A stretch of DNA of 64,000 nt, taken from NCBI RefSeq assembly GCF_000621165.1, contig NZ_JHZA01000001.1:496001-560000 (forward strand), written 5' to 3'. Below the pieces are notes generated by a model. That model did no database searches, was not told the DNA's origin, and saw only the letters and a program-made list of their open reading frames with translations. Shown here one piece after another: positions 1 to 64,000 of the stretch (positions within the stretch are counted from its first letter, which is position 1; each line of letters begins with the position of its first letter). The position numbers and the translations under genes were made by a program. The DNA comes from Enterovibrio calviensis DSM 14347. GTDB taxonomy: Bacteria; Pseudomonadota; Gammaproteobacteria; Enterobacterales; Vibrionaceae.

Positions 1-2229
1 AATGCCGGAGCAGAAGCTGCGCTGCGTGTCGCGCAGGCTTTGAATGTGTCGATTGAAACACCAGCGATGCCAGATGTTGAGACGCTTACCTCCTCGCCAT
101 CGATGGCCTTGTACCTTGCACCGCATCGCCTTCCTAATAGCCGTGCACCCAAACAGTTTGTCGATTTCCAAAATGACGTGACTGCGGCGGGTATTGAGTT
201 GGCAGTGCGCGAAGGGTACGAATCCATCGAGCACATTAAGCGCTACACCGCGATGGGGTTTGGCACCGATCAGGGCAAAACGGGCAACATCAATGGCATG
301 GCGATCGCCGCACATGCCATGGGCAAAACCATTCCTGAAACGGGCACCACCATCTTCCGTCCTATGTATACGCCCGTCACCTTTGGGGCACTGGCAGGGC
401 GTGATGTGGGAAAAATCTTTGACCCTGCGCGTTACACGGCAATGCATGAATGGCATGTTCAACATGGTGCCAAGTTTGAAAATGTCGGCCAGTGGAAACG
501 TCCTTGGTATTACCCGAAAGGAAACGAGACCATGGCGCAAGCTTTGGGTCGAGAATGCCGTGCGACGCGAGAAAGCGTTGGGATACTCGATGCTTCGACC
601 TTGGGGAAAATCGACATTCAAGGCAAAGATGTTCGCGAATTTATAAACCGTATCTACACCAACGGCTGGGACAAACTCGCCCCTGGGCGCTGTCGTTACG
701 GCTTGATGTGTCACGAAGACGGCATGGTGTTTGATGACGGCGTTACGTCTTGCATCTCTGATGAGCACTTTTTGATGACAACCACATCTGGCGGCGCAGC
801 GGGGGTTTTACGTTGGTTAGAAGCGTGGCACCAAACCGAATGGCCAGAGCTCGAAGTCTATTTCACCAGCGTGACCGACCATTGGGCGACCATGACGATT
901 TCTGGGCCTAACTGCCGCAATGTTTTGCAGCAATTGGTTGGCGATGAAGACATCTCAGAAGAGGCAATGCCTTTTATGAGTTGGAAGCCAATGACTGTGG
1001 CTGGCGTGGATGCGCGCGTGTTCCGCATCAGCTTTACCGGTGAATTATCGTTTGAAATTAACGTCAACGCCAATGCAGGGATGTACGTGTGGGAACAAGT
1101 GATGAAGGCGGGAGCGCCGTATAACATCACACCTTACGGCACGGAAACCATGCACATCCTGCGTGCGGAAAAAGGCTTTATTATTGTTGGTCAAGACACC
1201 GACGGTTCAGTTACCCCGCAAGATTTGAACATGGGATGGATCACTGGCAAACAGAAAACCTTTAGTTTTCTGGGGCGTCGATCTTGGGCGCGTGAAGACA
1301 CGATTCGCACCGACAGAAAGCAGCTGGTGGGCCTGAAGTGCACTGAGCCTAGCAAGGTGATACCGGAAGGCGCGCAAGCGGTGGATAATCCAGATCAACC
1401 CATTCCGATGACTATGGTGGGGCATGTTACATCGTCGTATTACAGTGATGTTTTGGGCAGCTCGATTGCGTTAGCGGTGATCAAAAATGGTCTCAACCGC
1501 ATGGGTGAGTATGTTTACTTCCCATTGGCAGACGGAAGCGTGTTGAAGGCGCAGATTTGCAGCTCAGTGTTTTACGACACCAAAAATGAGAAGCCTTCAC
1601 AATCGAAGGATGAGGACGTCTCACCGCTTGAAGAGGCGTATACCGTTCAGCATGCGTTGCCGCTGCACCATTTGAGTAAAGCGTTAGGCAAAGCGCAAAC
1701 AGCCCCTGCGGGTGTTCATCTTCATGAAACGCAGAACATGAGCCAAGTGATCCTTCGCGGGGAACCAAGCGCAGATTTTGTGGCGAACGTGGAACAAGCC
1801 TTAGGACTGTCTTTGCCGATTGCAGCCTGTACGTCATCCGAGTCCGAGGACTATCAGATATGGTGGCAGTCACCGGATGAATGGTTAGTGCTGAGCAGCG
1901 AAAAATCAGCACAAGACATTGAGGCGTCGTTACGCGCCGTGTTGAGTGGTCATTATCAAGTCGTGGATGTATCTGGCGGTCAATCCTTGGTGACATTAAC
2001 AGGATCGCATGCGATTGATGTGCTGAAAAAATCTGTTTCTTATGACGTTGATTCACGCCACTTTGGTGTGGGTAAATGTGTCGGTACGACGTTTGCCAAA
2101 GCACAGGTGTTTATGCGCCACCGTAGCGAAAATTGCTACGAGCTGGTGGTCAGACGCAGCTTTGCAGATTACATCGCGTTGTGGATTCAAGATGCTGCTG
2201 AGGAATACGGTCTTACGCTTGACTGCTAG
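1..2229 (+). CDS. soxA: Sarcosine oxidase alpha subunit fused to gamma subunit (5' end outside window)
   Basis: The frame is open from base 1, so the gene begins upstream and about 742 codons are visible. The first ~130 residues match the end of the SoxA FAD/NAD region, including the motif with TDQGKT and the TFRPPYTP-like segment (here IFRPMYTPV). Residues ~130-540 are the GcvT-like aminomethyl/folate-binding domains that pass the sarcosine methyl group to tetrahydrofolate. From about residue 575 (near base 1725) the protein resembles SoxG: an N-terminal LRG motif, a PDEWL motif, VDVSGG, and a C-terminal VRRSFADY followed by an acidic helix. In most bacteria soxG is a separate gene after soxA; here there is no stop between them. 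The complex oxidises sarcosine to glycine, H2O2 and 5,10-methylene-THF in the cytoplasm. Identity of both halves is firm from motifs; the fusion is seen directly. Confidence 0.93.
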   Translation, partial: NAGAEAALRVAQALNVSIETPAMPDVETLTSSPSMALYLAPHRLPNSRAPKQFVDFQNDVTAAGIELAVREGYESIEHIKRYTAMGFGTDQGKTGNINGMAIAAHAMGKTIPETGTTIFRPMYTPVTFGALAGRDVGKIFDPARYTAMHEWHVQHGAKFENVGQWKRPWYYPKGNETMAQALGRECRATRESVGILDASTLGKIDIQGKDVREFINRIYTNGWDKLAPGRCRYGLMCHEDGMVFDDGVTSCISDEHFLMTTTSGGAAGVLRWLEAWHQTEWPELEVYFTSVTDHWATMTISGPNCRNVLQQLVGDEDISEEAMPFMSWKPMTVAGVDARVFRISFTGELSFEINVNANAGMYVWEQVMKAGAPYNITPYGTETMHILRAEKGFIIVGQDTDGSVTPQDLNMGWITGKQKTFSFLGRRSWAREDTIRTDRKQLVGLKCTEPSKVIPEGAQAVDNPDQPIPMTMVGHVTSSYYSDVLGSSIALAVIKNGLNRMGEYVYFPLADGSVLKAQICSSVFYDTKNEKPSQSKDEDVSPLEEAYTVQHALPLHHLSKALGKAQTAPAGVHLHETQNMSQVILRGEPSADFVANVEQALGLSLPIAACTSSESEDYQIWWQSPDEWLVLSSEKSAQDIEASLRAVLSGHYQVVDVSGGQSLVTLTGSHAIDVLKKSVSYDVDSRHFGVGKCVGTTFAKAQVFMRHRSENCYELVVRRSFADYIALWIQDAAEEYGLTLDC

Positions 2230-2286
2230 TTACTAGCGATTAGCTGCTAGCCGCAGCCATTGGTTACGCAAAGACCAACCCATTCT

Positions 2287-2312
2287 AGCCCGCCTCTCGT
2301 GCGGGCTTTTTA
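2287..2312 (+). terminator. Intrinsic terminator after soxA-soxG
   Basis: A 7-bp GC-rich stem (AGCCCGC / GCGGGCT) with a 7-nt loop is followed by a T run, about 57 bp after the stop codon. It fits the end of the sox operon transcript. Confidence 0.8.
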
Positions 2313-2491
2313 TTGCTAACTGGTTTTGATGGTCAAGTTGTTCAGCGCTCATGGTCCAGCCCTTAATTTCTAGAATGCTCAGTTGCTCGTCTGTTTAGCT
2401 GCTCCACTGTTTACGTCGGGATATCACTTTAGGCACGCTATTTTCGCCAATGAAGGCAGATAAGTCGCTATGATCCCAATACATCAACGCA

Positions 2492-3274
2492 ATGGAGAAT
2501 GCGCGCTTGCCAGTGATCACTGACCCCTACTTTTACCTGTTATCCGTCCCAGCAGTGCTGATCTATGGCATTGGCAAAGGGGGACTGGGTGGTGCGTTGG
2601 GGATCATCGCTGTGCCTTTAATGGCACTTGCCGTTTCTCCCACGCAAGCTGCCGCAATATTACTGCCTATCTTATTGGCGATGGATGTTTTCGCGGTTCG
2701 CTATCACTACAAAAGCGCAGATTACGGCGTAATAAAACGCATGCTGCCCGGGGCATTGCTGGGTGTCGCCCTTGCTGGCTTTTATATCCATGCCGTGCCG
2801 CAAGCAGGACTGAAGTTGACGATTGGTGTGCTGTCGCTTTGGTTTTGTTTTCACTATGTGTTATCTGAAGTGGGGCTGATGAAAGCAGCCAAAAAGCAAA
2901 ATGGAAGATTGGCGGCCGCGATTTGGGGTGGAATGAGTGGCTTCTCGAGCACGACAATACATGCAGGCGGCGGGCCAGCCAGTATCTATCTATTGCCGCA
3001 AAAGCTTGAGAAGGTAACGCTGGTGGCCACCATGGCCGTGTTTTTTGCCATGTTAAATGTGGTGAAGTTGATCCCGTATGCGGCGATTGGTGAGTTCGAT
3101 AAAACCAATGTATTGACCGCATTGCTCTTGATTCCGCTTGCACCGTTGGGTGTGAAAACGGGGATTTGGATGCTCCACCGCGTTAGCCAAAAACGCATCT
3201 ATCAGCTTTGCTATTTGTTTCTGTTTCTTTCGGGAATCAAGCTGTCTGTTGATGGATTACTGAGCTTGATGTAA
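2492..3274 (+). CDS. TauE/SafE family membrane permease
   Basis: A 260-residue hydrophobic protein with about seven or eight membrane segments and the two-repeat layout of the TauE/SafE family (PF01925), including glycine-rich GKGGLGGALG near residue 30 and the second-repeat STTIHAGGGP near residue 157. Members export or import small sulfur-containing or organic anions such as sulfite or sulfoacetate; the substrate here cannot be read from sequence. No strong ribosome-binding site precedes the chosen ATG; a GTG at 2513 is an alternative start. It converges on the RpiR regulator gene with only 5 bp between the stops. Confidence 0.85.
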   Translation: MENARLPVITDPYFYLLSVPAVLIYGIGKGGLGGALGIIAVPLMALAVSPTQAAAILLPILLAMDVFAVRYHYKSADYGVIKRMLPGALLGVALAGFYIHAVPQAGLKLTIGVLSLWFCFHYVLSEVGLMKAAKKQNGRLAAAIWGGMSGFSSTTIHAGGGPASIYLLPQKLEKVTLVATMAVFFAMLNVVKLIPYAAIGEFDKTNVLTALLLIPLAPLGVKTGIWMLHRVSQKRIYQLCYLFLFLSGIKLSVDGLLSLM

Positions 3275-3279
3275 TGCGC

Positions 3280-4104
3280 TTATCGACTCAGCTTGAATGC
3301 CAGCGACACCGCTAAGGATTGTGCCAAACACAAGGTGGCGGTTTGTGAACGAAATGACTCTACAGCCGCTTCTTTGATCACGAAGCACACATCACTGTTC
3401 GCGGCGAGGGGACTTACTTGGCTGTCCGTGAAGACAATTTTCTTGGCTTTAGCATGGGTTGCGTGGTCACACAGCTCGATGGTTTCTGGTGAATAGGGGG
3501 AAAAGCTCGCACCAATCACCACATCATTCTCGCCAACCAGTGCCAACTGTTCAGATGCCATGCACCCAAAACCATCCACCAATACCACGCGTCGTTCAAG
3601 GTGGCGAAGGGCATAGGTCAGGTAAGACGCAATACTGAATGCGCGACGCATGGCGACCACGTAAATGGTGTCTGCGTTTTCAAGTAAATTGACCGCTGTG
3701 TCAAGCTGCTCAGGATTCACCGAGCTGGTTAGTTCCTGCAAGGCGACGGTATTCGCCAGTGTAAACTGTTGAAGAATATCGCTTGGCGTGTCTAAAGAGG
3801 AGCCTGATTGGCTGTCTTTCAATAGTTTTGCGCGTTCGGTATAGCTGCTTGTTTCTTCAACAAGGTTTTTACGAAAGAGTTGCTTCATTTCATTGAAGCC
3901 ACTGAAATCGAATGCGTTAGCAAATCTTATCAGCGTTGATGGCGGGACATTGGCGTGAGTGGCAATCACAGCGACCGTATCAAAGGCAATGCTGTTTGGG
4001 TTTTCCAGAACGTAATGAGCAACTTGTTGAAGTCGCTTACTGAGGTCGTGATAACGCTGTCGGATTTGTTGCTGTAATTCAGCGAGGTGAGTTGCCGTAG
4101 CCAT
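3280..4104 (-). CDS. RpiR/MurR family transcriptional regulator
   Basis: 274 residues. The N-terminal ~80 residues form the RpiR winged-helix domain, with a recognition region VPPSTLIRFANAFDFSGFNE typical of the family. Residues ~125-260 form an SIS sugar-phosphate-binding domain (ENADTIYVVAMRR, VIGASFSPYSPET, KKIVFTD). Such proteins usually sense phosphosugars or related metabolites and control catabolic or transport genes. An inverted repeat, GAAATT-N8-AATTTC, lies about 49 bp upstream of the start and may be an autoregulatory operator. The target genes are not evident; the convergent TauE gene is one possibility but its promoter is not nearby. Confidence 0.9.
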   Translation of the reverse strand: MATATHLAELQQQIRQRYHDLSKRLQQVAHYVLENPNSIAFDTVAVIATHANVPPSTLIRFANAFDFSGFNEMKQLFRKNLVEETSSYTERAKLLKDSQSGSSLDTPSDILQQFTLANTVALQELTSSVNPEQLDTAVNLLENADTIYVVAMRRAFSIASYLTYALRHLERRVVLVDGFGCMASEQLALVGENDVVIGASFSPYSPETIELCDHATHAKAKKIVFTDSQVSPLAANSDVCFVIKEAAVESFRSQTATLCLAQSLAVSLAFKLSR

Positions 4105-4152
4105 AAAGTACTCGATTAAGATCCATCTATGGCAAGTGTAATGTTTCGAAAT

Positions 4153-4172
4153 GAAATTGAAAATGGAATTTC
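4153..4172. promoter_or_regulatory. Candidate RpiR operator (inverted repeat)
   Basis: GAAATT and AATTTC are separated by 8 nt, 49 bp upstream of the rpiR-type gene start. A wider, looser repeat (AATGAAAT at 4150 and ATTTCATT at 4174) surrounds it. The position suits autoregulation; binding is inferred. Confidence 0.4.
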
Positions 4173-4221
4173 TATTTCATTCTCAACTTATCTGCTTTCC
4201 CTGTCGTTCGAACCCTGACTT

Positions 4222-4479
4222 CTAGCTAAAGCTGATTTGCTTAAAATGCGGGTTGTCGACCAACACCTCCAAAGAAGCAATATGATCGAGCACCACAAGC
4301 TCCGTGGCCCGCTGTTGGTCGCGACTGGTTTCAAGTGAAATGCACTCTTCGCGATCAGCGTTTCGCGCGGTGTCTTTCGCGATGCCCTCAATGGTGTCGC
4401 CCGTTCGCAGAACCAGCTTGATGGGGTACTGAAACAAACAGACAATTTCCACGTAATCATAGTCATCACATTTTATCAT
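4222..4479 (-). CDS. rof: Rho-binding antiterminator, Rof (YaeO) family
   Basis: 85 residues. It opens with IKCDDYDYVEI, matching the INCDDYDNLE start of E. coli Rof, and has the same length and beta-rich pattern. Rof binds the primary RNA-binding site of termination factor Rho and inhibits it. The middle differs from the enterobacterial protein (REECI segment and a C-terminal VDNPHFKQI), a form I associate with marine gammaproteobacteria. A GGGAGAG sequence lies ~9 nt before the ATG. Another reading frame over the same bases (4188-4469) shows no family features. Confidence 0.82.
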   Translation of the reverse strand: MIKCDDYDYVEIVCLFQYPIKLVLRTGDTIEGIAKDTARNADREECISLETSRDQQRATELVVLDHIASLEVLVDNPHFKQISFS

Positions 4480-4616
4480 CGCGCTATCTCTCCCATCCCT
4501 AGGCGCTTGAGCTAAGTCACTTAAGTCATATCTCAGTCACCTAGGCCACTTTAGTCAACTTAACGACGACGAGATGCCGCCGAGAAGCGATGTTATCAGT
4601 GTCGCCTAGGATGCCA

Positions 4617-5288
4617 CTACTTGCTAGTGGCGTCTTGTAGGATGACCAGTGAACGCAGTTCTACACGGCGGTTTTGTGCCTTTCCTGCCGCGGTTGTATT
4701 GTTCGCGACAGGCGCGGTTTCACCTCGGGAAATTGTTTTGAGTGTGGCTGTTTTTCCCGTTGATGCAGTCAGGTAGCCTTTGACTGAATCTGCGCGTTGA
4801 AGCCCCAACTTTAGATTGTAGGCATGGCTGCCAACGCTGTCCGTGTGGCCTTCAATGGACAAGGCAGTTTGGCTACGCTTGATGGAGTCCACCACACTGG
4901 CGAGGATCTTTTTGCCGGTCGATGTGAGAGACGACTTATCAAAGCCGAAATGCACCATGGCGACAAGCTGGTTGTGGTGTGTGGAAACAGTGGGTGTTTC
5001 GCGAACCAAAAGTTCAGCGCATTCTTTGTTTAGGCCAGCGTTCATCAAAGCATCAATGAATAGCGGGGTAGTGGGATGTGATGTCATCGGTACTTCTAGT
5101 TGAACATACTGTGATCTATGAAAAAACACTTCAGTGGATTGGCCCACATCAATACGAAAGGCGACCTCTGTGTTTTTATCTGAACAGATATCTTCAAATA
5201 CAGTTGTTGAAATATTTTCAGCAAAAGAAATAGAACTCACAGCACTTAAGGCAATTGCTAGTGCTGTCATTGAAAATGCTGACTTCAT
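4617..5288 (-). CDS. OmpA-like peptidoglycan-binding protein at end of Tad operon
   Basis: 223 residues from the ATG at 5288, which has GGAG 6 nt upstream and opens a clear signal peptide (KSAFSMTALAIALSAVSSISFA). A longer in-frame start at 5342 would overlap tadG and lacks these features. The C-terminal half is an OmpA domain: FGFDKSSLT, the peptidoglycan-binding EGHTDSVGS motif and the final NRRVEL. The N-terminal half, with a few cysteines, is not recognised. It starts 19 bp after tadG, so it is probably cotranscribed and may anchor the pilus machine to the cell wall. Vibrio Tad loci often end in such a gene. Confidence 0.87.
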   Translation of the reverse strand: MKSAFSMTALAIALSAVSSISFAENISTTVFEDICSDKNTEVAFRIDVGQSTEVFFHRSQYVQLEVPMTSHPTTPLFIDALMNAGLNKECAELLVRETPTVSTHHNQLVAMVHFGFDKSSLTSTGKKILASVVDSIKRSQTALSIEGHTDSVGSHAYNLKLGLQRADSVKGYLTASTGKTATLKTISRGETAPVANNTTAAGKAQNRRVELRSLVILQDATSK

Positions 5289-5307
5289 AATGTCTCCATA
5301 AGCGTTC

Positions 5308-6657
5308 TTAACTGCCAACGTACAGGCGTCCAACTTCTTCACTTATAAGCTCAAGGACTGTTTCATAGATATCCTTGTATGAGCTCGCTGATTGGATGTT
5401 TTCTGCACCAGCACAAGTCTGCAATCCTGGGTTTAGCGAAATGTCGTAGTCAAAACCAATCACAAATATTCGCGCTTCAACAGCCCGACCACTGACTTGC
5501 TTTTGCTCTAACTGATTGATGATGCTGTCGCACAATCCTGCGTTATAAAGTCGCAGAGCGGCATAGCTGGGATAACGATTGTCATGGGCGTTGTCGGGGT
5601 GCCAATCTGCACCGTCAGAGAGAACAATAATAAGTTTTCTTACGTTGTCTCCACCGTCAACAATCTTGGCCGCTTCGAGAATACCTTCGAAAGAGGCAGT
5701 ACCATGGCTAGGGATAAACTGATCGATCGTTGTTCTGAAGTTGGCAAAATCGTCTGTCAATCCTAACGTTCTAAATGACGACCGGTCGTTCGGATCTCTG
5801 CCGATGATGGATGTTCTCGGGGTATTCAAGGGGGATGCAACGGTAGCGGCATAATTGATGTTGGGAATGTTAGTCCACCACTGATAGGATTTAGACCCAT
5901 TGCTATAGTACTGAACATTGCTGTAGTAGGCGCCAAGGTCATGGGGATACATGTTGTATCCAATAAACGCGGCTCGGTTTGCCAGTTGCTCGTCACCGAT
6001 CTCTTGTTCTGTGGAATCATTGTATGATTCGAGCCTGTCAGTAACGCGTTTTATAACTTCAACAACGCCCTCATATTTTGCATTGATATGACTGAATTCA
6101 TCGTCGTCGTTGTCATTGTTATCGTTCTCTTCCCAAGCTCTTCCCATTGAACCAGAAAAATCCGCGACGAAAGCGACATCAATGGTAAAACCCTGATATT
6201 TGCGTGCTGTCGCTTCGCCACCCATGGTGATCTTCTCTTCATACCCTTGATGGTAATCGTTCTTTGGATACCAACTGGTGAAGTCCGATTCGACACTGAC
6301 ACGATACTGGGTGAAAATCAGTCCATCTCTGTCATAAACGCCTGCTTGCCCACATTGGTCGCCATAAATCTCATCACAACTTGTTCTTTGTACATTGATA
6401 TCCGATGCTTCAATGTCTCCATCTGGCGCATAATTGTCGACAAAACCTTTCGCCAATAATTGGTTTTCATGTACGGAAGTTGATGCATTGGCGGCGACGG
6501 CAAGCGAAGCCATTTCTACACCATCATTGACTCGCGCATGGGTTTGCAAATAGCGCGTCGATTCAATGGCAAGAACAAATACGCTGAACAAAAGTGGGAA
6601 CGTAATAATGTAGAAGATGGTTGCTACGCCACGTTGTTTTGAAAAACTTGAATTCAT
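5308..6657 (-). CDS. tadG: TadG-like pilus assembly protein with von Willebrand A domain
   Basis: 449 residues from the ATG at 6657, just after the tadF stop. A prepilin-like N-terminus (SKQRGVATIFYIITFPLLFSVF) carries one membrane helix, as in TadE/F/G pseudopilin-like proteins. A vWA domain follows from about residue 157, with the MIDAS motif DFSGS at ~166-170 and a later LSDGAD. Immediately after the MIDAS motif is a very acidic stretch rich in Asn, Asp and Glu, likely a Ca-binding or flexible insertion. TadG-type proteins act in Flp pilus assembly at the envelope. It lies directly before the OmpA-like gene. Confidence 0.88.
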   Translation of the reverse strand: MNSSFSKQRGVATIFYIITFPLLFSVFVLAIESTRYLQTHARVNDGVEMASLAVAANASTSVHENQLLAKGFVDNYAPDGDIEASDINVQRTSCDEIYGDQCGQAGVYDRDGLIFTQYRVSVESDFTSWYPKNDYHQGYEEKITMGGEATARKYQGFTIDVAFVADFSGSMGRAWEENDNNDNDDDEFSHINAKYEGVVEVIKRVTDRLESYNDSTEQEIGDEQLANRAAFIGYNMYPHDLGAYYSNVQYYSNGSKSYQWWTNIPNINYAATVASPLNTPRTSIIGRDPNDRSSFRTLGLTDDFANFRTTIDQFIPSHGTASFEGILEAAKIVDGGDNVRKLIIVLSDGADWHPDNAHDNRYPSYAALRLYNAGLCDSIINQLEQKQVSGRAVEARIFVIGFDYDISLNPGLQTCAGAENIQSASSYKDIYETVLELISEEVGRLYVGS

Positions 6658-6668
6658 CGCACTCAATC

Positions 6669-7223
6669 CTATCGACCTACTGATATTGAGGTTGAGCGAG
6701 CCAACTCCCAAGTTTCGCCCATGAGCTTTCCGAACATATTGTCCGTTTTATAACAGAGAGTGATTTGATACAGCGTGAGTCGATTGCCGAAGTTGGTCAC
6801 TGGCGCGAGTTCCGTTTTTAAGCTGAGCTTCTCTACGGGCGCACATCCATAATCACCAACATCAAAAATATTCACGCCACTCAGAGCGGAAATGGGTTGC
6901 TGCTCACTATTGAATCTCTGTTGTTCGATCACCATGCCGAGGCGACTAGGTTCAAAGCCGTTCATTGTTGCGTCTAACGATGTCGACACTAAACGAAACA
7001 ATGTGGTGGTTTGTGCAGGTGACATTTCATCCTCTCCATCAAAGAGTTGGGTTCGTTCTTTGACGAGGCTGACCGTTGAGTAGGAAAGGCGATCCAGCTT
7101 TCCGACAATGGCTTGTTTTGACACAACATCCATGGTGAAAACGCAAATAAAGCTGAATGCGATCAGAATGACGACAAGTTCAATGGTGAATGTGCCACGT
7201 TGTTTATTGGCTAAATTGGTCAC
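6669..7223 (-). CDS. tadF: TadF-like minor pseudopilin
   Basis: 184 residues if started at the GTG at 7223, which has AGGA 8 nt upstream; an upstream in-frame GTG at 7253 would overlap tadE by 50 bp. The N-terminus KQRGTFTIELVVILIAFSFI is a type IV prepilin-like segment: a glycine followed five residues later by glutamate and then a hydrophobic helix. The rest has two cysteines and no recognised domain. TadE and TadF are processed by the TadV peptidase and act as minor components in Flp pilus assembly. The 20-bp overlap with tadE suggests translational coupling. Confidence 0.83.
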   Translation of the reverse strand: MTNLANKQRGTFTIELVVILIAFSFICVFTMDVVSKQAIVGKLDRLSYSTVSLVKERTQLFDGEDEMSPAQTTTLFRLVSTSLDATMNGFEPSRLGMVIEQQRFNSEQQPISALSGVNIFDVGDYGCAPVEKLSLKTELAPVTNFGNRLTLYQITLCYKTDNMFGKLMGETWELARSTSISVGR

Positions 7224-7689
7224 GTTCAAATTCCTGAATAGCAATGACTTCACGAGAGAAATTTAATGTTTCAGCATCATACAAAAACGAGAACATCGGA
7301 TCGTATTCGTAGCTCACTTGGTAAAGCGCAATGGGTTTGTCCGAGCCCAATACTGTGCCAGCCCTTGATGCTGCGTTGTCTAATGAGTCATAAAATTCAA
7401 CTGAGATACTGAATTTGGTTGGGTCAACAACCTTTGTCCAAAAGTCATTACTGTTGCTGATCGCCGTTCGGAAGATGGATTCATAATTTGCATTTGCAGA
7501 GGATCTGGCTGCACGAGAAGATTCTGAAATGGCGTAATCCACGACTGACGACAAATAGCCAATGACACATATTTCGACCCAGAACATGAGAAAGAAAAAT
7601 AGGAGCATAAAGCCGATGGCAAACTCAAGGGTAATAACCCCCGCTTGCTGGTTTTTCATTGGCATGTATTTTCGCGTTAACGATCTCAT
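7204..7689 (-). CDS. tadE: TadE-like minor pseudopilin
   Basis: 161 residues. A prepilin-like segment NQQAGVITLEFAIGFMLLFF gives a Gly cleavage position, a Glu nearby and one membrane helix, as in PF07811 (TadE). The remainder is a soluble periplasmic domain. It begins 1 bp after the tadD stop and overlaps tadF. Starts at the internal Met codons (7665 or 7659) are possible, since no strong ribosome-binding site marks the first ATG. Confidence 0.86.
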   Translation of the reverse strand: MRSLTRKYMPMKNQQAGVITLEFAIGFMLLFFFLMFWVEICVIGYLSSVVDYAISESSRAARSSANANYESIFRTAISNSNDFWTKVVDPTKFSISVEFYDSLDNAASRAGTVLGSDKPIALYQVSYEYDPMFSFLYDAETLNFSREVIAIQEFERDQFSQ

Positions 7690-7690
7690 G

Positions 7691-9286
7691 CTACGAATCC
7701 CAACGAATGGTTAGGGTGTTTCCTTCCACTTTGATGTCGGGCTTTTGTTGGGTTTTTTCGTGCATTTCAAGCACGATACGCACAAAGCTTTCATGCTCTC
7801 CTAGCTCAATCGCTTTAGCCGGCCCATTTTTCAAATAGCGCTTACGTTTGGTCGTGAAATTCTTAGCGCCTTCAATATCAAACACCCACTTTTTGCGTTT
7901 CTCGAGATATTGAGTGCGGATCTTGCCCAATTCAAAGTCTGACGTGGCGGTGTATTCGTTCACGCCATTAGTCTTCAAATAATTGATGTCTGTGACCAAA
8001 TAGCGAGTACGTTTCTTTTTCGGCTTTTTGATGTTGGGCGGTGCCTGTTTTGCCTCTTTCTTAGCAAGGCTGTGTATCTTTTCCTGCTGTGCTTTTTCTG
8101 CCTTCGCTTTGTTTGCTGCTGCCACGCGCTGACGTGCAAGTTCTAGCGGTCCCAACTTTTCTTTAGCTGGCGGGCTAATGATGGGCTTTGTTGTTGGAAC
8201 AATGGCAGCTTTAGATGTCTTAGTCACAGTTGTATTAGTCACAGGGACCGAAATTGTTGACGAAGCGCTGACTGCACTACGCGTTGTTTTGGACGAAGCG
8301 TTCATTGCAATTGGAATAGCATTATTTTTCGTTTCGTCTTTCGCTTTCGCTACTGCTTCAATGTTTTGAATCGGAGCACTGTCAGCGAGTACTCGCTTAG
8401 GTTTGTTTCTTTGTTTATTGGCCGCCAAGATGGAGTCGATTTTATTGATGCTTTCCGTCGCTGGGGCCTGCGTTGTCAGCGGCACTTTAACGCTGGCTGG
8501 AGCCTTGTTTGAATCCTCACTTGAAGAGCGAGTTGAAGCGTTATTTTGCGCACTGTTTTGAGAGAAGCGACCCAACGCTTCAACATTATTGATACTGGTA
8601 TATCTCTCATTGATCGTTTCTCTGCTTCCTTCGCTTGCGAGGAGTTGACTGAACTCGCGGGAACGACCAGATTTAGCCAGTGCAAGCAATAGGTTAGCCT
8701 CAACGATACTGTCTGAACGGCCATTTTTCACCAGTGGCAGCAGAATGTCGGCTGCCCAGTCAAAATCCCCTTTCAATATGGCAACCATCGCGAGGTTGTT
8801 CTTCACAATATCGTCGTCAAAGCCATGAAGGCGAGCACGGTCAAATGCCTGTTTGGCTTTATTGAGTTCGCCGCGTTGGGCGAGGAGCAATCCCTTAAGG
8901 TTGTATGCCTCGGCGTTATTATCATAGATTCGTAATGCCGCGTTAACGTGTTGTTCGGCGGCATTCAGTCTATCGAGGTCATAGAGCACGTTTGCTCTGA
9001 GCATTTCTAACTCTGAATCCTCAATGGCGTCATAAGGGATCAGTGCTAATTGGAACTGTGCAGCTTCAGGATCGCCCGACAAATACAGTGCATTCGCCAA
9101 TTTATATCGTAGTGATGGCGACGGGTTTTCCTTTAGCTGATCTTGGTAGCGTTTAACCAAGGAGCTGTAGTTTCCGGTTTGAAGTAAGAGTTGATCTCCC
9201 TTCTCTCCGGCGTACTCTTCGAGTACATCAGAGGAGCTACACGCAGAAAGCGCAAGAATGGAGGCGGCAACGAGCAACAGTTTCAT
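7691..9286 (-). CDS. tadD: TadD-like TPR lipoprotein with basic linker and extra C-terminal domain
   Basis: 531 residues, about twice the usual TadD length. A lipoprotein signal ends in LSACSSS. Residues ~30-210 form TPR-like repeats (ALYLSGDPEAAQ, ALRIYDNNAEAYNLKGLLL, AYNLKG). Residues ~235-430 are a low-complexity Ser/Thr/Ala/Lys-rich linker. The last ~85 residues are beta-rich and end FVRIVLEM...NTLTIRW, resembling AMIN-type domains that bind peptidoglycan or other envelope components; that match is an inference. TadD proteins assist outer-membrane steps of Flp pilus assembly. The start overlaps the tadC stop by 4 bp. Confidence 0.83.
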   Translation of the reverse strand: MKLLLVAASILALSACSSSDVLEEYAGEKGDQLLLQTGNYSSLVKRYQDQLKENPSPSLRYKLANALYLSGDPEAAQFQLALIPYDAIEDSELEMLRANVLYDLDRLNAAEQHVNAALRIYDNNAEAYNLKGLLLAQRGELNKAKQAFDRARLHGFDDDIVKNNLAMVAILKGDFDWAADILLPLVKNGRSDSIVEANLLLALAKSGRSREFSQLLASEGSRETINERYTSINNVEALGRFSQNSAQNNASTRSSSEDSNKAPASVKVPLTTQAPATESINKIDSILAANKQRNKPKRVLADSAPIQNIEAVAKAKDETKNNAIPIAMNASSKTTRSAVSASSTISVPVTNTTVTKTSKAAIVPTTKPIISPPAKEKLGPLELARQRVAAANKAKAEKAQQEKIHSLAKKEAKQAPPNIKKPKKKRTRYLVTDINYLKTNGVNEYTATSDFELGKIRTQYLEKRKKWVFDIEGAKNFTTKRKRYLKNGPAKAIELGEHESFVRIVLEMHEKTQQKPDIKVEGNTLTIRWDS

Positions 9287-10158
9287 AGTTTCTCCAACAT
9301 CCTCATCACACCCGGACTGACAATCAGAATAACGACGGGCATCATGACGAATATGATCATTGGAATGGACATTTTGGAAGAGAGCTTTCCTGCTTTTTCT
9401 TCGAGAGAAAGAAGCTGAATTTTGCGAATATCGTTGGAAAGCGTGGTTAGGATTTCGTAAACCGAGGTGCCGTGTTGCATGCTCTGGGTGAGAGTCATGA
9501 CGAAACTGTGCATTTCTGGCGACGGAACCCGTTCGTAAAGATCTTGAAGCGCTTTGTCTAGGCCAACGGTTCTGGCTCTATCACTGAGGCGCTTCAGCAT
9601 ATAAGCGATATCGCGGTCGAACGATGCCATTTCAGACGTCAGATAGAACAGCGTTGATTCGATAGTCATGCCCGTTTGAACACAGGTGGCCATTAAATCT
9701 AATAAGAAAGGCAGTTTTCGGGTGATTTTTAGCGCGAGTGCGCGACGGCGCATTTCTAGGTACAAGTCAGGCCCAATGACCACGACGAGGGTCAATGCTG
9801 CTAACCACGTAATTTTATCTACGATCCCCTCATAAATGGGCGCGTCACCGGTCATAATGACAATTGCTGAAGCGACCCCGAAAACCGTGTATTTAATGAG
9901 GAAAAAGTAAGGTGCCAGCGCGGTGTTATAAATACCAGCACCGATGAATTTCTCAGTGATTTCGGTGTTACTGGCAGCGAAAAATGACGAAATCAATCGA
10001 GATGCATTCGCAAGCGATGACACTTTGTCCATCTGATTAATGTCTAGTGCTTGTTCAATGCTGCTCTTACGCTTTACGTTTGCAAGCAAAATGGTAAGGG
10101 CGGTCGCTGCACCAAGCGCAATCAAAACAATAAAGATGAGCGTGTAAAAGCTGTTCAC
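9283..10158 (-). CDS. tadC: TadC inner-membrane platform protein
   Basis: 291 residues from the GTG at 10158, which shares one base with the tadB stop (TAGTG) and has GGAGTG upstream; an ATG at 10182 would lengthen the overlap. It carries the T2SSF/GspF domain (PF00482), with MATCVQTGMTIESTLFYL and the later FVMTLTQSMQHGTSV, and has an N-terminal and two C-terminal membrane segments. TadB and TadC form the membrane platform driven by TadA. Confidence 0.9.
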   Translation of the reverse strand: MNSFYTLIFIVLIALGAATALTILLANVKRKSSIEQALDINQMDKVSSLANASRLISSFFAASNTEITEKFIGAGIYNTALAPYFFLIKYTVFGVASAIVIMTGDAPIYEGIVDKITWLAALTLVVVIGPDLYLEMRRRALALKITRKLPFLLDLMATCVQTGMTIESTLFYLTSEMASFDRDIAYMLKRLSDRARTVGLDKALQDLYERVPSPEMHSFVMTLTQSMQHGTSVYEILTTLSNDIRKIQLLSLEEKAGKLSSKMSIPMIIFVMMPVVILIVSPGVMRMLEKL

Positions 10159-11084
10159 TACTTCACACTCCTCATCAGCCACGTGATGATGCCAATGCCA
10201 ATCGATTCACTGATTAAGGTGTAATAAAGCAGAAATCTCCCGCTTGGGTCATGCATGACATAGTCGTAGTTTTCTGGTGACAAAAAACGTAGAACAACAA
10301 ACAGGAAGAAAAAAGGAATGGAGCAGATAATGTATGAAGACATACGCGCTTCTGCCGTTAATGCCTTTTTCTTCATTTCCACACTTTTGGCGTCAAAAAG
10401 CACACGGTTGAGGTTGGTAATCACGCGGCGCAACTGACCACCTCGATTGACGTTCACCCTCATGGCAATCACAAAGAACTGGAACGTGGGGGTCGGGAAT
10501 CGCTGACAGGCACGGGCAAAAACAGATTCGGTTGTCTCGCCTAGGTTCAGACGCTCACCCATTGTCTTAAATTCTCGTCCAACAATATTATCGAGTGACT
10601 TTCCAACGTATTGAATCGCGTGAAGCAAACTCTCTCCAGCGGAAACCGAACTGGCAATCATATTGAGCGCGTCAGGGAAGTTTTCTTCGAATTCTTTTTG
10701 TGTTCGAAACTCTAAGTACCGAATACCAAGATACGTGAAAATAGGGTACGAAAGTAAAAGCGATACTTGAGTCGTAAAACCAAATACCGTGACAAAAACA
10801 AACTCACCGACAAAAGTGGCAACAACGTAATACACCAAGACCTTAATAATGGCGTACTCACCGATGTCGTAATAGATGTTCCTTAGAGACCGAGATAAAC
10901 GCTGAGAAAATGTAGTGTGGGAAAGCGCTTCCATATCAACCGCACGGTTCTCGAGCAATTTGGTTTCTGGAAGCGTGTTGTTTTCACGAAGCATACTTTC
11001 TCGGCGTTCGCTGAGTTGAGCTTGTTTCCTCATGATGTAGAGGCCAACACCAATTAAGCCGATGAAAAACAGGTTTGCAATCAT
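10158..11084 (-). CDS. tadB: TadB inner-membrane platform protein
   Basis: 308 residues with a T2SSF/GspF domain (FPDALNMIASSVSAGESLLHA; FFVIAMRVNVNRGGQL) and membrane helices at the N-terminus, around residues 85-120 and at the C-terminus. It partners with TadC. The start overlaps the tadA stop by 4 bp, indicating translational coupling. Confidence 0.92.
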   Translation of the reverse strand: MIANLFFIGLIGVGLYIMRKQAQLSERRESMLRENNTLPETKLLENRAVDMEALSHTTFSQRLSRSLRNIYYDIGEYAIIKVLVYYVVATFVGEFVFVTVFGFTTQVSLLLSYPIFTYLGIRYLEFRTQKEFEENFPDALNMIASSVSAGESLLHAIQYVGKSLDNIVGREFKTMGERLNLGETTESVFARACQRFPTPTFQFFVIAMRVNVNRGGQLRRVITNLNRVLFDAKSVEMKKKALTAEARMSSYIICSIPFFFLFVVLRFLSPENYDYVMHDPSGRFLLYYTLISESIGIGIITWLMRSVK

Positions 11085-12358
11085 GCTTGCATCTCTTGGA
11101 AGATACTTTTGAGTTCTTTGTCTAAGCCGAAGTAGCGCGCTTTTTCATAGAGCGCAGAACGTTCCATCAGCCCAGACGTAATGAACCTACCTAGAATTCG
11201 TCCTTGGCTTGAAAAGCCTTGGTGCTCAAAACGGAATATTTCTTCCATTACAACACCGTCGCCTTCCATACCGACGACCTCACAAATACTCATGACCTTA
11301 CGGCTACCATCGTGAAGGCGACTTATCTGGATGATAATGTCCACAGCACTTACAACGGTGCGTCGTATGGCTTCCAGTGGCAAAGATGCCGTCGCCATCA
11401 TGACCATGCTCTCGATACGAGAAATTGCGTCTCGAGGGCTGTTGGCGTGAAGGGTGGTCATTGAACCATCGTGGCCTGTGTTCATCGCCTGAAGCATTTC
11501 AAAGGTTTCAGAGCCACGGCACTCACCAATAATGATGCGATCAGGACGCATACGCAGCGCATTGATAACCAATTGGCGCTGGTTGATCTCGCCATTACCT
11601 TCAATACCTGCGGTACGTGTTTCCAGACGCACCACGTGTGGTTGCTGCAATCTGAGTTCGGCGGCATCTTCAATCGTCACGATACGTTCGCTCTCAGAGA
11701 TATATTGAGAGAGAGCATTCATCATGGTGGTTTTACCCGAGCCTGTACCCCCAGAGATCACCACATTGAGACGGCAACGTGAGGCGATGATCATGAGTTT
11801 GGCGACTTCTGGACTCACAGCACCGAATTCAATCAAGTCACCAAAACTGATGCTTTGCTTTTTAAATTTACGGATAGATACAGACGCACCATCAATGGCA
11901 ATGGGCGGCAGAACAATGTTGACGCGGCTTCCGTCCTCTAGACGTGCATCACACAACGGTGTCGAGTCATCAACACGACGGCCAACTCTTGAGGCGATGC
12001 GTTTGGCGACGTTGGTCAGCTGCGTATTATCCATGAAGGTGATGCGAGATTTTTCAACAAGCCCCTGCCTTTCAATAAAGACGTTATCAGGGCCATTGAT
12101 CATGATGTCCGAAATGGAATCATCCTCCATCAATGCCTGAATCGGGCCAAGGCCTCGCAGTTCGTCATACAGCATGGTGACGAACTCATTTCGAAGCGTT
12201 GTGGAGACGGGGGCTTTGTCTTGTTCTATGAGCAGTAAAATGGCCTGAAGTAACTGGCCTTTCAGTTCATCCTTACCAAGTGTCGAAACGGCTTCTGGGT
12301 CAAGTGCATCAAAGATGCGTGTGCGTAAGGAAATATAGAGTTCGCGAGAAGGATTCAT
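11081..12358 (-). CDS. tadA: TadA/CpaF secretion ATPase
   Basis: 425 residues, the usual length for TadA. Walker A GGTGSGKT is at residues 203-210, followed by an Asp box ([11 protein letters not shown]), Walker B ([12 protein letters not shown]) and His box ([15 protein letters not shown]), all typical of the type II/IV secretion ATPase family. It is the cytoplasmic hexamer that powers Flp pilus extension. It sits 3 bp after the tadZ stop. Confidence 0.96.
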
Positions 12359-12361
12359 GTA

Positions 12362-13621
12362 TTAGCTATCCTTCTTACGGAAAAAAGGAAACAGCCCTTT
12401 CACACGGCTTGGCTGTATGACTTCACCGACGACCAACGAACATAAAACGCGCAGCTGACTGCCCAACTTGGTCTTGCCTGTGCTTAACATAGTTCCGCTG
12501 ACTAATGCTTCCTCCGCCGACACTTCATAAGGAAGAACAACATCAATGGGTACGCTCAAGTACTTAACAATTTCTGATTCAGTGACACTGTGAAATCGAG
12601 ACGCTCTGTGCTTATTGAGTACAAGCATAATCCGGACAGTCTTTCTTAGATCATTCTCTTCAATGTGTTTTTTGATGTTATTCAAAAGCGCTGCGGTTTC
12701 GCGAAGGCATGAGATGGTTGGGTCCATCACCACGACGGCAACATCAAGTTGTTTGATCAATGAGCTAGGTCTCAAGTCGAAACTGACAGAGGCCGAGAGG
12801 TCATCAATGATGAAATTTGTCTCGCTGCTTAAATTGCTGATGACAGTGCCAGTGACTTCATGGAAGTCTGCTGACGTTTCACTATCTAGGCCTAAAGCCA
12901 GGTAATCGAGTCGATGGTTTACTCTTGTGACGAGCGACTTCGCGATTGATTCATCAACATTGCCGCTGGACTCAACCGCGTTCAGTTTTCTCTTTTCACG
13001 GTTTTTCACGCCAAGGTAGATATCTAGATTGCCTGACAGGTAATTGTTATCCACCACAACACAGGATGCCTGCTTTTCATTAGAAAGCTGCCAGCCAAGC
13101 TCTGCGGTGATGAGTGACGTACCAATGCCGCCACGCGTGCCGATGATTCCAATGCGTTTAGCGCGTCGACGATGCTTAAAGTTGGCGGATTCATGCTGGG
13201 CTAAGACACTTTCGACAAATTCAGCAAGCTCGATTTTCGATATCGGCCAAAGCAGATAATAAAACCCAAATGCTTTTAACTCTCGCACGACAGAAATAGA
13301 ATCTTCGCCACCGATGATTAAGACAGAAAGCGAGGTAGGCAGGCGCTCTGATAATTGGCGGCACTCTTTTAAAATGTCTTCACATTCCACCAAATCGACA
13401 ATGGCAACTTGGGCATTTAACTCTTCAACCTGTCCTGCGACGTCATCAAATTTGTATTGATATGAGGTGGGTAGGGTTTCGCCAATAAAGCGGAATGTCT
13501 CTTCAACCAGAGACTTTGATTCATCCGTTCTATGAAATTGAACAACCTTAATGCCAGACTGATTGCCAAGGTTAGAGAGAGAGCTCGTTGACTCTTTCTT
13601 GAGTAGTTCGTCAAAGATCAT
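12362..13621 (-). CDS. tadZ: TadZ/CpaE pilus-localisation ATPase
   Basis: 419 residues. The first ~130 residues resemble an atypical receiver domain; a MinD/ParA-like ATPase follows, with the P-loop GTRGGIGTS at ~161-169 and then VVVDNNYLSGNLD. The P-loop lacks the usual second lysine, which is a known trait of TadZ/CpaE. Such proteins place the Tad machine at the cell pole. It lies between rcpB and tadA, as in other vibrio Tad loci. Confidence 0.9.
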   Translation of the reverse strand: MIFDELLKKESTSSLSNLGNQSGIKVVQFHRTDESKSLVEETFRFIGETLPTSYQYKFDDVAGQVEELNAQVAIVDLVECEDILKECRQLSERLPTSLSVLIIGGEDSISVVRELKAFGFYYLLWPISKIELAEFVESVLAQHESANFKHRRRAKRIGIIGTRGGIGTSLITAELGWQLSNEKQASCVVVDNNYLSGNLDIYLGVKNREKRKLNAVESSGNVDESIAKSLVTRVNHRLDYLALGLDSETSADFHEVTGTVISNLSSETNFIIDDLSASVSFDLRPSSLIKQLDVAVVVMDPTISCLRETAALLNNIKKHIEENDLRKTVRIMLVLNKHRASRFHSVTESEIVKYLSVPIDVVLPYEVSAEEALVSGTMLSTGKTKLGSQLRVLCSLVVGEVIQPSRVKGLFPFFRKKDS

Positions 13622-13631
13622 GGTGTCTCTC

Positions 13632-14171
13632 TTACTGGCTGTCTTGAGGTAAAACGGTAGTGCGATTCTGGCCTGCTAACTTTCTGTCCGGATGGAGCAT
13701 TGACTGCCATCTCAAATTATCTGAGTAGCAGCCATCATCACCAGAGTGATACTGGCCAATCACGCGCTCGTTACAGGTGTGGGTTTGCACCTGATAGATA
13801 GTTGTCGATAGCGAAATAATGTCGACGGCCTGCGAACTGTCTGCCTGCACGGTTACCAATTCGCTCGGTGTGCCCGCACTGATCAGCCACTTGGATGCTT
13901 CTTTGGCTAACCTTTTTGCGCGTTGACCTTTCCAGGAGATCTCAGCTCCGTAGACCAGTAGGTCGTCTTTGTTGTTTTTGAGGTAAGTGAATAGCTCTTT
14001 TTTGGCGAGCTTTGATTTCTTGTTTTTCAAACTGACGGCATAGGTATATGTCACTGGCGTAACAGTAAGGTCTCCCCCTTGCACCGCGGTGTTATGAGGT
14101 AAACTAGAGCATGCGAAAAGAGAAGAGGTGCTCAGTACAAATGCGACGAGATATCTTTTGGTATCGATCAT
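13632..14171 (-). CDS. rcpB: RcpB/CpaD-like pilus lipoprotein
   Basis: 179 residues with a lipoprotein signal (VLSTSSLFACSS). The C-terminal part GCYSDNLRWQSMLHPDRKL resembles the CpaD signature, in which a cysteine-containing segment precedes a conserved N-x-x-x-M and a P-x-D-L motif. Position between the secretin and tadZ matches RcpB. It likely helps the outer-membrane secretin. The sequence is divergent, so the family call rests partly on position. The start overlaps the rcpA stop by 4 bp. Confidence 0.72.
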   Translation of the reverse strand: MIDTKRYLVAFVLSTSSLFACSSLPHNTAVQGGDLTVTPVTYTYAVSLKNKKSKLAKKELFTYLKNNKDDLLVYGAEISWKGQRAKRLAKEASKWLISAGTPSELVTVQADSSQAVDIISLSTTIYQVQTHTCNERVIGQYHSGDDGCYSDNLRWQSMLHPDRKLAGQNRTTVLPQDSQ

Positions 14172-15523
14172 TTCTTGAACCCTCCCGTCGCCAGAATTTC
14201 AGTCTGCCATTTTGCTGTGTCTGACGACGTGTCAAAATCCATCCCGAAGAATCGAGAGAGAGTGCTGGTTTGCTTGATGTGCGGCAGCGTAATGTTCGCC
14301 GATGTTATTGGCGTCACCAACGAGACAGTGGCAACAATAACCAACTCTGTTTTGCGCCTCGTGGTCGTAGAGTGGCGGAACAATGCCCCTAAAATCGGCA
14401 CATCAGCAATAAATGGGATTTTTGCTAATGATTCTTGGTCCTCCGTGCTGAGCAGCCCCGCTAACACAAAGCTGTCGCCATCGCCCAACTCAATGGTGGT
14501 TTGAGCACGACGAACACGAAATGCAGGTATATCCAAGGCCGTTTCACCAAATTGCTCGTCAACAGAGCTAACCGATGGCAGCAGGGTCAACATGATCTTG
14601 TCATCGCGTTGAACTTCCGCAGCAAGCTCTAGACCAATACCAAACGAACGATAGGTGATGACGTAGCCATCTGGGGAGAGGTAAGAGATAGGTACTTCGC
14701 CACCGACAAGAAAGCTTGCAGTCTCTCCAGAAATAACAGAGAGGTTGGGTTCGGAAAGCACTTGTCCAATTCTGTCATCGTTGATGGCTGAAATGTATGA
14801 GCCGACGTTGCTACCTGAACCGCCCGTTCCCGTAATGGCACGAAAGAATTGTCCATTGTTGAACGTGTTTTCAAATACGGTGCCCCACTGGATGCCGAGC
14901 TCGTTCACAATTGAACTGTTCACTTCCGCAATGGTGAGTTTGACATTGACTTGTTTAGTGACCGTGACTTCCAAGTTATTGACCACACCCTCATAGATTT
15001 TATGTGCGAGGTAGTCGATATCTTTATCTGGTGTGTCAGTGTTAATGGATACCAGCGTTTTGACTTTCTCAGTGGGATCTTTGGTGAGCAGTTCACCCAC
15101 CATGGCATATATTTCATCTTTTTCTTTTTGCGTTGGAACCGTGCCTCCCAAAACCACGCGATCACCCAAATTTAAAACGGACACTTCGGCGTTTGGGTAT
15201 TGTGACGAGAGCATTTGCTCAATGCTGATTAGACTTTTGTTAACGACGATACGCTTTTCTGTCAGCGTGGAACTGTTTTCACCAAAAACAATTAACGTTG
15301 TAGTACCAATGTTTCTGCCAAAGACGACCAAGCGGTTGTTATCGATGACTTGGTAATCTGCTACTTCTGGGTTGGCGATAAAGATAGTGCCGATAGTGGT
15401 ATCAAAATGCATAGAACGGGCATCGCCAGTACCCAGATTGATGATTCCTGCAGCCTTCGCTGTCAAGGACGCTGACGCCAAAAAAACGACGAGTAAGATG
15501 TGATGAAAACGCAAAGTAAGCAT
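14168..15523 (-). CDS. rcpA: RcpA/CpaC outer-membrane secretin
   Basis: 451 residues from the ATG at 15523, which opens a signal peptide (LRFHHILLVVFLASASLTAKA). An upstream in-frame start at 15610 would run into rcpC. An N-terminal pilus/secretin domain (GDARSMHFD...IANPEVADYQVID) is followed by a BON-like domain (~residues 95-135) and the secretin beta-barrel region with VLSEPNLSVISGETASFLVGGEVP and a C-terminal TELVIVATVSLV. It forms the outer-membrane pore for the Flp pilus. Confidence 0.93.
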   Translation of the reverse strand: MLTLRFHHILLVVFLASASLTAKAAGIINLGTGDARSMHFDTTIGTIFIANPEVADYQVIDNNRLVVFGRNIGTTTLIVFGENSSTLTEKRIVVNKSLISIEQMLSSQYPNAEVSVLNLGDRVVLGGTVPTQKEKDEIYAMVGELLTKDPTEKVKTLVSINTDTPDKDIDYLAHKIYEGVVNNLEVTVTKQVNVKLTIAEVNSSIVNELGIQWGTVFENTFNNGQFFRAITGTGGSGSNVGSYISAINDDRIGQVLSEPNLSVISGETASFLVGGEVPISYLSPDGYVITYRSFGIGLELAAEVQRDDKIMLTLLPSVSSVDEQFGETALDIPAFRVRRAQTTIELGDGDSFVLAGLLSTEDQESLAKIPFIADVPILGALFRHSTTTRRKTELVIVATVSLVTPITSANITLPHIKQTSTLSRFFGMDFDTSSDTAKWQTEILATGGFKK

Positions 15524-15533
15524 TCCTTGCTCT

Positions 15534-16307
15534 CTAGTTAAAAGCCTTATCTTGGCCACGGATTTCGATGACCGATTTAAAATTGGGTAGCACGTCATGC
15601 GTGTCTGCATTCATGCCTAACGTTGTTTGATTTAAAGACTTAATAACTTCAATAACACCAATACGCCTCGCTATGACCATCTTTCCTATTTGCTCTCTCG
15701 CGAGCTCAATGGTGATAGGCAAGTCCTCAGTTTTAGAATTACTCTCCCCTTCAATGGCGAGAATTTTGACGTTTTGGAGCAATGGAGAAACGGATAGCGT
15801 TCGAAACGATTGAATCGCATTGTTTCTGCCTGACTCGCCAATGTTTTGCTCATCTGATGTCAGCACAAGGACGTCAATATGGTCACCGACAGAAATACCT
15901 GAACCTAAAAAGTCTCGGCTGGTTAAACCAAACGAGTAAGGTGTCATGCCCGGCTCTATTGCGGCCTCGATGTAGCCTTTGTCTCCGGGTGAAATAAAGT
16001 CGCTTTGAGTGACGAAGGTAGAGTTAGATATGTCTTTAGCGGCAATCATGCCTGCAACAAGTTCTAATGAAGTATCTTGCGCAATCCCTTTTGTCATGGC
16101 TTCTTGTTCGCGCACGCGGAAATATCGGACATTTGTTCGCTTTAAAAGCTCGCCTTTGGCCAGTGGTGCTTCTAGTTGTGCGACTTGAAATGTTGGGATG
16201 GATGTATCGACGACTGCTGTTTGATTAAACCTAAACATCCCGGTCAAACCTAACAGGCCAATAATGATTGTCAGTACTGCGATAACAAAAAATACTCTTT
16301 GGCTCAT
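15534..16307 (-). CDS. rcpC: RcpC/CpaB pilus assembly protein
   Basis: 257 residues if started at the ATG at 16307; a GTG at 16331 is an alternative and neither has a strong ribosome-binding site. One N-terminal membrane helix (VFFVIAVLTIIIGLLG) is followed by an SAF-like region (PLAKGELLKRTNVRYF) and the RcpC/CpaB domain with DFLGSGISVGDHIDVL. RcpC proteins act in the periplasm with the secretin. It ends 10 bp before rcpA. Confidence 0.88.
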   Translation of the reverse strand: MSQRVFFVIAVLTIIIGLLGLTGMFRFNQTAVVDTSIPTFQVAQLEAPLAKGELLKRTNVRYFRVREQEAMTKGIAQDTSLELVAGMIAAKDISNSTFVTQSDFISPGDKGYIEAAIEPGMTPYSFGLTSRDFLGSGISVGDHIDVLVLTSDEQNIGESGRNNAIQSFRTLSVSPLLQNVKILAIEGESNSKTEDLPITIELAREQIGKMVIARRIGVIEVIKSLNQTTLGMNADTHDVLPNFKSVIEIRGQDKAFN

Positions 16308-16345
16308 TTGTCTACTCGGTATGTCATACACATAAGGTGGATCTT

Positions 16346-16777
16346 TTAACTAAGTGCACTCAGATGAATAAAAAAAAGACTGGAAACGACGATAGGGATT
16401 CCATATGGGACGCCTTTCTCCGTATCACTTTTCACAATTATCGATTTAATAAGGATGATTAACGCTGTGATGCCCCCAATGAAACCGACTGTTGCTAAAG
16501 ATAATGCCCAATATTGGTCGTCGATTATCAGTGCATAGATAGAAAGAAGCTTTACATCGCCAGCCCCAATTATCCCTAAGCTGAAGATAACCAACCCAAC
16601 GGCCAAAACTAGAGTGCTTCTTAGTATATGCAACTCTATATTTTCGTACTCATAGGCAATCAATAAGCAACAGACCAAAACGACTAAATTTAATCTATTG
16701 CTTATCTTCCGCTCTTTGATGTCCGAAATAACAACAACCGTTGAGATGGCTATAAGGACTAGACCAATGAGATTCAT
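16346..16777 (-). CDS. tadV: TadV/CpaA prepilin peptidase
   Basis: 144 residues from the ATG at 16777; a longer frame from 16843 overlaps flp. A short A24-family prepilin peptidase with about five or six membrane segments. The two catalytic aspartates are visible: D19 in SDIKERKISN and D74 in the GAGD motif. It cleaves the Flp pilin leader at the inner membrane. It is the second gene of the operon, directly after flp. Confidence 0.9.
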   Translation of the reverse strand: MNLIGLVLIAISTVVVISDIKERKISNRLNLVVLVCCLLIAYEYENIELHILRSTLVLAVGLVIFSLGIIGAGDVKLLSIYALIIDDQYWALSLATVGFIGGITALIILIKSIIVKSDTEKGVPYGIPIVVSSLFFIHLSALS

Positions 16778-16799
16778 TGACAATGGTCTAAGAGCCGTA

Positions 16800-17000
16800 T
16801 TACTGAGTAGTAACGGTTTCAGCTTTACCGATGTTGGTATCAATTACCGTCATTGCGTCACCTAGTGCTTTACCTAGCCCGCCGTCTGCAACAACTGCAA
16901 GTACGATTGCAGAAATTGCCACACCGATGATTGCATATTCGATAGCGGTTACGCCGCGTTCGTCTTTTGTAAAACGCTTGGCTATTTTCAGTAGAGACAT
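16800..17000 (-). CDS. flp: Flp type IVb major pilin
   Basis: 66 residues from the ATG at 17000, which has GGAG 6 nt upstream; the in-frame ATG at 17012 contains that GGAG and is not preferred. A 16-residue basic leader ends in Gly at the expected cleavage site (DERG/VTAIEYAIIG). Glu at mature position 5 and Tyr at 6 are the Flp signature. A hydrophobic helix and a short polar tail follow. It is the pilus subunit and heads the Tad operon. Confidence 0.95.
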   Translation of the reverse strand: MSLLKIAKRFTKDERGVTAIEYAIIGVAISAIVLAVVADGGLGKALGDAMTVIDTNIGKAETVTTQ

Positions 17001-17341
17001 GAAAAACTCCATTTATTTTTAAGGGTGATCTTTATTTTATTGATGAGCGAAAATTCAAATGTAAAGATTTCTGGCTAGTGCCATTACCTTTATTTAATTG
17101 CAGCTCAGGAAATAAGATATAACTGATATTGAAATTTATCTACCGGCTTGTCTGCGGTATTAAATTTCATAATTAAGACTAATTTTCATTATTGAGGCGA
17201 TTCGGTTTTATTTTTGGGTGTGCATATGATTAACTTGTTGAATATAAAAAACGTTTTTATGTGATGCATGTAAATAAAATAAATATGAAACCAATTTCAT
17301 CGTCTAAATTTAAAACCAACTGAGACGAGGTCATTTATTTT

Positions 17342-17391
17342 TTTAAACCAGACTTTCATCACAAAAAAATAGTGATGTTTGTTGGTTTAAA
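17342..17391. repeat. Nested inverted repeat upstream of flp
   Basis: The outer arms TTTAAACCA and TGGTTTAAA (9 bp each) enclose inner arms CATCAC and GTGATG around an A-rich 9-nt centre. There is no T run of terminator type on either strand. It sits about 340 bp upstream of the flp start and may be a regulator-binding site. Confidence 0.6.
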
Positions 17392-17495
17392 TAATAATTT
17401 TTGTTGGTTGTCTTTTAGGCGCTTCCATGATTTGTATTGTTATCAGTTCATGGTGGTGAATAAATCAGTCATCTCTGGTTGATGTTTGCACAATT

Positions 17496-17522
17496 CATTT
17501 GTTTTATAAATGTAAACAAATG
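17496..17522. repeat. Inverted repeat CATTTGTTT-N9-AAACAAATG
   Basis: Perfect 9-bp arms are separated by 9 nt in the AT-rich region upstream of the Tad operon. The size and spacing suit a dimeric regulator; the binding protein is unknown. Confidence 0.55.
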
Positions 17523-17736
17523 TCTAGTGTGGTGTGCTTGCTGTCTTTTTTATCGGCTTTTATTGGTGATTTCCTCGACACAAAAATAACAGGATTATAT
17601 GAAATTGGTGAAGGGCATATGCAGAGGAAATCACAAGGTTTGTATGTTTAATAGCCATCTTTCTATACGCGTTATAAGGTAACTTTTCTGATGGTCTATT
17701 CATTTGGTTGAGCATTATCAAACAGCCTGAAAAATA

Positions 17737-17769
17737 TATACCCAAGCATCTTTAGGTTACTTGGGTATA
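17737..17769. repeat. Dispersed vibrio-type palindrome, short copy
   Basis: Arms TATACCCAAG and CTTGGGTATA flank a 13-nt centre. Compared with the full copy at 58336-58383, this one lacks an internal 15 nt and differs by one base. It lies between the flp regulatory region and the YeeE-type gene. Confidence 0.7.
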
Positions 17770-17830
17770 GTCAGGCCGCTTGGCTCATTGCGTTAATGGC
17801 AGTTTACTTGTTGCTTGTTATGAGAGGAAA

Positions 17831-18277
17831 TTATTGCGGCTCAGAAAGTGCCTCAGGCGAGGGCTTTGTTGTCATGACATTGACCATGTACATGCCAACC
17901 ACTGTGCTCAATACAAACAGAATAACCGTGCTCGATCCTGAACCCAATGCAGCAATGGCAGGCCCAGGACAAATCCCTGCCAATCCCCAACCCACCCCAA
18001 ATAGTACGGATCCTGAAATCAGTCGAGTATCCATTGCTGTGTTGTCATTGACGCAGAAGGTGTCAGCCAATACAGGCTTAGTTTGCTTACGCACCAAGAA
18101 GAAATAACCCGGCATAAAGACCAGCAAGGCGCCACCCATGACGAAGGCCAAACTCGGGTTCCATTCTCCAAATGCATCCAGAAAACCAATGACATTGGCA
18201 GGGTTAACCATGCCTGAAATCATCATACCAAGCCCAAACAGAACGCCTGAAGTTAGAGCAACAAAGTGTTTCAACAT
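17831..18277 (-). CDS. YeeE/YedE (TsuA-like) transporter half, second subunit
   Basis: 149 residues from the ATG at 18277, preceded by AGGGAG at good spacing; a longer frame from 18307 would overlap the upstream gene. It has four or so membrane segments with GLGMMISGMVNPANVIGFLD and the cysteine motif GWGLAGICPGPA, features of the sulfur-transport family PF04143 (this half is often listed as DUF6691). With its partner it makes a two-gene version of the YeeE transporter, which imports thiosulfate or related sulfur compounds. The exact substrate is inferred. Confidence 0.85.
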   Translation of the reverse strand: MLKHFVALTSGVLFGLGMMISGMVNPANVIGFLDAFGEWNPSLAFVMGGALLVFMPGYFFLVRKQTKPVLADTFCVNDNTAMDTRLISGSVLFGVGWGLAGICPGPAIAALGSGSSTVILFVLSTVVGMYMVNVMTTKPSPEALSEPQ

Positions 18278-18287
18278 CTTTTTCTCC

Positions 18288-18713
18288 CTAGGCGTGAAGA
18301 CGCACAAAGACCGTTAGGAAAGCGGAACCCATAAATATGAGCGTGGCGACGATTGAACGTTTGGACAAACGACCCATCCCACAGATGCCGTGTCCGCTGG
18401 TGCAACCGTTGGCTAGGCGAGTACCGATGCCAACAAGCAAACCTGCACCGATCGCAATCAGTGGCGTCGTGCTGGGCGTAAGCGAGGAAAAGTCGGGGTA
18501 GTTGAATCCAATGAGCGGTGACACTAATCCTGCACCGACCATGCCGCCTAAGAAAAGTAGACGCCATAAAACATCAGACGATTTTGGCTTCAGTAACCCT
18601 CCCGCAATACCGCTGATGCCGGCGATTCGACCGTTGAATGCGAATAACGTCAGTGCAGACACGCCGAGTAGCATACCTCCCAACAGTGCATTCCACGGAA
18701 TTTCAAATGACAT
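18288..18713 (-). CDS. YeeE/YedE (TsuA-like) transporter half, first subunit
   Basis: 141 residues from the ATG at 18713, with AGGAG 5 nt upstream. It has about four membrane segments. Motifs typical of PF04143 are visible: FNGRIAGISGIAGG and the cysteine-bearing ANGCTSGHGICGMGRLS. It ends 10 bp before the second half, so the two are one operon. The pair often accompanies sulfide or persulfide detoxification genes; none are seen here. Confidence 0.87.
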   Translation of the reverse strand: MSFEIPWNALLGGMLLGVSALTLFAFNGRIAGISGIAGGLLKPKSSDVLWRLLFLGGMVGAGLVSPLIGFNYPDFSSLTPSTTPLIAIGAGLLVGIGTRLANGCTSGHGICGMGRLSKRSIVATLIFMGSAFLTVFVRLHA

Positions 18714-19286
18714 AGACACTCCTGTTTATCTTCAATCCAATGTGTGGGCTAACGGTAATGCCCACGCCGTTGCATAAAATAAATCTAATCATTCACCTTA
18801 ATTAAGTCAATTCTAATTTAGTAAATATTAATTTAACTTAGGCTAATGTTTGGTGGCTCCGCGTTCTTGTGATTGGTTCTGGCTTTGTCTTTAAGCCACT
18901 GATTTCATGTTCTTTAGGTTATTTTGGATACACGAGAGTGATAGAGACGAGTAAAGGCCGTTTTTGGATGCAAGAATTTATTGGTGACTTTGCTGAGCTG
19001 GTTGAGATGTTTGGAAGAAAGGAAGCCAAATGAAATGATGAGTGAGTTATGCCTAAAACCCGTATTGGCGGGGGGCGCGCGTGGAAAGTCACACATGCTA
19101 ACCCCCGTTAAATGAAATCAAAAAAGCCGGCTACCGACGGTGGCTAATTCTGCAATGTCCCATTTCCGAACACTTTTTCTTTCGAAACATCGGTCATGCT
19201 GAACACATGCGTCGCAACGCACAAGGCATCATTTTTTTGTTTATCGCGTTTGTTTACATCATCAAGGCTGAATTCGAGGGGATATT
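18714..19286. other. Intergenic region between YeeE pair and DUF4399 gene
   Basis: No gene is supported. The first ~130 bp upstream of the YeeE pair are AT-rich and should contain its promoter. Around 19120-19145 there is a GC-rich segment next to an A run, which could be a weak terminator on the minus strand but has no clean stem. Open frames here are short and lack family features. Confidence 0.4.
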
Positions 19287-19712
19287 ATGAAACACGCACT
19301 GATTTCGTCGCTATTGTTAGTGACCGCGTCTATCTTGCCTTTCTCATCAATGGCAGCCACACCGTCAGCTGCCGATGCAGAAGTCTATTTTGTGGAGCCT
19401 CAGGATGGTCAAACCGTACCTGAAACATTCAAAGTGGTATTTGGGTTGAAAGGCATGGATGTATCGCCTGCGGGTAATAATCAGCCTAACTCTGGTCATC
19501 ATCACTTGTTGATTGATGTAGATTCATTAGCGGATTTCGCGTTGCCCCTGCCTGCTAATGACAATGTTAGACACTTTGGAGGAGGGCAAACTGAGACGAT
19601 GTTGACCCTACCAAAGGGCAAGCACACGCTTCAGTTATTGCTGGGGGATTACTTGCATATTCCTCATGACAAACCCGTGATGTCGGAAAAAATCACTATT
19701 ACCGTAAAGTAA
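19287..19712 (+). CDS. DUF4399 periplasmic protein
   Basis: 141 residues with a signal peptide (ALISSLLLVTASILPFSSMA). The mature part follows the DUF4399 pattern closely: VYFVEPQDGQTV, VVFGLKGMDVSPAG, GHHHLLID, the HFGGGQTET motif and LQLLLGDYLHIPHD. The histidine-rich motifs hint at metal binding, but no function is established. It stands alone and is followed by a strong terminator. Confidence 0.88.
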   Translation: MKHALISSLLLVTASILPFSSMAATPSAADAEVYFVEPQDGQTVPETFKVVFGLKGMDVSPAGNNQPNSGHHHLLIDVDSLADFALPLPANDNVRHFGGGQTETMLTLPKGKHTLQLLLGDYLHIPHDKPVMSEKITITVK

Positions 19713-19742
19713 CGTATTACCGTCAATCAACGTATCAAAGTA

Positions 19743-19776
19743 AAACGCCGTGCTCTCTATTGGGAGCACGGCGTTT
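19743..19776. terminator. Bidirectional terminator between DUF4399 gene and sypR
   Basis: A perfect 13-bp stem (AAACGCCGTGCTC / GAGCACGGCGTTT) with an 8-nt loop and A/T-rich ends on both sides. It lies between convergent genes and can end both the DUF4399 and the syp transcripts. Confidence 0.85.
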
Positions 19777-19833
19777 ATATTAAAATCAGACGTTGAGGCT
19801 TGCTTGTGCCTTGGCTCGGGCTTTCAGTGGTCT

Positions 19834-20493
19834 CTATTGGCCGCGACCGCACACCATGACAACGATGGTACGAACCATAATATGCAGGTCCATTTTCAAC
19901 CAGCTCATTGGCGTAGTTAATGAAAGCGCATACGAATGATCGAATCCCACTTTCGAACGCACATCATCAATGCAGGTATCATAGCCTTGATTGACCTGAG
20001 CGAGCCCTGTGATCCCCGGAGTAACACCATAAGTACGTTCTGCGAAGTAAGGGATCGCATTTTCTAATTTTTGGTAGAAGCCAGGACGTTCTGGGCGCGG
20101 ACCAATAATTGACATATCACCAACTAAAACATTGATGAACTGTGGAATCTCATCCAAACGGGTTTTTCTTAGAAAACGGCCAACACGGGTGACTCGAGGA
20201 TCGGTTTTGGTTGCCCATGTTGCGCCTGTCACGCTTTCGGCGTCAGTACGCATGGTGCGGAATTTGATCATCGGGAACAGCAAACTTTTATCAGGCAGTG
20301 CGCGACCAATGCGCATTTGGCTGAAGAATACAGGTCCACGACTGTCGAGCTTGATGGCGAGAGCAATCAAAGGGAACAAAGGCAGTGTCAGACCGAGGCC
20401 AATCAGAGAAAACAGAATATCAAAACCACGTTTTGCTTTTGCCGTTACTGGGCTGATATCGCTGTTTACGTTCAAGTTCATGCTGATATTCAT
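19834..20493 (-). CDS. sypR: SypR: initiating phosphoglycosyl transferase
   Basis: 219 residues, the bacterial sugar transferase family (PF02397, WcaJ/WbaP catalytic type). One N-terminal re-entrant helix (FDILFSLIGLGLTLPLFPLIAL) is followed by RGPVFFSQ, KFRTM and the DEIPQFINVLVGDMS and GPRPERP motifs. It would move the first sugar phosphate onto undecaprenyl phosphate at the inner membrane, starting the Syp repeat unit. It overlaps sypQ by 4 bp and is the last gene of the locus, as in V. fischeri. Confidence 0.93.
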   Translation of the reverse strand: MNISMNLNVNSDISPVTAKAKRGFDILFSLIGLGLTLPLFPLIALAIKLDSRGPVFFSQMRIGRALPDKSLLFPMIKFRTMRTDAESVTGATWATKTDPRVTRVGRFLRKTRLDEIPQFINVLVGDMSIIGPRPERPGFYQKLENAIPYFAERTYGVTPGITGLAQVNQGYDTCIDDVRSKVGFDHSYALSLTTPMSWLKMDLHIMVRTIVVMVCGRGQ

Positions 20494-21716
20494 AGTGATT
20501 TATCCTTATTATAAGTCTTTGATTCCTCGGAGACACGCGTCCATCGTCCTGTCTCCAAACCTGTTATGTAACGCAATGTACCTATTAGGTTTGCCGTGTG
20601 ACCTGTCACTAAGTATGACAAAGCTTTTGCAATGCTGCTTTTTGGTTTATAGCCAGCAATACGGCAAAACCCGATGGCTACGTAGATAGTGGTTTGCCCC
20701 GCGGCTGCCAAGGCAAAAAAGCTGTTGGATGGCGCGAGGAACGCGCTCCCTAATAACGCGGTGATCATAATAAATGGCATGAGCACACGCAGACCTTTAC
20801 CCGACGCAAATGTGAAGGCGACGCCACCACGAAGAGGGTTGAGCAAAGGCAGTAATCTTGTGAGCTGTTGATAGTTACCGGCGCCAATGCGAAGGCGACG
20901 GCGAAAGTCTTGCGCGGTATTTGTCGGCTCAAGTTCGACCGCTTGAATCGAGTCGTGAATATCAGCGCGAAAGCCTTTTTCCACAATTTGCATCGGCAGA
21001 ACAAAATCGTCATTGATGGTGTCGCCTGCCAGTGGTGTGAACAGTTTGCGGCGAATGAAATACAACGCTCCGTGAGCACCCAGAGATGAACCGAGTTGTG
21101 CTTCATTACGTTGGATCTTTGTTTGGTAATCCCAGTACTTCTGCTCGCCATCTTCTGCTTTGATTAAGCAGTAGCGGCTGTTAAGTACGCCAACGTTTTC
21201 ATCGCTAAAGTGATGCGCTGCGATGTAGAAAGCATCGATTGAAATCAAAGCCGAAATATCGCTCAGTGCCACAATGTCGCCTTGAACGTGAGGCATGGTG
21301 TTGTTGATCACCGCCACTTTTCCCGCGTTGTCGGCGTATTCAATCACAGTGACATCAAGGTGTTTGCAGAGTGCCTCTTCAGCGGTGCGTCTTGCAATGT
21401 TAGCGGTTTCATCCGTGCAACCGTCGCAAGCAAGTACCACATGGATTTTATTGCTTGGGTAGTCCAATGCAGCAAGGTTACGGATCTTATCGGCAATCCA
21501 TTTTTCTTCATTGTAAGCCGGCATCAGGACGCTGATGGTTGGCAAATCAATATCGTCGACACTGTTCTGGTAGCCACGAGCAGGAGTGGTCGTCTCGGTG
21601 TTTTGCGAAGCCGTATCACGGACCAAGACTTTCAGTAGCAGTGGGTAACCCACGTGATGGTAAATCACCAAAATAATACTGATGGTGGTTAGCCAGAATA
21701 TGATTTCATGCGCCAT
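20490..21716 (-). CDS. sypQ: SypQ: membrane glycosyltransferase family 2
   Basis: 408 residues. An N-terminal membrane helix precedes a GT2 domain (SVLMPAYNEEKWI, LACDGCTDET, DDFVLPMQI, and an acceptor-site-like RRRLRIGAGNYQQL). Three or four C-terminal membrane segments follow. The layout resembles processive or chain-forming enzymes such as PgaC/IcaA, though here it acts in a lipid-linked pathway. It overlaps sypP by 11 bp and sypR by 4 bp. Confidence 0.9.
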   Translation of the reverse strand: MAHEIIFWLTTISIILVIYHHVGYPLLLKVLVRDTASQNTETTTPARGYQNSVDDIDLPTISVLMPAYNEEKWIADKIRNLAALDYPSNKIHVVLACDGCTDETANIARRTAEEALCKHLDVTVIEYADNAGKVAVINNTMPHVQGDIVALSDISALISIDAFYIAAHHFSDENVGVLNSRYCLIKAEDGEQKYWDYQTKIQRNEAQLGSSLGAHGALYFIRRKLFTPLAGDTINDDFVLPMQIVEKGFRADIHDSIQAVELEPTNTAQDFRRRLRIGAGNYQQLTRLLPLLNPLRGGVAFTFASGKGLRVLMPFIMITALLGSAFLAPSNSFFALAAAGQTTIYVAIGFCRIAGYKPKSSIAKALSYLVTGHTANLIGTLRYITGLETGRWTRVSEESKTYNKDKSL

Positions 21717-22788
21717 GACAAAGCCCCTCAGTCAAAGAGTCGTAAGCACTCGCCATGGTGCGGATATCTGCGTGATTCGTAACAAAAGCACGAGGGTTTG
21801 ATGGGGTGGCACCGTGTAGGCAGTGAATGATTTTTTCCGCCATGTCACTGGCATCCCCCGCCTTCAATAAACATCCCGATTCTGGACACAGTGTTTCGCT
21901 GGCTCCACCCACATTGGTGACCGCTGTCGGGATGCCACATGCCTGCGCTTCTAACGGTGCGAGAGGGAAACCTTCGTTGAAAGAAGGGAGGCAGAATAGA
22001 TCGAGTGATTGATAGAACTTCGGCATGTTTTCAACATGACCGAGAAAATGAACGCGCTCGCTAAGATTGAGCTGATTGGCTTGGTCTTTCAATGTAGCTT
22101 CCATCGAGCCCGACCCCGCAATGACCAGATGCACATGGTTAGGTAATTCAGCCATGGCAGAAATCAACACCGAGTGCCCTTTCACTTCTTCAAGTCGTCC
22201 GCTGGCACCCACTAGCTTGATGGCATTAGGTAGCTTCATGGCGGCGCGTGCCGTTGGTTTGTGGCCGGGGATGTATTTAGAAGTATCTACACCGTTTTTG
22301 ATAACCAGAACGTCTTGCATACCAGACAAAGAAGACAGCGCATGAGCGACGATGTCAGCATCTGCGACGCAGACGGGTTTGCCAAAAAAAGACACGATGC
22401 GATGCAACACTTGGTGGCGTTTGTTGCTGTAATGCCATGCGTCATGCTCGGTGTGGACATGTGGAATCTTGCTTAGAAACGCAGCAAGACCGCCGTAGAA
22501 GTAAGGGCCGATGTGATGGGTGTGAATAAGATCGGCGTTGAGTGATGTCAGTATGTTTTTCAGTGCGAGAACAGGTGATAGTGAAAACTCGGGTGCTTTG
22601 TTCATAAACACCAACTGATCTTCAAATTCACGAAGTCGAGGCCATGCAGCAATCGCCGTTTCAGCATCACCTTCTAGGCTGACAATCTTCATTGCATGAC
22701 CGTGGTTCGAGAATTTCATCAACTCTAAGGCCATGACTTCGAGTCCGCCTGGTTTGAGATGCTGTACGACTTGAACAATGGTCTTCAT
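21706..22788 (-). CDS. sypP: SypP: glycosyltransferase family 4
   Basis: 360 residues with GT-B folds: an N-terminal QHLKPGGLEVMA segment and a C-terminal GT4 domain with GRLEEVKGHSVLI and the E-x7-E region (NEGFPLAPLEAQACG). It is cytoplasmic and adds a sugar to the lipid-linked repeat. It has its own sigma-54-type promoter at 22829-22844 with a palindrome 74 bp further upstream, so sypP-Q-R form a separate transcription unit, as I recall for V. fischeri. Confidence 0.9.
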   Translation of the reverse strand: MKTIVQVVQHLKPGGLEVMALELMKFSNHGHAMKIVSLEGDAETAIAAWPRLREFEDQLVFMNKAPEFSLSPVLALKNILTSLNADLIHTHHIGPYFYGGLAAFLSKIPHVHTEHDAWHYSNKRHQVLHRIVSFFGKPVCVADADIVAHALSSLSGMQDVLVIKNGVDTSKYIPGHKPTARAAMKLPNAIKLVGASGRLEEVKGHSVLISAMAELPNHVHLVIAGSGSMEATLKDQANQLNLSERVHFLGHVENMPKFYQSLDLFCLPSFNEGFPLAPLEAQACGIPTAVTNVGGASETLCPESGCLLKAGDASDMAEKIIHCLHGATPSNPRAFVTNHADIRTMASAYDSLTEGLCHGA

Positions 22789-22828
22789 GACAACCTCGTT
22801 GAAAGTGACTGAGTACTGTTATGGGTAT

Positions 22829-22844
22829 TGCAGAAGGCGTGCCA
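22829..22844 (-). promoter_or_regulatory. Sigma-54 promoter of sypP
   Basis: On the minus strand the site reads TGGCACGCCTTCTGCA, an excellent -24/-12 match (TGGCACG-N5-TGCA) with GG and GC 10 bp apart. The expected transcript start is ~30 nt upstream of the sypP ATG. Confidence 0.85.
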
Positions 22845-22917
22845 AGTTTTATTTGGCACTTAACCCTCTGATTTTTAGTGATAACCTAAAATTGGACTCA
22901 TATGCCTTTCGTACCTT

Positions 22918-22933
22918 TCTCATTATGAGAGTC
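22918..22933. promoter_or_regulatory. Candidate SypG enhancer upstream of sypP
   Basis: Palindromic TCTCATTATGAGAGTC starts 74 bp upstream of the first base of the -24 element. It differs by one base from the site upstream of sypI (32956-32971), which has the same spacing. The TTCTCANNNTG core agrees with my recollection of the V. fischeri SypG-binding element. Confidence 0.7.
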
Positions 22934-22943
22934 GCTTTGACGA

Positions 22944-25304
22944 TTAGCGTGTCAACGTGATGATCTGCTGTCGCCATATTTCAAGTTGTTGAGGTGTCAC
23001 TGCCAACATGGCATTCCATGTAGTAGGGACTTCGCGCTGAAGTTGCGTGAGTAGTTGCTTTGCTTGAGGGTTGGATTGCGCTTGGCGTTCTAGCCACAGT
23101 ATCCAGCGGTAATCCGTTATGCCCTGCATGATGTCGTAAAGCCTTATGTTAATGTCAGGCTCTTCTGGGCAAGGGTCGTTAGACGGGTAAAGGAACTGCA
23201 CGTCATATTCGCGTCCGTCTGTGGGGTCGAACGGGTCGGCGGTGGGCATGCGGCCGTGCCATTTCAAAAATCCATCAGCATCAGACTGCCAAAGGTAAAA
23301 GCCTGCTGCTGCGCGTGGGTTGGGTAAGTTGTATAACCAAACCTCACGATCATCACCTTGTGCTTGCTGAATTTCGTTTTTATCAATACCAAAGCCGTCG
23401 TTGATCAGCACCAAATCGAACATTGAAAGGTATTCTCTGTCTTTGTCATGGTTGAGGTGACCTGCCAGTTTGGCGCTAGGTGCAAACATGGAAAACTGGC
23501 GATGCATGTCTTTAAACAGGTCAACATTGCCGGGGTTGCTGGGTTCATCGGCAATAGACCAATAAGGCGAAGGCTGAAGCCTGCTTTTGTGTTGAGACTC
23601 AATATGCGAAATCACATTGGCCGCATTTCCTGCACCTAAGGATTGGGTGAGCCTTTTGGCAGGTGCATAGGCCATGGCAGACTGAAAACCCATTTCATTG
23701 AGCTTGATGGAAAGCGTCTCGAACTCGGCTTTTGCATCGTCATTGCTGGGTGTGGGGTAGGGCGGAGAAATGCCCGTTAAGCCTAGTTTTCTCAAAAAGG
23801 TCAGGTCGCACATCATGGCCTGCTGGCCCAAGGGGGCGAGATCTTTAAACCACCCAAAGTGAACGGGTTGTTCAAGATAAATCCCAACAGGTTTTGCCAT
23901 GTCAGGTAGCGCCACATTAACCACATCAACAGAAAAAGCGGTATTGAGAGTCTTGCCTTGCAAGATGATTGAGAGTTCGCCGTGATATATGCCAGGCGGT
24001 GTGCCTTCTGGTACATCAACACGCACCACCATTTTTCTTGGCATGGCGACGCCTTCGTTTTCTGGCATGAGTCCATGACGCAGATAATCATCGTTAGCTT
24101 CAAGTAAGGTAGAAGACAGGTGCGTACGCGTTAACTGCCATTGGCTCCAGTGCCAGTTAGATGGAATGGTCATGCCATTCAGTGAGGGCTGACGCAGCAT
24201 AACCATAGGAGCCCCTTTAATGTTGCCTTGTTCAAACATGAACTGCACAACGGCAGATGTGCCAGGCGCTGCGGTCGCTGGTGAGCTATCCGTATTCAGA
24301 CGAGGTTGCCCGGTTGGCCACTTTTTCCAATTGGCGATGGGCCAGCTTTTCTCCCACCATGCTTTGCGTTGGCGAGTGAGCATGCTCAGTACCAGCGGAT
24401 TACTCTGGGGAACGGCGAGAATGCCGCTCAAAAACTGCGCATCGGTTGAATCGCCACTTAGTCTTAATATCACCGGTCCACCATCACTCGTGACATTGAA
24501 AGTGACGCGGTCACTTTTTCTTTCGCCGTAGTGATCCCAACTGCTACTGTTTGGAGAAATATCGGTGTTTTGTCGACCGAGATAAACCGACTCAATCCAT
24601 TCGGTGGGTGACAAGCGCTGAGTGAACACTGACGTTCCATTGGCTGTGATTTTTCGCTCTAGAGGGTGAGGCAAGTACTCCCATTCTCCCGCATCACGCA
24701 ACCACAATGTGATTTGCCAATCTCCCGCAGGCAACGGTAAGGCGGCGGTTTCAATCCCACGGATACCATCGATGGTTAACGCGTCAACCGCTTGAGCGCG
24801 AGCACCGCGATCGATCGCATTCAACCCGCGACCCGTGAGTAGGCCTGATTTGACGGTGAGTGGCTGAAATCCGGGCCATATGGCGCTGCCTTCTGGCCCC
24901 AGATCCCATGCATATACGTTTTTTCCTAACGGTTTTGGTGTTTCTACTCGCGCTTCTGACAGTGCAAACCCGCGTGGTGTGCTGCCAGCAAAAATGATGA
25001 TTTGCTCTAGTGCGCTGAGATCAAGTTGCCTTCCGCTGGGGGTGCGAAGGCTTGCAAAGGAGATCTGCAATTCAAAGCTGCCTTTGGGGATCACGCGTTC
25101 TATGTTGGCGCGATCGGAGTAACCTGGGTTGACGCTATCATCAGCACGTACCACCACGATGACATCGTCCGAAGATAGATTATTGCCAGACACCATGAGC
25201 ATGCTGGTTTGAGAGACCTGCGATAAATCCTGTTTGTCTAACCTGAGATCGGCAAGCGCAGGCGTGCAGACCATAAGCGTGAGTGAAAGTAGCCAATATT
25301 TCAT
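22944..25304 (-). CDS. Secreted DUF4091-like putative glycoside hydrolase inside the syp locus
   Basis: 786 residues with a signal peptide (KYWLLSLTLMVCTPALA). Residues ~20-460 are beta-rich accessory modules. Residues ~470-760 look like a (beta/alpha)-barrel of the DUF4091 type: GLTGISPPYP, WSIADEPSNPG (possible catalytic Glu587 in the DEP motif), a GFYLWQSDADGFLKWHG segment and a C-terminal GITDYRWILWLE. It starts 37 bp after sypO and probably shares that transcript. I do not recall a gene here in V. fischeri syp. A glycosidase that trims or releases the Syp polymer in the periplasm or outside is a reasonable inference; substrate and activity are unknown. Confidence 0.68.
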   Translation of the reverse strand: MKYWLLSLTLMVCTPALADLRLDKQDLSQVSQTSMLMVSGNNLSSDDVIVVVRADDSVNPGYSDRANIERVIPKGSFELQISFASLRTPSGRQLDLSALEQIIIFAGSTPRGFALSEARVETPKPLGKNVYAWDLGPEGSAIWPGFQPLTVKSGLLTGRGLNAIDRGARAQAVDALTIDGIRGIETAALPLPAGDWQITLWLRDAGEWEYLPHPLERKITANGTSVFTQRLSPTEWIESVYLGRQNTDISPNSSSWDHYGERKSDRVTFNVTSDGGPVILRLSGDSTDAQFLSGILAVPQSNPLVLSMLTRQRKAWWEKSWPIANWKKWPTGQPRLNTDSSPATAAPGTSAVVQFMFEQGNIKGAPMVMLRQPSLNGMTIPSNWHWSQWQLTRTHLSSTLLEANDDYLRHGLMPENEGVAMPRKMVVRVDVPEGTPPGIYHGELSIILQGKTLNTAFSVDVVNVALPDMAKPVGIYLEQPVHFGWFKDLAPLGQQAMMCDLTFLRKLGLTGISPPYPTPSNDDAKAEFETLSIKLNEMGFQSAMAYAPAKRLTQSLGAGNAANVISHIESQHKSRLQPSPYWSIADEPSNPGNVDLFKDMHRQFSMFAPSAKLAGHLNHDKDREYLSMFDLVLINDGFGIDKNEIQQAQGDDREVWLYNLPNPRAAAGFYLWQSDADGFLKWHGRMPTADPFDPTDGREYDVQFLYPSNDPCPEEPDINIRLYDIMQGITDYRWILWLERQAQSNPQAKQLLTQLQREVPTTWNAMLAVTPQQLEIWRQQIITLTR

Positions 25305-25341
25305 CGTCTCGCCTCATTCATACTTGTGTGTTTTCGTGGGT

Positions 25342-26835
25342 TTAATTGATGTCGATGATTTTCCCGCTTGATGGCGGCGTACCGGCGTTGTTAGGCAAGG
25401 GCGGGAACTCAGCAACGATTCTCGGAACACGAGTAAGTACGGGGGTTCCTGTTATTGCTTCCAGGGTGGAAATCCGGCGGATAGTGGTATCTGTCAGCTC
25501 TAGTATCACTGCCATGCCACACCCCAAGAATATGCCGCCAATTAGGCCTGCAATGGTGAAGACCAGCAGAGGAAGGTTACTCGGGACACCCGGTGAATAG
25601 GGTCGGTCGATGATTTTGATACGCTTATCTTGCTCGAAGACACCGAGCGAACTGGTAAGGCGCGCCATTTCATGGCGTTCGAGTAATTCTTGAAACAGTT
25701 GACGCTTCACTTCAAGGTCTCGTTCTAACTTGCGAATCTTCTGCTCTTTTTCGCCAGATTGGTTGGTTTTCACTTCCAAGGTGGCAATCATGTTTTTTAA
25801 GCTGATGGTTTCTTCATCTAAGGTCTCGACCTTGCTTCTGGCGAGCTGAAGGTTTTCCAACTGTGAGATCAACAATGGCTGTGACTCGGTGCTCGAATCA
25901 ATCACGGCGCTGCTGGCAATATCCCAAAGTTTATCGGTATCCACCGGTTGCTGTGTCGAGGAAAGAAGTTGAGTACGTTGCTCTTCAAGACGACGTAAGT
26001 TCCTCAATGCGCCTTGTACCAGGCTGTGTTTGTCTGTGTAGCGTGATTTGAGCATGGCCAATTCACTGCGATGTTGGACGATTTGATCTTCTATGCGGCC
26101 GATGACGGGGTTGGTACTGGATAGTTGCTCATCAAGGCCACCAAGGCTTCGTCTTGCGCCTGCCATTTCGGCTTGTTTTTCCGATAGGCGCTGCTTTAGC
26201 TGCTCAATACGGGCGTAGTTCGCCAATTGAAGCTCGGGTAAACCGTCTGCGTGCTTGCTGCGAAAGTCCGAAAGGGCGGCTTCCGCTTTGTCGAGTTCTT
26301 CTCGGCGGTAAGTAATGTGCTCAGAAAGGAATTCGCTGGAATCTTTCATCGAAGAACGTTCTGGCGCGAGCAATTCTTCAATCACGTGGTCGCTGACTAT
26401 CTGCAGGGTTTCTTTCATGCCTGCCGGTGTTGATGAGCGGTATTCAATGCGAATAACGTCTTTACCGATCGTCGACATGGTTAGCCCGTAGGACAACTTC
26501 GCAATGGTTTCATCAACCGTTGCTGGGTCAGAATCTGCGTCAATCATCCCTTGATCGAGCGCCACTTTCCCCAGAATGTGTCGGCTATGCAGCAGCGTTT
26601 GTAGGCCACTAAAGCGCTCTTTCATTTGTGAGGAAACGGATAAGTCTTCAAGAAACGGGTTCATTTTAGAGGTTTCTTGGACCAGCATAGTTGTGTGGGA
26701 ATTGTACTTTTTGGGTGTGATCAGCCCAATGGCCGTGCCCATTAACGGGAAAATGATAATGGGCATCATAATGACGTAGCGACGACGCCACGCGCCATCA
26801 AGTAAGATCAGCAACTTATACGTGAGTGTGTTCAT
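25342..26835 (-). CDS. sypO: SypO: Wzz-type polysaccharide chain-length/co-polymerase protein
   Basis: 497 residues from the ATG at 26835, which overlaps the sypN stop (ATGA). An N-terminal membrane helix (RRRYVIMMPIIIFPLMGTAI) and a C-terminal one (LPLLVFTIAGLIGGIFLG) bracket a large periplasmic coiled-coil region (residues ~150-400). Wzz and GNVR-type features are present. There is no cytoplasmic kinase domain; SypD is the separate ATPase-like partner. It sets chain length and links polymerisation to export. Confidence 0.9.
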   Translation of the reverse strand: MNTLTYKLLILLDGAWRRRYVIMMPIIIFPLMGTAIGLITPKKYNSHTTMLVQETSKMNPFLEDLSVSSQMKERFSGLQTLLHSRHILGKVALDQGMIDADSDPATVDETIAKLSYGLTMSTIGKDVIRIEYRSSTPAGMKETLQIVSDHVIEELLAPERSSMKDSSEFLSEHITYRREELDKAEAALSDFRSKHADGLPELQLANYARIEQLKQRLSEKQAEMAGARRSLGGLDEQLSSTNPVIGRIEDQIVQHRSELAMLKSRYTDKHSLVQGALRNLRRLEEQRTQLLSSTQQPVDTDKLWDIASSAVIDSSTESQPLLISQLENLQLARSKVETLDEETISLKNMIATLEVKTNQSGEKEQKIRKLERDLEVKRQLFQELLERHEMARLTSSLGVFEQDKRIKIIDRPYSPGVPSNLPLLVFTIAGLIGGIFLGCGMAVILELTDTTIRRISTLEAITGTPVLTRVPRIVAEFPPLPNNAGTPPSSGKIIDIN

Positions 26836-27980
26836 AGTACATCCAACCAAGCGTTGAGTGTTTTTGCTCGTGCATCCCACGTATGCATGCTGACGGCGGT
26901 TTGCTGTTGAGGATTGGGCTTTGTATTGGCTGCGGTGTTCAGTGCTTCTGCCATTTCACTGGCGGTATGCACCACGGACACATAACTTCTATATTCGTCG
27001 ACTGCTGGAAACGGCGTACTGATCACTGGTCTACCTGCGGCGAGGTATTCGCGAAGCTTTAACGGGTTGCAGGCTCTAATTTGGGCGTTATCAACGAAGG
27101 GCAACAAGCTGGCTGACCAATGCTGGCTGTAGCCAGGAAGCTCATGATGGGGCTTAGGACCCAGCAAGGTGACGTTGGCGTGCTGCTTGAGTGACAGCGC
27201 GGCATCACAGGGCTTACCGATGAACACGAAGTTCCATTCGGGCATAGAAAGTATGGTTTGGTTCAGCAAGTCATAGTCAAGCCAGTCGGACAAGGAACCA
27301 TAAAATCCAGCGGTTGGTTTTCCGTTGTCAGGGAGATCTTGCGCGCGCTGAGCCGGCGTCGAAAACAAATCATAGTCGACACCGTGCGGAAGCAGCTTGG
27401 TGTGCCTATTCGAAAAGCGCGTATAGAGCGTCTCGCTCGCGGCCAGAATAAGATCGGCTTTTTGCACCAAATCCTTCTCACGTTGGGCTACCGTGTTGTG
27501 GTCAACGCCCGCTAACGATGAAAAGTCGTCACCACAGTAGTAAACCAGTGACGATGCGCCTAGTTGGTCGGATACATCAACTGCGGTAGGAAGCGAGGTC
27601 CACATTATCGGGTTATACAATTTTGCGTGTTCGATAATGGGAACAAGCTGTTTGCGCAGCATACTCGCCGCCAGTTTGCGTCCCCATGTGGAGCGCGGAG
27701 CTGGCAGGGTAGAAGGATTAACCACGGTTAGGTTTTCAGGTTGAGTTGTTTTTTGGGATTGGTGTGAAGCATCAACGGGAGAGCCGTTCGATGATTGACC
27801 GCTCGCAGTGAGTTTGTGCCACGCTCGCTTGCAGTCATTCAAGGTGAATGTCGGGCGACGCAAACCAATTGAGTTGACCCATACCACTTTACGATCTTGT
27901 GAAAGACGACAAATCAAATGTTGAGTGCTAGACGGCAATCCGCCCCAATCTTCTCCGAAAACAATCAGATCCCGTTTCAT
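26832..27980 (-). CDS. sypN: SypN: glycosyltransferase
   Basis: 382 residues with a GT-B layout. The N-terminus (DLIVFGEDWGGLPSSTQHL) and the C-terminal acceptor-proximal region (NPLKLREYLAAGRPVISTPFP) match GT4-like enzymes of exopolysaccharide loci. It is cytoplasmic. It overlaps sypM and sypO by 4 bp each, so the three are one translationally coupled set. Confidence 0.86.
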   Translation of the reverse strand: MKRDLIVFGEDWGGLPSSTQHLICRLSQDRKVVWVNSIGLRRPTFTLNDCKRAWHKLTASGQSSNGSPVDASHQSQKTTQPENLTVVNPSTLPAPRSTWGRKLAASMLRKQLVPIIEHAKLYNPIMWTSLPTAVDVSDQLGASSLVYYCGDDFSSLAGVDHNTVAQREKDLVQKADLILAASETLYTRFSNRHTKLLPHGVDYDLFSTPAQRAQDLPDNGKPTAGFYGSLSDWLDYDLLNQTILSMPEWNFVFIGKPCDAALSLKQHANVTLLGPKPHHELPGYSQHWSASLLPFVDNAQIRACNPLKLREYLAAGRPVISTPFPAVDEYRSYVSVVHTASEMAEALNTAANTKPNPQQQTAVSMHTWDARAKTLNAWLDVL

Positions 27981-28699
27981 CTAGCCATCTCCTCGTCGGT
28001 CAAAGTGCGCAGTACTTTTGCGGGTACTCCACCGGCGACCACATTCGGTGGTAGATCTGATGTGACAACACTGCCTGCTGCGACAATGGTTCCGTGGCCA
28101 ATAGTGACGCCAGCCATCACGGATACGCCAGTCGCGAGCCAAACATCGGGTTCAAGGATAATGTCACCCACTTGGCTGTCGAGTTCCGGTAATCCCGCTG
28201 CGCGAGCCTCTGCATTCATAGGGTGTCCTGGGTATCCAGCTAAAAAGGCACGGCCTGCAATGCGGACATTGTCGCCAATCACGACCTTCCGTCCGACAGC
28301 AATGGTTGTTTGCCAACCTATATCAATATTGTTGCCTATGAGTAATTGTGGTTGATCGTGTCCATAAACGCGACCTGAGAACGTCGTTTGTCCCGACATG
28401 CGACAATGATCACCGAGTGAAATGACCAGAGGGCCACTGACAAAGGGCATTCCCCCATAAAGAAATAGATTTTTGCCAACGTGTTGGAGACGTCCTTTAA
28501 ATACTGGTGTCCACCACAGTGAACGAGCGGCGCTTTCCCACAAATTCTGAATCAAACGCGTGAGGTGATAGAGCGGCACAACCAGCAGTCTGGGTGCAGG
28601 AATACTAAAATGAATAACGGCTTTGAGGGTTCGGAATAAGCCTCGAGCAACTGGGCTTGGGCTGTGCTTTAACCAATGTCGGGTCGTTTGCATATTCAT
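27977..28699 (-). CDS. sypM: SypM: hexapeptide-repeat acyltransferase
   Basis: 240 residues from the ATG at 28699, which has AAGGAG 7 nt upstream; a frame opening at 28717 places that motif inside the gene. The C-terminal half is a left-handed beta-helix of hexapeptide repeats (IGNNIDIG, IGDNVRIAG, VWLATGVSVMAGVTIGHG, IVAAGSVVTSDLP), as in serine and sugar O-acetyltransferases. It probably acetylates a sugar in the Syp repeat unit. It has its own sigma-54-type promoter. In V. fischeri sypL lies just before it; here sypK does. Confidence 0.88.
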   Translation of the reverse strand: MNMQTTRHWLKHSPSPVARGLFRTLKAVIHFSIPAPRLLVVPLYHLTRLIQNLWESAARSLWWTPVFKGRLQHVGKNLFLYGGMPFVSGPLVISLGDHCRMSGQTTFSGRVYGHDQPQLLIGNNIDIGWQTTIAVGRKVVIGDNVRIAGRAFLAGYPGHPMNAEARAAGLPELDSQVGDIILEPDVWLATGVSVMAGVTIGHGTIVAAGSVVTSDLPPNVVAGGVPAKVLRTLTDEEMAR

Positions 28700-28749
28700 T
28701 GTCGTGCTCCTTGCCATTCCGCTATCGGTGACGGTCTAACTAAGGATTA

Positions 28750-28765
28750 AGCACGAAGCGAGCCA
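28750..28765 (-). promoter_or_regulatory. Sigma-54-like promoter of sypM
   Basis: On the minus strand the site reads TGGCTCGCTTCGTGCT. GG and GC have the correct 10-bp separation, and the -24 TGGC and -12 TGC cores are intact. The expected start is ~40 nt before the sypM ATG. Confidence 0.68.
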
Positions 28766-28827
28766 ACTTATTTTATTTCGATTTATCAATAATATAGTGA
28801 TTTTGAGCTGGTGCGGTATGTTGGCTT

Positions 28828-28843
28828 TGTCATTTTGAATGTC
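28828..28843. promoter_or_regulatory. Candidate SypG enhancer upstream of sypM
   Basis: TGTCATTTTGAATGTC matches 13 of 16 positions of the site upstream of sypI. It starts 63 bp upstream of the -24 element, the same distance as the related site at sypA. The match is weaker than at sypI and sypP. Confidence 0.5.
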
Positions 28844-28965
28844 AAAAAGAAACACACCCGACACGTAAATGATCTCACGTTGCAGAATCCAGCCCCTTGC
28901 CTAAAGATCTGGCTGAGGGGAGCAAGAATGGACATGGAGAAATGATGATGGGCCACCAAACTTGT

Positions 28966-30390
28966 CTAGGCTGCTTGTCCTGCAAACGGTTTAAATGAAC
29001 CTTTTGGCAATAACCCCATTTTCTGGCTGATAAGCGTGAGGCTCAGCGGCGCGGCAAATAAAAGGATAATTCTGGCTGTTTGCGACCAGTCGTAGTGAGA
29101 GATTGCTAGCCAGACAAAACACAGCATTCCAAAAAAGAGCAGCGAGTAGACAGGGTAGGGTAAGCGGTATAGAGATTGGCTGATGACGTAGAAGAGCACG
29201 AAGCGAAGGCACTGTGTAAATACCAGCGCCATCAACACGCCGAATACGCCGAACTCATGACCCCACCACCATAACGTGGTGACCGCGACGACTGCCGCGA
29301 CGGCGTTAATACCCATTTGTGCGTAGGTGGTGTCGCCCGCAAAGCTGCCAAGGTTGACCAATTCCGCCATTTCTTTGAATAAAGCGGCCGCGACAAGAAA
29401 GGCAATAAATTGCGCTGCAAGCAAGTAACTTGCGGGCAGGAGCCATGCGATGGCGAGTGGCGCGGCGAACGCGACACTGACGGCAATAAGCATCACGGCG
29501 ACCAATCCGTAACCCGTAAATTTAGTGGCTCTCTCACTGCCATTTTCCCCATAGAGCACATCGAAACGCTTCGGCATCCACCACATGCCAAAGGGCTGGA
29601 GCAGTAATACAACGGCGAGGCCAAACTTCGCGGCGACACCGAATTGTGCTAGCTCTTCCAATGAACTCACGTCAGCAAGCACCCAGCGATCAAGGCCGTT
29701 AAGGGTAAATGCCATGATGCCGCTCGCCATGATGGGCATGCTATAAATCAGGGCCTGTGTCGTCACGGGGCGGGAAAACGACAATCCTGTCTCTTTGATT
29801 TGCACAATGGTGAGGATCAAGGCTTGAGCAATGGCAGCGATAACACCCGCTTCCAAAATACCATCGATACCGCGGCCGTTGAGCAACATGATGACGGTCA
29901 GCGTTGCGTGAAATAGCGCGCGTCCAACGGCGGCTGAGAAGAAAGCCATCGCGCGGTTTTGCATTCTGAGCCAACCAAGAGGGACAGCAATACAGCCTTC
30001 TAGCGCCAACATGAGTAGCACTAAACGTAATTGATAGGTAGTCAGTCCCCCGGGCATCTCGCTGTCTATCAGTGATGCACCTATCCAACCCAAAGGAATG
30101 ATCACTGCGCAGGTGATCAGAGTAAGCGTAAATATTCTGGCGGCCATGGTTAAGCGTTCGCCTTGGTTCTTACTGCCCCCGACAAAACGATACAACGCAT
30201 CTTCTAGCCCGAGTCCCACAAGAATACTGCCCAATGCAGCGATACTGCTGATGATTTCCAATAGCCCGAATTCAGCTTGAGGCAGTTGATGGGTGATGAA
30301 CGGTAACATCAGTAACGAGATACCTTTCATCAACGCCATACTGCTGCCATAAAGCAGAGTTTGTTTCATAACGGGCGTAAGTGGTTTCAT
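28966..30390 (-). CDS. sypK: SypK: Wzx-type polysaccharide flippase
   Basis: 474 residues, almost entirely hydrophobic, with about 12-14 membrane segments and the MATE/MOP-fold polysaccharide flippase pattern (LPQAEFGLLEIISSIAALGSI near the N-terminus). It would flip the lipid-linked Syp repeat to the periplasm. It overlaps sypJ by 4 bp. The 266-bp gap to sypM is where sypL sits in V. fischeri; no remnant of it is seen. Confidence 0.9.
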   Translation of the reverse strand: MKPLTPVMKQTLLYGSSMALMKGISLLMLPFITHQLPQAEFGLLEIISSIAALGSILVGLGLEDALYRFVGGSKNQGERLTMAARIFTLTLITCAVIIPLGWIGASLIDSEMPGGLTTYQLRLVLLMLALEGCIAVPLGWLRMQNRAMAFFSAAVGRALFHATLTVIMLLNGRGIDGILEAGVIAAIAQALILTIVQIKETGLSFSRPVTTQALIYSMPIMASGIMAFTLNGLDRWVLADVSSLEELAQFGVAAKFGLAVVLLLQPFGMWWMPKRFDVLYGENGSERATKFTGYGLVAVMLIAVSVAFAAPLAIAWLLPASYLLAAQFIAFLVAAALFKEMAELVNLGSFAGDTTYAQMGINAVAAVVAVTTLWWWGHEFGVFGVLMALVFTQCLRFVLFYVISQSLYRLPYPVYSLLFFGMLCFVWLAISHYDWSQTARIILLFAAPLSLTLISQKMGLLPKGSFKPFAGQAA

Positions 30391-31529
30391 CCTTGTACCT
30401 CGTGACGCGTCTGTGCCGACGCTTTTGGTTGTGCATTGGTGGCCAATGCTTCACAGATGTCCCTAAAGCAAATCTCAGCGCGATACTGTTGTGCAACCAC
30501 GCCAGCAGCTTTCCCTATACGTTTGAGTGAACGCATATCGCTTTGTGCAGTTTGCAGAGACATTGCCAACGCAGTGATATCACCTGCTTGATACTTCAGG
30601 CAGTTCACTCCGTGCGTGAGTTGGCTGTCCCAATAAGCACCGTCTTTAGGGATAATGACGCACATACCAGCCGCCATTGCTTCAAGTATGGATAACCCAA
30701 AGGGTTCTTTCACGCTGGTGGACACAAATATGTTGGATTGAGAGCGAATCTCGTCCAAATTTTCAGGGGCTTCATGCCATGACACGCTCATTACATCTTG
30801 AGGTGCCTCGCTAGTCGGCAATGTGGTTTGTTCAGGGCGAATAAAACACACATGGGTGTCGACGCGCTGAGAGGAATGAATGCGTTGCAAGGCATCCATC
30901 AAGGTATCTAGTCCTTTCCATTTCAGTAACGAAGCCGCCCAAAATACAACGGCATTATCGTATTGGCACTGGCTTGGCCATGTGCTTTTTGGCAGCCCAT
31001 TATTAAAGGTTTGAAAGTGCGTTAGCTCTGACAAGGTGCAGTGACAGCCTGCAGCACTGAGCGCGGTGCAAAGAGAATCACTGGTGGACTCGAGGTAGAA
31101 CACGTTATCGGCACGTAGCAAACAACGGCCAATGGTTCGTGATTTGGCAACAGGGCCATGAATCATCTGTACCAATCGGTAGCCCAGAATCAGCTTGGCG
31201 AAATACAAACCGAGATCGACGCCTGGGCCTGAGGCAGCAAGGGCGGTGTCAATGCGGCCGATAAAAAGTCGAAACCATAGCAACTGCAAGGCAATCAACA
31301 CATGGCGAGCAAAATAGGCCGCGCCTTGTTCGGCTTTCTCAAGCGCTTCCGGCATCCATAATGCTTTGGTAAATGCCTGAGTATGACGCCATGTTTTGGT
31401 GTCTGCGGTTAACACAGAGACACGCACGTTTTTGTCTTCAAGCTGGGTGAGAACATGCTTGGTTGATACCTTTGAACCGCCAGAGAACGCAATGGGGTCG
31501 AGTACGAGAATGTGTTTTAGTTTGCTCAT
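30387..31529 (-). CDS. sypJ: SypJ: glycosyltransferase family 4
   Basis: 380 residues with GT-B architecture: an N-terminal DPIAFSGGSKV segment and a C-terminal GT4 domain with LKWKGLDTLMDAL and the E-x7-E region KEPFGLSILEAMAAG. Cytoplasmic enzyme of the repeat-unit pathway. It overlaps both sypI and sypK by 4 bp, so the three genes are coupled. Confidence 0.88.
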   Translation of the reverse strand: MSKLKHILVLDPIAFSGGSKVSTKHVLTQLEDKNVRVSVLTADTKTWRHTQAFTKALWMPEALEKAEQGAAYFARHVLIALQLLWFRLFIGRIDTALAASGPGVDLGLYFAKLILGYRLVQMIHGPVAKSRTIGRCLLRADNVFYLESTSDSLCTALSAAGCHCTLSELTHFQTFNNGLPKSTWPSQCQYDNAVVFWAASLLKWKGLDTLMDALQRIHSSQRVDTHVCFIRPEQTTLPTSEAPQDVMSVSWHEAPENLDEIRSQSNIFVSTSVKEPFGLSILEAMAAGMCVIIPKDGAYWDSQLTHGVNCLKYQAGDITALAMSLQTAQSDMRSLKRIGKAAGVVAQQYRAEICFRDICEALATNAQPKASAQTRHEVQG

Positions 31530-32782
31530 ACTGCCGCCTCCTGTGTTTGGGGTTTACGATAGTTTTTCACAAAGCGGAATGACGCTTTGACCGGTGGCAC
31601 AAACTGCCAGTGGCTGATCCAGTTCGTGTTCATTGCTGGGTTATTGATCAGCCCTTGATAGAGCGCTTCAAAGGCGCGAGTGTGTGTCGCGATAGTGAAG
31701 TGTTCTTTGACATGTTGTTGACCTTGCTGACCAAGTTGCAAACGCTGCTCTTGGTTAACGAATAAGTGATATATGGCTTGCGCCATGGCGTGTGCATTTT
31801 CCGTTGGGACGAGAAGCCCTGTTTTAAGATGACTAATCACGCTCGGAATACCGCCCACTCGAGGCGCGATAACAGGAAGACCCGCTAACCCAGCTTCCGC
31901 CAATGTGAGACCAAATACCTCTTCTCGTGCACCGGAAACACATAGGTCTGCTCCACCACGCATGATGCCCACCACATTGTGCTTCTCTCCCACCAAATGG
32001 ACGAAGTCGCTCAGATGTGCCTCATCAATTTGGTTTTGTAATGCTTCACGTTCTGGCCCCTCACCAATCACGACTAAGTGAATGGGCAAGCGCAGTTCAC
32101 GCAGCTGTTTGCACGCTTCGATCAGCAAGTCGACGCCTTTACGATGGATAAGCGAGCAAACACTGACTGCGACGAACGCATCACTCGGCAGGCCTAGTGA
32201 TTTGCGAATATCTTCAACGGGTTGATTGAGTAGCGCTTCAGTGTCGATGCCGTTAGGGATCACTTTACAACGCGTTGGCGCAGCGCCATCGGTTAGCAAT
32301 TGGTCAACAACAGGTTGGCTAACGCCCACAGCCATGCTGGCATGGTGTAAGCCCAACGTAATTCGGTCGCGAAGTGGATAGCGAGAGTGCAGGTGCAGCA
32401 CAAGTGGCAGTTTGCGAGCACGCGATACAATGTTCAGCCATTGTGAAGGGGCGCCACTGTTGGAATGAATGACGTTGATCTTGTGTTCGTCAACAATGTC
32501 CAGTCCTTGGTTGACCAGCTTGCCGTAACCAACGATATCCCACTTCGGAGCGCTTTCTCCTAGCAGCAACGTGAAGTTGCTGACATAAACAGGAATGTTC
32601 AACTGGCGCGTCTCGTTGGCTAGCACATCACTGTTGCACCAAAGGACGGGTTCGAATTTTGATTTGTCTAGATGCGTCATTAAATCAATGAGGCAACGTT
32701 CGCTTCCACGGATCCAGTTGTCACCGTAATGTACGAATAAGACTTTTTGAGGTGCGGGTAGTACCTGAGGGTTGTTCTTCAT
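31526..32782 (-). CDS. sypI: SypI: glycosyltransferase family 4
   Basis: 418 residues from the ATG at 32782, with GAGGAA at good spacing upstream; a frame opening at 32833 lacks this. The GT-B fold shows NWIRGSERCLIDLM near the N-terminus, VCSLIHRKGVDLLIEA, and the donor-site region REEVFGLTLAEAGLAGLPV. It heads the sypI-J-K unit, with a sigma-54-type promoter at 32867-32882 and a palindromic enhancer candidate 74 bp above that. A terminator separates it from sypH. Confidence 0.9.
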   Translation of the reverse strand: MKNNPQVLPAPQKVLFVHYGDNWIRGSERCLIDLMTHLDKSKFEPVLWCNSDVLANETRQLNIPVYVSNFTLLLGESAPKWDIVGYGKLVNQGLDIVDEHKINVIHSNSGAPSQWLNIVSRARKLPLVLHLHSRYPLRDRITLGLHHASMAVGVSQPVVDQLLTDGAAPTRCKVIPNGIDTEALLNQPVEDIRKSLGLPSDAFVAVSVCSLIHRKGVDLLIEACKQLRELRLPIHLVVIGEGPEREALQNQIDEAHLSDFVHLVGEKHNVVGIMRGGADLCVSGAREEVFGLTLAEAGLAGLPVIAPRVGGIPSVISHLKTGLLVPTENAHAMAQAIYHLFVNQEQRLQLGQQGQQHVKEHFTIATHTRAFEALYQGLINNPAMNTNWISHWQFVPPVKASFRFVKNYRKPQTQEAAV

Positions 32783-32866
32783 TGTTATTTCCTCTAGGTG
32801 GACAGTGTGTTTCTCGTCGGCTTCTTTGTTCAACCGGGAGAGTAATGAGTACTTATTGTTATTGAC

Positions 32867-32882
32867 TGCAAAGATTGAACCA
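32867..32882 (-). promoter_or_regulatory. Sigma-54-like promoter of sypI
   Basis: On the minus strand the site reads TGGTTCAATCTTTGCA. The -12 TTTGCA is ideal and GG/GC spacing is correct; the -24 box is weaker (TGGTT rather than TGGCA). The expected start is ~75 nt before the sypI ATG. Confidence 0.65.
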
Positions 32883-32910
32883 ACTTTTTAACTAATTGTT
32901 ATTGCTGAAA

Positions 32911-32944
32911 TAAAAGAAAATCCGCGATGCTGGGCATCGCGGAT
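32911..32944 (-). terminator. Terminator between sypH and sypI
   Basis: An 11-bp perfect stem (ATCCGCGATGC / GCATCGCGGAT) with a 3-nt loop is followed on the minus strand by TTTTCTTTTA. It ends the sypH transcript before the sypI promoter. Confidence 0.85.
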
Positions 32945-32955
32945 AAATGGGTTTC

Positions 32956-32971
32956 TCTCATTTTGAGAGTC
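32956..32971. promoter_or_regulatory. Candidate SypG enhancer upstream of sypI
   Basis: The palindrome CTCTCA-TTT-TGAGAG lies between the sypH stop and its terminator. The 16-mer TCTCATTTTGAGAGTC starts 74 bp upstream of the sypI -24 element, the same distance as the near-identical site at sypP. Confidence 0.7.
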
Positions 32972-32981
32972 ACGTTGAGGA

Positions 32982-33998
32982 TCACTTGGCGGCGGTGGCG
33001 TAGGCTTTGAGCAATTGAGGGACAACGGCTTCGGCAGAATAGTCTTTTTTGATGGTATTGATTGCGCGCATGCGCAACTCTGCTCTTTTCACGATATCGC
33101 TGTTATGCCAATCAAGGACGGCATCAACCAAGCCATTCATGTCGCCTTGCTTCAATAGCCAGCCATTGTGATTGTGCTCTATGAGTTGATCTAGTGCGCC
33201 CACATTAAAAGCAGCGACAGGTATACCTCTTGCCATTGCTTCCAATGACGACATAGGTAGCCCTTCTGCGCGAGAAGGGATCACGAGTAAGCCAATGTGA
33301 TTCCAAATTCGTCGCATATCGCTTTGCGCGCCATGGAATGTGAGATTCTCAGGGGCGTTTTTCTCGAGGGATTTTCGCATTGGCCCATCGCCATAAATGT
33401 GGAACTCAAGGTGTGGGAAGCGTTTGGCGAGGTTTACAAAGCGCTCGGGTGCTTTTTCTTTGCTGAGTCGCCCAACAAATGCGATTTGATCGCCGGTAGA
33501 TGCCACAGAATCGTCAATGTTTACGAAATTGTTGGCGAGCTTGGCCGCACAAGGCAGCGACTCTAATACCGGGGTGCTGACGGCATACACTTGATTGGCA
33601 AGAAAGGCTGTGTGACGGTCAACCCAGTCATACATTTTGATTTTCCCTTCTTTCGCTTCTCCGCTGTGGAAAGTACTTGCGCAGGTGATCCCCATCATCT
33701 TGGCAATGGGGCGAGCGAGAATGCCTGCTTTGTAACCATGCGTATGAATGACATCCGGCATGTCTTTGCGAATGGCTTGCCATAGCGAGACGAGACGACC
33801 ATCAAGCTGTCTGCAATTTAGACCGCTATAGAGGAGGCGTTTGTGTACTGGATGATCACCATATTGGTTGAGGAAGACGACAGTGACATCTGTTCGCGCA
33901 TTGCTTAAACCCACGGCTAGCTGTTCGACATGTGATTCTATACCGCCGAATCCTCGGCTATCTAATACGAGCCAGATTTTTTTCTTCTTTGTCGTCAT
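32982..33998 (-). CDS. sypH: SypH: glycosyltransferase family 4
   Basis: 338 residues from the ATG at 33998, which has AAGGTG upstream; a frame opening at 34022 is less likely. The GT-B fold shows DSRGFGGIESHV near the N-terminus, FVGRLSKEKAPERFV mid-protein and the E-x7-E donor region AEGLPMSSLEAMARGIP. It has its own strong sigma-54 promoter (34043-34058) and a terminator after it, so it appears monocistronic. The divergent epimerase gene shares its upstream region. Confidence 0.89.
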   Translation of the reverse strand: MTTKKKKIWLVLDSRGFGGIESHVEQLAVGLSNARTDVTVVFLNQYGDHPVHKRLLYSGLNCRQLDGRLVSLWQAIRKDMPDVIHTHGYKAGILARPIAKMMGITCASTFHSGEAKEGKIKMYDWVDRHTAFLANQVYAVSTPVLESLPCAAKLANNFVNIDDSVASTGDQIAFVGRLSKEKAPERFVNLAKRFPHLEFHIYGDGPMRKSLEKNAPENLTFHGAQSDMRRIWNHIGLLVIPSRAEGLPMSSLEAMARGIPVAAFNVGALDQLIEHNHNGWLLKQGDMNGLVDAVLDWHNSDIVKRAELRMRAINTIKKDYSAEAVVPQLLKAYATAAK

Positions 33999-34042
33999 GT
34001 CGTCACCTTTTTCTACATTCAATATTCAAGACTCCAATCAAC

Positions 34043-34058
34043 AGCAAGGTTAGTGCCA
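34043..34058 (-). promoter_or_regulatory. Sigma-54 promoter of sypH
   Basis: On the minus strand the site reads TGGCACTAACCTTGCT, a near-perfect -24/-12 match. The expected start is ~34 nt before the sypH ATG. Confidence 0.87.
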
Positions 34059-34369
34059 GAAAGGTAACTCATTGAATTGTAGACGCTCACAGCGTGATTT
34101 GTACGAAAGGAGGGTGGTTGAGAAAATCAAAATGACAGCCGAGCATTCCTTTTCTGTCAAAGCGCATGTCAAATTGACGAAGAGAGTCAGGTGTTTGTAC
34201 ATCTGTCTCCGGTTTTCTGTGCGTCACCCTAAACCGAGTTGTAAAGAAACGCTTGTTTATTCGCCTATTTTCAGAGAGTCGAAAGTTGTCAGAGACGAGA
34301 TGTTTAAAGGGCTAAAGCCCGAAATGATCACAGGTAAGCAATGAGGGGTAATGTCGACGAGACAAAACT

Positions 34370-34385
34370 TGGCAAACACTTTGCA
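34370..34385 (+). promoter_or_regulatory. Sigma-54 promoter of the epimerase gene
   Basis: TGGCAAACACTTTGCA has intact -24 and -12 cores and the correct spacing. The expected start is ~30 nt before the ATG at 34426. It brings the inserted gene under the same activator class as syp. Confidence 0.8.
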
Positions 34386-34425
34386 GTGGGTCTGACAGTT
34401 ATCTCATTTATTGATAGAGGCAAGC

Positions 34426-35370
34426 ATGGCGAGTTATTTAGTTACTGGAGGCTGTGGCTTTATTGGATCACACCTTGTTGAGTCACTCTTGGCTGATGGT
34501 CATCATGTCCGTGTGGTGGATGATCTCTCGACGGGCGCTCGTGAAAATGTGCCCCGTCATTGTGAACTGCGTGTGGCCGATATCTGTCAGCCCGGCGTGC
34601 TTGAAGACGCCATGAAAGAAGTCGATGGCTGTTTTCACTTAGCGGCAATTGCTTCGGTTGAACGATCCAACCAGCAATGGGTGGAAACCCACGAAGTGAA
34701 TCTCACGGGCAGCATTCGTGCATTTGAAGCCGCGAGGGCAGCGAAAACGCCTGTGGTCTATGCATCGTCTGCTGCGGTTTATGGAGACAATGCAGACATG
34801 CCATTAGCAGAGCGTGCAGTGCTTCGCCCACTGACCGCGTACGGCGCGGATAAGCTCGGTTCAGAGTTGCACGCACGGGTTGCGTCTGTTGTTCATGGTG
34901 TGCCGACCACGGGACTGCGTTTCTTTAATGTCTTTGGCCCTCGCCAAGATCCTAAATCGCCATACTCTGGTGTGATTTCGATTTTCGCAGATAAAGTGCT
35001 GGGTAAAGAACCGCTGACAATTTACGGTGATGGCGAGCAAACCCGTGATTTTATCTACGTGGCTGATGTGGTTCGCTTTTTAAGAGCTGCTATGAAAGAT
35101 GTGTCTGTAACGCCAGAAGTCTTTAATGTGTGTCGCGGTGAAGCGCTGTCGGTTAATCAATTAGCGACCATATTGATGTCTTTAACGGGGTCATCAGTAG
35201 GGATGAACTATGTGCCTGCACGTCGTGGTGACATTCGTACGTCGATAGGTAGCCCAGCCCGAGGGGCTAAAGAGCTTAGCATTGTGGCGCAGACATCGGT
35301 GACCCAAGGACTTCGAGAGCTACTGAGTTTCCTCGCCAATGGCAGTAATTCGCAGCGCTCAGCGGGTTAG
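34426..35370 (+). CDS. NAD-dependent sugar-nucleotide epimerase (GalE/WbpP-like)
   Basis: 314 residues from the ATG at 34426, with GAGG upstream; the frame opens slightly earlier at 34411. It is an extended short-chain dehydrogenase: Rossmann GGCGFIGSH at the start, SSAAVYGD with the catalytic Ser, and YGADK giving the Tyr-x3-Lys pair; FFNVFGPRQDP and DFIYVADV follow. The closest types are UDP-glucose or UDP-GlcNAc 4-epimerases that feed polysaccharide synthesis. It is inserted on the opposite strand between sypG and sypH and has its own sigma-54 promoter. The substrate is not certain. Confidence 0.88.
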   Translation: MASYLVTGGCGFIGSHLVESLLADGHHVRVVDDLSTGARENVPRHCELRVADICQPGVLEDAMKEVDGCFHLAAIASVERSNQQWVETHEVNLTGSIRAFEAARAAKTPVVYASSAAVYGDNADMPLAERAVLRPLTAYGADKLGSELHARVASVVHGVPTTGLRFFNVFGPRQDPKSPYSGVISIFADKVLGKEPLTIYGDGEQTRDFIYVADVVRFLRAAMKDVSVTPEVFNVCRGEALSVNQLATILMSLTGSSVGMNYVPARRGDIRTSIGSPARGAKELSIVAQTSVTQGLRELLSFLANGSNSQRSAG

Positions 35371-35405
35371 TTTTATGTAACTAGCTGCTTCTCTTGTATG
35401 ACCGA

Positions 35406-35432
35406 AAAACGCCGCTGAGTAAGCGGCGTTTT
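35406..35432. terminator. Bidirectional terminator between epimerase gene and sypG
   Basis: An 11-bp stem (AAAACGCCGCT / AGCGGCGTTTT) with a 5-nt loop and T runs on both strands lies between the convergent genes. Confidence 0.85.
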
Positions 35433-35491
35433 GTGTTTTGAACATGAAATTCATCAAACGTTTGTAGGTCAGAACTTGGTGATGCCAGTGC

Positions 35492-36922
35492 TTAGGCTTC
35501 GTCTGTTTCCCACGCTTGTTTCTTACGATAGAGCGTTGAAGGGCTGATTTGCAGCAGAACGGCGGCTTTTAGCACATTGCCATCACAATGTGCGATGGCA
35601 CGTTGAATGGCTTCGCGCTCTAGGTCGCACAAGGGACGAATTTCGTCATTCAACGGTGACATGTCATTGGGCTCATCCGTCGTGCTGCTATAGGTAGGCT
35701 CGGGTATGGATACCTGAGCTAAGGATTTGATCTCTTGATCGCTAAGTGTGTCATTGAGAGGAGGTGGGAGCTGCTTAATGCTCACAGCATCGCCATCATT
35801 GAGGACCACGACATTGCGAATGACATTCTGCAATTGGCGAACGTTTCCCGGCCAAGGGTAGTGTCGGAGCACCACCTCAGCTTCGGGCGTGAAACGGGAA
35901 AATGCTTTCCCTTCCTCTTGTGCATAGGTTTTGAGGAAGTGAGTAGCAATCGCCAAAATGTCATCACCGCGATCGCGTAACGGCGGCATGCTTAAGGGCA
36001 CCACATGCAGCCTGTAATAAAGATCTTCGCGAAAGCGTCCCGCAGAGACTTCTTGGAGCGGGTCTCTGTTGGTGGCGCACAAAAACCGAATATCAACGCT
36101 TTCTTCTTTGCTCGCGCCGACTTTTTGGAAGCGGCCGGTTTGGATAAAGCGCAGCAGTTTCTTTTGAAGTTCTAAATCCATTTCGCAAATTTCATCAAGG
36201 AACAGAGTACCGCCATCAGCTTGAGTTGCCGCCCCTTTTCGCTCGTTACTGGCGCCGGTAAACGCGCCTTTGACGTGGCCGAATATTTCACTCTCCATTA
36301 AATCATGGGGGATAGCACCGCAGTTAAGCGCGACAAAAGGGGCTTTGGTTCGCGGACTTTGATGATGAATGGCTTCCGCGCAGACTTCTTTCCCTGTGCC
36401 GCTTTCCCCCGTAATAAACACGGTCGCTTTGCTGGGCGCAGCCGCGTCGATAATACGATACACGTTCTGCATAGGGAGGCTGGAGCCAATGAAGCCTTGG
36501 TAAGCATTGCGCTCGAAACTGCTTTGAATGTCGTCAACCAGACCTTTCAAACGGGTTCGCTCAAGCTGGTTGCGTATTGTGGTTTTGAGGCGTTCAGCAC
36601 TGACGGGTTTTTCGAGAAAATCTTCTGCGCCTTGGCGCATTAAGTCCACGGCTTTATCCACCGAACCATGACTGGTTACCACAACGACTGAGCAAGGCAG
36701 TCCCTGTTCATTAATCCACTGAAGGATCTTTTCACCAGACATATCAGGCAGCTTCAAGTCCAACAAGATGAGGTGTGGTGTCACGTTTTGAAGGTAGTCG
36801 AGTGCCGCTTGGCCGGTTTCTAAACAGGTCAGTTCTATAGGCTCATCGGAAAGGTACTGCATGTACAGATTCGCAAGTGGCTCCGAATCCTCAATGATGA
36901 GCACGCGATACGTTTGCTTCAT
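35492..36922 (-). CDS. sypG: SypG: sigma-54-dependent response regulator
   Basis: 476 residues in three domains. Receiver, residues ~6-120, with phospho-acceptor Asp55 (LLDLKLPDMSG) and a later EKP lysine. AAA+ sigma-54 activator domain, ~140-380, with Walker A GESGTGKE (172-179), the sigma-54 contact motif GAFTGA (219-224) and Walker B TLFLDE. C-terminal Fis-type helix-turn-helix (NVLKAAVLLQISPSTLYRKK). This is the layout of SypG, direct activator of the syp promoters in V. fischeri. The eight sigma-54-type sites in the surrounding 27 kb are its likely targets. It lies 114 bp after sypF. Confidence 0.94.
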   Translation of the reverse strand: MKQTYRVLIIEDSEPLANLYMQYLSDEPIELTCLETGQAALDYLQNVTPHLILLDLKLPDMSGEKILQWINEQGLPCSVVVVTSHGSVDKAVDLMRQGAEDFLEKPVSAERLKTTIRNQLERTRLKGLVDDIQSSFERNAYQGFIGSSLPMQNVYRIIDAAAPSKATVFITGESGTGKEVCAEAIHHQSPRTKAPFVALNCGAIPHDLMESEIFGHVKGAFTGASNERKGAATQADGGTLFLDEICEMDLELQKKLLRFIQTGRFQKVGASKEESVDIRFLCATNRDPLQEVSAGRFREDLYYRLHVVPLSMPPLRDRGDDILAIATHFLKTYAQEEGKAFSRFTPEAEVVLRHYPWPGNVRQLQNVIRNVVVLNDGDAVSIKQLPPPLNDTLSDQEIKSLAQVSIPEPTYSSTTDEPNDMSPLNDEIRPLCDLEREAIQRAIAHCDGNVLKAAVLLQISPSTLYRKKQAWETDEA

Positions 36923-37036
36923 GTGGAAAAATCCCCTTTGCTGTCTGCCTGCGTCAACCCATTTAACGGGTAAAGGAGACGTAACGTTCTGTTAAATATT
37001 GATTTAAGTGTATGACAGATTCATTTTTCCATCGGA

Positions 37037-40000
37037 TTATTTCTTGGCTTTGAGCATGGCGTCAGCTGAAAATCCTTGTTGTACACGTTGTTCCAATTCA
37101 GTTAGGGAGCGGGTTGCTTCTGCCGTCAGTAATTCAGCGACCTCTACTGCCGTGTCGTAATGCTGATTTAGGCAATGCTTTTCGATATCTCGGCAAAGGC
37201 TACTCAACAAACTGTTACCGTGAGAAGCGGCACTGCTGCCTAATGTATGCGCTTCAAATTCCAGGGTGTAGTAGTCCTGCGTTGCGGCGGCATTTTTGAC
37301 TTTTTCAACACGTTGTTGAGCATCACCAATATAGAAAGAAATGAGCTGAGGAGTAACCTCCGCTGACGTGTCTTTCACCAGTTGAACTAGAGTGGCTTCG
37401 TCGACCCTGTCATGAGTGGCACTGACAGTCGGTGCTTCTGATGATTGGTGTTGATTCTCCTGAAGTGAAAAGCCGCTGTCAGTGAGATTGATGTCAACAT
37501 CGCCTGCCAATGAGTGTTGTGCTTCTCGGAGGGGGCCTTTGGGCTGCCAACGGGAGAGGCAGTCTAAAATCGATTGACGAGTGAAAGGCTTGGAGACGAA
37601 ATCATCCATGCCAACTTCCATGAAATTCTCTTTGTCACCTCGGATCGCATGGGCGGTAAGAGCCACGATCACCACATTCTTGGCGTCGCTGTCGAGGGCG
37701 CGAATGCGTCGGGTGGCTTCCATTCCATCCATTTCTGGCATGGATATATCCATTAATACAATGTCATAGGGAATACTAGAAACGGCTTCCACCGCTTCTT
37801 GGCCATTACTGACAATATCAACGGACAAGCCAGAGAATTCGAGCATGGTGCGTAATACGACTTGGTTGGCAGGGTTATCCTCAGCCATCAAAATCCGAAT
37901 ATCTGTCGCGATATCGACTTGGGTTGCTGGAGGCTCTGGCGAATGGACGATGCTGTCATCTTGAGAGGCTGTGTCTATGTTGAGCACGGCACTAAACACT
38001 GACCCTTTGCCCACTTCACTCACGACAGAGATTTCGCCGTCCATCAAATTGACGATTTGTTTGCAGATGGCTAGACCCAAACCGCTGCCTTCGTGGCCAC
38101 GATCATAACTGCTTTCAGCCATGGTGAATTCGTTGAAGAGAATGGGGATATGACTACTATCAATACCGACGCCAGTATCAACCACGTCGATTTGCAATTG
38201 GTGATACCTAGAACTTTGGTGGTTGCTGGTTAGCGATACAGTGACAGAGCCTTTTTTTGTGTATTTGACGGCATTGGAAAGTAGGTTAAGCAACAATTGA
38301 CGAATTCTGTCGCCATCGCCGTTCAAAAACTTTGGCACACTGTCAGAGATTTTCGCCGTTAAACGCAAGTTCTTTTTCTGTGCCTGAGGACGCATGATAT
38401 CGACCGTTTGGTGGAAGAGGTCGTACATATCAAAAGGATGTTTTTCTAACGATAACTTGCCCGCCTCCATCTTTGAAAAGTCGAGAATATCATTAATGAT
38501 GGCAAGGAGCAGTTCACCGGATTCTCGCGCCGTTTGCACCAGCTTCTGTTGCTGATCGCCTAGCGGCGTCTCTTTTAACAGGCCAAGAACACCGAGTACT
38601 CCGTTCATGGGAGTGCGAATTTCATGACTCATGGCCGCCAAAAATTGGCTTTTGGCTTTGTTGGCACTTTCCGCACTCTGCTGGGATTCTAAGATGATCT
38701 GTTCAGTGTGTTTTTGCTCGGTTAAGTCGAAGAAATGCGCCACATAATGGGTTAACTGTTCGCTTTCATTTTTTACGGCAGTAATGCTGATTCGGACAGG
38801 AATTGAACGACCTTCTTTGTGTCGAAATGTCAGTTCTCCTTGCCAAATACCATTCGCTAACAGTTTACGCCAGATGTTTTTATGAAACGCAGCATCTTGA
38901 GGATTGGTGGTCAGTGAACGTGGTTTTTCGCCTTGAACTTCAATATCAGAAAACCCTGTGACTTGAGTAAAAGCCGGGTTGGTTTGGATAATATGGCCGT
39001 GGCTGTCCGAAATGAACATCGCCTCTGATGACTCAAAGGCATGGGCTGCAATTTTGAGCTCTGTCTGGTCTTTCAGTTGTTGAGTGATATCGCGAATGTA
39101 AGAAACAAAAATGTGTCCTTGTGCGGTTTTTGCTGGCGAAATTGAAATCTCGATAGGAAACTCACGGCCGCTACGCCGAATGGCACTCAGCTCTATTCGT
39201 TGATTAAGAACGGGGCCCTCGCCAGTAGAAAGGAAGTGACGCATTCCCTTGATGTGAGCTTCGCGAAGGCGAGCAGGAACAATAGTATCAGCCATCGCTT
39301 TGCCGACGACCTCGTGGCGCTCCCAACCAAAAATTTGTTCAGCGACGGGGCTGAATTCGATGATGATATCGTTGTCATTGGCGACGATGATGGCATCGTG
39401 AGACGCATTATAGATGGCGGCGTTTTTTTCTTCGATCTGACGCGCTTCACTGTAAGAATATTTTTGGTGTTTAAGTGAATCATTCAATTGATTGTAACTC
39501 GCATCAAGCTTGTGACGCATTGAATCAACCATTTGGACAGTGGCTTCAATATCATCTTGATAGAACAATTTAAAGCGAGAAATAGGTGTGTCTGGCGAAT
39601 TGACACTTTGTAACCTACGAAGCGGACCTGTTACTGCCATCACCATGATATAAGTGGAAATAATACACAGAACACCGACCGACATGACACCCCAATGCAG
39701 TACGTGTTCAGTGAAGATTTCATCAGAGCGTGAGATATTGTTATCAAAACCGATAACGACCCACCCTGAAGGGTTGGTTGCATCACCGATAGGTGCACTC
39801 TTCGTAGCAATTTCTCCGGAGAAATTGCTCTGCAATTGACTATGAGCCAGCACGCTGCCATTGCGCTCAATGCTAAGAAAGGCGAACTTTTCTTGCTCAA
39901 CAATTTGGTCTGTGAAGGCTTTCAATTCGTCGATGTCATCATTCACTACATATTCTAGTGACACGATCGACGTCAGATTTGCGATGCGTTGTATGTGTTC

Positions 40001-40117
40001 GCCGGGCAGGTTCGTATTGGACTCATGGTGATGAAAAAAAGACATCAAGGTCAGCGCCATGAGCGTCAGGGTCAACGCGGCTACGGTGATAAAAACCGCT
40101 TTAATACTGATGTTCAG
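37037..40117 (-). CDS. sypF: SypF: hybrid sensor histidine kinase with Hpt domain
   Basis: About 1026 residues if started at CTG 40117. No ATG/GTG/TTG start allows the full first membrane helix; CTG 40117 lies just after AAGGGGG and keeps [24 protein letters not shown] intact. TTG 40075 or ATG 40057 would cut it. Numbered from TTG 40075: periplasmic sensor ~15-125, second helix ~127-150, two PAS domains (~220-330, ~345-455), HisKA with His484, HATPase (N-box near 597, GSGLGLAI near 663), receiver with Asp776, Hpt with His943. In V. fischeri the SypF Hpt passes phosphate to SypG and SypE. An in-frame TAA at 40127 bounds the frame. Confidence 0.9.
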
Positions 40118-40209
40118 AGCGCCCCCTTATTGATGCTTAGTAGTTGAAACTTATGTATCAATTTTGAAACCGTGCGTTATAGAGTCTAGTACAGTTTTTG
40201 GGCTTATTC

Positions 40210-41745
40210 TTATTCTCGCGCAGCGTGTTGGAGCAGAATCAGTGTCGCGTCATCTTTATGTCGTTCCCCATAATGTTCAAAGGACGCCATAATGGTTTCA
40301 GTGGCTTCATGTAGCGGCAAATCGCGTGTCTCACGTAGGGCTTCCATCACCTTGTCCGTCAGCATTTGGCGAGCGTCGTTATCTTCGGCAGCTTCAAACA
40401 ATCCGTCGGTATATATCGCTATTCGCTCTCCTAGTTTGAGCGTTGTGGTGAGCACTTCATATTCTGCGCCGTAAAGCACGCCTGGCAGGATGCCGCCAAT
40501 ATTGAGTTCTTCTACGTGATGTTCTGAAACTTTGAAGGGGGCGGGATGACCAGCACTTGCCATTTGAATAGTGCCATCATCGAATAATGCAACCGAGCAG
40601 CACGTGAGAATGACCTGTGACAGCAAGTTATCTTCTAAAGCGCAGTCCGACAGCCGGTTAAGTAATGTCGAACAGGGGCTCTGTTCAGACTCCACTTGGT
40701 ACATCAGGCCACGTAAATACCCGCCATAGGCATAGGAGAAAAATTTCGCGGCGACATCATGGCCCATAACATCAGCCAAATTCACCATCAAGAAGTCAGG
40801 TGTATCGCGGTGCAACACTAAATCTCCCCCGCCAATACCAGTATTGCGGCTTGCTACAGACATGCTCCAACCATGTGAAGTGCTAGGTAGGGAGGGCGTC
40901 AGCGCGTTAGTAATACGCTGATTGATCTTGTCCGTTAACTGGCGGTAAATTTGGTCAGAGCGGTTCAGGACGCGCTGTACGCTTTGCATGAGTGATGACT
41001 TTGAAACAGGTTTTACGATGTAATCGTCTATGCCCAAACCCAGTGCATTGCTACGTGTTTCGGGGTTATCTGAAAACGTCAAAAAGATAAATGGGGTAAG
41101 CAGTGTGTTGGTTTCATTGTGAAGCGCTTTCTTCAGGCTCAAGCCATCCATACCGGGCATTCGTATATCGGAAATCACTAAATCTACGGTATTGTGAAGA
41201 AGAAATTCGAGCGCTTTCTCTCCATTCTCTGCTTCGAAAACCCGATAACGCTCTGACAGATATGCACTAAACAATCGGCGTTGGCTATCATCATCTTCCA
41301 CGATGAGTACGCTAGGTTTGGTGGAAATTTGTTGAATTTTCCACTTCAGGGTCAGCTTATTAGCCCCAAAAGTGGTGCGTTTAGTGTATTCCATGTCATC
41401 AGTGAGGCTTTGGATCAGAGCGAGGCCTCGCCCACCTTCTTTTTCCTCGAACGTATCTAATGTTTGAACGCGGTCGGGCAAGGTGGGGTTCCAGCTTTGT
41501 CCGTCGTCAGACAGGTGCAATAACCAATGCCCATCTTGGCATTCCAGCCCTACGTCAATGAAGGTTGGCTTTGGGCTTGTATGGTTCACCAGATTGGCGG
41601 CTGCTTCCGAGAAGCACAGCTGTATATTGTTCGACAGGTGATCCCCGACGCCTCGCGCCTTGAGGGTGGTACTGATTTCTTTTCTGGCGTCGCTGATTTT
41701 TTTTAACGTAGCAGGGCGACATTGGAGATTAACAACCGCAACCAT
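40210..41745 (-). CDS. sypE: SypE: response regulator with RsbW-like kinase and PP2C phosphatase domains
   Basis: 511 residues in the distinctive SypE order. Residues ~5-135 are an RsbW-like serine kinase ATPase (N-box SEAAANLVNH; GGRGLALI). Residues ~145-260 are a receiver with Asp193 (ISDIRMPGMDG). Residues ~290-508 are a PP2C/SpoIIE phosphatase (GIGGGDLVLHRD, NLADVMGHDV, ASAGHPAPF, YTDGLFEA, DDATLILLQ). In V. fischeri SypE phosphorylates and dephosphorylates SypA and so switches biofilm formation. It lies 2 bp after sypD. Confidence 0.95.
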   Translation of the reverse strand: MVAVVNLQCRPATLKKISDARKEISTTLKARGVGDHLSNNIQLCFSEAAANLVNHTSPKPTFIDVGLECQDGHWLLHLSDDGQSWNPTLPDRVQTLDTFEEKEGGRGLALIQSLTDDMEYTKRTTFGANKLTLKWKIQQISTKPSVLIVEDDDSQRRLFSAYLSERYRVFEAENGEKALEFLLHNTVDLVISDIRMPGMDGLSLKKALHNETNTLLTPFIFLTFSDNPETRSNALGLGIDDYIVKPVSKSSLMQSVQRVLNRSDQIYRQLTDKINQRITNALTPSLPSTSHGWSMSVASRNTGIGGGDLVLHRDTPDFLMVNLADVMGHDVAAKFFSYAYGGYLRGLMYQVESEQSPCSTLLNRLSDCALEDNLLSQVILTCCSVALFDDGTIQMASAGHPAPFKVSEHHVEELNIGGILPGVLYGAEYEVLTTTLKLGERIAIYTDGLFEAAEDNDARQMLTDKVMEALRETRDLPLHEATETIMASFEHYGERHKDDATLILLQHAARE

Positions 41746-41747
41746 AA

Positions 41748-42455
41748 CTAGATCTCCAACGACAATAAGTGGCTTTTTAAAATGGCGAGTCTGAGTTTTC
41801 CCGCAAGCTTTGGCATGTATTTCGATAACCGGCCAATTTCGCGCAAAATCTCGACTTTGAGTGATGGGTTGTTCTTATCGTTAAGCACACAGCCGAGGAG
41901 ATGCGCGCCTGCATCGTTGAGTTTTTTGACTGATTCTGAGGCTTGCGCTTCAGTAGTTTGTCCCGTCATCACGACCATGATGGTGCCGTCAGCCGCGGCC
42001 GCGACGCGCTCAGGGGGGATGTTATTCGCATTCAGTCGTGAGATCGGTGATGTATCAAAAATAACCAAATCGAAGTCTTTGTGCCATTGCTTCACATATT
42101 CTTCCAAAGAGCCTGGGCGACGTAACTCCATGATGGTCTCGCGCTTAGACGGTGCAATGATCCCGGTGAAATAAGTGCTTTCGCCGGATACACCGACGAG
42201 TTCCGGGCTAGGGAGTTGATGATTGTCATAAGTGGTGACCGTCATTCCCTGACTTTCAAGGCTCGGATGATAGAGATTCAAGTCCACCACCAGCGTGGAT
42301 TTACCCGCCAGCAGAGAACGGTGTGCGATAGCACTCGCGAGCGATGTGACCCCTTCACCTGACTCGGTTGCAGTCAACGCGAGGGTTTTGTAATCGTTGC
42401 GGACAATCTGAAAGTAAATCCGCTCTACTTCTACGTTCCACGGAGGAATATTCAT
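41748..42455 (-). CDS. sypD: SypD: CpsD/Wzc-like ATPase with altered Walker A
   Basis: 235 residues, similar in fold to the cytoplasmic kinase part of BY-kinases (CpsD/CapB). The Walker A region reads ATESGEGVTSLASAIA; the lysine expected in GEGKST is replaced by valine. The Walker A'-like LVVDLNLYHPS and Walker B DLVIFDTSPIS are kept. There is no C-terminal tyrosine cluster. So it may bind nucleotide poorly or act as a structural partner of SypO. It overlaps sypC at TAATG. Confidence 0.87.
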   Translation of the reverse strand: MNIPPWNVEVERIYFQIVRNDYKTLALTATESGEGVTSLASAIAHRSLLAGKSTLVVDLNLYHPSLESQGMTVTTYDNHQLPSPELVGVSGESTYFTGIIAPSKRETIMELRRPGSLEEYVKQWHKDFDLVIFDTSPISRLNANNIPPERVAAAADGTIMVVMTGQTTEAQASESVKKLNDAGAHLLGCVLNDKNNPSLKVEILREIGRLSKYMPKLAGKLRLAILKSHLLSLEI

Positions 42456-44566
42456 TAGAGTAATCCTATCAGGGCGGCAATCCCTGCCAGTTGGAAGACA
42501 TCAGTGATACCTTGACGAATTTTTTCTGCAGTGCTTTCTTCTTTGGTGGGCACGTAAACCGTGTCACCGACACGCAAGACAGGAAGATCTTGGAATCGCG
42601 CAGTACGGCTAAATTCAGACAAGTTAAAGGTTTTTGCTTGATCACGACAACAGGACACATTCACGACGGTAATTCGTTCTATGTAGGCGTTGTTGCTGGG
42701 GCCGCCTGCTTCAGCGAGAAGGTCAAGAATGGTCATATGATCGTCAAAGGTGTATCGGCCTGGTTTGTTGACCGCACCTAGCACGCGAATCGTATTTTCT
42801 TTCGACAAGTCGAGCCAGTTACGATCTTTTTCAGGAATGTAAATGGTGTCGCCGATATTGACCTCGGGCAAGATAGTTGAGTCGCCCGTTTCAAAGAACA
42901 GCGCGAGATTTAATTTACTGACGCGAGCGACATTGCCATCAAGGTGCGTAATACGAATATTGTGTAAATCGGCTTGTGCGGTTGGACCATCGGCGGCAGA
43001 AAGAATATCGAGGAAGTGCATTTCTTCTGTAAATTTGTAACGTCCTGGTGCGCCCACTTGCCCAAACACATAAATGGATGTGTCTGAGCTTTGTCGAATC
43101 CATTTGGCTTTGTTGTCGACGGGGTCGTCCGGTAAGTCATGCACACGAACCGTTGAACCTGCTTTGATCGGCGGTAGCTCGGTATCTGCCAAGCCATCAC
43201 GAATGAAGGTGTCGAGGTTGAAGGTATACACTTTAGATTTAGTGGCAGAGACGGGGGTGACTATCTCTATTTTACTGGTGTCAGCGCGAGAAGTAGGGCC
43301 GCCGACGTGAGCCAACAAATCGAGCAGCGACATTTCTTGCGACCATTCAATACGGCTAGGACGGACGACTTCACCAAACACTCTCACGGCACGGTCCGGA
43401 GAGACTTTTAGCCATGATTTTTCATTGAGGTCGAGTTTCTCTGGTACGAATATCGCATCGCCGGGCAGTACCAATGGCAGTGGGCCAGTCAATTTCCCTT
43501 CCGAAAACAGGGTGAGATCGAACCCTACAGTTTCTCCACTTCCTCTAATAATGCGGATTTGGCGACTTTCTGCAAATCGTGTTGGTCCGCCCGCATTGGC
43601 GAGAATATCAATAAATGTCGCCCCTTCTTTGCCTTCATACGCGCCGGGTTTTGCGACTTCTCCCATGACATAAACGGTGTTAGAGCCGGTTTTGATTTCT
43701 TCTTCTTGTTTCGGAACAAAAATGGTGGAGCCTTCGACAATGTTCGGCAGCAGTGCTTCATCGCCACTGTCTAAATACTGCTTGAGGTTGAAGATACGCG
43801 GTTCACTTTTGGAGATAACACGGATTTGTTCGACAGCGGCGAAACGTGTCACGCCACCCGATCGCATGAGCAAGTCCACCAAGTTATTTTCTTCCTTGGC
43901 GGAGAAGCTTCCTGGGCGAATGACCTCGCCAAAGACTTTGATGGCTTTTCTGTCTTCAGCGGCATCGCCAGAATCTGCAAGTTTAGACGGGTCAAAACTT
44001 TGCTCAACGTTGCCAATCATTGGTGATGCGGGAATGAATAGGGTATCTAGTGAGTTTAAGGTCGGTAATAGGCTGTCATCACCCGAATCGAGGAATTTTT
44101 TGTAGTCAAAGGTGCTGACTTCTTCACCGCGTCGCAATTGAAATCTGTCGAGTTGCGCCCCTGGACGAAGACCACCCGCAGCATAGAGGGCCATTTGAAT
44201 CGATGCTTCGTTGGGTAGGGTAAATTCACCCGGTTCAGCAACGTAACCTTGTATGGTAACAATGAGCTGACGCTTGCTGACATAAACTTGTAGAGAAGAG
44301 AGATCACGAATCACCTCATTCAGTGTTTTATTGACGGCGTTGGCCAGCGCTTCTTCCGTCATCCCTGCGGCTTGCACCATGCCCACTTCTGGGAGCGTCA
44401 AACGCCCTTGACGGTCAATCTGGAATTCTTTGTTCAGCATGACTTCACCCGGTAGCATGATAGCCACCAAATCGCCGATCTGTACGCGATATTCTTCCGA
44501 TTGCACTTTTGCCACATTGGCAAAAACCAAGACAGAAAACAGGATGAGAGTCAGTGCATGCTTCAT
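42455..44566 (-). CDS. sypC: SypC: outer-membrane polysaccharide export protein with six SLBB repeats
   Basis: 703 residues with a signal peptide (KHALTLILFSVLVFANVAKVQS). A Wza-like polysaccharide export domain (PF02563) covers ~25-100 (YRVQIGDLVAIMLPG). Six SLBB-type repeats follow, starting near 103, 209, 298, 395, 498 and 595, each with a G-x-V-x-x-P-G core and a downstream LLxxxGG element. Wza has far fewer. The C-terminal hydrophobic stretch (LAGIAALIGLL) is very short. It forms the outer-membrane exit channel. It overlaps sypB by 4 bp. Confidence 0.92.
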   Translation of the reverse strand: MKHALTLILFSVLVFANVAKVQSEEYRVQIGDLVAIMLPGEVMLNKEFQIDRQGRLTLPEVGMVQAAGMTEEALANAVNKTLNEVIRDLSSLQVYVSKRQLIVTIQGYVAEPGEFTLPNEASIQMALYAAGGLRPGAQLDRFQLRRGEEVSTFDYKKFLDSGDDSLLPTLNSLDTLFIPASPMIGNVEQSFDPSKLADSGDAAEDRKAIKVFGEVIRPGSFSAKEENNLVDLLMRSGGVTRFAAVEQIRVISKSEPRIFNLKQYLDSGDEALLPNIVEGSTIFVPKQEEEIKTGSNTVYVMGEVAKPGAYEGKEGATFIDILANAGGPTRFAESRQIRIIRGSGETVGFDLTLFSEGKLTGPLPLVLPGDAIFVPEKLDLNEKSWLKVSPDRAVRVFGEVVRPSRIEWSQEMSLLDLLAHVGGPTSRADTSKIEIVTPVSATKSKVYTFNLDTFIRDGLADTELPPIKAGSTVRVHDLPDDPVDNKAKWIRQSSDTSIYVFGQVGAPGRYKFTEEMHFLDILSAADGPTAQADLHNIRITHLDGNVARVSKLNLALFFETGDSTILPEVNIGDTIYIPEKDRNWLDLSKENTIRVLGAVNKPGRYTFDDHMTILDLLAEAGGPSNNAYIERITVVNVSCCRDQAKTFNLSEFSRTARFQDLPVLRVGDTVYVPTKEESTAEKIRQGITDVFQLAGIAALIGLL

Positions 44567-45372
44567 TTGGCGGCTCCTTGAAAGAGAGGGCTCGTCGGCG
44601 CTTCAATCAATTCAATGGATACGCGTCGATTCACCAAGCGTTCTTGTGGTTCGTTGCCATCAAACAGAGGGTCGGTTGATCCGACTGCAGCGACGGTAAG
44701 GCGTGAAGGAGCAATGCCAAATATTTGTAAGTAACGTTTTACTTGGTTGGCTCGTGCAAGGGAAAGTGCCTTGTTGGCCCTTTGATTACCAATTGAGTCA
44801 GTGTGCCCAGTAATGTGCAGAGTGTATTGAGGTAAGTCGCGTAACAAGTGCGCGGCTTCCGCTAAGTGGCCCATGTATTTGGGATTAACTTCGGGAGAAT
44901 TGAATGCAAATTGGTTGTCGATATTCAGCAACGCGTAGATTTCTTCAGCCAGTTGGGAGGCCGAGGCATATTGGCCAGTTCCGTTTGGCGTGCAGGCCCC
45001 ACTTTTTACGACGGCATCTAGCTGTTTTTCCAATCGTTCGAGTGCAGCTCGCTGAATAATCAGATCGTTAGCCGCATCAAACTCTAAACCGCCATGCAAT
45101 TCTCTTACAATGCGAGCCTGCATGCGACGTGCTTGATAAACGGTGGCAGGAAAACACAGTTCAGCCCCTTCTAGGACCAATACATCTAGATGGCGGGCTG
45201 ATAGTTCCCATTCAAATCGTAAGCCATGTTCCGGGCCGATAGGCTGATCAGCCAATACAGGAGAGAGAGCCGAATAATGGTGCTCTGCCATTCCGCCTTC
45301 GCCGTCATCGGGAAACATCGAGCAGCCTGAAGTCATTGCAGTGATGATGATAAGCGTTGAGAGTTTTCTCAT
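44563..45372 (-). CDS. sypB: SypB: OmpA-domain lipoprotein
   Basis: 269 residues. A lipoprotein signal ends in TSGCSM. The C-terminal ~105 residues form an OmpA peptidoglycan-binding domain (LHITGHTDSIGN, LARANQVKRYL, NRRVSIELI). The N-terminal part has a DUF-like helical region with two cysteines. It lies 29 bp after sypA and overlaps sypC, matching the V. fischeri order. It may anchor the export channel to the cell wall. Confidence 0.9.
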   Translation of the reverse strand: MRKLSTLIIITAMTSGCSMFPDDGEGGMAEHHYSALSPVLADQPIGPEHGLRFEWELSARHLDVLVLEGAELCFPATVYQARRMQARIVRELHGGLEFDAANDLIIQRAALERLEKQLDAVVKSGACTPNGTGQYASASQLAEEIYALLNIDNQFAFNSPEVNPKYMGHLAEAAHLLRDLPQYTLHITGHTDSIGNQRANKALSLARANQVKRYLQIFGIAPSRLTVAAVGSTDPLFDGNEPQERLVNRRVSIELIEAPTSPLFQGAAK

Positions 45373-45401
45373 GACGATTCCCTTACTGGGGCGAATTCCG
45401 T

Positions 45402-45728
45402 TTAACCGGCATTCGGTGCAGTTTCTACAGATATCGCACTATTGATGCGTAATAAGTTGATGATTTCTAAAGGTTGACCATGTACATGGGTGAGGGCGAG
45501 CGTTTTGCCGCCAGCCTTGAGTCTTTTGAAGAGAAAGACGATGGCGCCAATGCCAGAACTATCAAGAAAGTCGACTTGACCAAGATTGAGGGTAATATCC
45601 GTGAGCGATTCCGCGTTCACAAGTTCATCTAATTCAGGTTGAAGCTCACTGCAGCCTTGTGCATCCATATCGCCATGGATGAGGATAAGCAGAGAATCAT
45701 TAGATTGTTCGATGCGTTCGATTTGCAT
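45402..45728 (-). CDS. sypA: SypA: STAS-domain anti-sigma-factor-antagonist-like protein
   Basis: 109 residues from the ATG at 45728; the frame opens earlier at 45803 but that part would run through the promoter. A single STAS domain with the regulatory DSSGIG motif (residues 56-61); Ser57 corresponds to the serine that SypE phosphorylates in V. fischeri SypA. Unphosphorylated SypA promotes biofilm there, by a mechanism beyond transcription. It heads the sypA-G unit. Confidence 0.93.
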   Translation of the reverse strand: MQIERIEQSNDSLLILIHGDMDAQGCSELQPELDELVNAESLTDITLNLGQVDFLDSSGIGAIVFLFKRLKAGGKTLALTHVHGQPLEIINLLRINSAISVETAPNAG

Positions 45729-45763
45729 GATGTGGTGCCTCTCCTGTATGACTATCTGTACTA

Positions 45764-45779
45764 AGCGAAATCTATGCCA
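45764..45779 (-). promoter_or_regulatory. Sigma-54-like promoter of sypA
   Basis: On the minus strand the site reads TGGCATAGATTTCGCT. The -24 TGGCA is intact and GG/GC spacing is right; the -12 box is TCGC instead of TTGC. The expected start is ~26 nt before the sypA ATG. Confidence 0.65.
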
Positions 45780-45841
45780 AGTATATATATCAATATAAAA
45801 CAATGAGATACGATAGTACCTTCATGAGTGGACAGGCTTTT

Positions 45842-45887
45842 TCTCATTCTGACAATGAATATGAGAAACACCCCTGTGGTGTTTCTC
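45842..45887. promoter_or_regulatory. Candidate SypG-binding cluster upstream of sypA
   Basis: TCTCATTCTGACAATG starts at 45842, 63 bp upstream of the -24 element. Next to it a perfect palindrome (GAGAAACACC-CCTGT-GGTGTTTCTC, 45863-45887) carries two further TTCTC-type half-sites in opposite orientation. There is no T run, so it does not look like a terminator. Confidence 0.55.
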
Positions 45888-46019
45888 GTGCATTCACTCT
45901 CATGCTAATAATGGGTAAGCGATTGATTTCGTTTGTATCTAAATAGATCCACCTGTCTACTATTAAAGATAGTGTGAATTCTTCAAAAAGCGACACGGGT
46001 TTGCGGCTAAAAATCTGCG

Positions 46020-47843
46020 TTATGTATTGAAACTGATATGTTTTCGTCCCATCCAGTTTGTAATGGCTTGGATCATGGTTTGCTTGTTGACGGGCTTAGC
46101 CAGAAAATCGTCCATACCCACTTGTTTACATTTATTTCTATCGTGAGCGGTGACGTTTGCTGTCATGGCAAGGATAGGCATGGTTCTGCCTTGTTCGTTG
46201 AGATGGCGAATGGTCTCACAGGCAGCAAAACCATCCATTTCTGGCATCTGTAAGTCCATGAGAATCAACTCATAGTGTGAGTTTTCGATAGCATCGATAG
46301 CTTCTTGTCCATTGCACGCAATGGAGACGACAAAACCAGCGCTCTCTAACATGGTGCGAGCGACGAGTTGATTGGCGGGGTTGTCTTCAACCAATAGAAT
46401 ATTGTTGGGCCTATGTGTCTTGAAGACTTTCTTCTGTATCTCTTTGCTAGAAGAGTGCTCTGGGTATCGCATGTCGCAAGGCAGAATGATGGTAAATTCG
46501 CTACCAATATCTAAGCGGCTTTCAAGTGTCAGCTCCCCACCGATTAATTCCACAAGACGTTTTGATATGGCCAGCCCCATACCGACGCCCCCGTAGGTGC
46601 GAGAGAATGTGGGGTCTTTTTGTGTGAAGGGCTCGAAAATAGCCTCTCTATCAACTTGCGCTATACCTATCCCTGAATCGCAGATTTGCAGTTTTAACCC
46701 CGAAGGGTAGGCATGGCTCAGGGTTAATTCTATTTCTCCTTCTTGCGTGAACTTGAGGGCGTTTCCAACAATATTGGTGAGTACTTGAGAGAGTTTGCCT
46801 TTGTCTGTGTATGCGATGATGCGATGGTTTAATCGTTCATCGAATATTAACGAGATATTTTTTGTCGTGGCATTCTTTTCGAACATTGAAAGCACATGCT
46901 CGCCCAGCTCAGCAACATCAAATTCTTCGTTTCGTACATCCAGCGAACCAATATCCAACTTGGAATAGTCCAAAATATCGTTTAACTGGTTGAGCAGAAG
47001 GTTAGCTGAATCGTTCGCCATGGTGATGAGAACCTTGCAGTGTGGAGGCAATCTTTCCTCTTTGAGTATGTCTACGGCACCCAAAATGGCGTTCATTGGC
47101 GTTCTTATTTCATGGCTCATGCTGGCAATAAATTGGGATTTGGCAATGTTGGCCGCTTCAGCAGCTTCTCTCGCTTCACTCAGTTCTTGCTCTCGTTGTT
47201 GTTGTTCGTGGATGTGTTTATCTAGCTCGTCGACACAGAAATTCAAACGCGTCATCTCATTGTCGCTAGAGGTTTGATTTTCTTGACTGTTTGAAAGGGT
47301 TTGCAAACGACCAGAAATACGAGCCAATGGTTTGAATACAAGGAAATGAGAGACAACCACGACGAGCGTACTGAGCAATAAGACAACCAGAGCGGAAAAG
47401 TATCGAATTTGTTCACTATGGAGTGCGATATCTTCAAGCATTTGTTTTTTGCTCATGGATATCTGCATAAACCCAATGTGCTTATCGTCGGCACTGATGG
47501 GGTTGACGAAGTTCAACGCCATCGGGTTATTATCATGAGGCTTGTCGCCCCATTGTCCGATTTCCACGCCATCGTTGGTCACGATAGAGACATAACAAAG
47601 GTCAGGGTAGTGCTTAGCCATGAGCAACAACTTTTCATTTAACACACCCGACTCTTGCGTTGTCATGTTTTCTGAAAGCGCAGAGATCAATGCACTAAAA
47701 TTTGCACGGATTTGCATGTCCATCCGGCTTTCAAGATAGTTGCGTTCTATTTGCCCAGCGACATTGCTCGCGAGATAGCTGATGCCAGCAGTAAGTAAAA
47801 TGACTGACACAATATATTTCGCCCAAAGCGATAACCTCTGCAT
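46020..47843 (-). CDS. Hybrid sensor histidine kinase without Hpt domain, next to sypA
   Basis: 607 residues from the ATG at 47843, chosen because AAGGAGG lies 6 nt upstream; the frame stays open to 48089 but that part looks non-coding. A first membrane helix ([21 protein letters not shown]), a periplasmic sensor of ~120 residues, a second helix ([20 protein letters not shown]), a short HAMP-like/coiled linker, HisKA with His244, HATPase ([16 protein letters not shown]) and a receiver with Asp530. It stops right after the receiver: no Hpt. A role in syp control through an Hpt on another protein, such as SypF, is inferred from position and promoter. RscS plays such a role in V. fischeri but has its own Hpt and is unlinked. 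Confidence 0.88.
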
Positions 47844-48217
47844 GTTTTGCCTCCTTCGGGCCATGTGCGTCATTCCTGTTCTCACTTTGACAGCAAGGCT
47901 GAACGTCAGATTAGGAATGTCTGTGTGATACGGCGTTGAATGGGCCGTAACGTCCTTTATTACCCTATCTATGCACGTAGCTTGCCAATCTGTTGGTTTG
48001 ACCAAATTTAGTGGCGGGTCGTTATCGTCGGTGATGCTGATGGTGATGGTTGTTGGAAGAGGTGGTAGTGAGGACGGAGGCACTGGCAATAGGTGGGGGA
48101 TTAGGGCAACAAAAGACGGGAGTCATTCACTGCGACAAAAACTGCAAATCTCAGCATTAAACCACAGCACTAAATCACGGCACCAAATCACATCGTTGAG
48201 TTACCGCAGTGGTGTTG
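47844..48217. other. Intergenic region between sypL and the hybrid kinase gene
   Basis: These ~374 bp carry no supported gene. They contain the sigma-54-like site at 47972-47987. A long Pro/Thr-rich open frame continues upstream of the kinase start but resembles no protein. Confidence 0.45.
47972..47987 (-). promoter_or_regulatory. Sigma-54-like promoter of the hybrid kinase gene
   Basis: On the minus strand the site reads TGGCAAGCTACGTGCA, with TGGCA at -24, GTGCA at -12 and correct spacing. It would give a ~118-nt leader. No palindromic enhancer candidate was found at 63 or 74 bp upstream. Confidence 0.5.
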
Positions 48218-49732
48218 CTATCGGCGGCCTGGCGGTGTTGCCTGATTCTTAGCTTCGTCAGAAGGTGGGTGAGGTTCTGTATCCGTATTTCCGTCGGGTG
48301 GGCTGTCATCACTGAGGTGACTCTCTGCCTTTAACCTCGCTTCTTCGACTTTGACGTAGTGGGCGACAGACGCTGTCAGAGCAACCAAAATGTAGATTGG
48401 CCAAGTGAACCCCTGTGTGAGGAAGGTGCCTGACACACAGAAGGCAATAATGCCCGAGAACAATCCTTCCGAAATACAGCGAACCACGGGAGGGTAAACA
48501 TCGGATTTTTGGGTGACTAGAGAGACCGTTTTTTGCGCCGAGCGAAACACAATAAAGGTCATGGACAAAAACGCAGTCAGGCCTAAAAAGCCTGTCTCTC
48601 CTAGCACACCAAACCACGTGCTATGAACCGCATGGTTTAGGCCATCCCAATGTGGCGAATAAAAGAAGTAGTTGAAGTAGAAATTGTTCAGGCCCACGCC
48701 AGAGAACGGGTTGTCGACCGCCATGAAAAAGGCGGCTTCCCACGCGTAAAGGCGACCTTTTGCTGATTCATCTAAGCCGTCTTCGGCAGCACCGCCTGAT
48801 TTACGGCCACTGATCCCAGCTACCATGAACAAGATCAAACACAAGAGTCCCCCCACGCTGAACAGCAAGGTTTTAGATTTCACGCGTCGCCAAGCGATCG
48901 TGCCGACGGCCGACAGAATACCCAGTATGCCGCCACGGCTTTGTGTGCCAATAATGGCGATAAACAGTGCGATAGCAGTGACTAAGCCAATAAAGCGCGC
49001 TTTTTTGGGTAAACCCGACGTGATGGTAATGCTCACCGCAAACGAGAACGGGAACAAAAGCACGAGCGCCAAATCATTGGGGTCGCCCAATACAGAGCCT
49101 AACTCTCTACCGACAGTGACACGGGTTTCTTCCACCATGCCTATGCCGTTCACCTTGTTGAAAATGGTTACCATAGCAACAGACAAGCCTGAAGCCACAA
49201 TCATGATCAACGCGTTGCGATAGTGTTTTGCATGACACAGTAACCATGCAAGGGCGGGTGTCATGATGCCAATTTTGACGTAGATGTTTTTGTAGTACGC
49301 AAATGCCTCACCGGTATTGCTCGCTAGAGGCACACCAATTGTAACCAGCAGCAAGAAGACATAGAAACTGTTGAGCTCCTTGCTGTGAAACATCTTTATC
49401 TTGCCGCTCAGGCCGATATGCCATGCCAAGGTGGTGAGCGTGCCCAAAGACAGCATGAGCGGAATTTTCAACGAATACAGAGGGGCAAATGCTTCATGAA
49501 GGCGGAAGAACGAAAACGCAATGAACAAGAGCCCAAACAAGACAGGTTGTGAAAGCGTGATCAGCAGGGCAATGGGCAGTAAGCCAACAACTAACGGAAT
49601 AATCGGGTGCGGAATGATCAGCCATACCACACACGTTAGCGCGACAAATAGTGCGGTTACGTGTACGAAATGGGTTCTGAGCCGCACTAGCAGCATGTTT
49701 TGCTGCTCGCTTATCCAGCTAAGTAGTTGCAT
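48218..49732 (-). CDS. sypL: O-antigen ligase/polymerase family protein, relocated SypL
   Basis: 504 residues from the ATG at 49732; a GTG at 49741 is possible. About 10-12 membrane segments with the Wzy_C/O-antigen ligase domain: long periplasmic loop around 310-360 (GRLYAWEAAFFMAVDNPFSG, with VGLNNFYFNYFF and a conserved His in HSTWFG). The C-terminal tail is hydrophilic and rich in Pro, Asp and Ser. In V. fischeri this family member lies between sypK and sypM, where there is a gene-free gap here. A perfect sigma-54 promoter lies just upstream, so regulation with syp is very likely. It would polymerise or transfer the Syp glycan in the periplasm. Confidence 0.82.
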   Translation of the reverse strand: MQLLSWISEQQNMLLVRLRTHFVHVTALFVALTCVVWLIIPHPIIPLVVGLLPIALLITLSQPVLFGLLFIAFSFFRLHEAFAPLYSLKIPLMLSLGTLTTLAWHIGLSGKIKMFHSKELNSFYVFLLLVTIGVPLASNTGEAFAYYKNIYVKIGIMTPALAWLLCHAKHYRNALIMIVASGLSVAMVTIFNKVNGIGMVEETRVTVGRELGSVLGDPNDLALVLLFPFSFAVSITITSGLPKKARFIGLVTAIALFIAIIGTQSRGGILGILSAVGTIAWRRVKSKTLLFSVGGLLCLILFMVAGISGRKSGGAAEDGLDESAKGRLYAWEAAFFMAVDNPFSGVGLNNFYFNYFFYSPHWDGLNHAVHSTWFGVLGETGFLGLTAFLSMTFIVFRSAQKTVSLVTQKSDVYPPVVRCISEGLFSGIIAFCVSGTFLTQGFTWPIYILVALTASVAHYVKVEEARLKAESHLSDDSPPDGNTDTEPHPPSDEAKNQATPPGRR

Positions 49733-49767
49733 TAAAAGCACTCTTTACTCTGACTAGTATATGGTAG

Positions 49768-49783
49768 AGCAAAGTACGTGCCA
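49768..49783 (-). promoter_or_regulatory. Sigma-54 promoter of relocated sypL
   Basis: On the minus strand the site reads TGGCACGTACTTTGCT, the best match to the sigma-54 consensus in the window. The expected start is ~25 nt before the ATG. Confidence 0.88.
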
Positions 49784-49850
49784 TAAGGTGTATAGAAAAT
49801 TTACACAAGGTTATCAGTGGGTTATGAAATTATTTGGATAGCAAATAAAA

Positions 49851-49880
49851 GAAAACCGCGCATGGAGATGCGCGGTTTTC
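49851..49880. terminator. Bidirectional terminator after the aspartoacylase-like gene
   Basis: A perfect 13-bp stem (GAAAACCGCGCAT / ATGCGCGGTTTTC) with a 4-nt loop, bounded by A- and T-rich ends. Confidence 0.82.
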
Positions 49881-49941
49881 TTATTTTGCATGTCAATTCG
49901 ACAGAAGCGGCGGAAATTCCGTGCCGCGGCTTCTCATGCCC

Positions 49942-50943
49942 TTATTCTGGGTGAATCAAGCGAATGGTCATTGCGCCAGCTGCGCGCATGGATTCCACAT
50001 TAATACTTAAAACAACCGCTGATTCAGGCGCACGGTAGTGATGTACTTCTTCGCCAAAGCTATCGTATTGAATCGCGAGAAGTTGGTCGGTTTCCACGTG
50101 CTGCATCAGTGACACCTGCGGCAAAATGAACCCACCTTGCACGGCTTTTAATGTGGAGACGCGTGAGCTTTCAATGGCTTTTTCGGTTGGGTCTGGTGTG
50201 CCATCAATCATTTGGTAGTGTTTGAAAATGTTCATCGCACCATTGACAGCACGGTCAATCATGACGGTATCGGTGTAACGACCGACTCCAATTTCCACCG
50301 TAATGCTTGGAATGTGGTTTTGATTCCATACGGTTTCAAGGATGCCGGGATCGCCTGGGTCATCCAATATCGCATCAGGGTTCATCAAGCGTGCCATTTG
50401 AAGGGCATCATCAAGACGGTAATCCGCAAAGGCATAAAGCGGGTAAGCCGTGCCTGACGTTTGCGTGTGCAGATCAATGGCAAGTTCAGCGTTCGGCTTC
50501 AGCAGCTTATACCAAATGGGGTGCAAATAGCGTTGGGCTTCATTGCCGTCAGGGTTGCCTGGGAAGTGGCGATTGAGGTTGCCGCAAGACACGTCAGGGT
50601 CAGAAGAGAAAAAGTCGCGGCTGTGGTTGAGCATGCCGGTTAGGTTCACCGTTGGGACAATGGTAACGCACCCTGCAATGTCTTTGTCTTGCAGTGATCG
50701 CGCAATGGCTTGAGCGGCCAAAACACCATTGTATTCATCGCCATGCACGCCCGCGGTAATAACGATCTTTTTTCCCGCTTTTTGGCCTTTGAACACCCAT
50801 ACAGGTAAATGCTGTGATTGCGCTAGCGCATTGGTCGCGGCGCGAAACCAGAACTTGTGTTGTCCTGCTTCAAGCGTGTTGACATCTAAAGCGCTGATCA
50901 CCGCCAGCCCGTCGATTTGATTACCTTCAATGATTGTTGTCAT
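49942..50943 (-). CDS. Succinylglutamate desuccinylase/aspartoacylase family zinc hydrolase
   Basis: 333 residues. The AstE/AspA (PF04952) zinc site is visible: GVHGDEYNG with His67 and Glu70, and the later DLHTQ giving the third ligand. NLNRHFPG is also typical. A C-terminal lipoyl-like barrel (PESAVVLSINVESMRAAGAM) completes the fold. Such enzymes remove acyl groups from N-acyl amino acids. It lies just downstream of a YfcC-type transporter on the same strand, suggesting uptake and hydrolysis of one substrate. A terminator between them means they need not be one transcript. The substrate is unknown. Confidence 0.87.
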   Translation of the reverse strand: MTTIIEGNQIDGLAVISALDVNTLEAGQHKFWFRAATNALAQSQHLPVWVFKGQKAGKKIVITAGVHGDEYNGVLAAQAIARSLQDKDIAGCVTIVPTVNLTGMLNHSRDFFSSDPDVSCGNLNRHFPGNPDGNEAQRYLHPIWYKLLKPNAELAIDLHTQTSGTAYPLYAFADYRLDDALQMARLMNPDAILDDPGDPGILETVWNQNHIPSITVEIGVGRYTDTVMIDRAVNGAMNIFKHYQMIDGTPDPTEKAIESSRVSTLKAVQGGFILPQVSLMQHVETDQLLAIQYDSFGEEVHHYRAPESAVVLSINVESMRAAGAMTIRLIHPE

Positions 50944-50992
50944 AACTGCGTGTCGCCATACTTCTAAGTGGTTCGAGTTAACATTCGATTTG

Positions 50993-51019
50993 AAAAAGGC
51001 GAGATAATTATCTCGCCTT
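50993..51019 (-). terminator. Terminator after yfcC-type gene
   Basis: A perfect 24-bp palindrome (AAGGCGAGATAA / TTATCTCGCCTT), followed on the minus strand by a T run, between the YfcC and aspartoacylase-like genes. Confidence 0.78.
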
Positions 51020-51054
51020 CTTTGTGTTCATTAGTGGTTCAGAGCACTGATGAT

Positions 51055-52584
51055 TTAGGCAAAGCCCATCATGTGCGCGCCCACTACCGTGACACTTGCA
51101 ATGACAAAAAGCAACAGCATAAAGCGCCACACAAACTTCGCCCAGTTGCCCCAATCAATGCGACAAACACCCAGTGTCGCCATCAAAGAAGCCGACGTTG
51201 GTACGATGATGTTGGTGAAGCCATCACCCAACTGGAACGCCAGTACCGCCACTTGGCGAGATACGCCAGCGATATCAGACAACGGAGCCAGCAATGGCAT
51301 AGTTAGCGCCGCTTGGCCTGATCCTGATGTCACGAAGAAGTTGAACACAGACTGGAACACATACATCAACCACGCTGCCGCGGCAGAAGGAAGTTCGCTT
51401 ATCGCGCTGCCTGCATTGTGCAAAATGGTGTTGAGCACACTTGGGTCTTCCGAGCCACCACCTAGCAACAACAATACGCCTTTCGCGAAACCGACCAAAA
51501 GAGCCGGAGCCAGCATGATACCAGCGCCTTCTTTAAAGGCATCCGCGACGTCATTGGCAGTCATATTGTTGAGCTTGAACAGCATGGCGATAATCGCCAC
51601 CACAAAGCCCATGGTGAAGAACTGAGAGGCGATTTCTGGAATGTACCATGCGTGTGCAACCACACCCCAAACCACCCAAATCGTGGTGGCAAGTACGGTC
51701 AGAATTACCAGCGTGTCACCAAAGCCCCAGCGAGCTTCATTCTCTTCTTGCGCTTTGTCTTTCAAATAAGCATCAGAGGCAAAACTGTAAGAAGCTTGTG
51801 GGTTCGCTTTGATTTTGGACGCATACATCATGGTAAAACCGATACCAATGAGGGTAAACGCAGCCCACATAACCATGCGGAATGTCATGCCGGACAGTAC
51901 AGGAACGCCCGCGATACCTTGCGCGATCGCCACAGAGAATGGGTTCATCCACGAGGTAGCAAAACCAACCTGCGTCGCCACATAAGTCACCATCACGGTA
52001 GTAATACCGTCGTAACCAAGGCGAACCATCAAAGGTGCGATGATGATGGCAAACGCGACCGCTTCTTCACCCATACCGAATACTGCACCGCCAAGCGAGA
52101 ACAGCGAAAACAGGACTGGGATGAACAGCGCTTCGCTGCCTTTGGTCTTGTCGATAAGTTTCAAGATGCCGTTATCAATGGTACCTGTGCGCATGACAAC
52201 GCCAAATGCCCCACCGATAATCAGCATGAACATGATCACACCAATCGCTGAGCCCCATTTGGAGCCTGATACCAGACCTTCAAACGGGAAGTTCATCAAG
52301 CCAATGCCGCCGCCAGAGGCGAAGAACTGGACTTGGTTGTAAACCACATCACCGTTTTCGTCAGTGACCAAACGGAAAGACTCAGGGTTGATCACGGTGC
52401 GGCTTTTTTCAGCGCCATCAACCATGAACGAAACCTGCTGGCTATCGAACTGACCAACAGGGATCAGGTAGGTCATCGCTGCAGCCAGAAGGCCGACAAT
52501 GAAAATCAAAATCAGGGTGTCAGGCATTTGCCATTTCTTCTGGCCAGCCACCTCATTTTGGGTTTGAACGTGTGTTTGAGACAT
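51055..52584 (-). CDS. YfcC family membrane transporter
   Basis: 509 residues with about 12 membrane segments. It belongs to the YfcC/DcuC-like family (PF03606): PDTLILIFIVGLLAAAMTYLIPVGQF near the N-terminus, a GGAVFGMGEEAVAFAII loop and a C-terminal NIIVPTSASLMATLGV motif. Members are predicted carriers for basic amino acids, dipeptides or C4-dicarboxylates. Pairing with the acyl-amino-acid hydrolase gene suggests an amino acid derivative, which is inference. Confidence 0.87.
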   Translation of the reverse strand: MSQTHVQTQNEVAGQKKWQMPDTLILIFIVGLLAAAMTYLIPVGQFDSQQVSFMVDGAEKSRTVINPESFRLVTDENGDVVYNQVQFFASGGGIGLMNFPFEGLVSGSKWGSAIGVIMFMLIIGGAFGVVMRTGTIDNGILKLIDKTKGSEALFIPVLFSLFSLGGAVFGMGEEAVAFAIIIAPLMVRLGYDGITTVMVTYVATQVGFATSWMNPFSVAIAQGIAGVPVLSGMTFRMVMWAAFTLIGIGFTMMYASKIKANPQASYSFASDAYLKDKAQEENEARWGFGDTLVILTVLATTIWVVWGVVAHAWYIPEIASQFFTMGFVVAIIAMLFKLNNMTANDVADAFKEGAGIMLAPALLVGFAKGVLLLLGGGSEDPSVLNTILHNAGSAISELPSAAAAWLMYVFQSVFNFFVTSGSGQAALTMPLLAPLSDIAGVSRQVAVLAFQLGDGFTNIIVPTSASLMATLGVCRIDWGNWAKFVWRFMLLLFVIASVTVVGAHMMGFA

Positions 52585-52893
52585 TCCATCATTCTCAATA
52601 TAAAAGGGGCATAAAATGTCGTTAAATACGAATAAAAAGTCAATTAAATTAACGCTGAGGACATGGATAATCGATGATTACTTATTTTCGCTCAAATACC
52701 AGCCGAAACGACTGATTACAAAATAAACAACATGTGGGTGTGGCATTGGAGGAAGAGGAGGATAATCCAAATGGGAAAAAAAAGTGCCTTTGTCGCTTTC
52801 AACAAGGCGATGGGCAGGAGAAAGAAAAAAGGCTGCGATTGAATAGATACGCAGCCTTTGTTCGTAGAATGCTGATTACAGCATGAGCGGAGA
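52585..52893. other. Intergenic region upstream of yfcC-type gene
   Basis: No gene is seen. It should hold the yfcC promoter. At 52822-52859 a 10-bp stem (AAAGGCTGCG / CGCAGCCTTT) with a T run on the minus strand is a terminator for the EamA gene. Confidence 0.6.
52822..52859 (-). terminator. Terminator after EamA transporter gene
   Basis: The stem AAAGGCTGCG / CGCAGCCTTT has a 12-nt loop; the minus strand continues with TTTTTTCTTTC. Confidence 0.78.
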
Positions 52894-53769
52894 TTAGCGC
52901 AGCGACAATGTCGGCGCTTTCATCACCAAGTACACCGCCATCGCGCAACACGCGAAGCCAATCAATGTGGCACCAGAAAAGGCTTCATCGAAAAACAGCC
53001 AACCTTGCATTGCGGCTAATGGCGGAACCAGATAAATGTAAGACGTCACCTTGGACGCAGCGCCTTGAGCTACCATGTAGAGATACAACAACACCGCGAC
53101 CACTGACAACACGAGTACTGACCACAACATGGTTAGGGTGAAGGTTAGCGTCCACGTGACTTCAACACCTTCAATCAGCCAAACAATCGGTAAGAACACG
53201 AAGACTGCCGCGACATATTGCCACATGGCAGAGGCCACCAAATTCATTCCCTGACAGAAGCGTTTTTGATAAAGAGTTCCGAACGTAATGCCAAGCAGGG
53301 CTGAGCCAACAAAGATGTAAGCATAAAGTGGCTGCGCATCAATCCCCCAACTCATTTTGCCTTGTACCACGAAGGCAATACCGATAATCCCAGCCGCAAG
53401 CCCTAGCCATTGGGCAGTATTGAGCTTTTCTGAAGACGTGTTTACCACGATCACTGCCGTGAGTATTGGTTGAAGACCGACTAGCAAAGATGAAAGGCCA
53501 GCTGGCATGCCAAGCCCAATGGCGGCGAACACGCCCCCTAAATAAAATCCGTGGATGAGTAACCCAGAGGCGAGCGCATGGACAATCTGCATGCCTTTTG
53601 GCATCACCGGTTTCATGACCATTAAAATCGCGATGAAGACTAATACGTTCAGCGCCATGCGAATTAGCAGAAAGGTAGCAGCATTGGAGTCAATAAGGCC
53701 AAACTTCGCCCCGACAAATCCGGTACTCCAGAGCAAAACGAAAAAGAAGGGTATGGCTTTATTGAGCAT
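52894..53769 (-). CDS. EamA/DMT family transporter
   Basis: 291 residues from the ATG at 53769, with AAGGA upstream; the frame opens earlier at 53880 but the added 37 residues are not membrane-like and lack family features. Ten membrane segments in two EamA repeats (WSTGFVGAKFGL near the start; WQYVAAVFVFLPIVWL in the second half). Such proteins export amino acids or other metabolites. The substrate is not inferable. Confidence 0.88.
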   Translation of the reverse strand: MLNKAIPFFFVLLWSTGFVGAKFGLIDSNAATFLLIRMALNVLVFIAILMVMKPVMPKGMQIVHALASGLLIHGFYLGGVFAAIGLGMPAGLSSLLVGLQPILTAVIVVNTSSEKLNTAQWLGLAAGIIGIAFVVQGKMSWGIDAQPLYAYIFVGSALLGITFGTLYQKRFCQGMNLVASAMWQYVAAVFVFLPIVWLIEGVEVTWTLTFTLTMLWSVLVLSVVAVLLYLYMVAQGAASKVTSYIYLVPPLAAMQGWLFFDEAFSGATLIGFACCAMAVYLVMKAPTLSLR

Positions 53770-54001
53770 GAAATAGCAATCCTTGGCGTAAATATGAGCA
53801 TTTTTGCGTAGTGGGGAATTAGAACGCATATCGGTAAGCGTCTCAACCTTAGAATGGTCAAGGTTATTGAATGGAATCATCGAGTCTTCTTATAAGAGGC
53901 AAGTGACAGATTTAAAAGTTAACAAATTGAAAGGTTAATAGGCTGATAGGTGATGGAGAAAAACAAAGAACAAGAGGGTCAGGGTCTGATTGGTAGACAC
54001 A

Positions 54002-54027
54002 AAAAGTGGACGATATCGTCCACTTTT
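54002..54027. terminator. Terminator palindrome after ABM gene
   Basis: A perfect 26-bp palindrome (AAAAGTGGACGAT / ATCGTCCACTTTT) with T runs on both strands lies between the EamA and ABM genes. Confidence 0.75.
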
Positions 54028-54066
54028 GCTCATAGATCGCTTTTGCTCGTGAGAGTTGCGCGGTGA

Positions 54067-54357
54067 TCAGTTGATTACATGCATTTCCTTCACGGTGAAG
54101 CTGGTGACTGCGCCGTCAGTTGCTGTCAAATAATCAGCAAGATGCTGAGCATTCATGTGTGTTTGCCACAGGTCGCGGTTAACCCAATTTTCGTAAAACA
54201 TGAAATGTGCGGGGTTATCGTTATCTTGATGCAAATCGTATTGCAGGCAGCCTTCTTCAGCGCGAGTGATGTCAATAAGCTTCAAAAGCTCTGCTTTCAC
54301 CAAATCAATGCTGTCTTCGTTGGCGATAATGTTTGCGACGATGGTTAACTGTGTCAT
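54067..54357 (-). CDS. Antibiotic biosynthesis monooxygenase (ABM)/YgiN-like protein
   Basis: 96 residues, a single dimeric ferredoxin-like ABM domain (PF03992): LLKLIDITRAEEGCLQYDLHQDNDNPAHFMFYENW and FTVKEM at the end. Related to the quinol monooxygenase YgiN. It lies 63 bp downstream of the quinone-oxidoreductase-like gene on the same strand, so the two may act together on quinones or reactive carbonyls. Confidence 0.88.
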   Translation of the reverse strand: MTQLTIVANIIANEDSIDLVKAELLKLIDITRAEEGCLQYDLHQDNDNPAHFMFYENWVNRDLWQTHMNAQHLADYLTATDGAVTSFTVKEMHVIN

Positions 54358-54420
54358 GTTTAGTCCTTTTTCTGGAGCGTAAAATCGAACGCATTTTTGT
54401 CTGCGTGTCTTGTGATAGTG

Positions 54421-55446
54421 CTAAAATCCTTCCATTACAATCTTGCCAATTGAGCGGCCAGACTCTAATTCTGCATGTGCTCTGCGCAGATTCTCTGCAT
54501 TGATGTTGCCGAGGTACTGACCTGCGGTGGTTTGAATGTGGCCCAAATCCACTAGATCCGCGACGTGATTGAGTAACTCCCCTTGTTTCGCCATATCCTT
54601 CGCTTCAAACATAGATCGCGCAAACATAAACTCCCAATGCAATGACAGGCTTTTGGGTTTGATCTTGTTAATAGGAAGCGTCTTCGGATCGTCAATGAGT
54701 GCAATCTTTCCAAATGGTGCGAGCAATTCGATATAAGTTTCAAAGTAATTTTCGCTGCTGTTTAGGCTCGCAACGTGAGTGATTTGTCCAAGTCCAAGCG
54801 CGTCAATTTGTGCCTGAAGAGGTTTTGTGTGGTCAACCACATGATCCGCGCCTAGTTTGGTAACCCAAGCTTGCGAGCTTTCTCGCGATGCAGTGGCAAT
54901 AATGGTCGCGCCGGTTAGCTTCTTCGCGAGTTGAACCAAGATTGAACCGACACCGCCAGCAGCACCGACCACCAGCAAAATATCGTTAGACGGATCTTGC
55001 GCATCAGGCGATTGCTGCTCCAGATTCAAATGATCGAACAACAACTCATAAGCAGTAATGGTGGTGAGAGGCAGTGCTGCCGCTTCAGCATCTGATACGC
55101 TTTTTGGCTTGTGACCAACAATGCGCTCATCAACCAATTGGTACTCCGCGTTGCTGCCTGAGCGACCTAATGCCCCAGCATAGTAAACAGTGTCACCGGC
55201 TTTAAATAGGCTCGCTGAATCTCCAGTTGCAACCACTTCACCGACCGCATCCCAACCAATAACCTTGTGCTCGCCGTTAGTCGGGGCAACGTTTTGGCGA
55301 ATTTTATAATCGACAGGGTTAACGGCGACAGCCTTCACTTTGATGAGTAAATCGCGACCCATTGCCATCGGTTGCGGTAATTCGATGTCGATCAGTGATT
55401 CAGCATCAGTAATGGGCAGTGATTGCAGGTATCCAATGGCTTTCAT
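54421..55446 (-). CDS. Zinc-type alcohol dehydrogenase/quinone oxidoreductase family protein
   Basis: 341 residues from the ATG at 55446, which has GGAG upstream; a longer frame from 55524 overlaps the divergent promoter. It is an MDR protein of the quinone-oxidoreductase type: an N-terminal GroES-like domain (AVAVNPVDYKIRQ, GWDAVGEV) and an NADPH-binding motif VVGAAGGVGSILVQLA. It lacks the cysteine-rich structural zinc loop. It is divergent from a LysR regulator, with a 19-bp palindrome between, so the regulator probably controls it. Confidence 0.89.
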   Translation of the reverse strand: MKAIGYLQSLPITDAESLIDIELPQPMAMGRDLLIKVKAVAVNPVDYKIRQNVAPTNGEHKVIGWDAVGEVVATGDSASLFKAGDTVYYAGALGRSGSNAEYQLVDERIVGHKPKSVSDAEAAALPLTTITAYELLFDHLNLEQQSPDAQDPSNDILLVVGAAGGVGSILVQLAKKLTGATIIATASRESSQAWVTKLGADHVVDHTKPLQAQIDALGLGQITHVASLNSSENYFETYIELLAPFGKIALIDDPKTLPINKIKPKSLSLHWEFMFARSMFEAKDMAKQGELLNHVADLVDLGHIQTTAGQYLGNINAENLRRAHAELESGRSIGKIVMEGF

Positions 55447-55516
55447 GTGTCTCTCCAAGTGCTCAATGTTTTGCGTTGAAGAGAGAATAGGCATTGATTG
55501 ACGATGGATAAACAGC

Positions 55517-55535
55517 ATAATCATTGAATGATTAT
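55517..55535. promoter_or_regulatory. Candidate LysR operator
   Basis: A perfect palindrome, ATAATCATT-G-AATGATTAT, lies in the divergent region, 18 bp before the LysR ATG and 70 bp from the oxidoreductase ATG. The position suits a LysR binding site. Confidence 0.5.
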
Positions 55536-55553
55536 CAAATAATATTTGAAAAT

Positions 55554-56555
55554 ATGCTGATTGAAGATCTGAAAGTCATCGTGAAAGTGGCGGAATATCG
55601 CAGCATTACCGCTGCTGCGACGCAGTTGGATATGCGTGTGGCGACAGCCAGTGCGGCAGTTAAGCGGGTAGAAAGCGCACTTGGCGTTGAGCTGTTTATT
55701 CGTACAACCAGACAGCTCCGCCTTTCGAACGCAGGGGAGCGCTATTTACCGCAATGTGAGCAGGCGTTGTCGATGCTGGCGCAAGCGAGACAGAGCGTGA
55801 AAGATGATCTCGACATTGTTGACGGAGAACTTCGCATTGCGCTTGCCTCAGATTTAGGCCGAAATGTGATTGTCCCTTGGCTCGATGATTTCATGGATAT
55901 GTATCCCGACGTGACCTTGAGGGCGAACATCAGTGATAGCAACATTGATTTCTACCGCGATTCTGTCGACATGGCTTTGCGTTACGGTTCCCCGAAAGAT
56001 GCCAATGTGTACGGATTCAAAATTTGTCATGTTCCTCGTGTGTTGTGCGCCACCCAAACGTATCTGGATCAGAGCGGGCTGCTAGACAGCGGTCGACAAT
56101 GTGCCGGTCAAGCCAGCGAGAACGAGCACAATCATGCGGCTCGGGTGAAAATTCCGGTTCAATTGCTGCCTAACTACAACGCACTGCTTTATCAGTTGAA
56201 TGATGTATTGCATGACGTTTGGGTGTTTTCCGATGGCGAACGTGAGCAAAAAGTGAAAGTCAGCGGCGACCGAGCCTCGAACGACGCAGATCTAGTGCGG
56301 CGCTGGTGCGTTTCAGGGAAAGGAATAGCGGCGAAGTCGGTGTTGGATATGGCGTCCGATTTACTGGCGGACAATGTGGTGAGTATTGATGTCGATCTTC
56401 CCCCGGAGTCAACCGAACTCTGGTTGCTCTTCCCAAGTCGTCAGTCCATTACCCCAGCGGCAAGATTGGTGCGAGATATGTTGCAAGAGAGATGCAAGGC
56501 GCTGCTTCGCCAATTGGTTGAGAAAGGCATACTCAATAAAGATGCGCTGATGTAA
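55554..56555 (+). CDS. LysR family transcriptional regulator
   Basis: 333 residues from the ATG at 55554; a TTG start at 55524 would run into the palindrome. An N-terminal winged helix (VAEYRSITAAATQLDMRVATASAAVKRVE) and a substrate-binding domain with DLGRNVIVPWLDDFMDMYPDV. The binding domain has a short extra segment near residue 180 (SGRQCAGQASENEH), which may be an insertion. It likely controls the divergent oxidoreductase and ABM genes in response to a reactive metabolite; this is inferred. Confidence 0.91.
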   Translation: MLIEDLKVIVKVAEYRSITAAATQLDMRVATASAAVKRVESALGVELFIRTTRQLRLSNAGERYLPQCEQALSMLAQARQSVKDDLDIVDGELRIALASDLGRNVIVPWLDDFMDMYPDVTLRANISDSNIDFYRDSVDMALRYGSPKDANVYGFKICHVPRVLCATQTYLDQSGLLDSGRQCAGQASENEHNHAARVKIPVQLLPNYNALLYQLNDVLHDVWVFSDGEREQKVKVSGDRASNDADLVRRWCVSGKGIAAKSVLDMASDLLADNVVSIDVDLPPESTELWLLFPSRQSITPAARLVRDMLQERCKALLRQLVEKGILNKDALM

Positions 56556-56628
56556 GCGCAGTCTGCCAATCTTGCAGCGCAATCAAGACGTACGGACTGT
56601 GTTGTACGAGTTTGTCGGCGCGAGGGCA

Positions 56629-56862
56629 TTACGCCGCGGTTTGTTCTTTCTTCGCTATCGTTCGCTTTAAGCTGCGATTTTTGTTGAGCTCAATTTTATA
56701 AGCCGTGAGCAGCGTCGAAAGATCGTTGACCTTGATCTTGCAGTCTCCATCGTTATCGATAGAACCAATAGCATCATGGTTTAAACGAGCCAGTGTCTCT
56801 CGCATTTGCGGGGTATCAGTTGTGATTGGCATATTATTGATTGATTTATTATTTGAAGGCAT
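56629..56862 (-). CDS. Small protein with one EF-hand-like loop
   Basis: About 77 residues if started at the ATG at 56862; starts at 56832 or a TTG at 56883 are possible and none has a good ribosome-binding site. The middle reads IGSIDNDGDCKIKVNDLSTLL, matching a calcium-binding EF-hand or dockerin-like loop with acidic residues at positions 1, 3, 5 and 12. The C-terminus is basic. I do not recognise the protein. It converges on the LysR gene. Confidence 0.5.
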   Translation of the reverse strand: MPSNNKSINNMPITTDTPQMRETLARLNHDAIGSIDNDGDCKIKVNDLSTLLTAYKIELNKNRSLKRTIAKKEQTAA

Positions 56863-56961
56863 TAAAGCAAAAATGCAGCACAAAGTTTAGTGCTTTGTTT
56901 TTCCGGCATTCGTGTTTGCGGGAAAAGTAAGCAAAATGTGCAATTTGAGTCCAATGTGTTG

Positions 56962-56998
56962 CCAAATAACCTGAAAGAGATGCCATCAGGTTATTTGG
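56962..56998. repeat. Dispersed palindrome, divergent copy
   Basis: The perfect 13-bp arms CCAAATAACCTGA / TCAGGTTATTTGG enclose an 11-nt centre. The AACCTGA...TCAGGTT core is shared with the repeat at 58336-58383. There is no T run. Confidence 0.6.
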
Positions 56999-57032
56999 AC
57001 TACGTTGAAGGCGTGCAGAATGCACGCAAGGA

Positions 57033-57548
57033 TTATTGTTGAACGGGGAAAACAACTCGGTCGATATCAAAGCCTTTTTCTTCCGCCACTGTGAGGAAGT
57101 TTGCCATCACTTCATCTGAGACAGTCGGCGTTCGGGCTAGCAGCCACAAATAGTCGGTGTTGTAGCCAGACACGAAGGCATAGTCGTATTCGTCGCCCAG
57201 TTCAAACACCACATAGGATGAAAAGAAAGGGCCGAAAAAGGAAACTTCTAGGTGTGCAGTGTCGCGTTCACCGACAAAGTAAGCGCGTCCTTCCGCCTCA
57301 GACCACTCTTGGTCTTCTGCTTTGTAGCCGCGGTTTAACACCTTAATGCCGCCATCTTCTCGCACTGAATATTCGGCAGTGACATTGCTTAAGCCGCGCT
57401 CAAAACTATGGTCGAGACGGACAACCTCATACCATTTTCCAAGATAGCGTTTTTCGTCAAAGCCTGTCACTGGCGTAATGCCATCAGGGATGGATTGGCA
57501 GGCTGTTAGCAGCAGTAAAGAAAGCGCAATGAAAAGGGGCTTTATCAT
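57033..57548 (-). CDS. blc: Outer-membrane lipoprotein lipocalin (Blc family)
   Basis: 171 residues from the ATG at 57548. A lipoprotein signal (LLLLTACQS) precedes a lipocalin beta-barrel: the GxW motif in RYLGKWYEVVRLDHSFERGL, YVVFELGDEYDYAFVSG, and LWLLARTPTVSDEV. Length and motifs match bacterial lipocalin Blc, an outer-membrane lipoprotein that binds lysophospholipids or fatty acids. It stands alone. Confidence 0.92.
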   Translation of the reverse strand: MIKPLFIALSLLLLTACQSIPDGITPVTGFDEKRYLGKWYEVVRLDHSFERGLSNVTAEYSVREDGGIKVLNRGYKAEDQEWSEAEGRAYFVGERDTAHLEVSFFGPFFSSYVVFELGDEYDYAFVSGYNTDYLWLLARTPTVSDEVMANFLTVAEEKGFDIDRVVFPVQQ

Positions 57549-57614
57549 CAAGGTTCTACTTATTGTTGTTTGGGCAAATTGGTTATAAATATACGCTCTG
57601 AAAACTTGTCGCGA

Positions 57615-58256
57615 TCAGCCTTGTAGGCTTTGCAGTGTTTGGTTGAGCAAAACGGCCAGTGCCGCATGACCTTGCTCATCAATGTGTAAACCATCAATGG
57701 GAGAGGCGTCGCAAGCTTCGGCTGCATCCACAAAGTGACAACCTTCCTCTTTCGCGACAGCGGCAAAGAAACTCGCCAGTTCTAGCGATTTTTGGCGACC
57801 ATTGGTAAATCCGGTTTTCCATTTATTGTCGTCATGCATTGGCGCGGGCGCGACCACAAGAATGCGAGGCGAGGTGTGTCCAGCGTTGTCACAGGCTTTT
57901 ATTTGTCCAATCAGTTTTCTGATACCTTCAGCAACCCAAGCGGGTTCTGATGGATAGAGAGATTTTAGATCGTTGGTACCGAGTGTGATAACAACCCAAT
58001 CAAGTGGACGATGAGTGAGCAACAGCATGGGTAACGCAGCGCTTCCGTCTCGATAAGGCTTTAGTGGGTCTTCCCACATGGTGGTGCGTCCATTTAGCCC
58101 TTCTTCCATGACCTCCCATGCAACCGATCCTGCTGCGGGATCATTCAAATGCGTTCTCAGACGTGACGCCCAGCGAACACCTTCAGGCCAACGAGTGCCA
58201 TTTGAAGGGTTGTATCCCCATGTGTTTGAATCACCAAAGCATAAAATCCGCGGCAT
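57615..58256 (-). CDS. SGNH/GDSL hydrolase (arylesterase type)
   Basis: 213 residues; GGAGG lies 7 nt before the ATG. The SGNH blocks are visible: CFGDSNTWGYNP (catalytic Ser), GLNGRTT, ITLGTNDLKS (Gly/Asn) and DGLHIDEQGH (Asp-x-x-His). No signal peptide, so it is probably cytoplasmic. It resembles aryl/acetyl esterases acting on small esters or acylated sugars. Confidence 0.9.
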   Translation of the reverse strand: MPRILCFGDSNTWGYNPSNGTRWPEGVRWASRLRTHLNDPAAGSVAWEVMEEGLNGRTTMWEDPLKPYRDGSAALPMLLLTHRPLDWVVITLGTNDLKSLYPSEPAWVAEGIRKLIGQIKACDNAGHTSPRILVVAPAPMHDDNKWKTGFTNGRQKSLELASFFAAVAKEEGCHFVDAAEACDASPIDGLHIDEQGHAALAVLLNQTLQSLQG

Positions 58257-58696
58257 TGTGTGTCCTCCGTGTTGGTCGTTGGGTATTGCTCTTTCTCTTG
58301 AGTAGATATCTTCGAGGGAAAATATTCAACTCCTATACCCAAGCAACCTGAAATCCTGCATCTTCAGGTTACTTGGGTATAACGTTCAACCCAAAGGAAT
58401 TGTTGAATAAATTACATTGTGCTTGGTGCTTCATTGACCCGAATCAAGCCAATTCCCCCCTGCTTATTGTCTACTTAGCCCTCTCATTTGACTGCCAGAG
58501 AAATGCCTGCGTTTACCGTGTTTGAACCACGGGATCTTATAAAATATTGACGAAGGGTGAGCAAAAAGAATAAAAAGTGTCGCAAATGAAGAATATCGAG
58601 TTACTGCAAACAGACCATACTCACAAGCAATTCGAGTACCAATGATCATTGATCAATACTAATAATCACAATAACGAAGTACTGGCAGAATCAACT
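58257..58696. other. Intergenic region upstream of fhs
   Basis: About 440 bp with no supported gene. It contains the full copy of the dispersed palindrome (58336-58383). Near 58633-58656 there is a run of GATCATTGATCAAT that could be a regulator site for fhs. I see no recognisable riboswitch. Confidence 0.45.
58336..58383. repeat. Dispersed vibrio-type palindrome, full copy
   Basis: The 19-bp arms TATACCCAAGCAACCTGAA and TTCAGGTTACTTGGGTATA (one mismatch) flank a 10-nt centre. The copy at 17737-17769 is an internally shortened version and the one at 56962-56998 a divergent one. Confidence 0.75.
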
Positions 58697-60385
58697 ATGA
58701 CAGTGTTACCTCCACCCGGCGCACCGGACATTGAAATCGCACGAGCCGTTAAACCTTGGCCGATTTTTGAAGTGGCTCAGCGTAAACTTGGCGTTGCTGC
58801 GCACGCACTGATCCCTTATGGGCACTACAAAGCCAAGCTTGATTTGGCGCAGCTTGATGTCGATAAACCTCTTGGTAAATTGGTACTAGTGACCGCAATT
58901 ACACCGACTCCGGCAGGAGAAGGAAAAACCACTACCAGTATTGGTTTGACCGATGCATTGAATGCCATCGGCGTCAGTGCGAGCGTTTGTTTGCGTGAGC
59001 CATCGCTAGGGCCGTGTTTTGGCGTAAAAGGTGGGGCGGCGGGAGGTGGTCGTGCACAAGCGATCCCAATGGAAGATTTGAACCTGCACTTCACGGGGGA
59101 TTTCCATGCTATTACTTCCGCACACAATCTGCTTGCCGCGCTGATCGACAACCACATTCACTGGGGTAACGAGCTGAATTTAGATTCACGTCGTATTACG
59201 TGGCGTCGTGTGATGGACATGAATGATCGTGCGCTTCGCAATACCTTGGTGGGTTTAGGTGGGCCAGCTCATGGTCAGCCGCGTGAGTCGGGTTTTGATA
59301 TCACGGTGGCCTCAGAAATCATGGCGATCCTTTGCCTCGCGGATGATCGTAAAGATCTCCAGCGCCGCTTAGGCAACATCATCATTGGACGTGACCGAGA
59401 CAACAAGACAGTAACGGCGCGTGAACTCGGTGCCGATGGCGCAATGACGGTATTGTTAAAAGAAGCCATTCAACCAAACTTGATCCAAACGCTCGAGCAC
59501 AATCCCGCACTGATCCACGGCGGCCCGTTTGCGAATATTGCCCACGGTTGTAACTCGGTAATGGCGACGCGCACGGCGTTGGGATTAACCGATGTGGTGG
59601 TGACAGAGGCCGGTTTCGGCGCGGACTTAGGCGCAGAGAAATTTATCGATATTAAGTGTCGTTTGTCTGGCTTGAAGCCCGACGCCGCTGTGTTGGTCTG
59701 TACCGTGCGAGCATTGAAAATGCAGGGCGGGGTAGCGAAAGGCGACCTTGATGCTGCCAATGTCGATGCGGTGAAAGCAGGATCGGTAAACCTCAAACGT
59801 CACATCCAAAACATGCAGCAATTTGGTTTGAACCCGCTAGTGGCTATCAACCGATTCCCGACGGATACGGCGGAAGAATTGGCGGCCATCAAAGAGGTGT
59901 GTTTGGCATTGGGTGCGGGCGTTGAAGAAGCCGCTCATTGGGCTGAAGGCAGCGAAGGGGCAAAAGCCTTGGCGGAAGGCGTGAAAGCTATCTTGGATGC
60001 AGGTTCGCCTGAAGTGAAATTCCTATACGACAATGCATTACCGATCGACGAAAAAATTCGCACTGTCGCGACGAAACTCTACGGCGCATCAGACGTGCAA
60101 TTTAATATTGCGGCACAAAAGCAGTTAGACGAGATCCACGCGCTAGGTTTTGGCGACTTACCTGTGTGTATCGCCAAAACACCTTATAGCTTCTCCGCCG
60201 ACCCATCACAATTGGGTGCGCCGACGGATCATGTATTGCCTGTGCGTGAACTTCGCCTAATGGCAGGCGCAGGGTTTGTGGTTGCCATTTGTGGTGATGT
60301 GATGACCATGCCTGGCCTCCCACGGAAGCCAGCGGCGTTGAGTATTTCCTTGGATGACAACGGTGATATTGTCGGGCTTTTCTAA
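58697..60385 (+). CDS. fhs: Formate-tetrahydrofolate ligase
   Basis: 562 residues from the ATG at 58697; a TTG at 58649 would add 16 residues. The ATP-binding loop [36 protein letters not shown] and [16 protein letters not shown] are signature motifs, and the length is normal. It makes 10-formyl-THF from formate, ATP and THF in the cytoplasm. The sequence looks closer to forms found with methylamine or sarcosine catabolism than to the V. cholerae-type protein as I remember it. It may recover one-carbon units from the sarcosine pathway. Confidence 0.95.
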
Positions 60386-60460
60386 TTGAGCGCCTCTAAC
60401 TGAGCAAAGCGATACGCTGCATCAAACAAGACATCAAGTAACTCGTTAAGTGACACATAG

Positions 60461-60483
60461 CGCCACCTTAGGTGGCGTTTTTT
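60461..60483 (+). terminator. Intrinsic terminator after fhs
   Basis: A 7-bp stem (CGCCACC / GGTGGCG) with a 3-nt loop and six T residues, ~75 bp after the stop codon. Confidence 0.85.
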
Positions 60484-60598
60484 GTTACTTCTCAATATCG
60501 ACTTAACGTCCAAACGTGAGTGCCGTAGTCTGTGTCCATCAATTGCATCGAAGATGCATCAGCGGTCAACAGGCAATACAATATTCAAGGACGGTCAC

Positions 60599-61759
60599 AT
60601 GGCAAAGCAAGATCCTTCATACCCTTATCAGAAACGTCAGGTCGAATTAGACACTCAGCGTCAGTTTCGCGTTGGTGACGGAAAAATCAGTGGTTATCTA
60701 TCGGTAACGCTTGGGGCTTTGTCTCTTCTTGCTGTGCTAGCGTATTTGTTTCCCTCTTACCTCACGACGACTGAACTGCGTAAAACCTATGATGCTGAAA
60801 GCCTGCAACATGTGTTGAAGTACGGCATGTATTTCTCCCTCTTTTTCGGCGCGATGACTCACCTGCTTAAAAAGTGCCGCCGCTTAGGCTGCGTAGGCAT
60901 TTCGCTTACGCTGATTGCTTTTGCGTTAGGGGGATACACAGTACCCGTGGGGCCAGTGGAACCCGTGGAATTGTCATTGGGCGTGGACTGGTTGATTCTG
61001 GCATTTCTCGGTTCCGCTGCCATTTTTGTCACGCTAGAAAAACTACTGCCTAAATACAAAAATCAGGTGATTTTGCGCAAAGAGTGGGAAACCGATTTCC
61101 TGTATTTCTGCTTCAACCACCTCGCTATTTCAGCGATTCTGATTTACGCCAACTACCATGTGAGTCACTTTAGCTGGGCAGTGAGTCCTTCGTTTCAGGA
61201 AACCAATCAATCGCTACCTGTGATTGTCCAGTTTGTGTTGATCCTGATCGCCGCCGATTTTGTGTTGTACTGGGAGCATCGTTTATTCCACGAAGTGAAA
61301 GCGTTGTGGCCTGTGCATGCGGTGCATCATTCGGTGGAGGATCTGGATTGGTTAGCGGGATCTCGAGGTCATTTTCTGCAAGTGTTTTCTGAGCGAGCCA
61401 TGGTCATGGTTCCGCTCTACCTGCTTGGCCCTTCAGAGGCAGCGCTGAATGCTTATGTGGCTTTTGCAGCCTTGCAAGCGGTGCTGATTCACTGCAATAC
61501 CCGTCTTCACTTTGGCGTATTGAAATATATCTTCGTAACACCGCAATTCCACCATTGGCATCACAGCTCGGAAAAACCGGCGATTGATACCAACTACAGC
61601 GCGCATTTGGTGGTGTTTGATTGGCTGTTCGGCACCATGCACATGCCGGGTAAACATTGGCCCGCGAATTACGGCACAACCAAGCCGCTGCCAAAGAGCA
61701 TTTTGGGGCAAATTATGTACCCGATTACGGTATGGAAAAAGCGTAAGCCACAAGAGTAA
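60599..61759 (+). CDS. Sterol desaturase/fatty acid hydroxylase family membrane protein
   Basis: 386 residues from the ATG at 60599, which has AAGGA 7 nt upstream; the frame opens earlier at 60482 inside the terminator. Four to six membrane segments. The di-iron histidine motifs of PF04116 are present: HRLFH, HAVHH and HHWHH. Family members hydroxylate or desaturate lipids at the membrane. An N-terminal ~140-residue hydrophobic extension precedes the domain. Its lipid substrate is unknown; bacteria of this group usually lack sterols. Confidence 0.88.
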   Translation: MAKQDPSYPYQKRQVELDTQRQFRVGDGKISGYLSVTLGALSLLAVLAYLFPSYLTTTELRKTYDAESLQHVLKYGMYFSLFFGAMTHLLKKCRRLGCVGISLTLIAFALGGYTVPVGPVEPVELSLGVDWLILAFLGSAAIFVTLEKLLPKYKNQVILRKEWETDFLYFCFNHLAISAILIYANYHVSHFSWAVSPSFQETNQSLPVIVQFVLILIAADFVLYWEHRLFHEVKALWPVHAVHHSVEDLDWLAGSRGHFLQVFSERAMVMVPLYLLGPSEAALNAYVAFAALQAVLIHCNTRLHFGVLKYIFVTPQFHHWHHSSEKPAIDTNYSAHLVVFDWLFGTMHMPGKHWPANYGTTKPLPKSILGQIMYPITVWKKRKPQE

Positions 61760-61800
61760 ATCGTCGATACAGGTCAACCCACCGAAAAAGCGTGACCCAT

Positions 61801-61833
61801 AAAAAAGCCCAAACCAAATGGTCTGGGCTTTTT
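61801..61833. terminator. Bidirectional terminator between convergent genes
   Basis: The stem AAGCCCA-A-ACC / GGT-C-TGGGCTT, with one mismatch, a 4-nt loop, and A and T runs outside, lies between the desaturase-like and carboxypeptidase genes. Confidence 0.8.
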
Positions 61834-61862
61834 GCGTCATATGCTTAGCGCGTATGGCGTAA

Positions 61863-62987
61863 TTACAGCTTGCTGTGTGTTGCCAAAATGGCCGCAAGCA
61901 TGTCATGACCGAATGCTGCACTGCGAGCAGGAGACCAGCCATACAGGGCATCAGCATGGCTGATGTGATCTTTAAATGGCATCTCAACGGTGTAAGACAG
62001 GCACTTAAATTGTTCAGCGACCCAGTTTGAACCGACAGTCAGGTTGGCTGTGCCTGGTTCGCTTTTCGGGTAACCAAACTCGTCTTGGAATTCTGGGGTA
62101 ATGGTGAGCAACGCTTGCTTGAAGTGATTTTCAAGCGCAGCCAACTCTTCGTTGTAAGAAGGAATACCTTCGCTGCCTGCAACAAAGTTGTACGGAATGG
62201 CTTCGTCACCGTGAATGTCCAAGAACATGTCAACGCCAGTCTCTAGCATGCGCTCACGCACGTAGAAAACTTCAGGGCTGCGCTCAACCGATGGGGTTTG
62301 CCATTCACGGTTCAGGTTCACGCCAATGGCGTTGTGGCGAAGGTGCCCACGAATGCTGCCATCAGGGTTCATGTTTGGCACAACGCGGATCACGGCGTTG
62401 TCGATCAGCGTTTTGCCCACGGTATCGGTTTCATCCAGTAGGCGAAGCAATAGACCTTCAATCAGCCATTCAGCCATGGTTTCGCCAGGGTGCTGACGAC
62501 CAATGATCCAAATGTTCTTTTTGCCTTCCGCTGGCTCACCAATGGTCAACAAGCTGATGTCATTGCCATCCAAGGTTGCGCCTAGTGTTTCAAGCTGACA
62601 CGCGTAATGCGTTTGTGCGCTGTGCAGCAGGTCTTGGTGGCGGTCGTAAGAGTAAGGCGCAAAGTAGGCGAAATACATTGAACCGCTTTCAGGGATCACT
62701 GAGAAACGTAGGTTATCACCATCGAATTCTGCTGGAATGCGGAACCACTCATTGCGGTCGTAAGACGCGACCACATCGTAGTCTTTCCACCCTGCGGTGT
62801 AGGCAGATTTTGCCAAGTTAGAAATCGTAAATTGGTGCAGCTCAGGTGATGTGCTTTCCAAGCGGAAATGAAACCACTGAGAGCAGTCAGTTTGGTTATC
62901 CGCAGGGATGGTGAGCTGAATATCGCTAGGCGTTTGCGCGCTAACGACGTGGATGTTACCGCTTTCGAAATTGCTGAATATTTTCAT
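61863..62987 (-). CDS. M14-type zinc carboxypeptidase (cytosolic carboxypeptidase-like)
   Basis: 374 residues from the ATG at 62987; the frame opens earlier at 63053. An N-terminal beta-sandwich domain (~1-115) precedes the catalytic domain, as in cytosolic carboxypeptidase relatives. Zinc ligands and catalytic residues can be read: RQHPGETMAEW (His and Glu), NMNPDGSIRGHLRHN, NLNREW, LDIHGDE (third ligand) and YTVEMPFKD (catalytic Glu). No signal peptide. It probably trims peptides in the cytoplasm; murein peptide amidase MpaA is another relative. Confidence 0.9.
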   Translation of the reverse strand: MKIFSNFESGNIHVVSAQTPSDIQLTIPADNQTDCSQWFHFRLESTSPELHQFTISNLAKSAYTAGWKDYDVVASYDRNEWFRIPAEFDGDNLRFSVIPESGSMYFAYFAPYSYDRHQDLLHSAQTHYACQLETLGATLDGNDISLLTIGEPAEGKKNIWIIGRQHPGETMAEWLIEGLLLRLLDETDTVGKTLIDNAVIRVVPNMNPDGSIRGHLRHNAIGVNLNREWQTPSVERSPEVFYVRERMLETGVDMFLDIHGDEAIPYNFVAGSEGIPSYNEELAALENHFKQALLTITPEFQDEFGYPKSEPGTANLTVGSNWVAEQFKCLSYTVEMPFKDHISHADALYGWSPARSAAFGHDMLAAILATHSKL

Positions 62988-63196
62988 GTTTAATGTGGTG
63001 TTTTTTGAGAAAACAGTCATTAAGACTATCACAATTTTCGACGCGCAAAACATGCAATCAGATGCGAACTTTGATGGGGCAGAATTACCCCTGACGCAAA
63101 CCCGTTATAGGTTGTCGCATTCGCACCGCCCAATTTGAAGCTTGTTGGTTAACGTGAAAGACATATAAAAGGAAAAATACCCACAAGGAACCTTAC

Positions 63197-64000
63197 ATGT
63201 CTGACAACAATCCTGCCGCTGCCTTGCATCGCGATTCCATCATCATAGACGGGCTCATTATTGCCAAGTGGGATAGAGCGCTCTTTGAAGACATGGCAAA
63301 GGGCGGATTAACTGCAGCAAACTGCACCGTGTCGGTGTGGGAAGATTTCCAATCCACCATCGATAACATTGTTGAATTCAACCAACTGTTGAGTGAGAAC
63401 AGCGACCTTATCCGCCCCGTTCATACCACCCAAGATATTCTCCGCGCCAAGCAAGAAGGCAAAACCGGCATCATGCTCGGCTTTCAAAATGTTCACGCAT
63501 TTGAAGATCAGCTTGGGTATATCGAGATCTTCAAAAAGCTCGGTGTGGGCATCGCGCAAATGGCGTACAACACCCAAAACCTCGTTGGCACAGGTTGCTA
63601 TGAACGCGATGGGGGATTATCAGGCTACGGGCGTGAAGTGGTAGCGGAGATGAACCGCGTTGGCATGATGTGCGACCTTTCTCATGTTGGGCCAAAAACA
63701 TCGGAAGAAGTGATTTTAGAATCGAAAAAGCCTGTCTGCTATTCGCACTGCTTGCCACTTGGCTTGAAAGATCATCCCCGAAATAAATCTGATGAAGAAC
63801 TGAAATTCATTGCCGATCACGGTGGTTTTGTCGGCGTCACCATGTTCGCTCCGTTTTTGAAAAATGGCATCAATTCCACCATTGAAGACTACGTTGAAGC
63901 CATCGATTACATCGTCAATATTGTAGGCGAAGACTGTGTCGGTATCGGCACTGACTTTACCCAAGGTCACGACCAAACCTTCTTTGAGTGGATCACTCAC
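63197..64000 (+). CDS. M19 membrane-dipeptidase-like protein (3' end outside window)
   Basis: 268 codons are visible and the frame is open to the window edge. The sequence matches the renal-dipeptidase-like subfamily next to dimethylglycine and glycine betaine catabolism genes in Pseudomonas (PA5396 type): IDGLIIAKW, GGLTAANCTVSVWE, TGILFGFQN-like (TGIMLGFQN), CYERDGGLSGYG, CDLSHVG and CYSHC. The usual M19 HxD zinc motif near the N-terminus is replaced by GLIIAK. An AAGGAA lies ~8 nt before the ATG. The gene next door, outside the window, may be dgcA; that is inference. Confidence 0.9.
   Translation, partial: MSDNNPAAALHRDSIIIDGLIIAKWDRALFEDMAKGGLTAANCTVSVWEDFQSTIDNIVEFNQLLSENSDLIRPVHTTQDILRAKQEGKTGIMLGFQNVHAFEDQLGYIEIFKKLGVGIAQMAYNTQNLVGTGCYERDGGLSGYGREVVAEMNRVGMMCDLSHVGPKTSEEVILESKKPVCYSHCLPLGLKDHPRNKSDEELKFIADHGGFVGVTMFAPFLKNGINSTIEDYVEAIDYIVNIVGEDCVGIGTDFTQGHDQTFFEWITH

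Follow-up and report, generated by a model that had tools for sequence, protein, structure and literature searches.

The stretch of DNA analysed here (the window, 64,000 nucleotides of Enterovibrio calviensis DSM 14347) carries one full Syp system. The syp genes form a cluster for a sugar coat, with which Vibrio fischeri, a symbiont of squid, colonises its host. All 18 sypA-R functions are encoded between 19834 and 49741, each by a single open frame on the minus strand. A domain search of each protein assigned 18 of 18 functions by domain and model matches, which bears out the preliminary description of the locus as complete. At the upstream end lies sypL (48218..49741, the presumed polymerase), followed by a hybrid histidine kinase (46020..48089, minus strand; HisKA-HATPase-REC with no Hpt match, TorS/LuxQ-like below the cut-offs). 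Then come sypA (45402..45803; STAS), sypB (44563..45372; OmpA), sypC (42455..44566; Poly_export and SLBB), sypD (41748..42455), sypE (40210..41745; RsbW-like kinase, REC and SpoIIE phosphatase), sypF (37037..40075; PAS-PAS-HisKA-HATPase-REC-Hpt) and sypG (35492..36922; REC, sigma54 activator and HTH). An NAD-dependent epimerase gene (34411..35370) is inserted on the opposite, plus strand. The series continues with the glycosyltransferase genes sypH (32982..34022), sypI (31526..32833) and sypJ (30387..31529), the Wzx-type flippase gene sypK (28966..30390), sypM (27977..28717; hexapeptide acyltransferase), sypN (26832..27980; glycosyltransferase) and sypO (25342..26880; Wzz chain-length protein). 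A putative hydrolase gene (22944..25304, minus strand) separates sypO from sypP (21706..22788; glycosyltransferase), and sypQ (20490..21716; glycosyltransferase family 2) and sypR (19834..20493; Bac_transf sugar transferase, presumed initiating) complete the locus. The SypA STAS/SypE kinase-phosphatase pair is present by its domains and the STAS serine motif (LDSSG). SypD has no Pfam match at 0.001; it was assigned through the tyrosine-autokinase models TIGR01007 and TIGR03029, both below their cut-offs, and has a valine at the expected Walker A lysine. Inspection by eye places the probable start of sypL at 49732 (ATG, codon 4), the end point of the preliminary description, that of sypA at about 45728 (several homologues have 108 amino acids) and that of the kinase at about 47873 (ATG, codon 73).

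Seventeen of the 18 genes follow the order described for V. fischeri and sypL stands apart, so a conserved A-R order is not found. We do not treat this as an excluding feature because gene content and layout differ among loci accepted as syp or scv, according to the accessible text of PMC8941931. The rearranged order, the two insertions and the hybrid kinase between sypL and sypA had all been noted beforehand, and they stand. The rearrangement is real: the gene order is identical in seven genomes of the genus, the window included, and in three of the six others it lies on contigs of 1.7-3.2 Mb, which makes an assembly artefact a negligible explanation. In a comparison with the collected loci, the window proteins have their counterparts among the syp genes, arranged in syp order, of Vibrio, Psychromonas, Aeromonas and others, and a scan of public genomes with SypG as the only query gave 97% identity to Enterovibrio sp. 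ZSDZ42. One might suspect an unrelated exopolysaccharide locus that merely resembles syp, since SypH-K are divergent from Vibrio (about 30-44%), but SypC is 61-65% and SypG 55-60% identical to Vibrio syp loci and the A-B-C-D, G, M-N-O and P-Q-R order is kept, so on the comparison with the collected loci we regard this as very improbable. As to descent, we rejected SypG identity as a sign of kinship or horizontal transfer, many of the 80 SypG matches kept lying outside syp loci. Nor did we adopt the idea that the locus as a whole came from a donor beyond Vibrionaceae. A SypC+D+G tree of 35 rows (calculated without G013 and L017, for which no SypC was at hand, and without the fragmented genes of G006) joins Enterovibrio with Vibrio only at 68, and therefore neither vertical descent nor transfer is shown.

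Among 18 genomes of the genus, 15 have SypG, and sypL is present in all 15. The sypK-sypM slot is empty of sypL in 11 of the 11 genus loci read across it, while sypL follows sypK in 10/10 of the Vibrio and T64 loci in which the two genes were both read. Within the genus sypL is placed at the locus head (window group), inverted beside sypA (G002) or standing apart (seven genomes), and linked and orphan copies form one clade (100/100 in a tree of 14 of the 15 copies, again without G006). The earlier proposal of a lineage-specific Syp version thus holds for the displaced sypL, which within the set of loci read is specific to the genus, but not for the epimerase slot, the hydrolase and the kinase before sypA, all of which have counterparts outside it. 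In the SypL tree the window copies group with the orphan copies (98/95), and in the SypC+D+G tree with Grimontia (94). In a reduced anglerfish symbiont, sypL is located on another contig.

It could be argued that the displaced gene encodes WaaL or an exosortase-associated O-ligase, ligases that belong to one superfamily with Wzy, and that the true Wzy is missing or elsewhere. Wzy_C (3.4e-20 for SypL) spans both Wzy proteins and ligases, the best NCBIfam model is the exosortase-associated O-ligase TIGR03097 (122.9 bits, below the cut-off of 188.1), and L was scored as absent in Enterovibrio calviensis in the portion of PMC5801674 available to us. We consider this unlikely, as the protein is 46-55% identical to the product of the gene following sypK in Vibrio and T64 syp loci and the gene is preceded by a sigma54-type site of the syp kind. 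A moved sypL may instead account for the polymerase scored missing in an Enterovibrio (PMC5801674, as far as accessible).

All promoter-like sites described here are consensus matches, with the SypG UAS motif taken from the accessible part of PMC10162802. Sigma54-type sites with no mismatch precede sypL (49768..49783, minus strand, TGGCACGTACTTTGCT) and sypH (34043..34058, minus strand, TGGCACTAACCTTGCT), and sites with one mismatch precede the epimerase gene (34370..34385, plus strand) and sypP (22829..22844, minus strand). Those of sypA (45764..45779), sypI (32867..32882) and sypM (28750..28765), all on the minus strand, have two mismatches. Ahead of the sigma54 sites, at a distance of 76-109 nt, lie UAS-like sites: those of sypA (45841-45855), sypI (32955-32969), sypM (28827-28841) and sypL (49878-49892) have one mismatch each, and that of sypP (22917-22931) has none. 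By consensus, the SypG-type sigma54 regulator is thus accompanied at sypA, I, M and P by both kinds of site. Between sypH and the epimerase gene no UAS within one mismatch was found in the window. The sites before the moved sypL, the epimerase gene and sypH were absent from the preliminary description. Of the five best sigma54 sites in the 64 kb, four stand 21-41 nt upstream of sypL, sypH, the epimerase gene and sypP. It is only this placement that exceeds chance; the number of sites (five) does not (Markov mean 2.4, maximum 7 of 40).

Conservation was scored with a fixed 320-nt scan, allowing one mismatch. Sigma54-type sites were found before sypL in 12 of 15 genomes of the genus, before sypH in 14/14, before the epimerase gene in 12/14 and before sypP in 11/14. 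The sypL count rises to 14/15 once two overlong or broken frames are scanned over 700 nt, G002 having two mismatches. The control genes (hydrolase, sypF, G, J, N and astE) together gave 2 of 79, both at sypN, and random 320-nt windows 46 of 4000. No such site was found in ten loci with sypL after sypK or in six Aeromonas loci, and one was present in all three Vibrio loci that are without sypI-J-K. Sites are missing or poor in some relatives: that of sypA in G002, of sypI in G006 and G002, of sypM in most, and of sypP in G003 and escacola. UAS matches by themselves carry little weight: 19 of the 24 in the 64 kb fall within the locus, and about half of these are inside genes. Before sypL the UAS has one mismatch in the window and is not found within one mismatch in other members of the window group, and only five of seven orphan copies have a UAS at that level. 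In this genus sypL was displaced from the sypK-sypM slot, yet on these matches it seems likely to have stayed in the SypG/sigma54 circuit. This suggests that the pathway is kept together by the circuit and not by the order of its genes, also when sypL is on another contig.

The upstream kinase gene is present in 6 of the 15 syp-positive genomes of the genus, and a Vibrio ulleungensis locus has a hybrid kinase immediately before sypA. A kinase promoter was considered, but the sigma54-like and UAS-like sites near 47879-47987 are not in a sensible order. The genus also has a second SypG-like gene (53-57%), presumably luxO; two of its contexts are not syp.

The best PDB matches of the epimerase are 6wjb (2.1e-71) and 6wj9 (2e-70), which we take to be PelX, then 6dnt, 4zrm and WbgU, with WbpP lower. 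It has the motif GGCGFIG at 13, a Tyr144-Lys148 pair (YxxxK) and a Ser278 that aligns with a Ser of 6wjb; a small gatekeeper residue is the rule for UDP-GlcNAc C4-epimerases of the PelX/WbpP type. The protein is thus probably a PelX-like UDP-GlcNAc C4-epimerase. These entries are the closest solved structures; PelX itself serves Pel. The product of PelX is UDP-GalNAc (PMC9135694, accessible part). Three gammaproteobacterial loci that do not belong to the genus also have an inverted epimerase gene behind sypG (56-65% identity); the slot is shared with loci from beyond Vibrionaceae.

The hydrolase can be placed in the GH123 superfamily with caution. Its PF13320 match covers 665-735, away from the Asp-Glu pair, and at 24.1 bits is barely above the cut-off of 23.1. 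A signal peptide was recognised by eye. In an alignment of nine of the 14 genus copies and one Aeromonas copy, the consecutive Asp586-Glu587 pair is invariant (10/10 rows) and GH123_cat is detected in seven rows at 0.01; over the cut-off it is found in 7 of 18 genus genomes. A single-sequence PDB search gave no match at E 10, and a profile gave 8k2f and 8k2h non-significantly (0.18 and 0.76), with the Asp-Glu of the hydrolase aligned to that of 8k2h. The GH123 fold combines a beta-sandwich with a (beta/alpha)8 barrel, but the single-sequence structure model (pLDDT 34.7) was unusable for recognising it. The homologue of A. dhakensis has no Pfam family at 0.1, and that of the gammaproteobacterium G548 matches GH123 only at 0.091. 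With the GH123/DUF4091 beta-N-acetylgalactosaminidases the protein thus shares PF13320 (just over cut-off), the invariant Asp-Glu and probable export, but it is distant, with no significant match to a solved member. PslG, a glycoside hydrolase encoded in the psl exopolysaccharide locus (PMC9075953, as far as accessible), is likened to it in role only.

The genomic context ties the hydrolase to syp. It adjoins sypO in all 14 genus genomes in which sypO was found; in E. nigricans, where the locus is cut at a contig end, neither gene was found. Outside the genus the hydrolase is missing from 13 of 14 genomes examined (all but A. dhakensis); syp carriers without it include T64 and Psychromonas. 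In Aeromonas, hydrolase and sypN are found in the same 14 of 37 species, adjacent in 14/14. An alternative, which we hold to be possible but less probable, is that the enzyme acts not on SYP but on host mucin-type glycans or on a glycan of the sorting-signal protein that lies next to it in some relatives. GH123 enzymes act on glycoconjugates as beta-N-acetylgalactosaminidases (PMC11087588, accessible part), and an exosortase-like gene accompanies the hydrolase in six genomes of Enterovibrio group ii, 11 of the 12 Aeromonas contexts and G548. Against it speak the constant neighbourhood to sypO, the eight genus genomes (window group and G002) in which the hydrolase lies beside sypO without an exosortase-like gene, and one Aeromonas context with the hydrolase beside sypN and again no such gene.

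The exosortase-like enzyme is absent from the window locus and present in syp loci of sister species and Aeromonas, an observation that the preliminary description did not contain. Three lineages have the gene in their syp loci, namely Enterovibrio group ii, Aeromonas and G548; in G548 the hydrolase lies on another contig than the module. The enzyme is unclassified, has invariant Cys, Asn-x-x-Arg and His, and is accompanied by a small partner; two of the three lineages also encode a single secreted protein, whose C-terminal signal, P-x-x-A-Q-x-L-x-G plus a hydrophobic part, they share. We can speculate, while thinking it rather doubtful, that the window locus is a trimmed form of a broader exosortase-like and hydrolase syp architecture that couples SYP synthesis to surface anchoring of one matrix protein. 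SypL, as a relative of exosortase-associated O-ligases, would then be able to act both on SYP in its lipid-linked form and on this matrix protein, with the hydrolase editing the junction.

The explanation that we favour with good confidence is that of an Enterovibrio syp locus for a SypG-controlled Wzx/Wzy-type exopolysaccharide, serving biofilm or host attachment, with a GalNAc-supplying epimerase and a trimming hydrolase. The hybrid kinase SypF, and probably also the extra kinase, would phosphorylate SypG; having no Hpt of its own, the extra kinase would need that of SypF. SypG and sigma54 would then fire separate transcription units headed by sypL, sypA, sypH, the epimerase gene, sypI, sypM and sypP, with SypE/SypA acting post-transcription. 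The repeat unit would be built by SypR and the glycosyltransferases with UDP-GalNAc supplied by the epimerase, flipped by SypK, polymerised by SypL to a chain length set by SypO and exported via SypC/B. The exported GH123-type enzyme might trim or cut this polymer at linkages of beta-GalNAc or a related sugar. What the sequences show is gene content and order, the displacement of sypL, the promoter-like sites with their conservation, and the co-occurrence of hydrolase and syp genes; promoter use, the identity of the sugar, the activities of the enzymes and the phenotype are inferred. Syp is a model host-colonisation polysaccharide, of which, to our knowledge, the sugars are little known; in 2025 it was still called putative (PMC12369376, accessible part). 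Since an epimerase and a glycosidase that probably matches it are both encoded in the locus, GalNAc is predicted in the polymer, and the glycosidase is an enzyme to test this with.

The scv locus of V. parahaemolyticus (15 genes, without sypE, F and M), rbd of V. vulnificus and eps/HE800 of V. diabolicus belong to the same locus family (PMC8941931, accessible text). The words hydrolase and epimerase were not found in the text of the comparative papers PMC8941931 and PMC5801674 as available. The syp-type loci of Aeromonas (A. dhakensis and others; contexts read in 12 of the 14 genomes with the hydrolase) share the GH123-type hydrolase, there beside sypN, but differ in gene order and strands, in a sypL that still adjoins sypK and in the exosortase-like gene. 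With V. fischeri syp, compared by description, the window shares the 18 functions, the sypA-G regulators, sigma54-type sites at sypA, I, M and P and a SypG-type UAS. In V. fischeri, sypA and sypP are among the operon heads. There the cluster forms four operons (PMC8941931), with sypIJKL followed by an operon with sypM (PMC4263508, both as far as accessible). In contrast, the window has sypL outside a sypIJKL operon, an added epimerase, hydrolase and kinase, and further sites of the sigma54 type before sypL, sypH and the epimerase gene.

On the minus strand, from 49741 down to 19834, the genes of the window run sypL, a hybrid kinase, sypA-B-C-D-E-F-G, sypH-I-J-K, sypM-N-O, a hydrolase gene and sypP-Q-R; the gap between sypG and sypH holds a plus-strand epimerase gene. 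This confirms the preliminary description of a full syp locus with all 18 functions, in which sypL is moved, an epimerase and a hydrolase are inserted and a hybrid kinase stands upstream. Among the matches listed in a search of the public collection, SypG of the window shares 97% identity with its counterpart in Enterovibrio sp. ZSDZ42 and 80% with those in E. coralii and Grimontia indica. In the same listing, identity is 77% to the protein of the anglerfish symbiont Ca. E. escacola and 75% to that of a second one, Ca. E. luxaltus, and Vibrio proteins reach 56-60%. This best-match check was made with SypG alone, and the remaining genes were compared with the loci examined here. Tyrosine autokinases carry a lysine in Walker A. 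At this position SypD (41748-42455 in the window) has valine in 31 of 35 loci, alanine in one and serine in one, two Marinomonas rows being unreadable by the pattern, and judged from these residues SypD is possibly a dead kinase. About 3 kb past the syp locus the window holds Tad/Flp pilus genes (14168-16843; secretin, RcpC/CpaB and prepilin peptidase).

We found SypG at 75% or above in 15 of the 18 Enterovibrio and Grimontia genomes, and sypL in the identical 15. The syp region was examined in whole or in part for all 15, in E. nigricans from sypA to the epimerase gene only. Within the genus set, sypL was found in none of the 11 loci whose sypK-sypM slot was traversed. In a first group (group i: the window genome, ZSDZ42, G. 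indica and the genomes G006, G009, G014 and G016) sypL heads the locus, and the extra kinase comes next in six of these seven, while in genome G002 sypL adjoins sypA in inverted orientation. In group ii (E. coralii, E. nigricans, the genomes G003, G005 and G010, and the two anglerfish symbionts) sypL is distant from the locus. The five free-living members carry this orphan copy at one conserved site, 3' of a response-regulator/kinase pair and 5' of pgsA-, uvrC- and uvrY-like genes (names given by eye). Outside the genus, sypL follows sypK in all 10 loci of Vibrio and T64 in which both genes were read, and it adjoins sypK in the Aeromonas contexts showing both genes; in three Vibrio loci without sypI-J-K it follows sypH. 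Linked and orphan copies form a single clade in the tree (support 100/100), which argues that sypL was relocated and not substituted from outside. The available text of PMC5801674 scores L as absent in E. calviensis, which is what relocation would produce, since sypL is gone from its old slot. The same text reports no eps cluster in Grimontia, whereas G. indica does hold a syp locus.

After the move sypL appears to have kept a switch, namely a sigma54-type site of its own that would act as promoter. Scanned with the pattern TGGCACN5TTGCW (GG and GC fixed), the 64 kb hold five sites that deviate at no more than one position; sypL, sypH, the epimerase gene and sypP each have one of them 21-41 nt upstream. 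The count of five is unremarkable against Markov simulations (mean 2.4, maximum 7 in 40), but the placement is not. The sites of sypA, sypI and sypM in the window have two mismatches each. The site of SypG, the sigma54 activator encoded in the locus, is given as TTCTCANNNTGMDWN in the accessible part of PMC10162802, and in the window sypA, I, M, P and L each have such a match, with no or one mismatch, 76-109 nt upstream of the sigma54 site. This motif is weak on its own, because the 64 kb hold 24 matches and about half of the 19 within the locus are intragenic. Across the genus, a fixed 320-nt scan found a sigma54-type site with at most one mismatch before sypL in 12 of 15 genomes. The frames of G016 and G006 are overlong or broken, and extending the scan to 700 nt for these two raised the count to 14 of 15. 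Such a site precedes every one of the seven orphan copies, in five of them without any mismatch. Sites within one mismatch also precede sypH (14/14), the epimerase gene (12/14) and sypP (11/14). The control genes hydrolase, sypF, G, J, N and astE combined gave two sites in 79, both at sypN, and random 320-nt windows gave 46 in 4000. No sigma54-type site was found before sypL in the 10 loci where it follows sypK or in six Aeromonas loci. However, all three Vibrio loci without sypI-J-K have one before sypL. Against the proposed switch, the match to the SypG motif ahead of sypL is poorer in group i, with one mismatch in the window and no match within one mismatch in the other members. Only five of the seven orphan copies are preceded by such a match within one mismatch, and some relatives have a poor site, or none, at sypA, I, M or P. 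A glmS-like gene, without counterpart in the window, stands 5' of sypM in six relatives (11768-13642, minus strand, in the genus locus L099, and in five other genus loci) and is preceded there by SypG-type sites with no or one mismatch; such a gene was reported in E. coralii (PMC5801674, available text).

The closest solved structures to the epimerase (34411-35370, plus strand) in a PDB search are 6wjb (2.1e-71) and 6wj9 (2e-70), followed by 6dnt, 4zrm and WbgU, with WbpP lower. Its sequence contains both the NAD motif and YxxxK, and the gatekeeper position, where epimerases of this type have a small residue, is occupied by serine. The inverted gene follows sypG in 14 of the 15 genus genomes (one gene intervenes in G002), and it adjoins none of the Ca. 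E. luxaltus syp pieces, to which the search there was confined. It recurs in this arrangement in three non-genus gammaproteobacterial loci (L017, L019 and L025; 56-65% identity), with a sigma54-like site in front at no mismatch in L017 and two in L025.

The hydrolase (22944-25304, minus strand, between sypO and sypP) travels with syp in the genus set and in Aeromonas, since its gene lies beside sypO in all 14 genus genomes that have it and, by coordinates, beside sypN in all 14 Aeromonas species. These are 14 of 37 species, and sypN (E ≤1e-60) occurs in the identical 14; 12 of the 14 Aeromonas contexts were read. The gene is present in 14 of 61 relatives, every one within the genus, in six of the 20 genomes behind the named loci (five Enterovibrio/Grimontia and A. 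dhakensis), in nine of 394 genomes of the order sample (the window genome and eight from one other genus, Aeromonas going by A. dhakensis), and in four of 369 of the class sample (the window genome, one strong hit in the gammaproteobacterium G548 and two weak ones). The protein is 786 residues long, carries a signal peptide as judged by eye, and matches GH123_cat barely over the cut-off. When 10 homologues were aligned (nine of the 14 genus copies and one from Aeromonas), seven matched GH123_cat at 0.01 and all 10 kept Asp586-Glu587; GH123 is described with such an Asp-Glu pair (PMC11087588, accessible part). A PDB search with the single sequence gave no match, and the best matches of a PDB profile search were all non-significant: 8k2f, named beta-N-acetylgalactosaminidase (0.18), an unrelated 71-residue protein (0.38) and 8k2h, named beta-N-acetylhexosaminidase (0.76). 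Two remote relatives, weak hits themselves, have matches to models of the GH123 catalytic or N-terminal part, and in each of them one model passes the cut-off.

Syp loci of group ii and Aeromonas also hold a module of an exosortase-like membrane enzyme, a small partner and a secreted protein with a sorting signal (L096:4046-6586, plus strand; L105:13820-16330, minus strand; L115:10206-12418). In six group ii genomes the three genes lie 3' of sypK, traced to sypM in four. The enzyme falls slightly below the exosortase cut-off (TIGR04178, 19.5 and 22.8 against 23 bits in the two tested), and a Pfam search with it gave no match. The secreted protein is DUF4114 in the two tested, and its C-terminal end consists of P-L/M-P-P-M-A-Q-S-L-x-G, then hydrophobic residues and then basic ones; this ending deviates in escacola, and the luxaltus exosortase-like gene contains a stop. 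In Aeromonas the exosortase-like gene is beside the hydrolase gene in 11 of 12 contexts and the set is complete in 10 of 12; the A. dhakensis secreted protein is of DUF1194/VWA type with a like ending, P-x-x-A-Q-x-L-x-G. The exosortase-like profile matched one of 369 class-sample genomes, G548, also the source of the strong hydrolase hit, where the gene and a partner-like gene (by eye) lie between sypF and sypL (locus L178) and the hydrolase is on a separate contig. The window genome gave no exosortase-like match, and no frame of the window ends in a P-x-x-A-Q-x-L-x-G-type signal. Among the listed titles and abstract openings of the open literature, none concerned such a module. In word searches of the available running text, PMC8941931 lacks 'hydrolase', 'epimerase' and 'exosortase', and PMC5801674 lacks 'hydrolase' and 'epimerase'.

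In the symbiont Ca. E. escacola MJ02, sypG is intact and full length (L015:10001-11425, 77%), in contrast to PMC6773444, whose accessible text states that no E. escacola genome has a recognisable sypF or sypG. sypF is degraded both there (L120 and L015) and in luxaltus (L118 and L016); the part still open encodes REC-Hpt in escacola and Hpt alone in luxaltus. For a V. fischeri sypF deletion, the Hpt part of SypF is sufficient for complementation (PMC12369376, available text). The luxaltus syp genes lie in four pieces (loci L016, L111, L127 and L129), namely A-G, H-K with the exosortase-like module, M-R with the hydrolase, and sypL, the last on contig C2 and the others on C1. Despite this fragmentation A-E, G, H-K, M-R and sypL are all found. 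The escacola orphan sypL (L128:9672-11102) is interrupted by one or two stop codons, depending on the reading, and polymerisation of the polysaccharide SYP may therefore have been lost in this symbiont.

Gene content, gene order, the displacement of sypL, the promoter-like sites and the co-occurrences are direct observations, from which all biochemistry and the use of every promoter are inferred. Most likely, a signal would pass through the hybrid kinases to SypG, which would activate the sigma54 transcription units. SypR and the glycosyltransferases would build the repeat unit with UDP-GalNAc from the epimerase, SypK would flip it, SypL would polymerise it and SypO would set the length, before SypC exports the polymer and the hydrolase trims it. 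Syp-type loci were already known in Enterovibrio, Aeromonas and others (PMC8941931, available text). We found neither the displaced sypL with a sigma54-type site of its own nor the hydrolase link in print, as far as the open literature was accessible. The locus of the window belongs to the syp family, as a variant of it.
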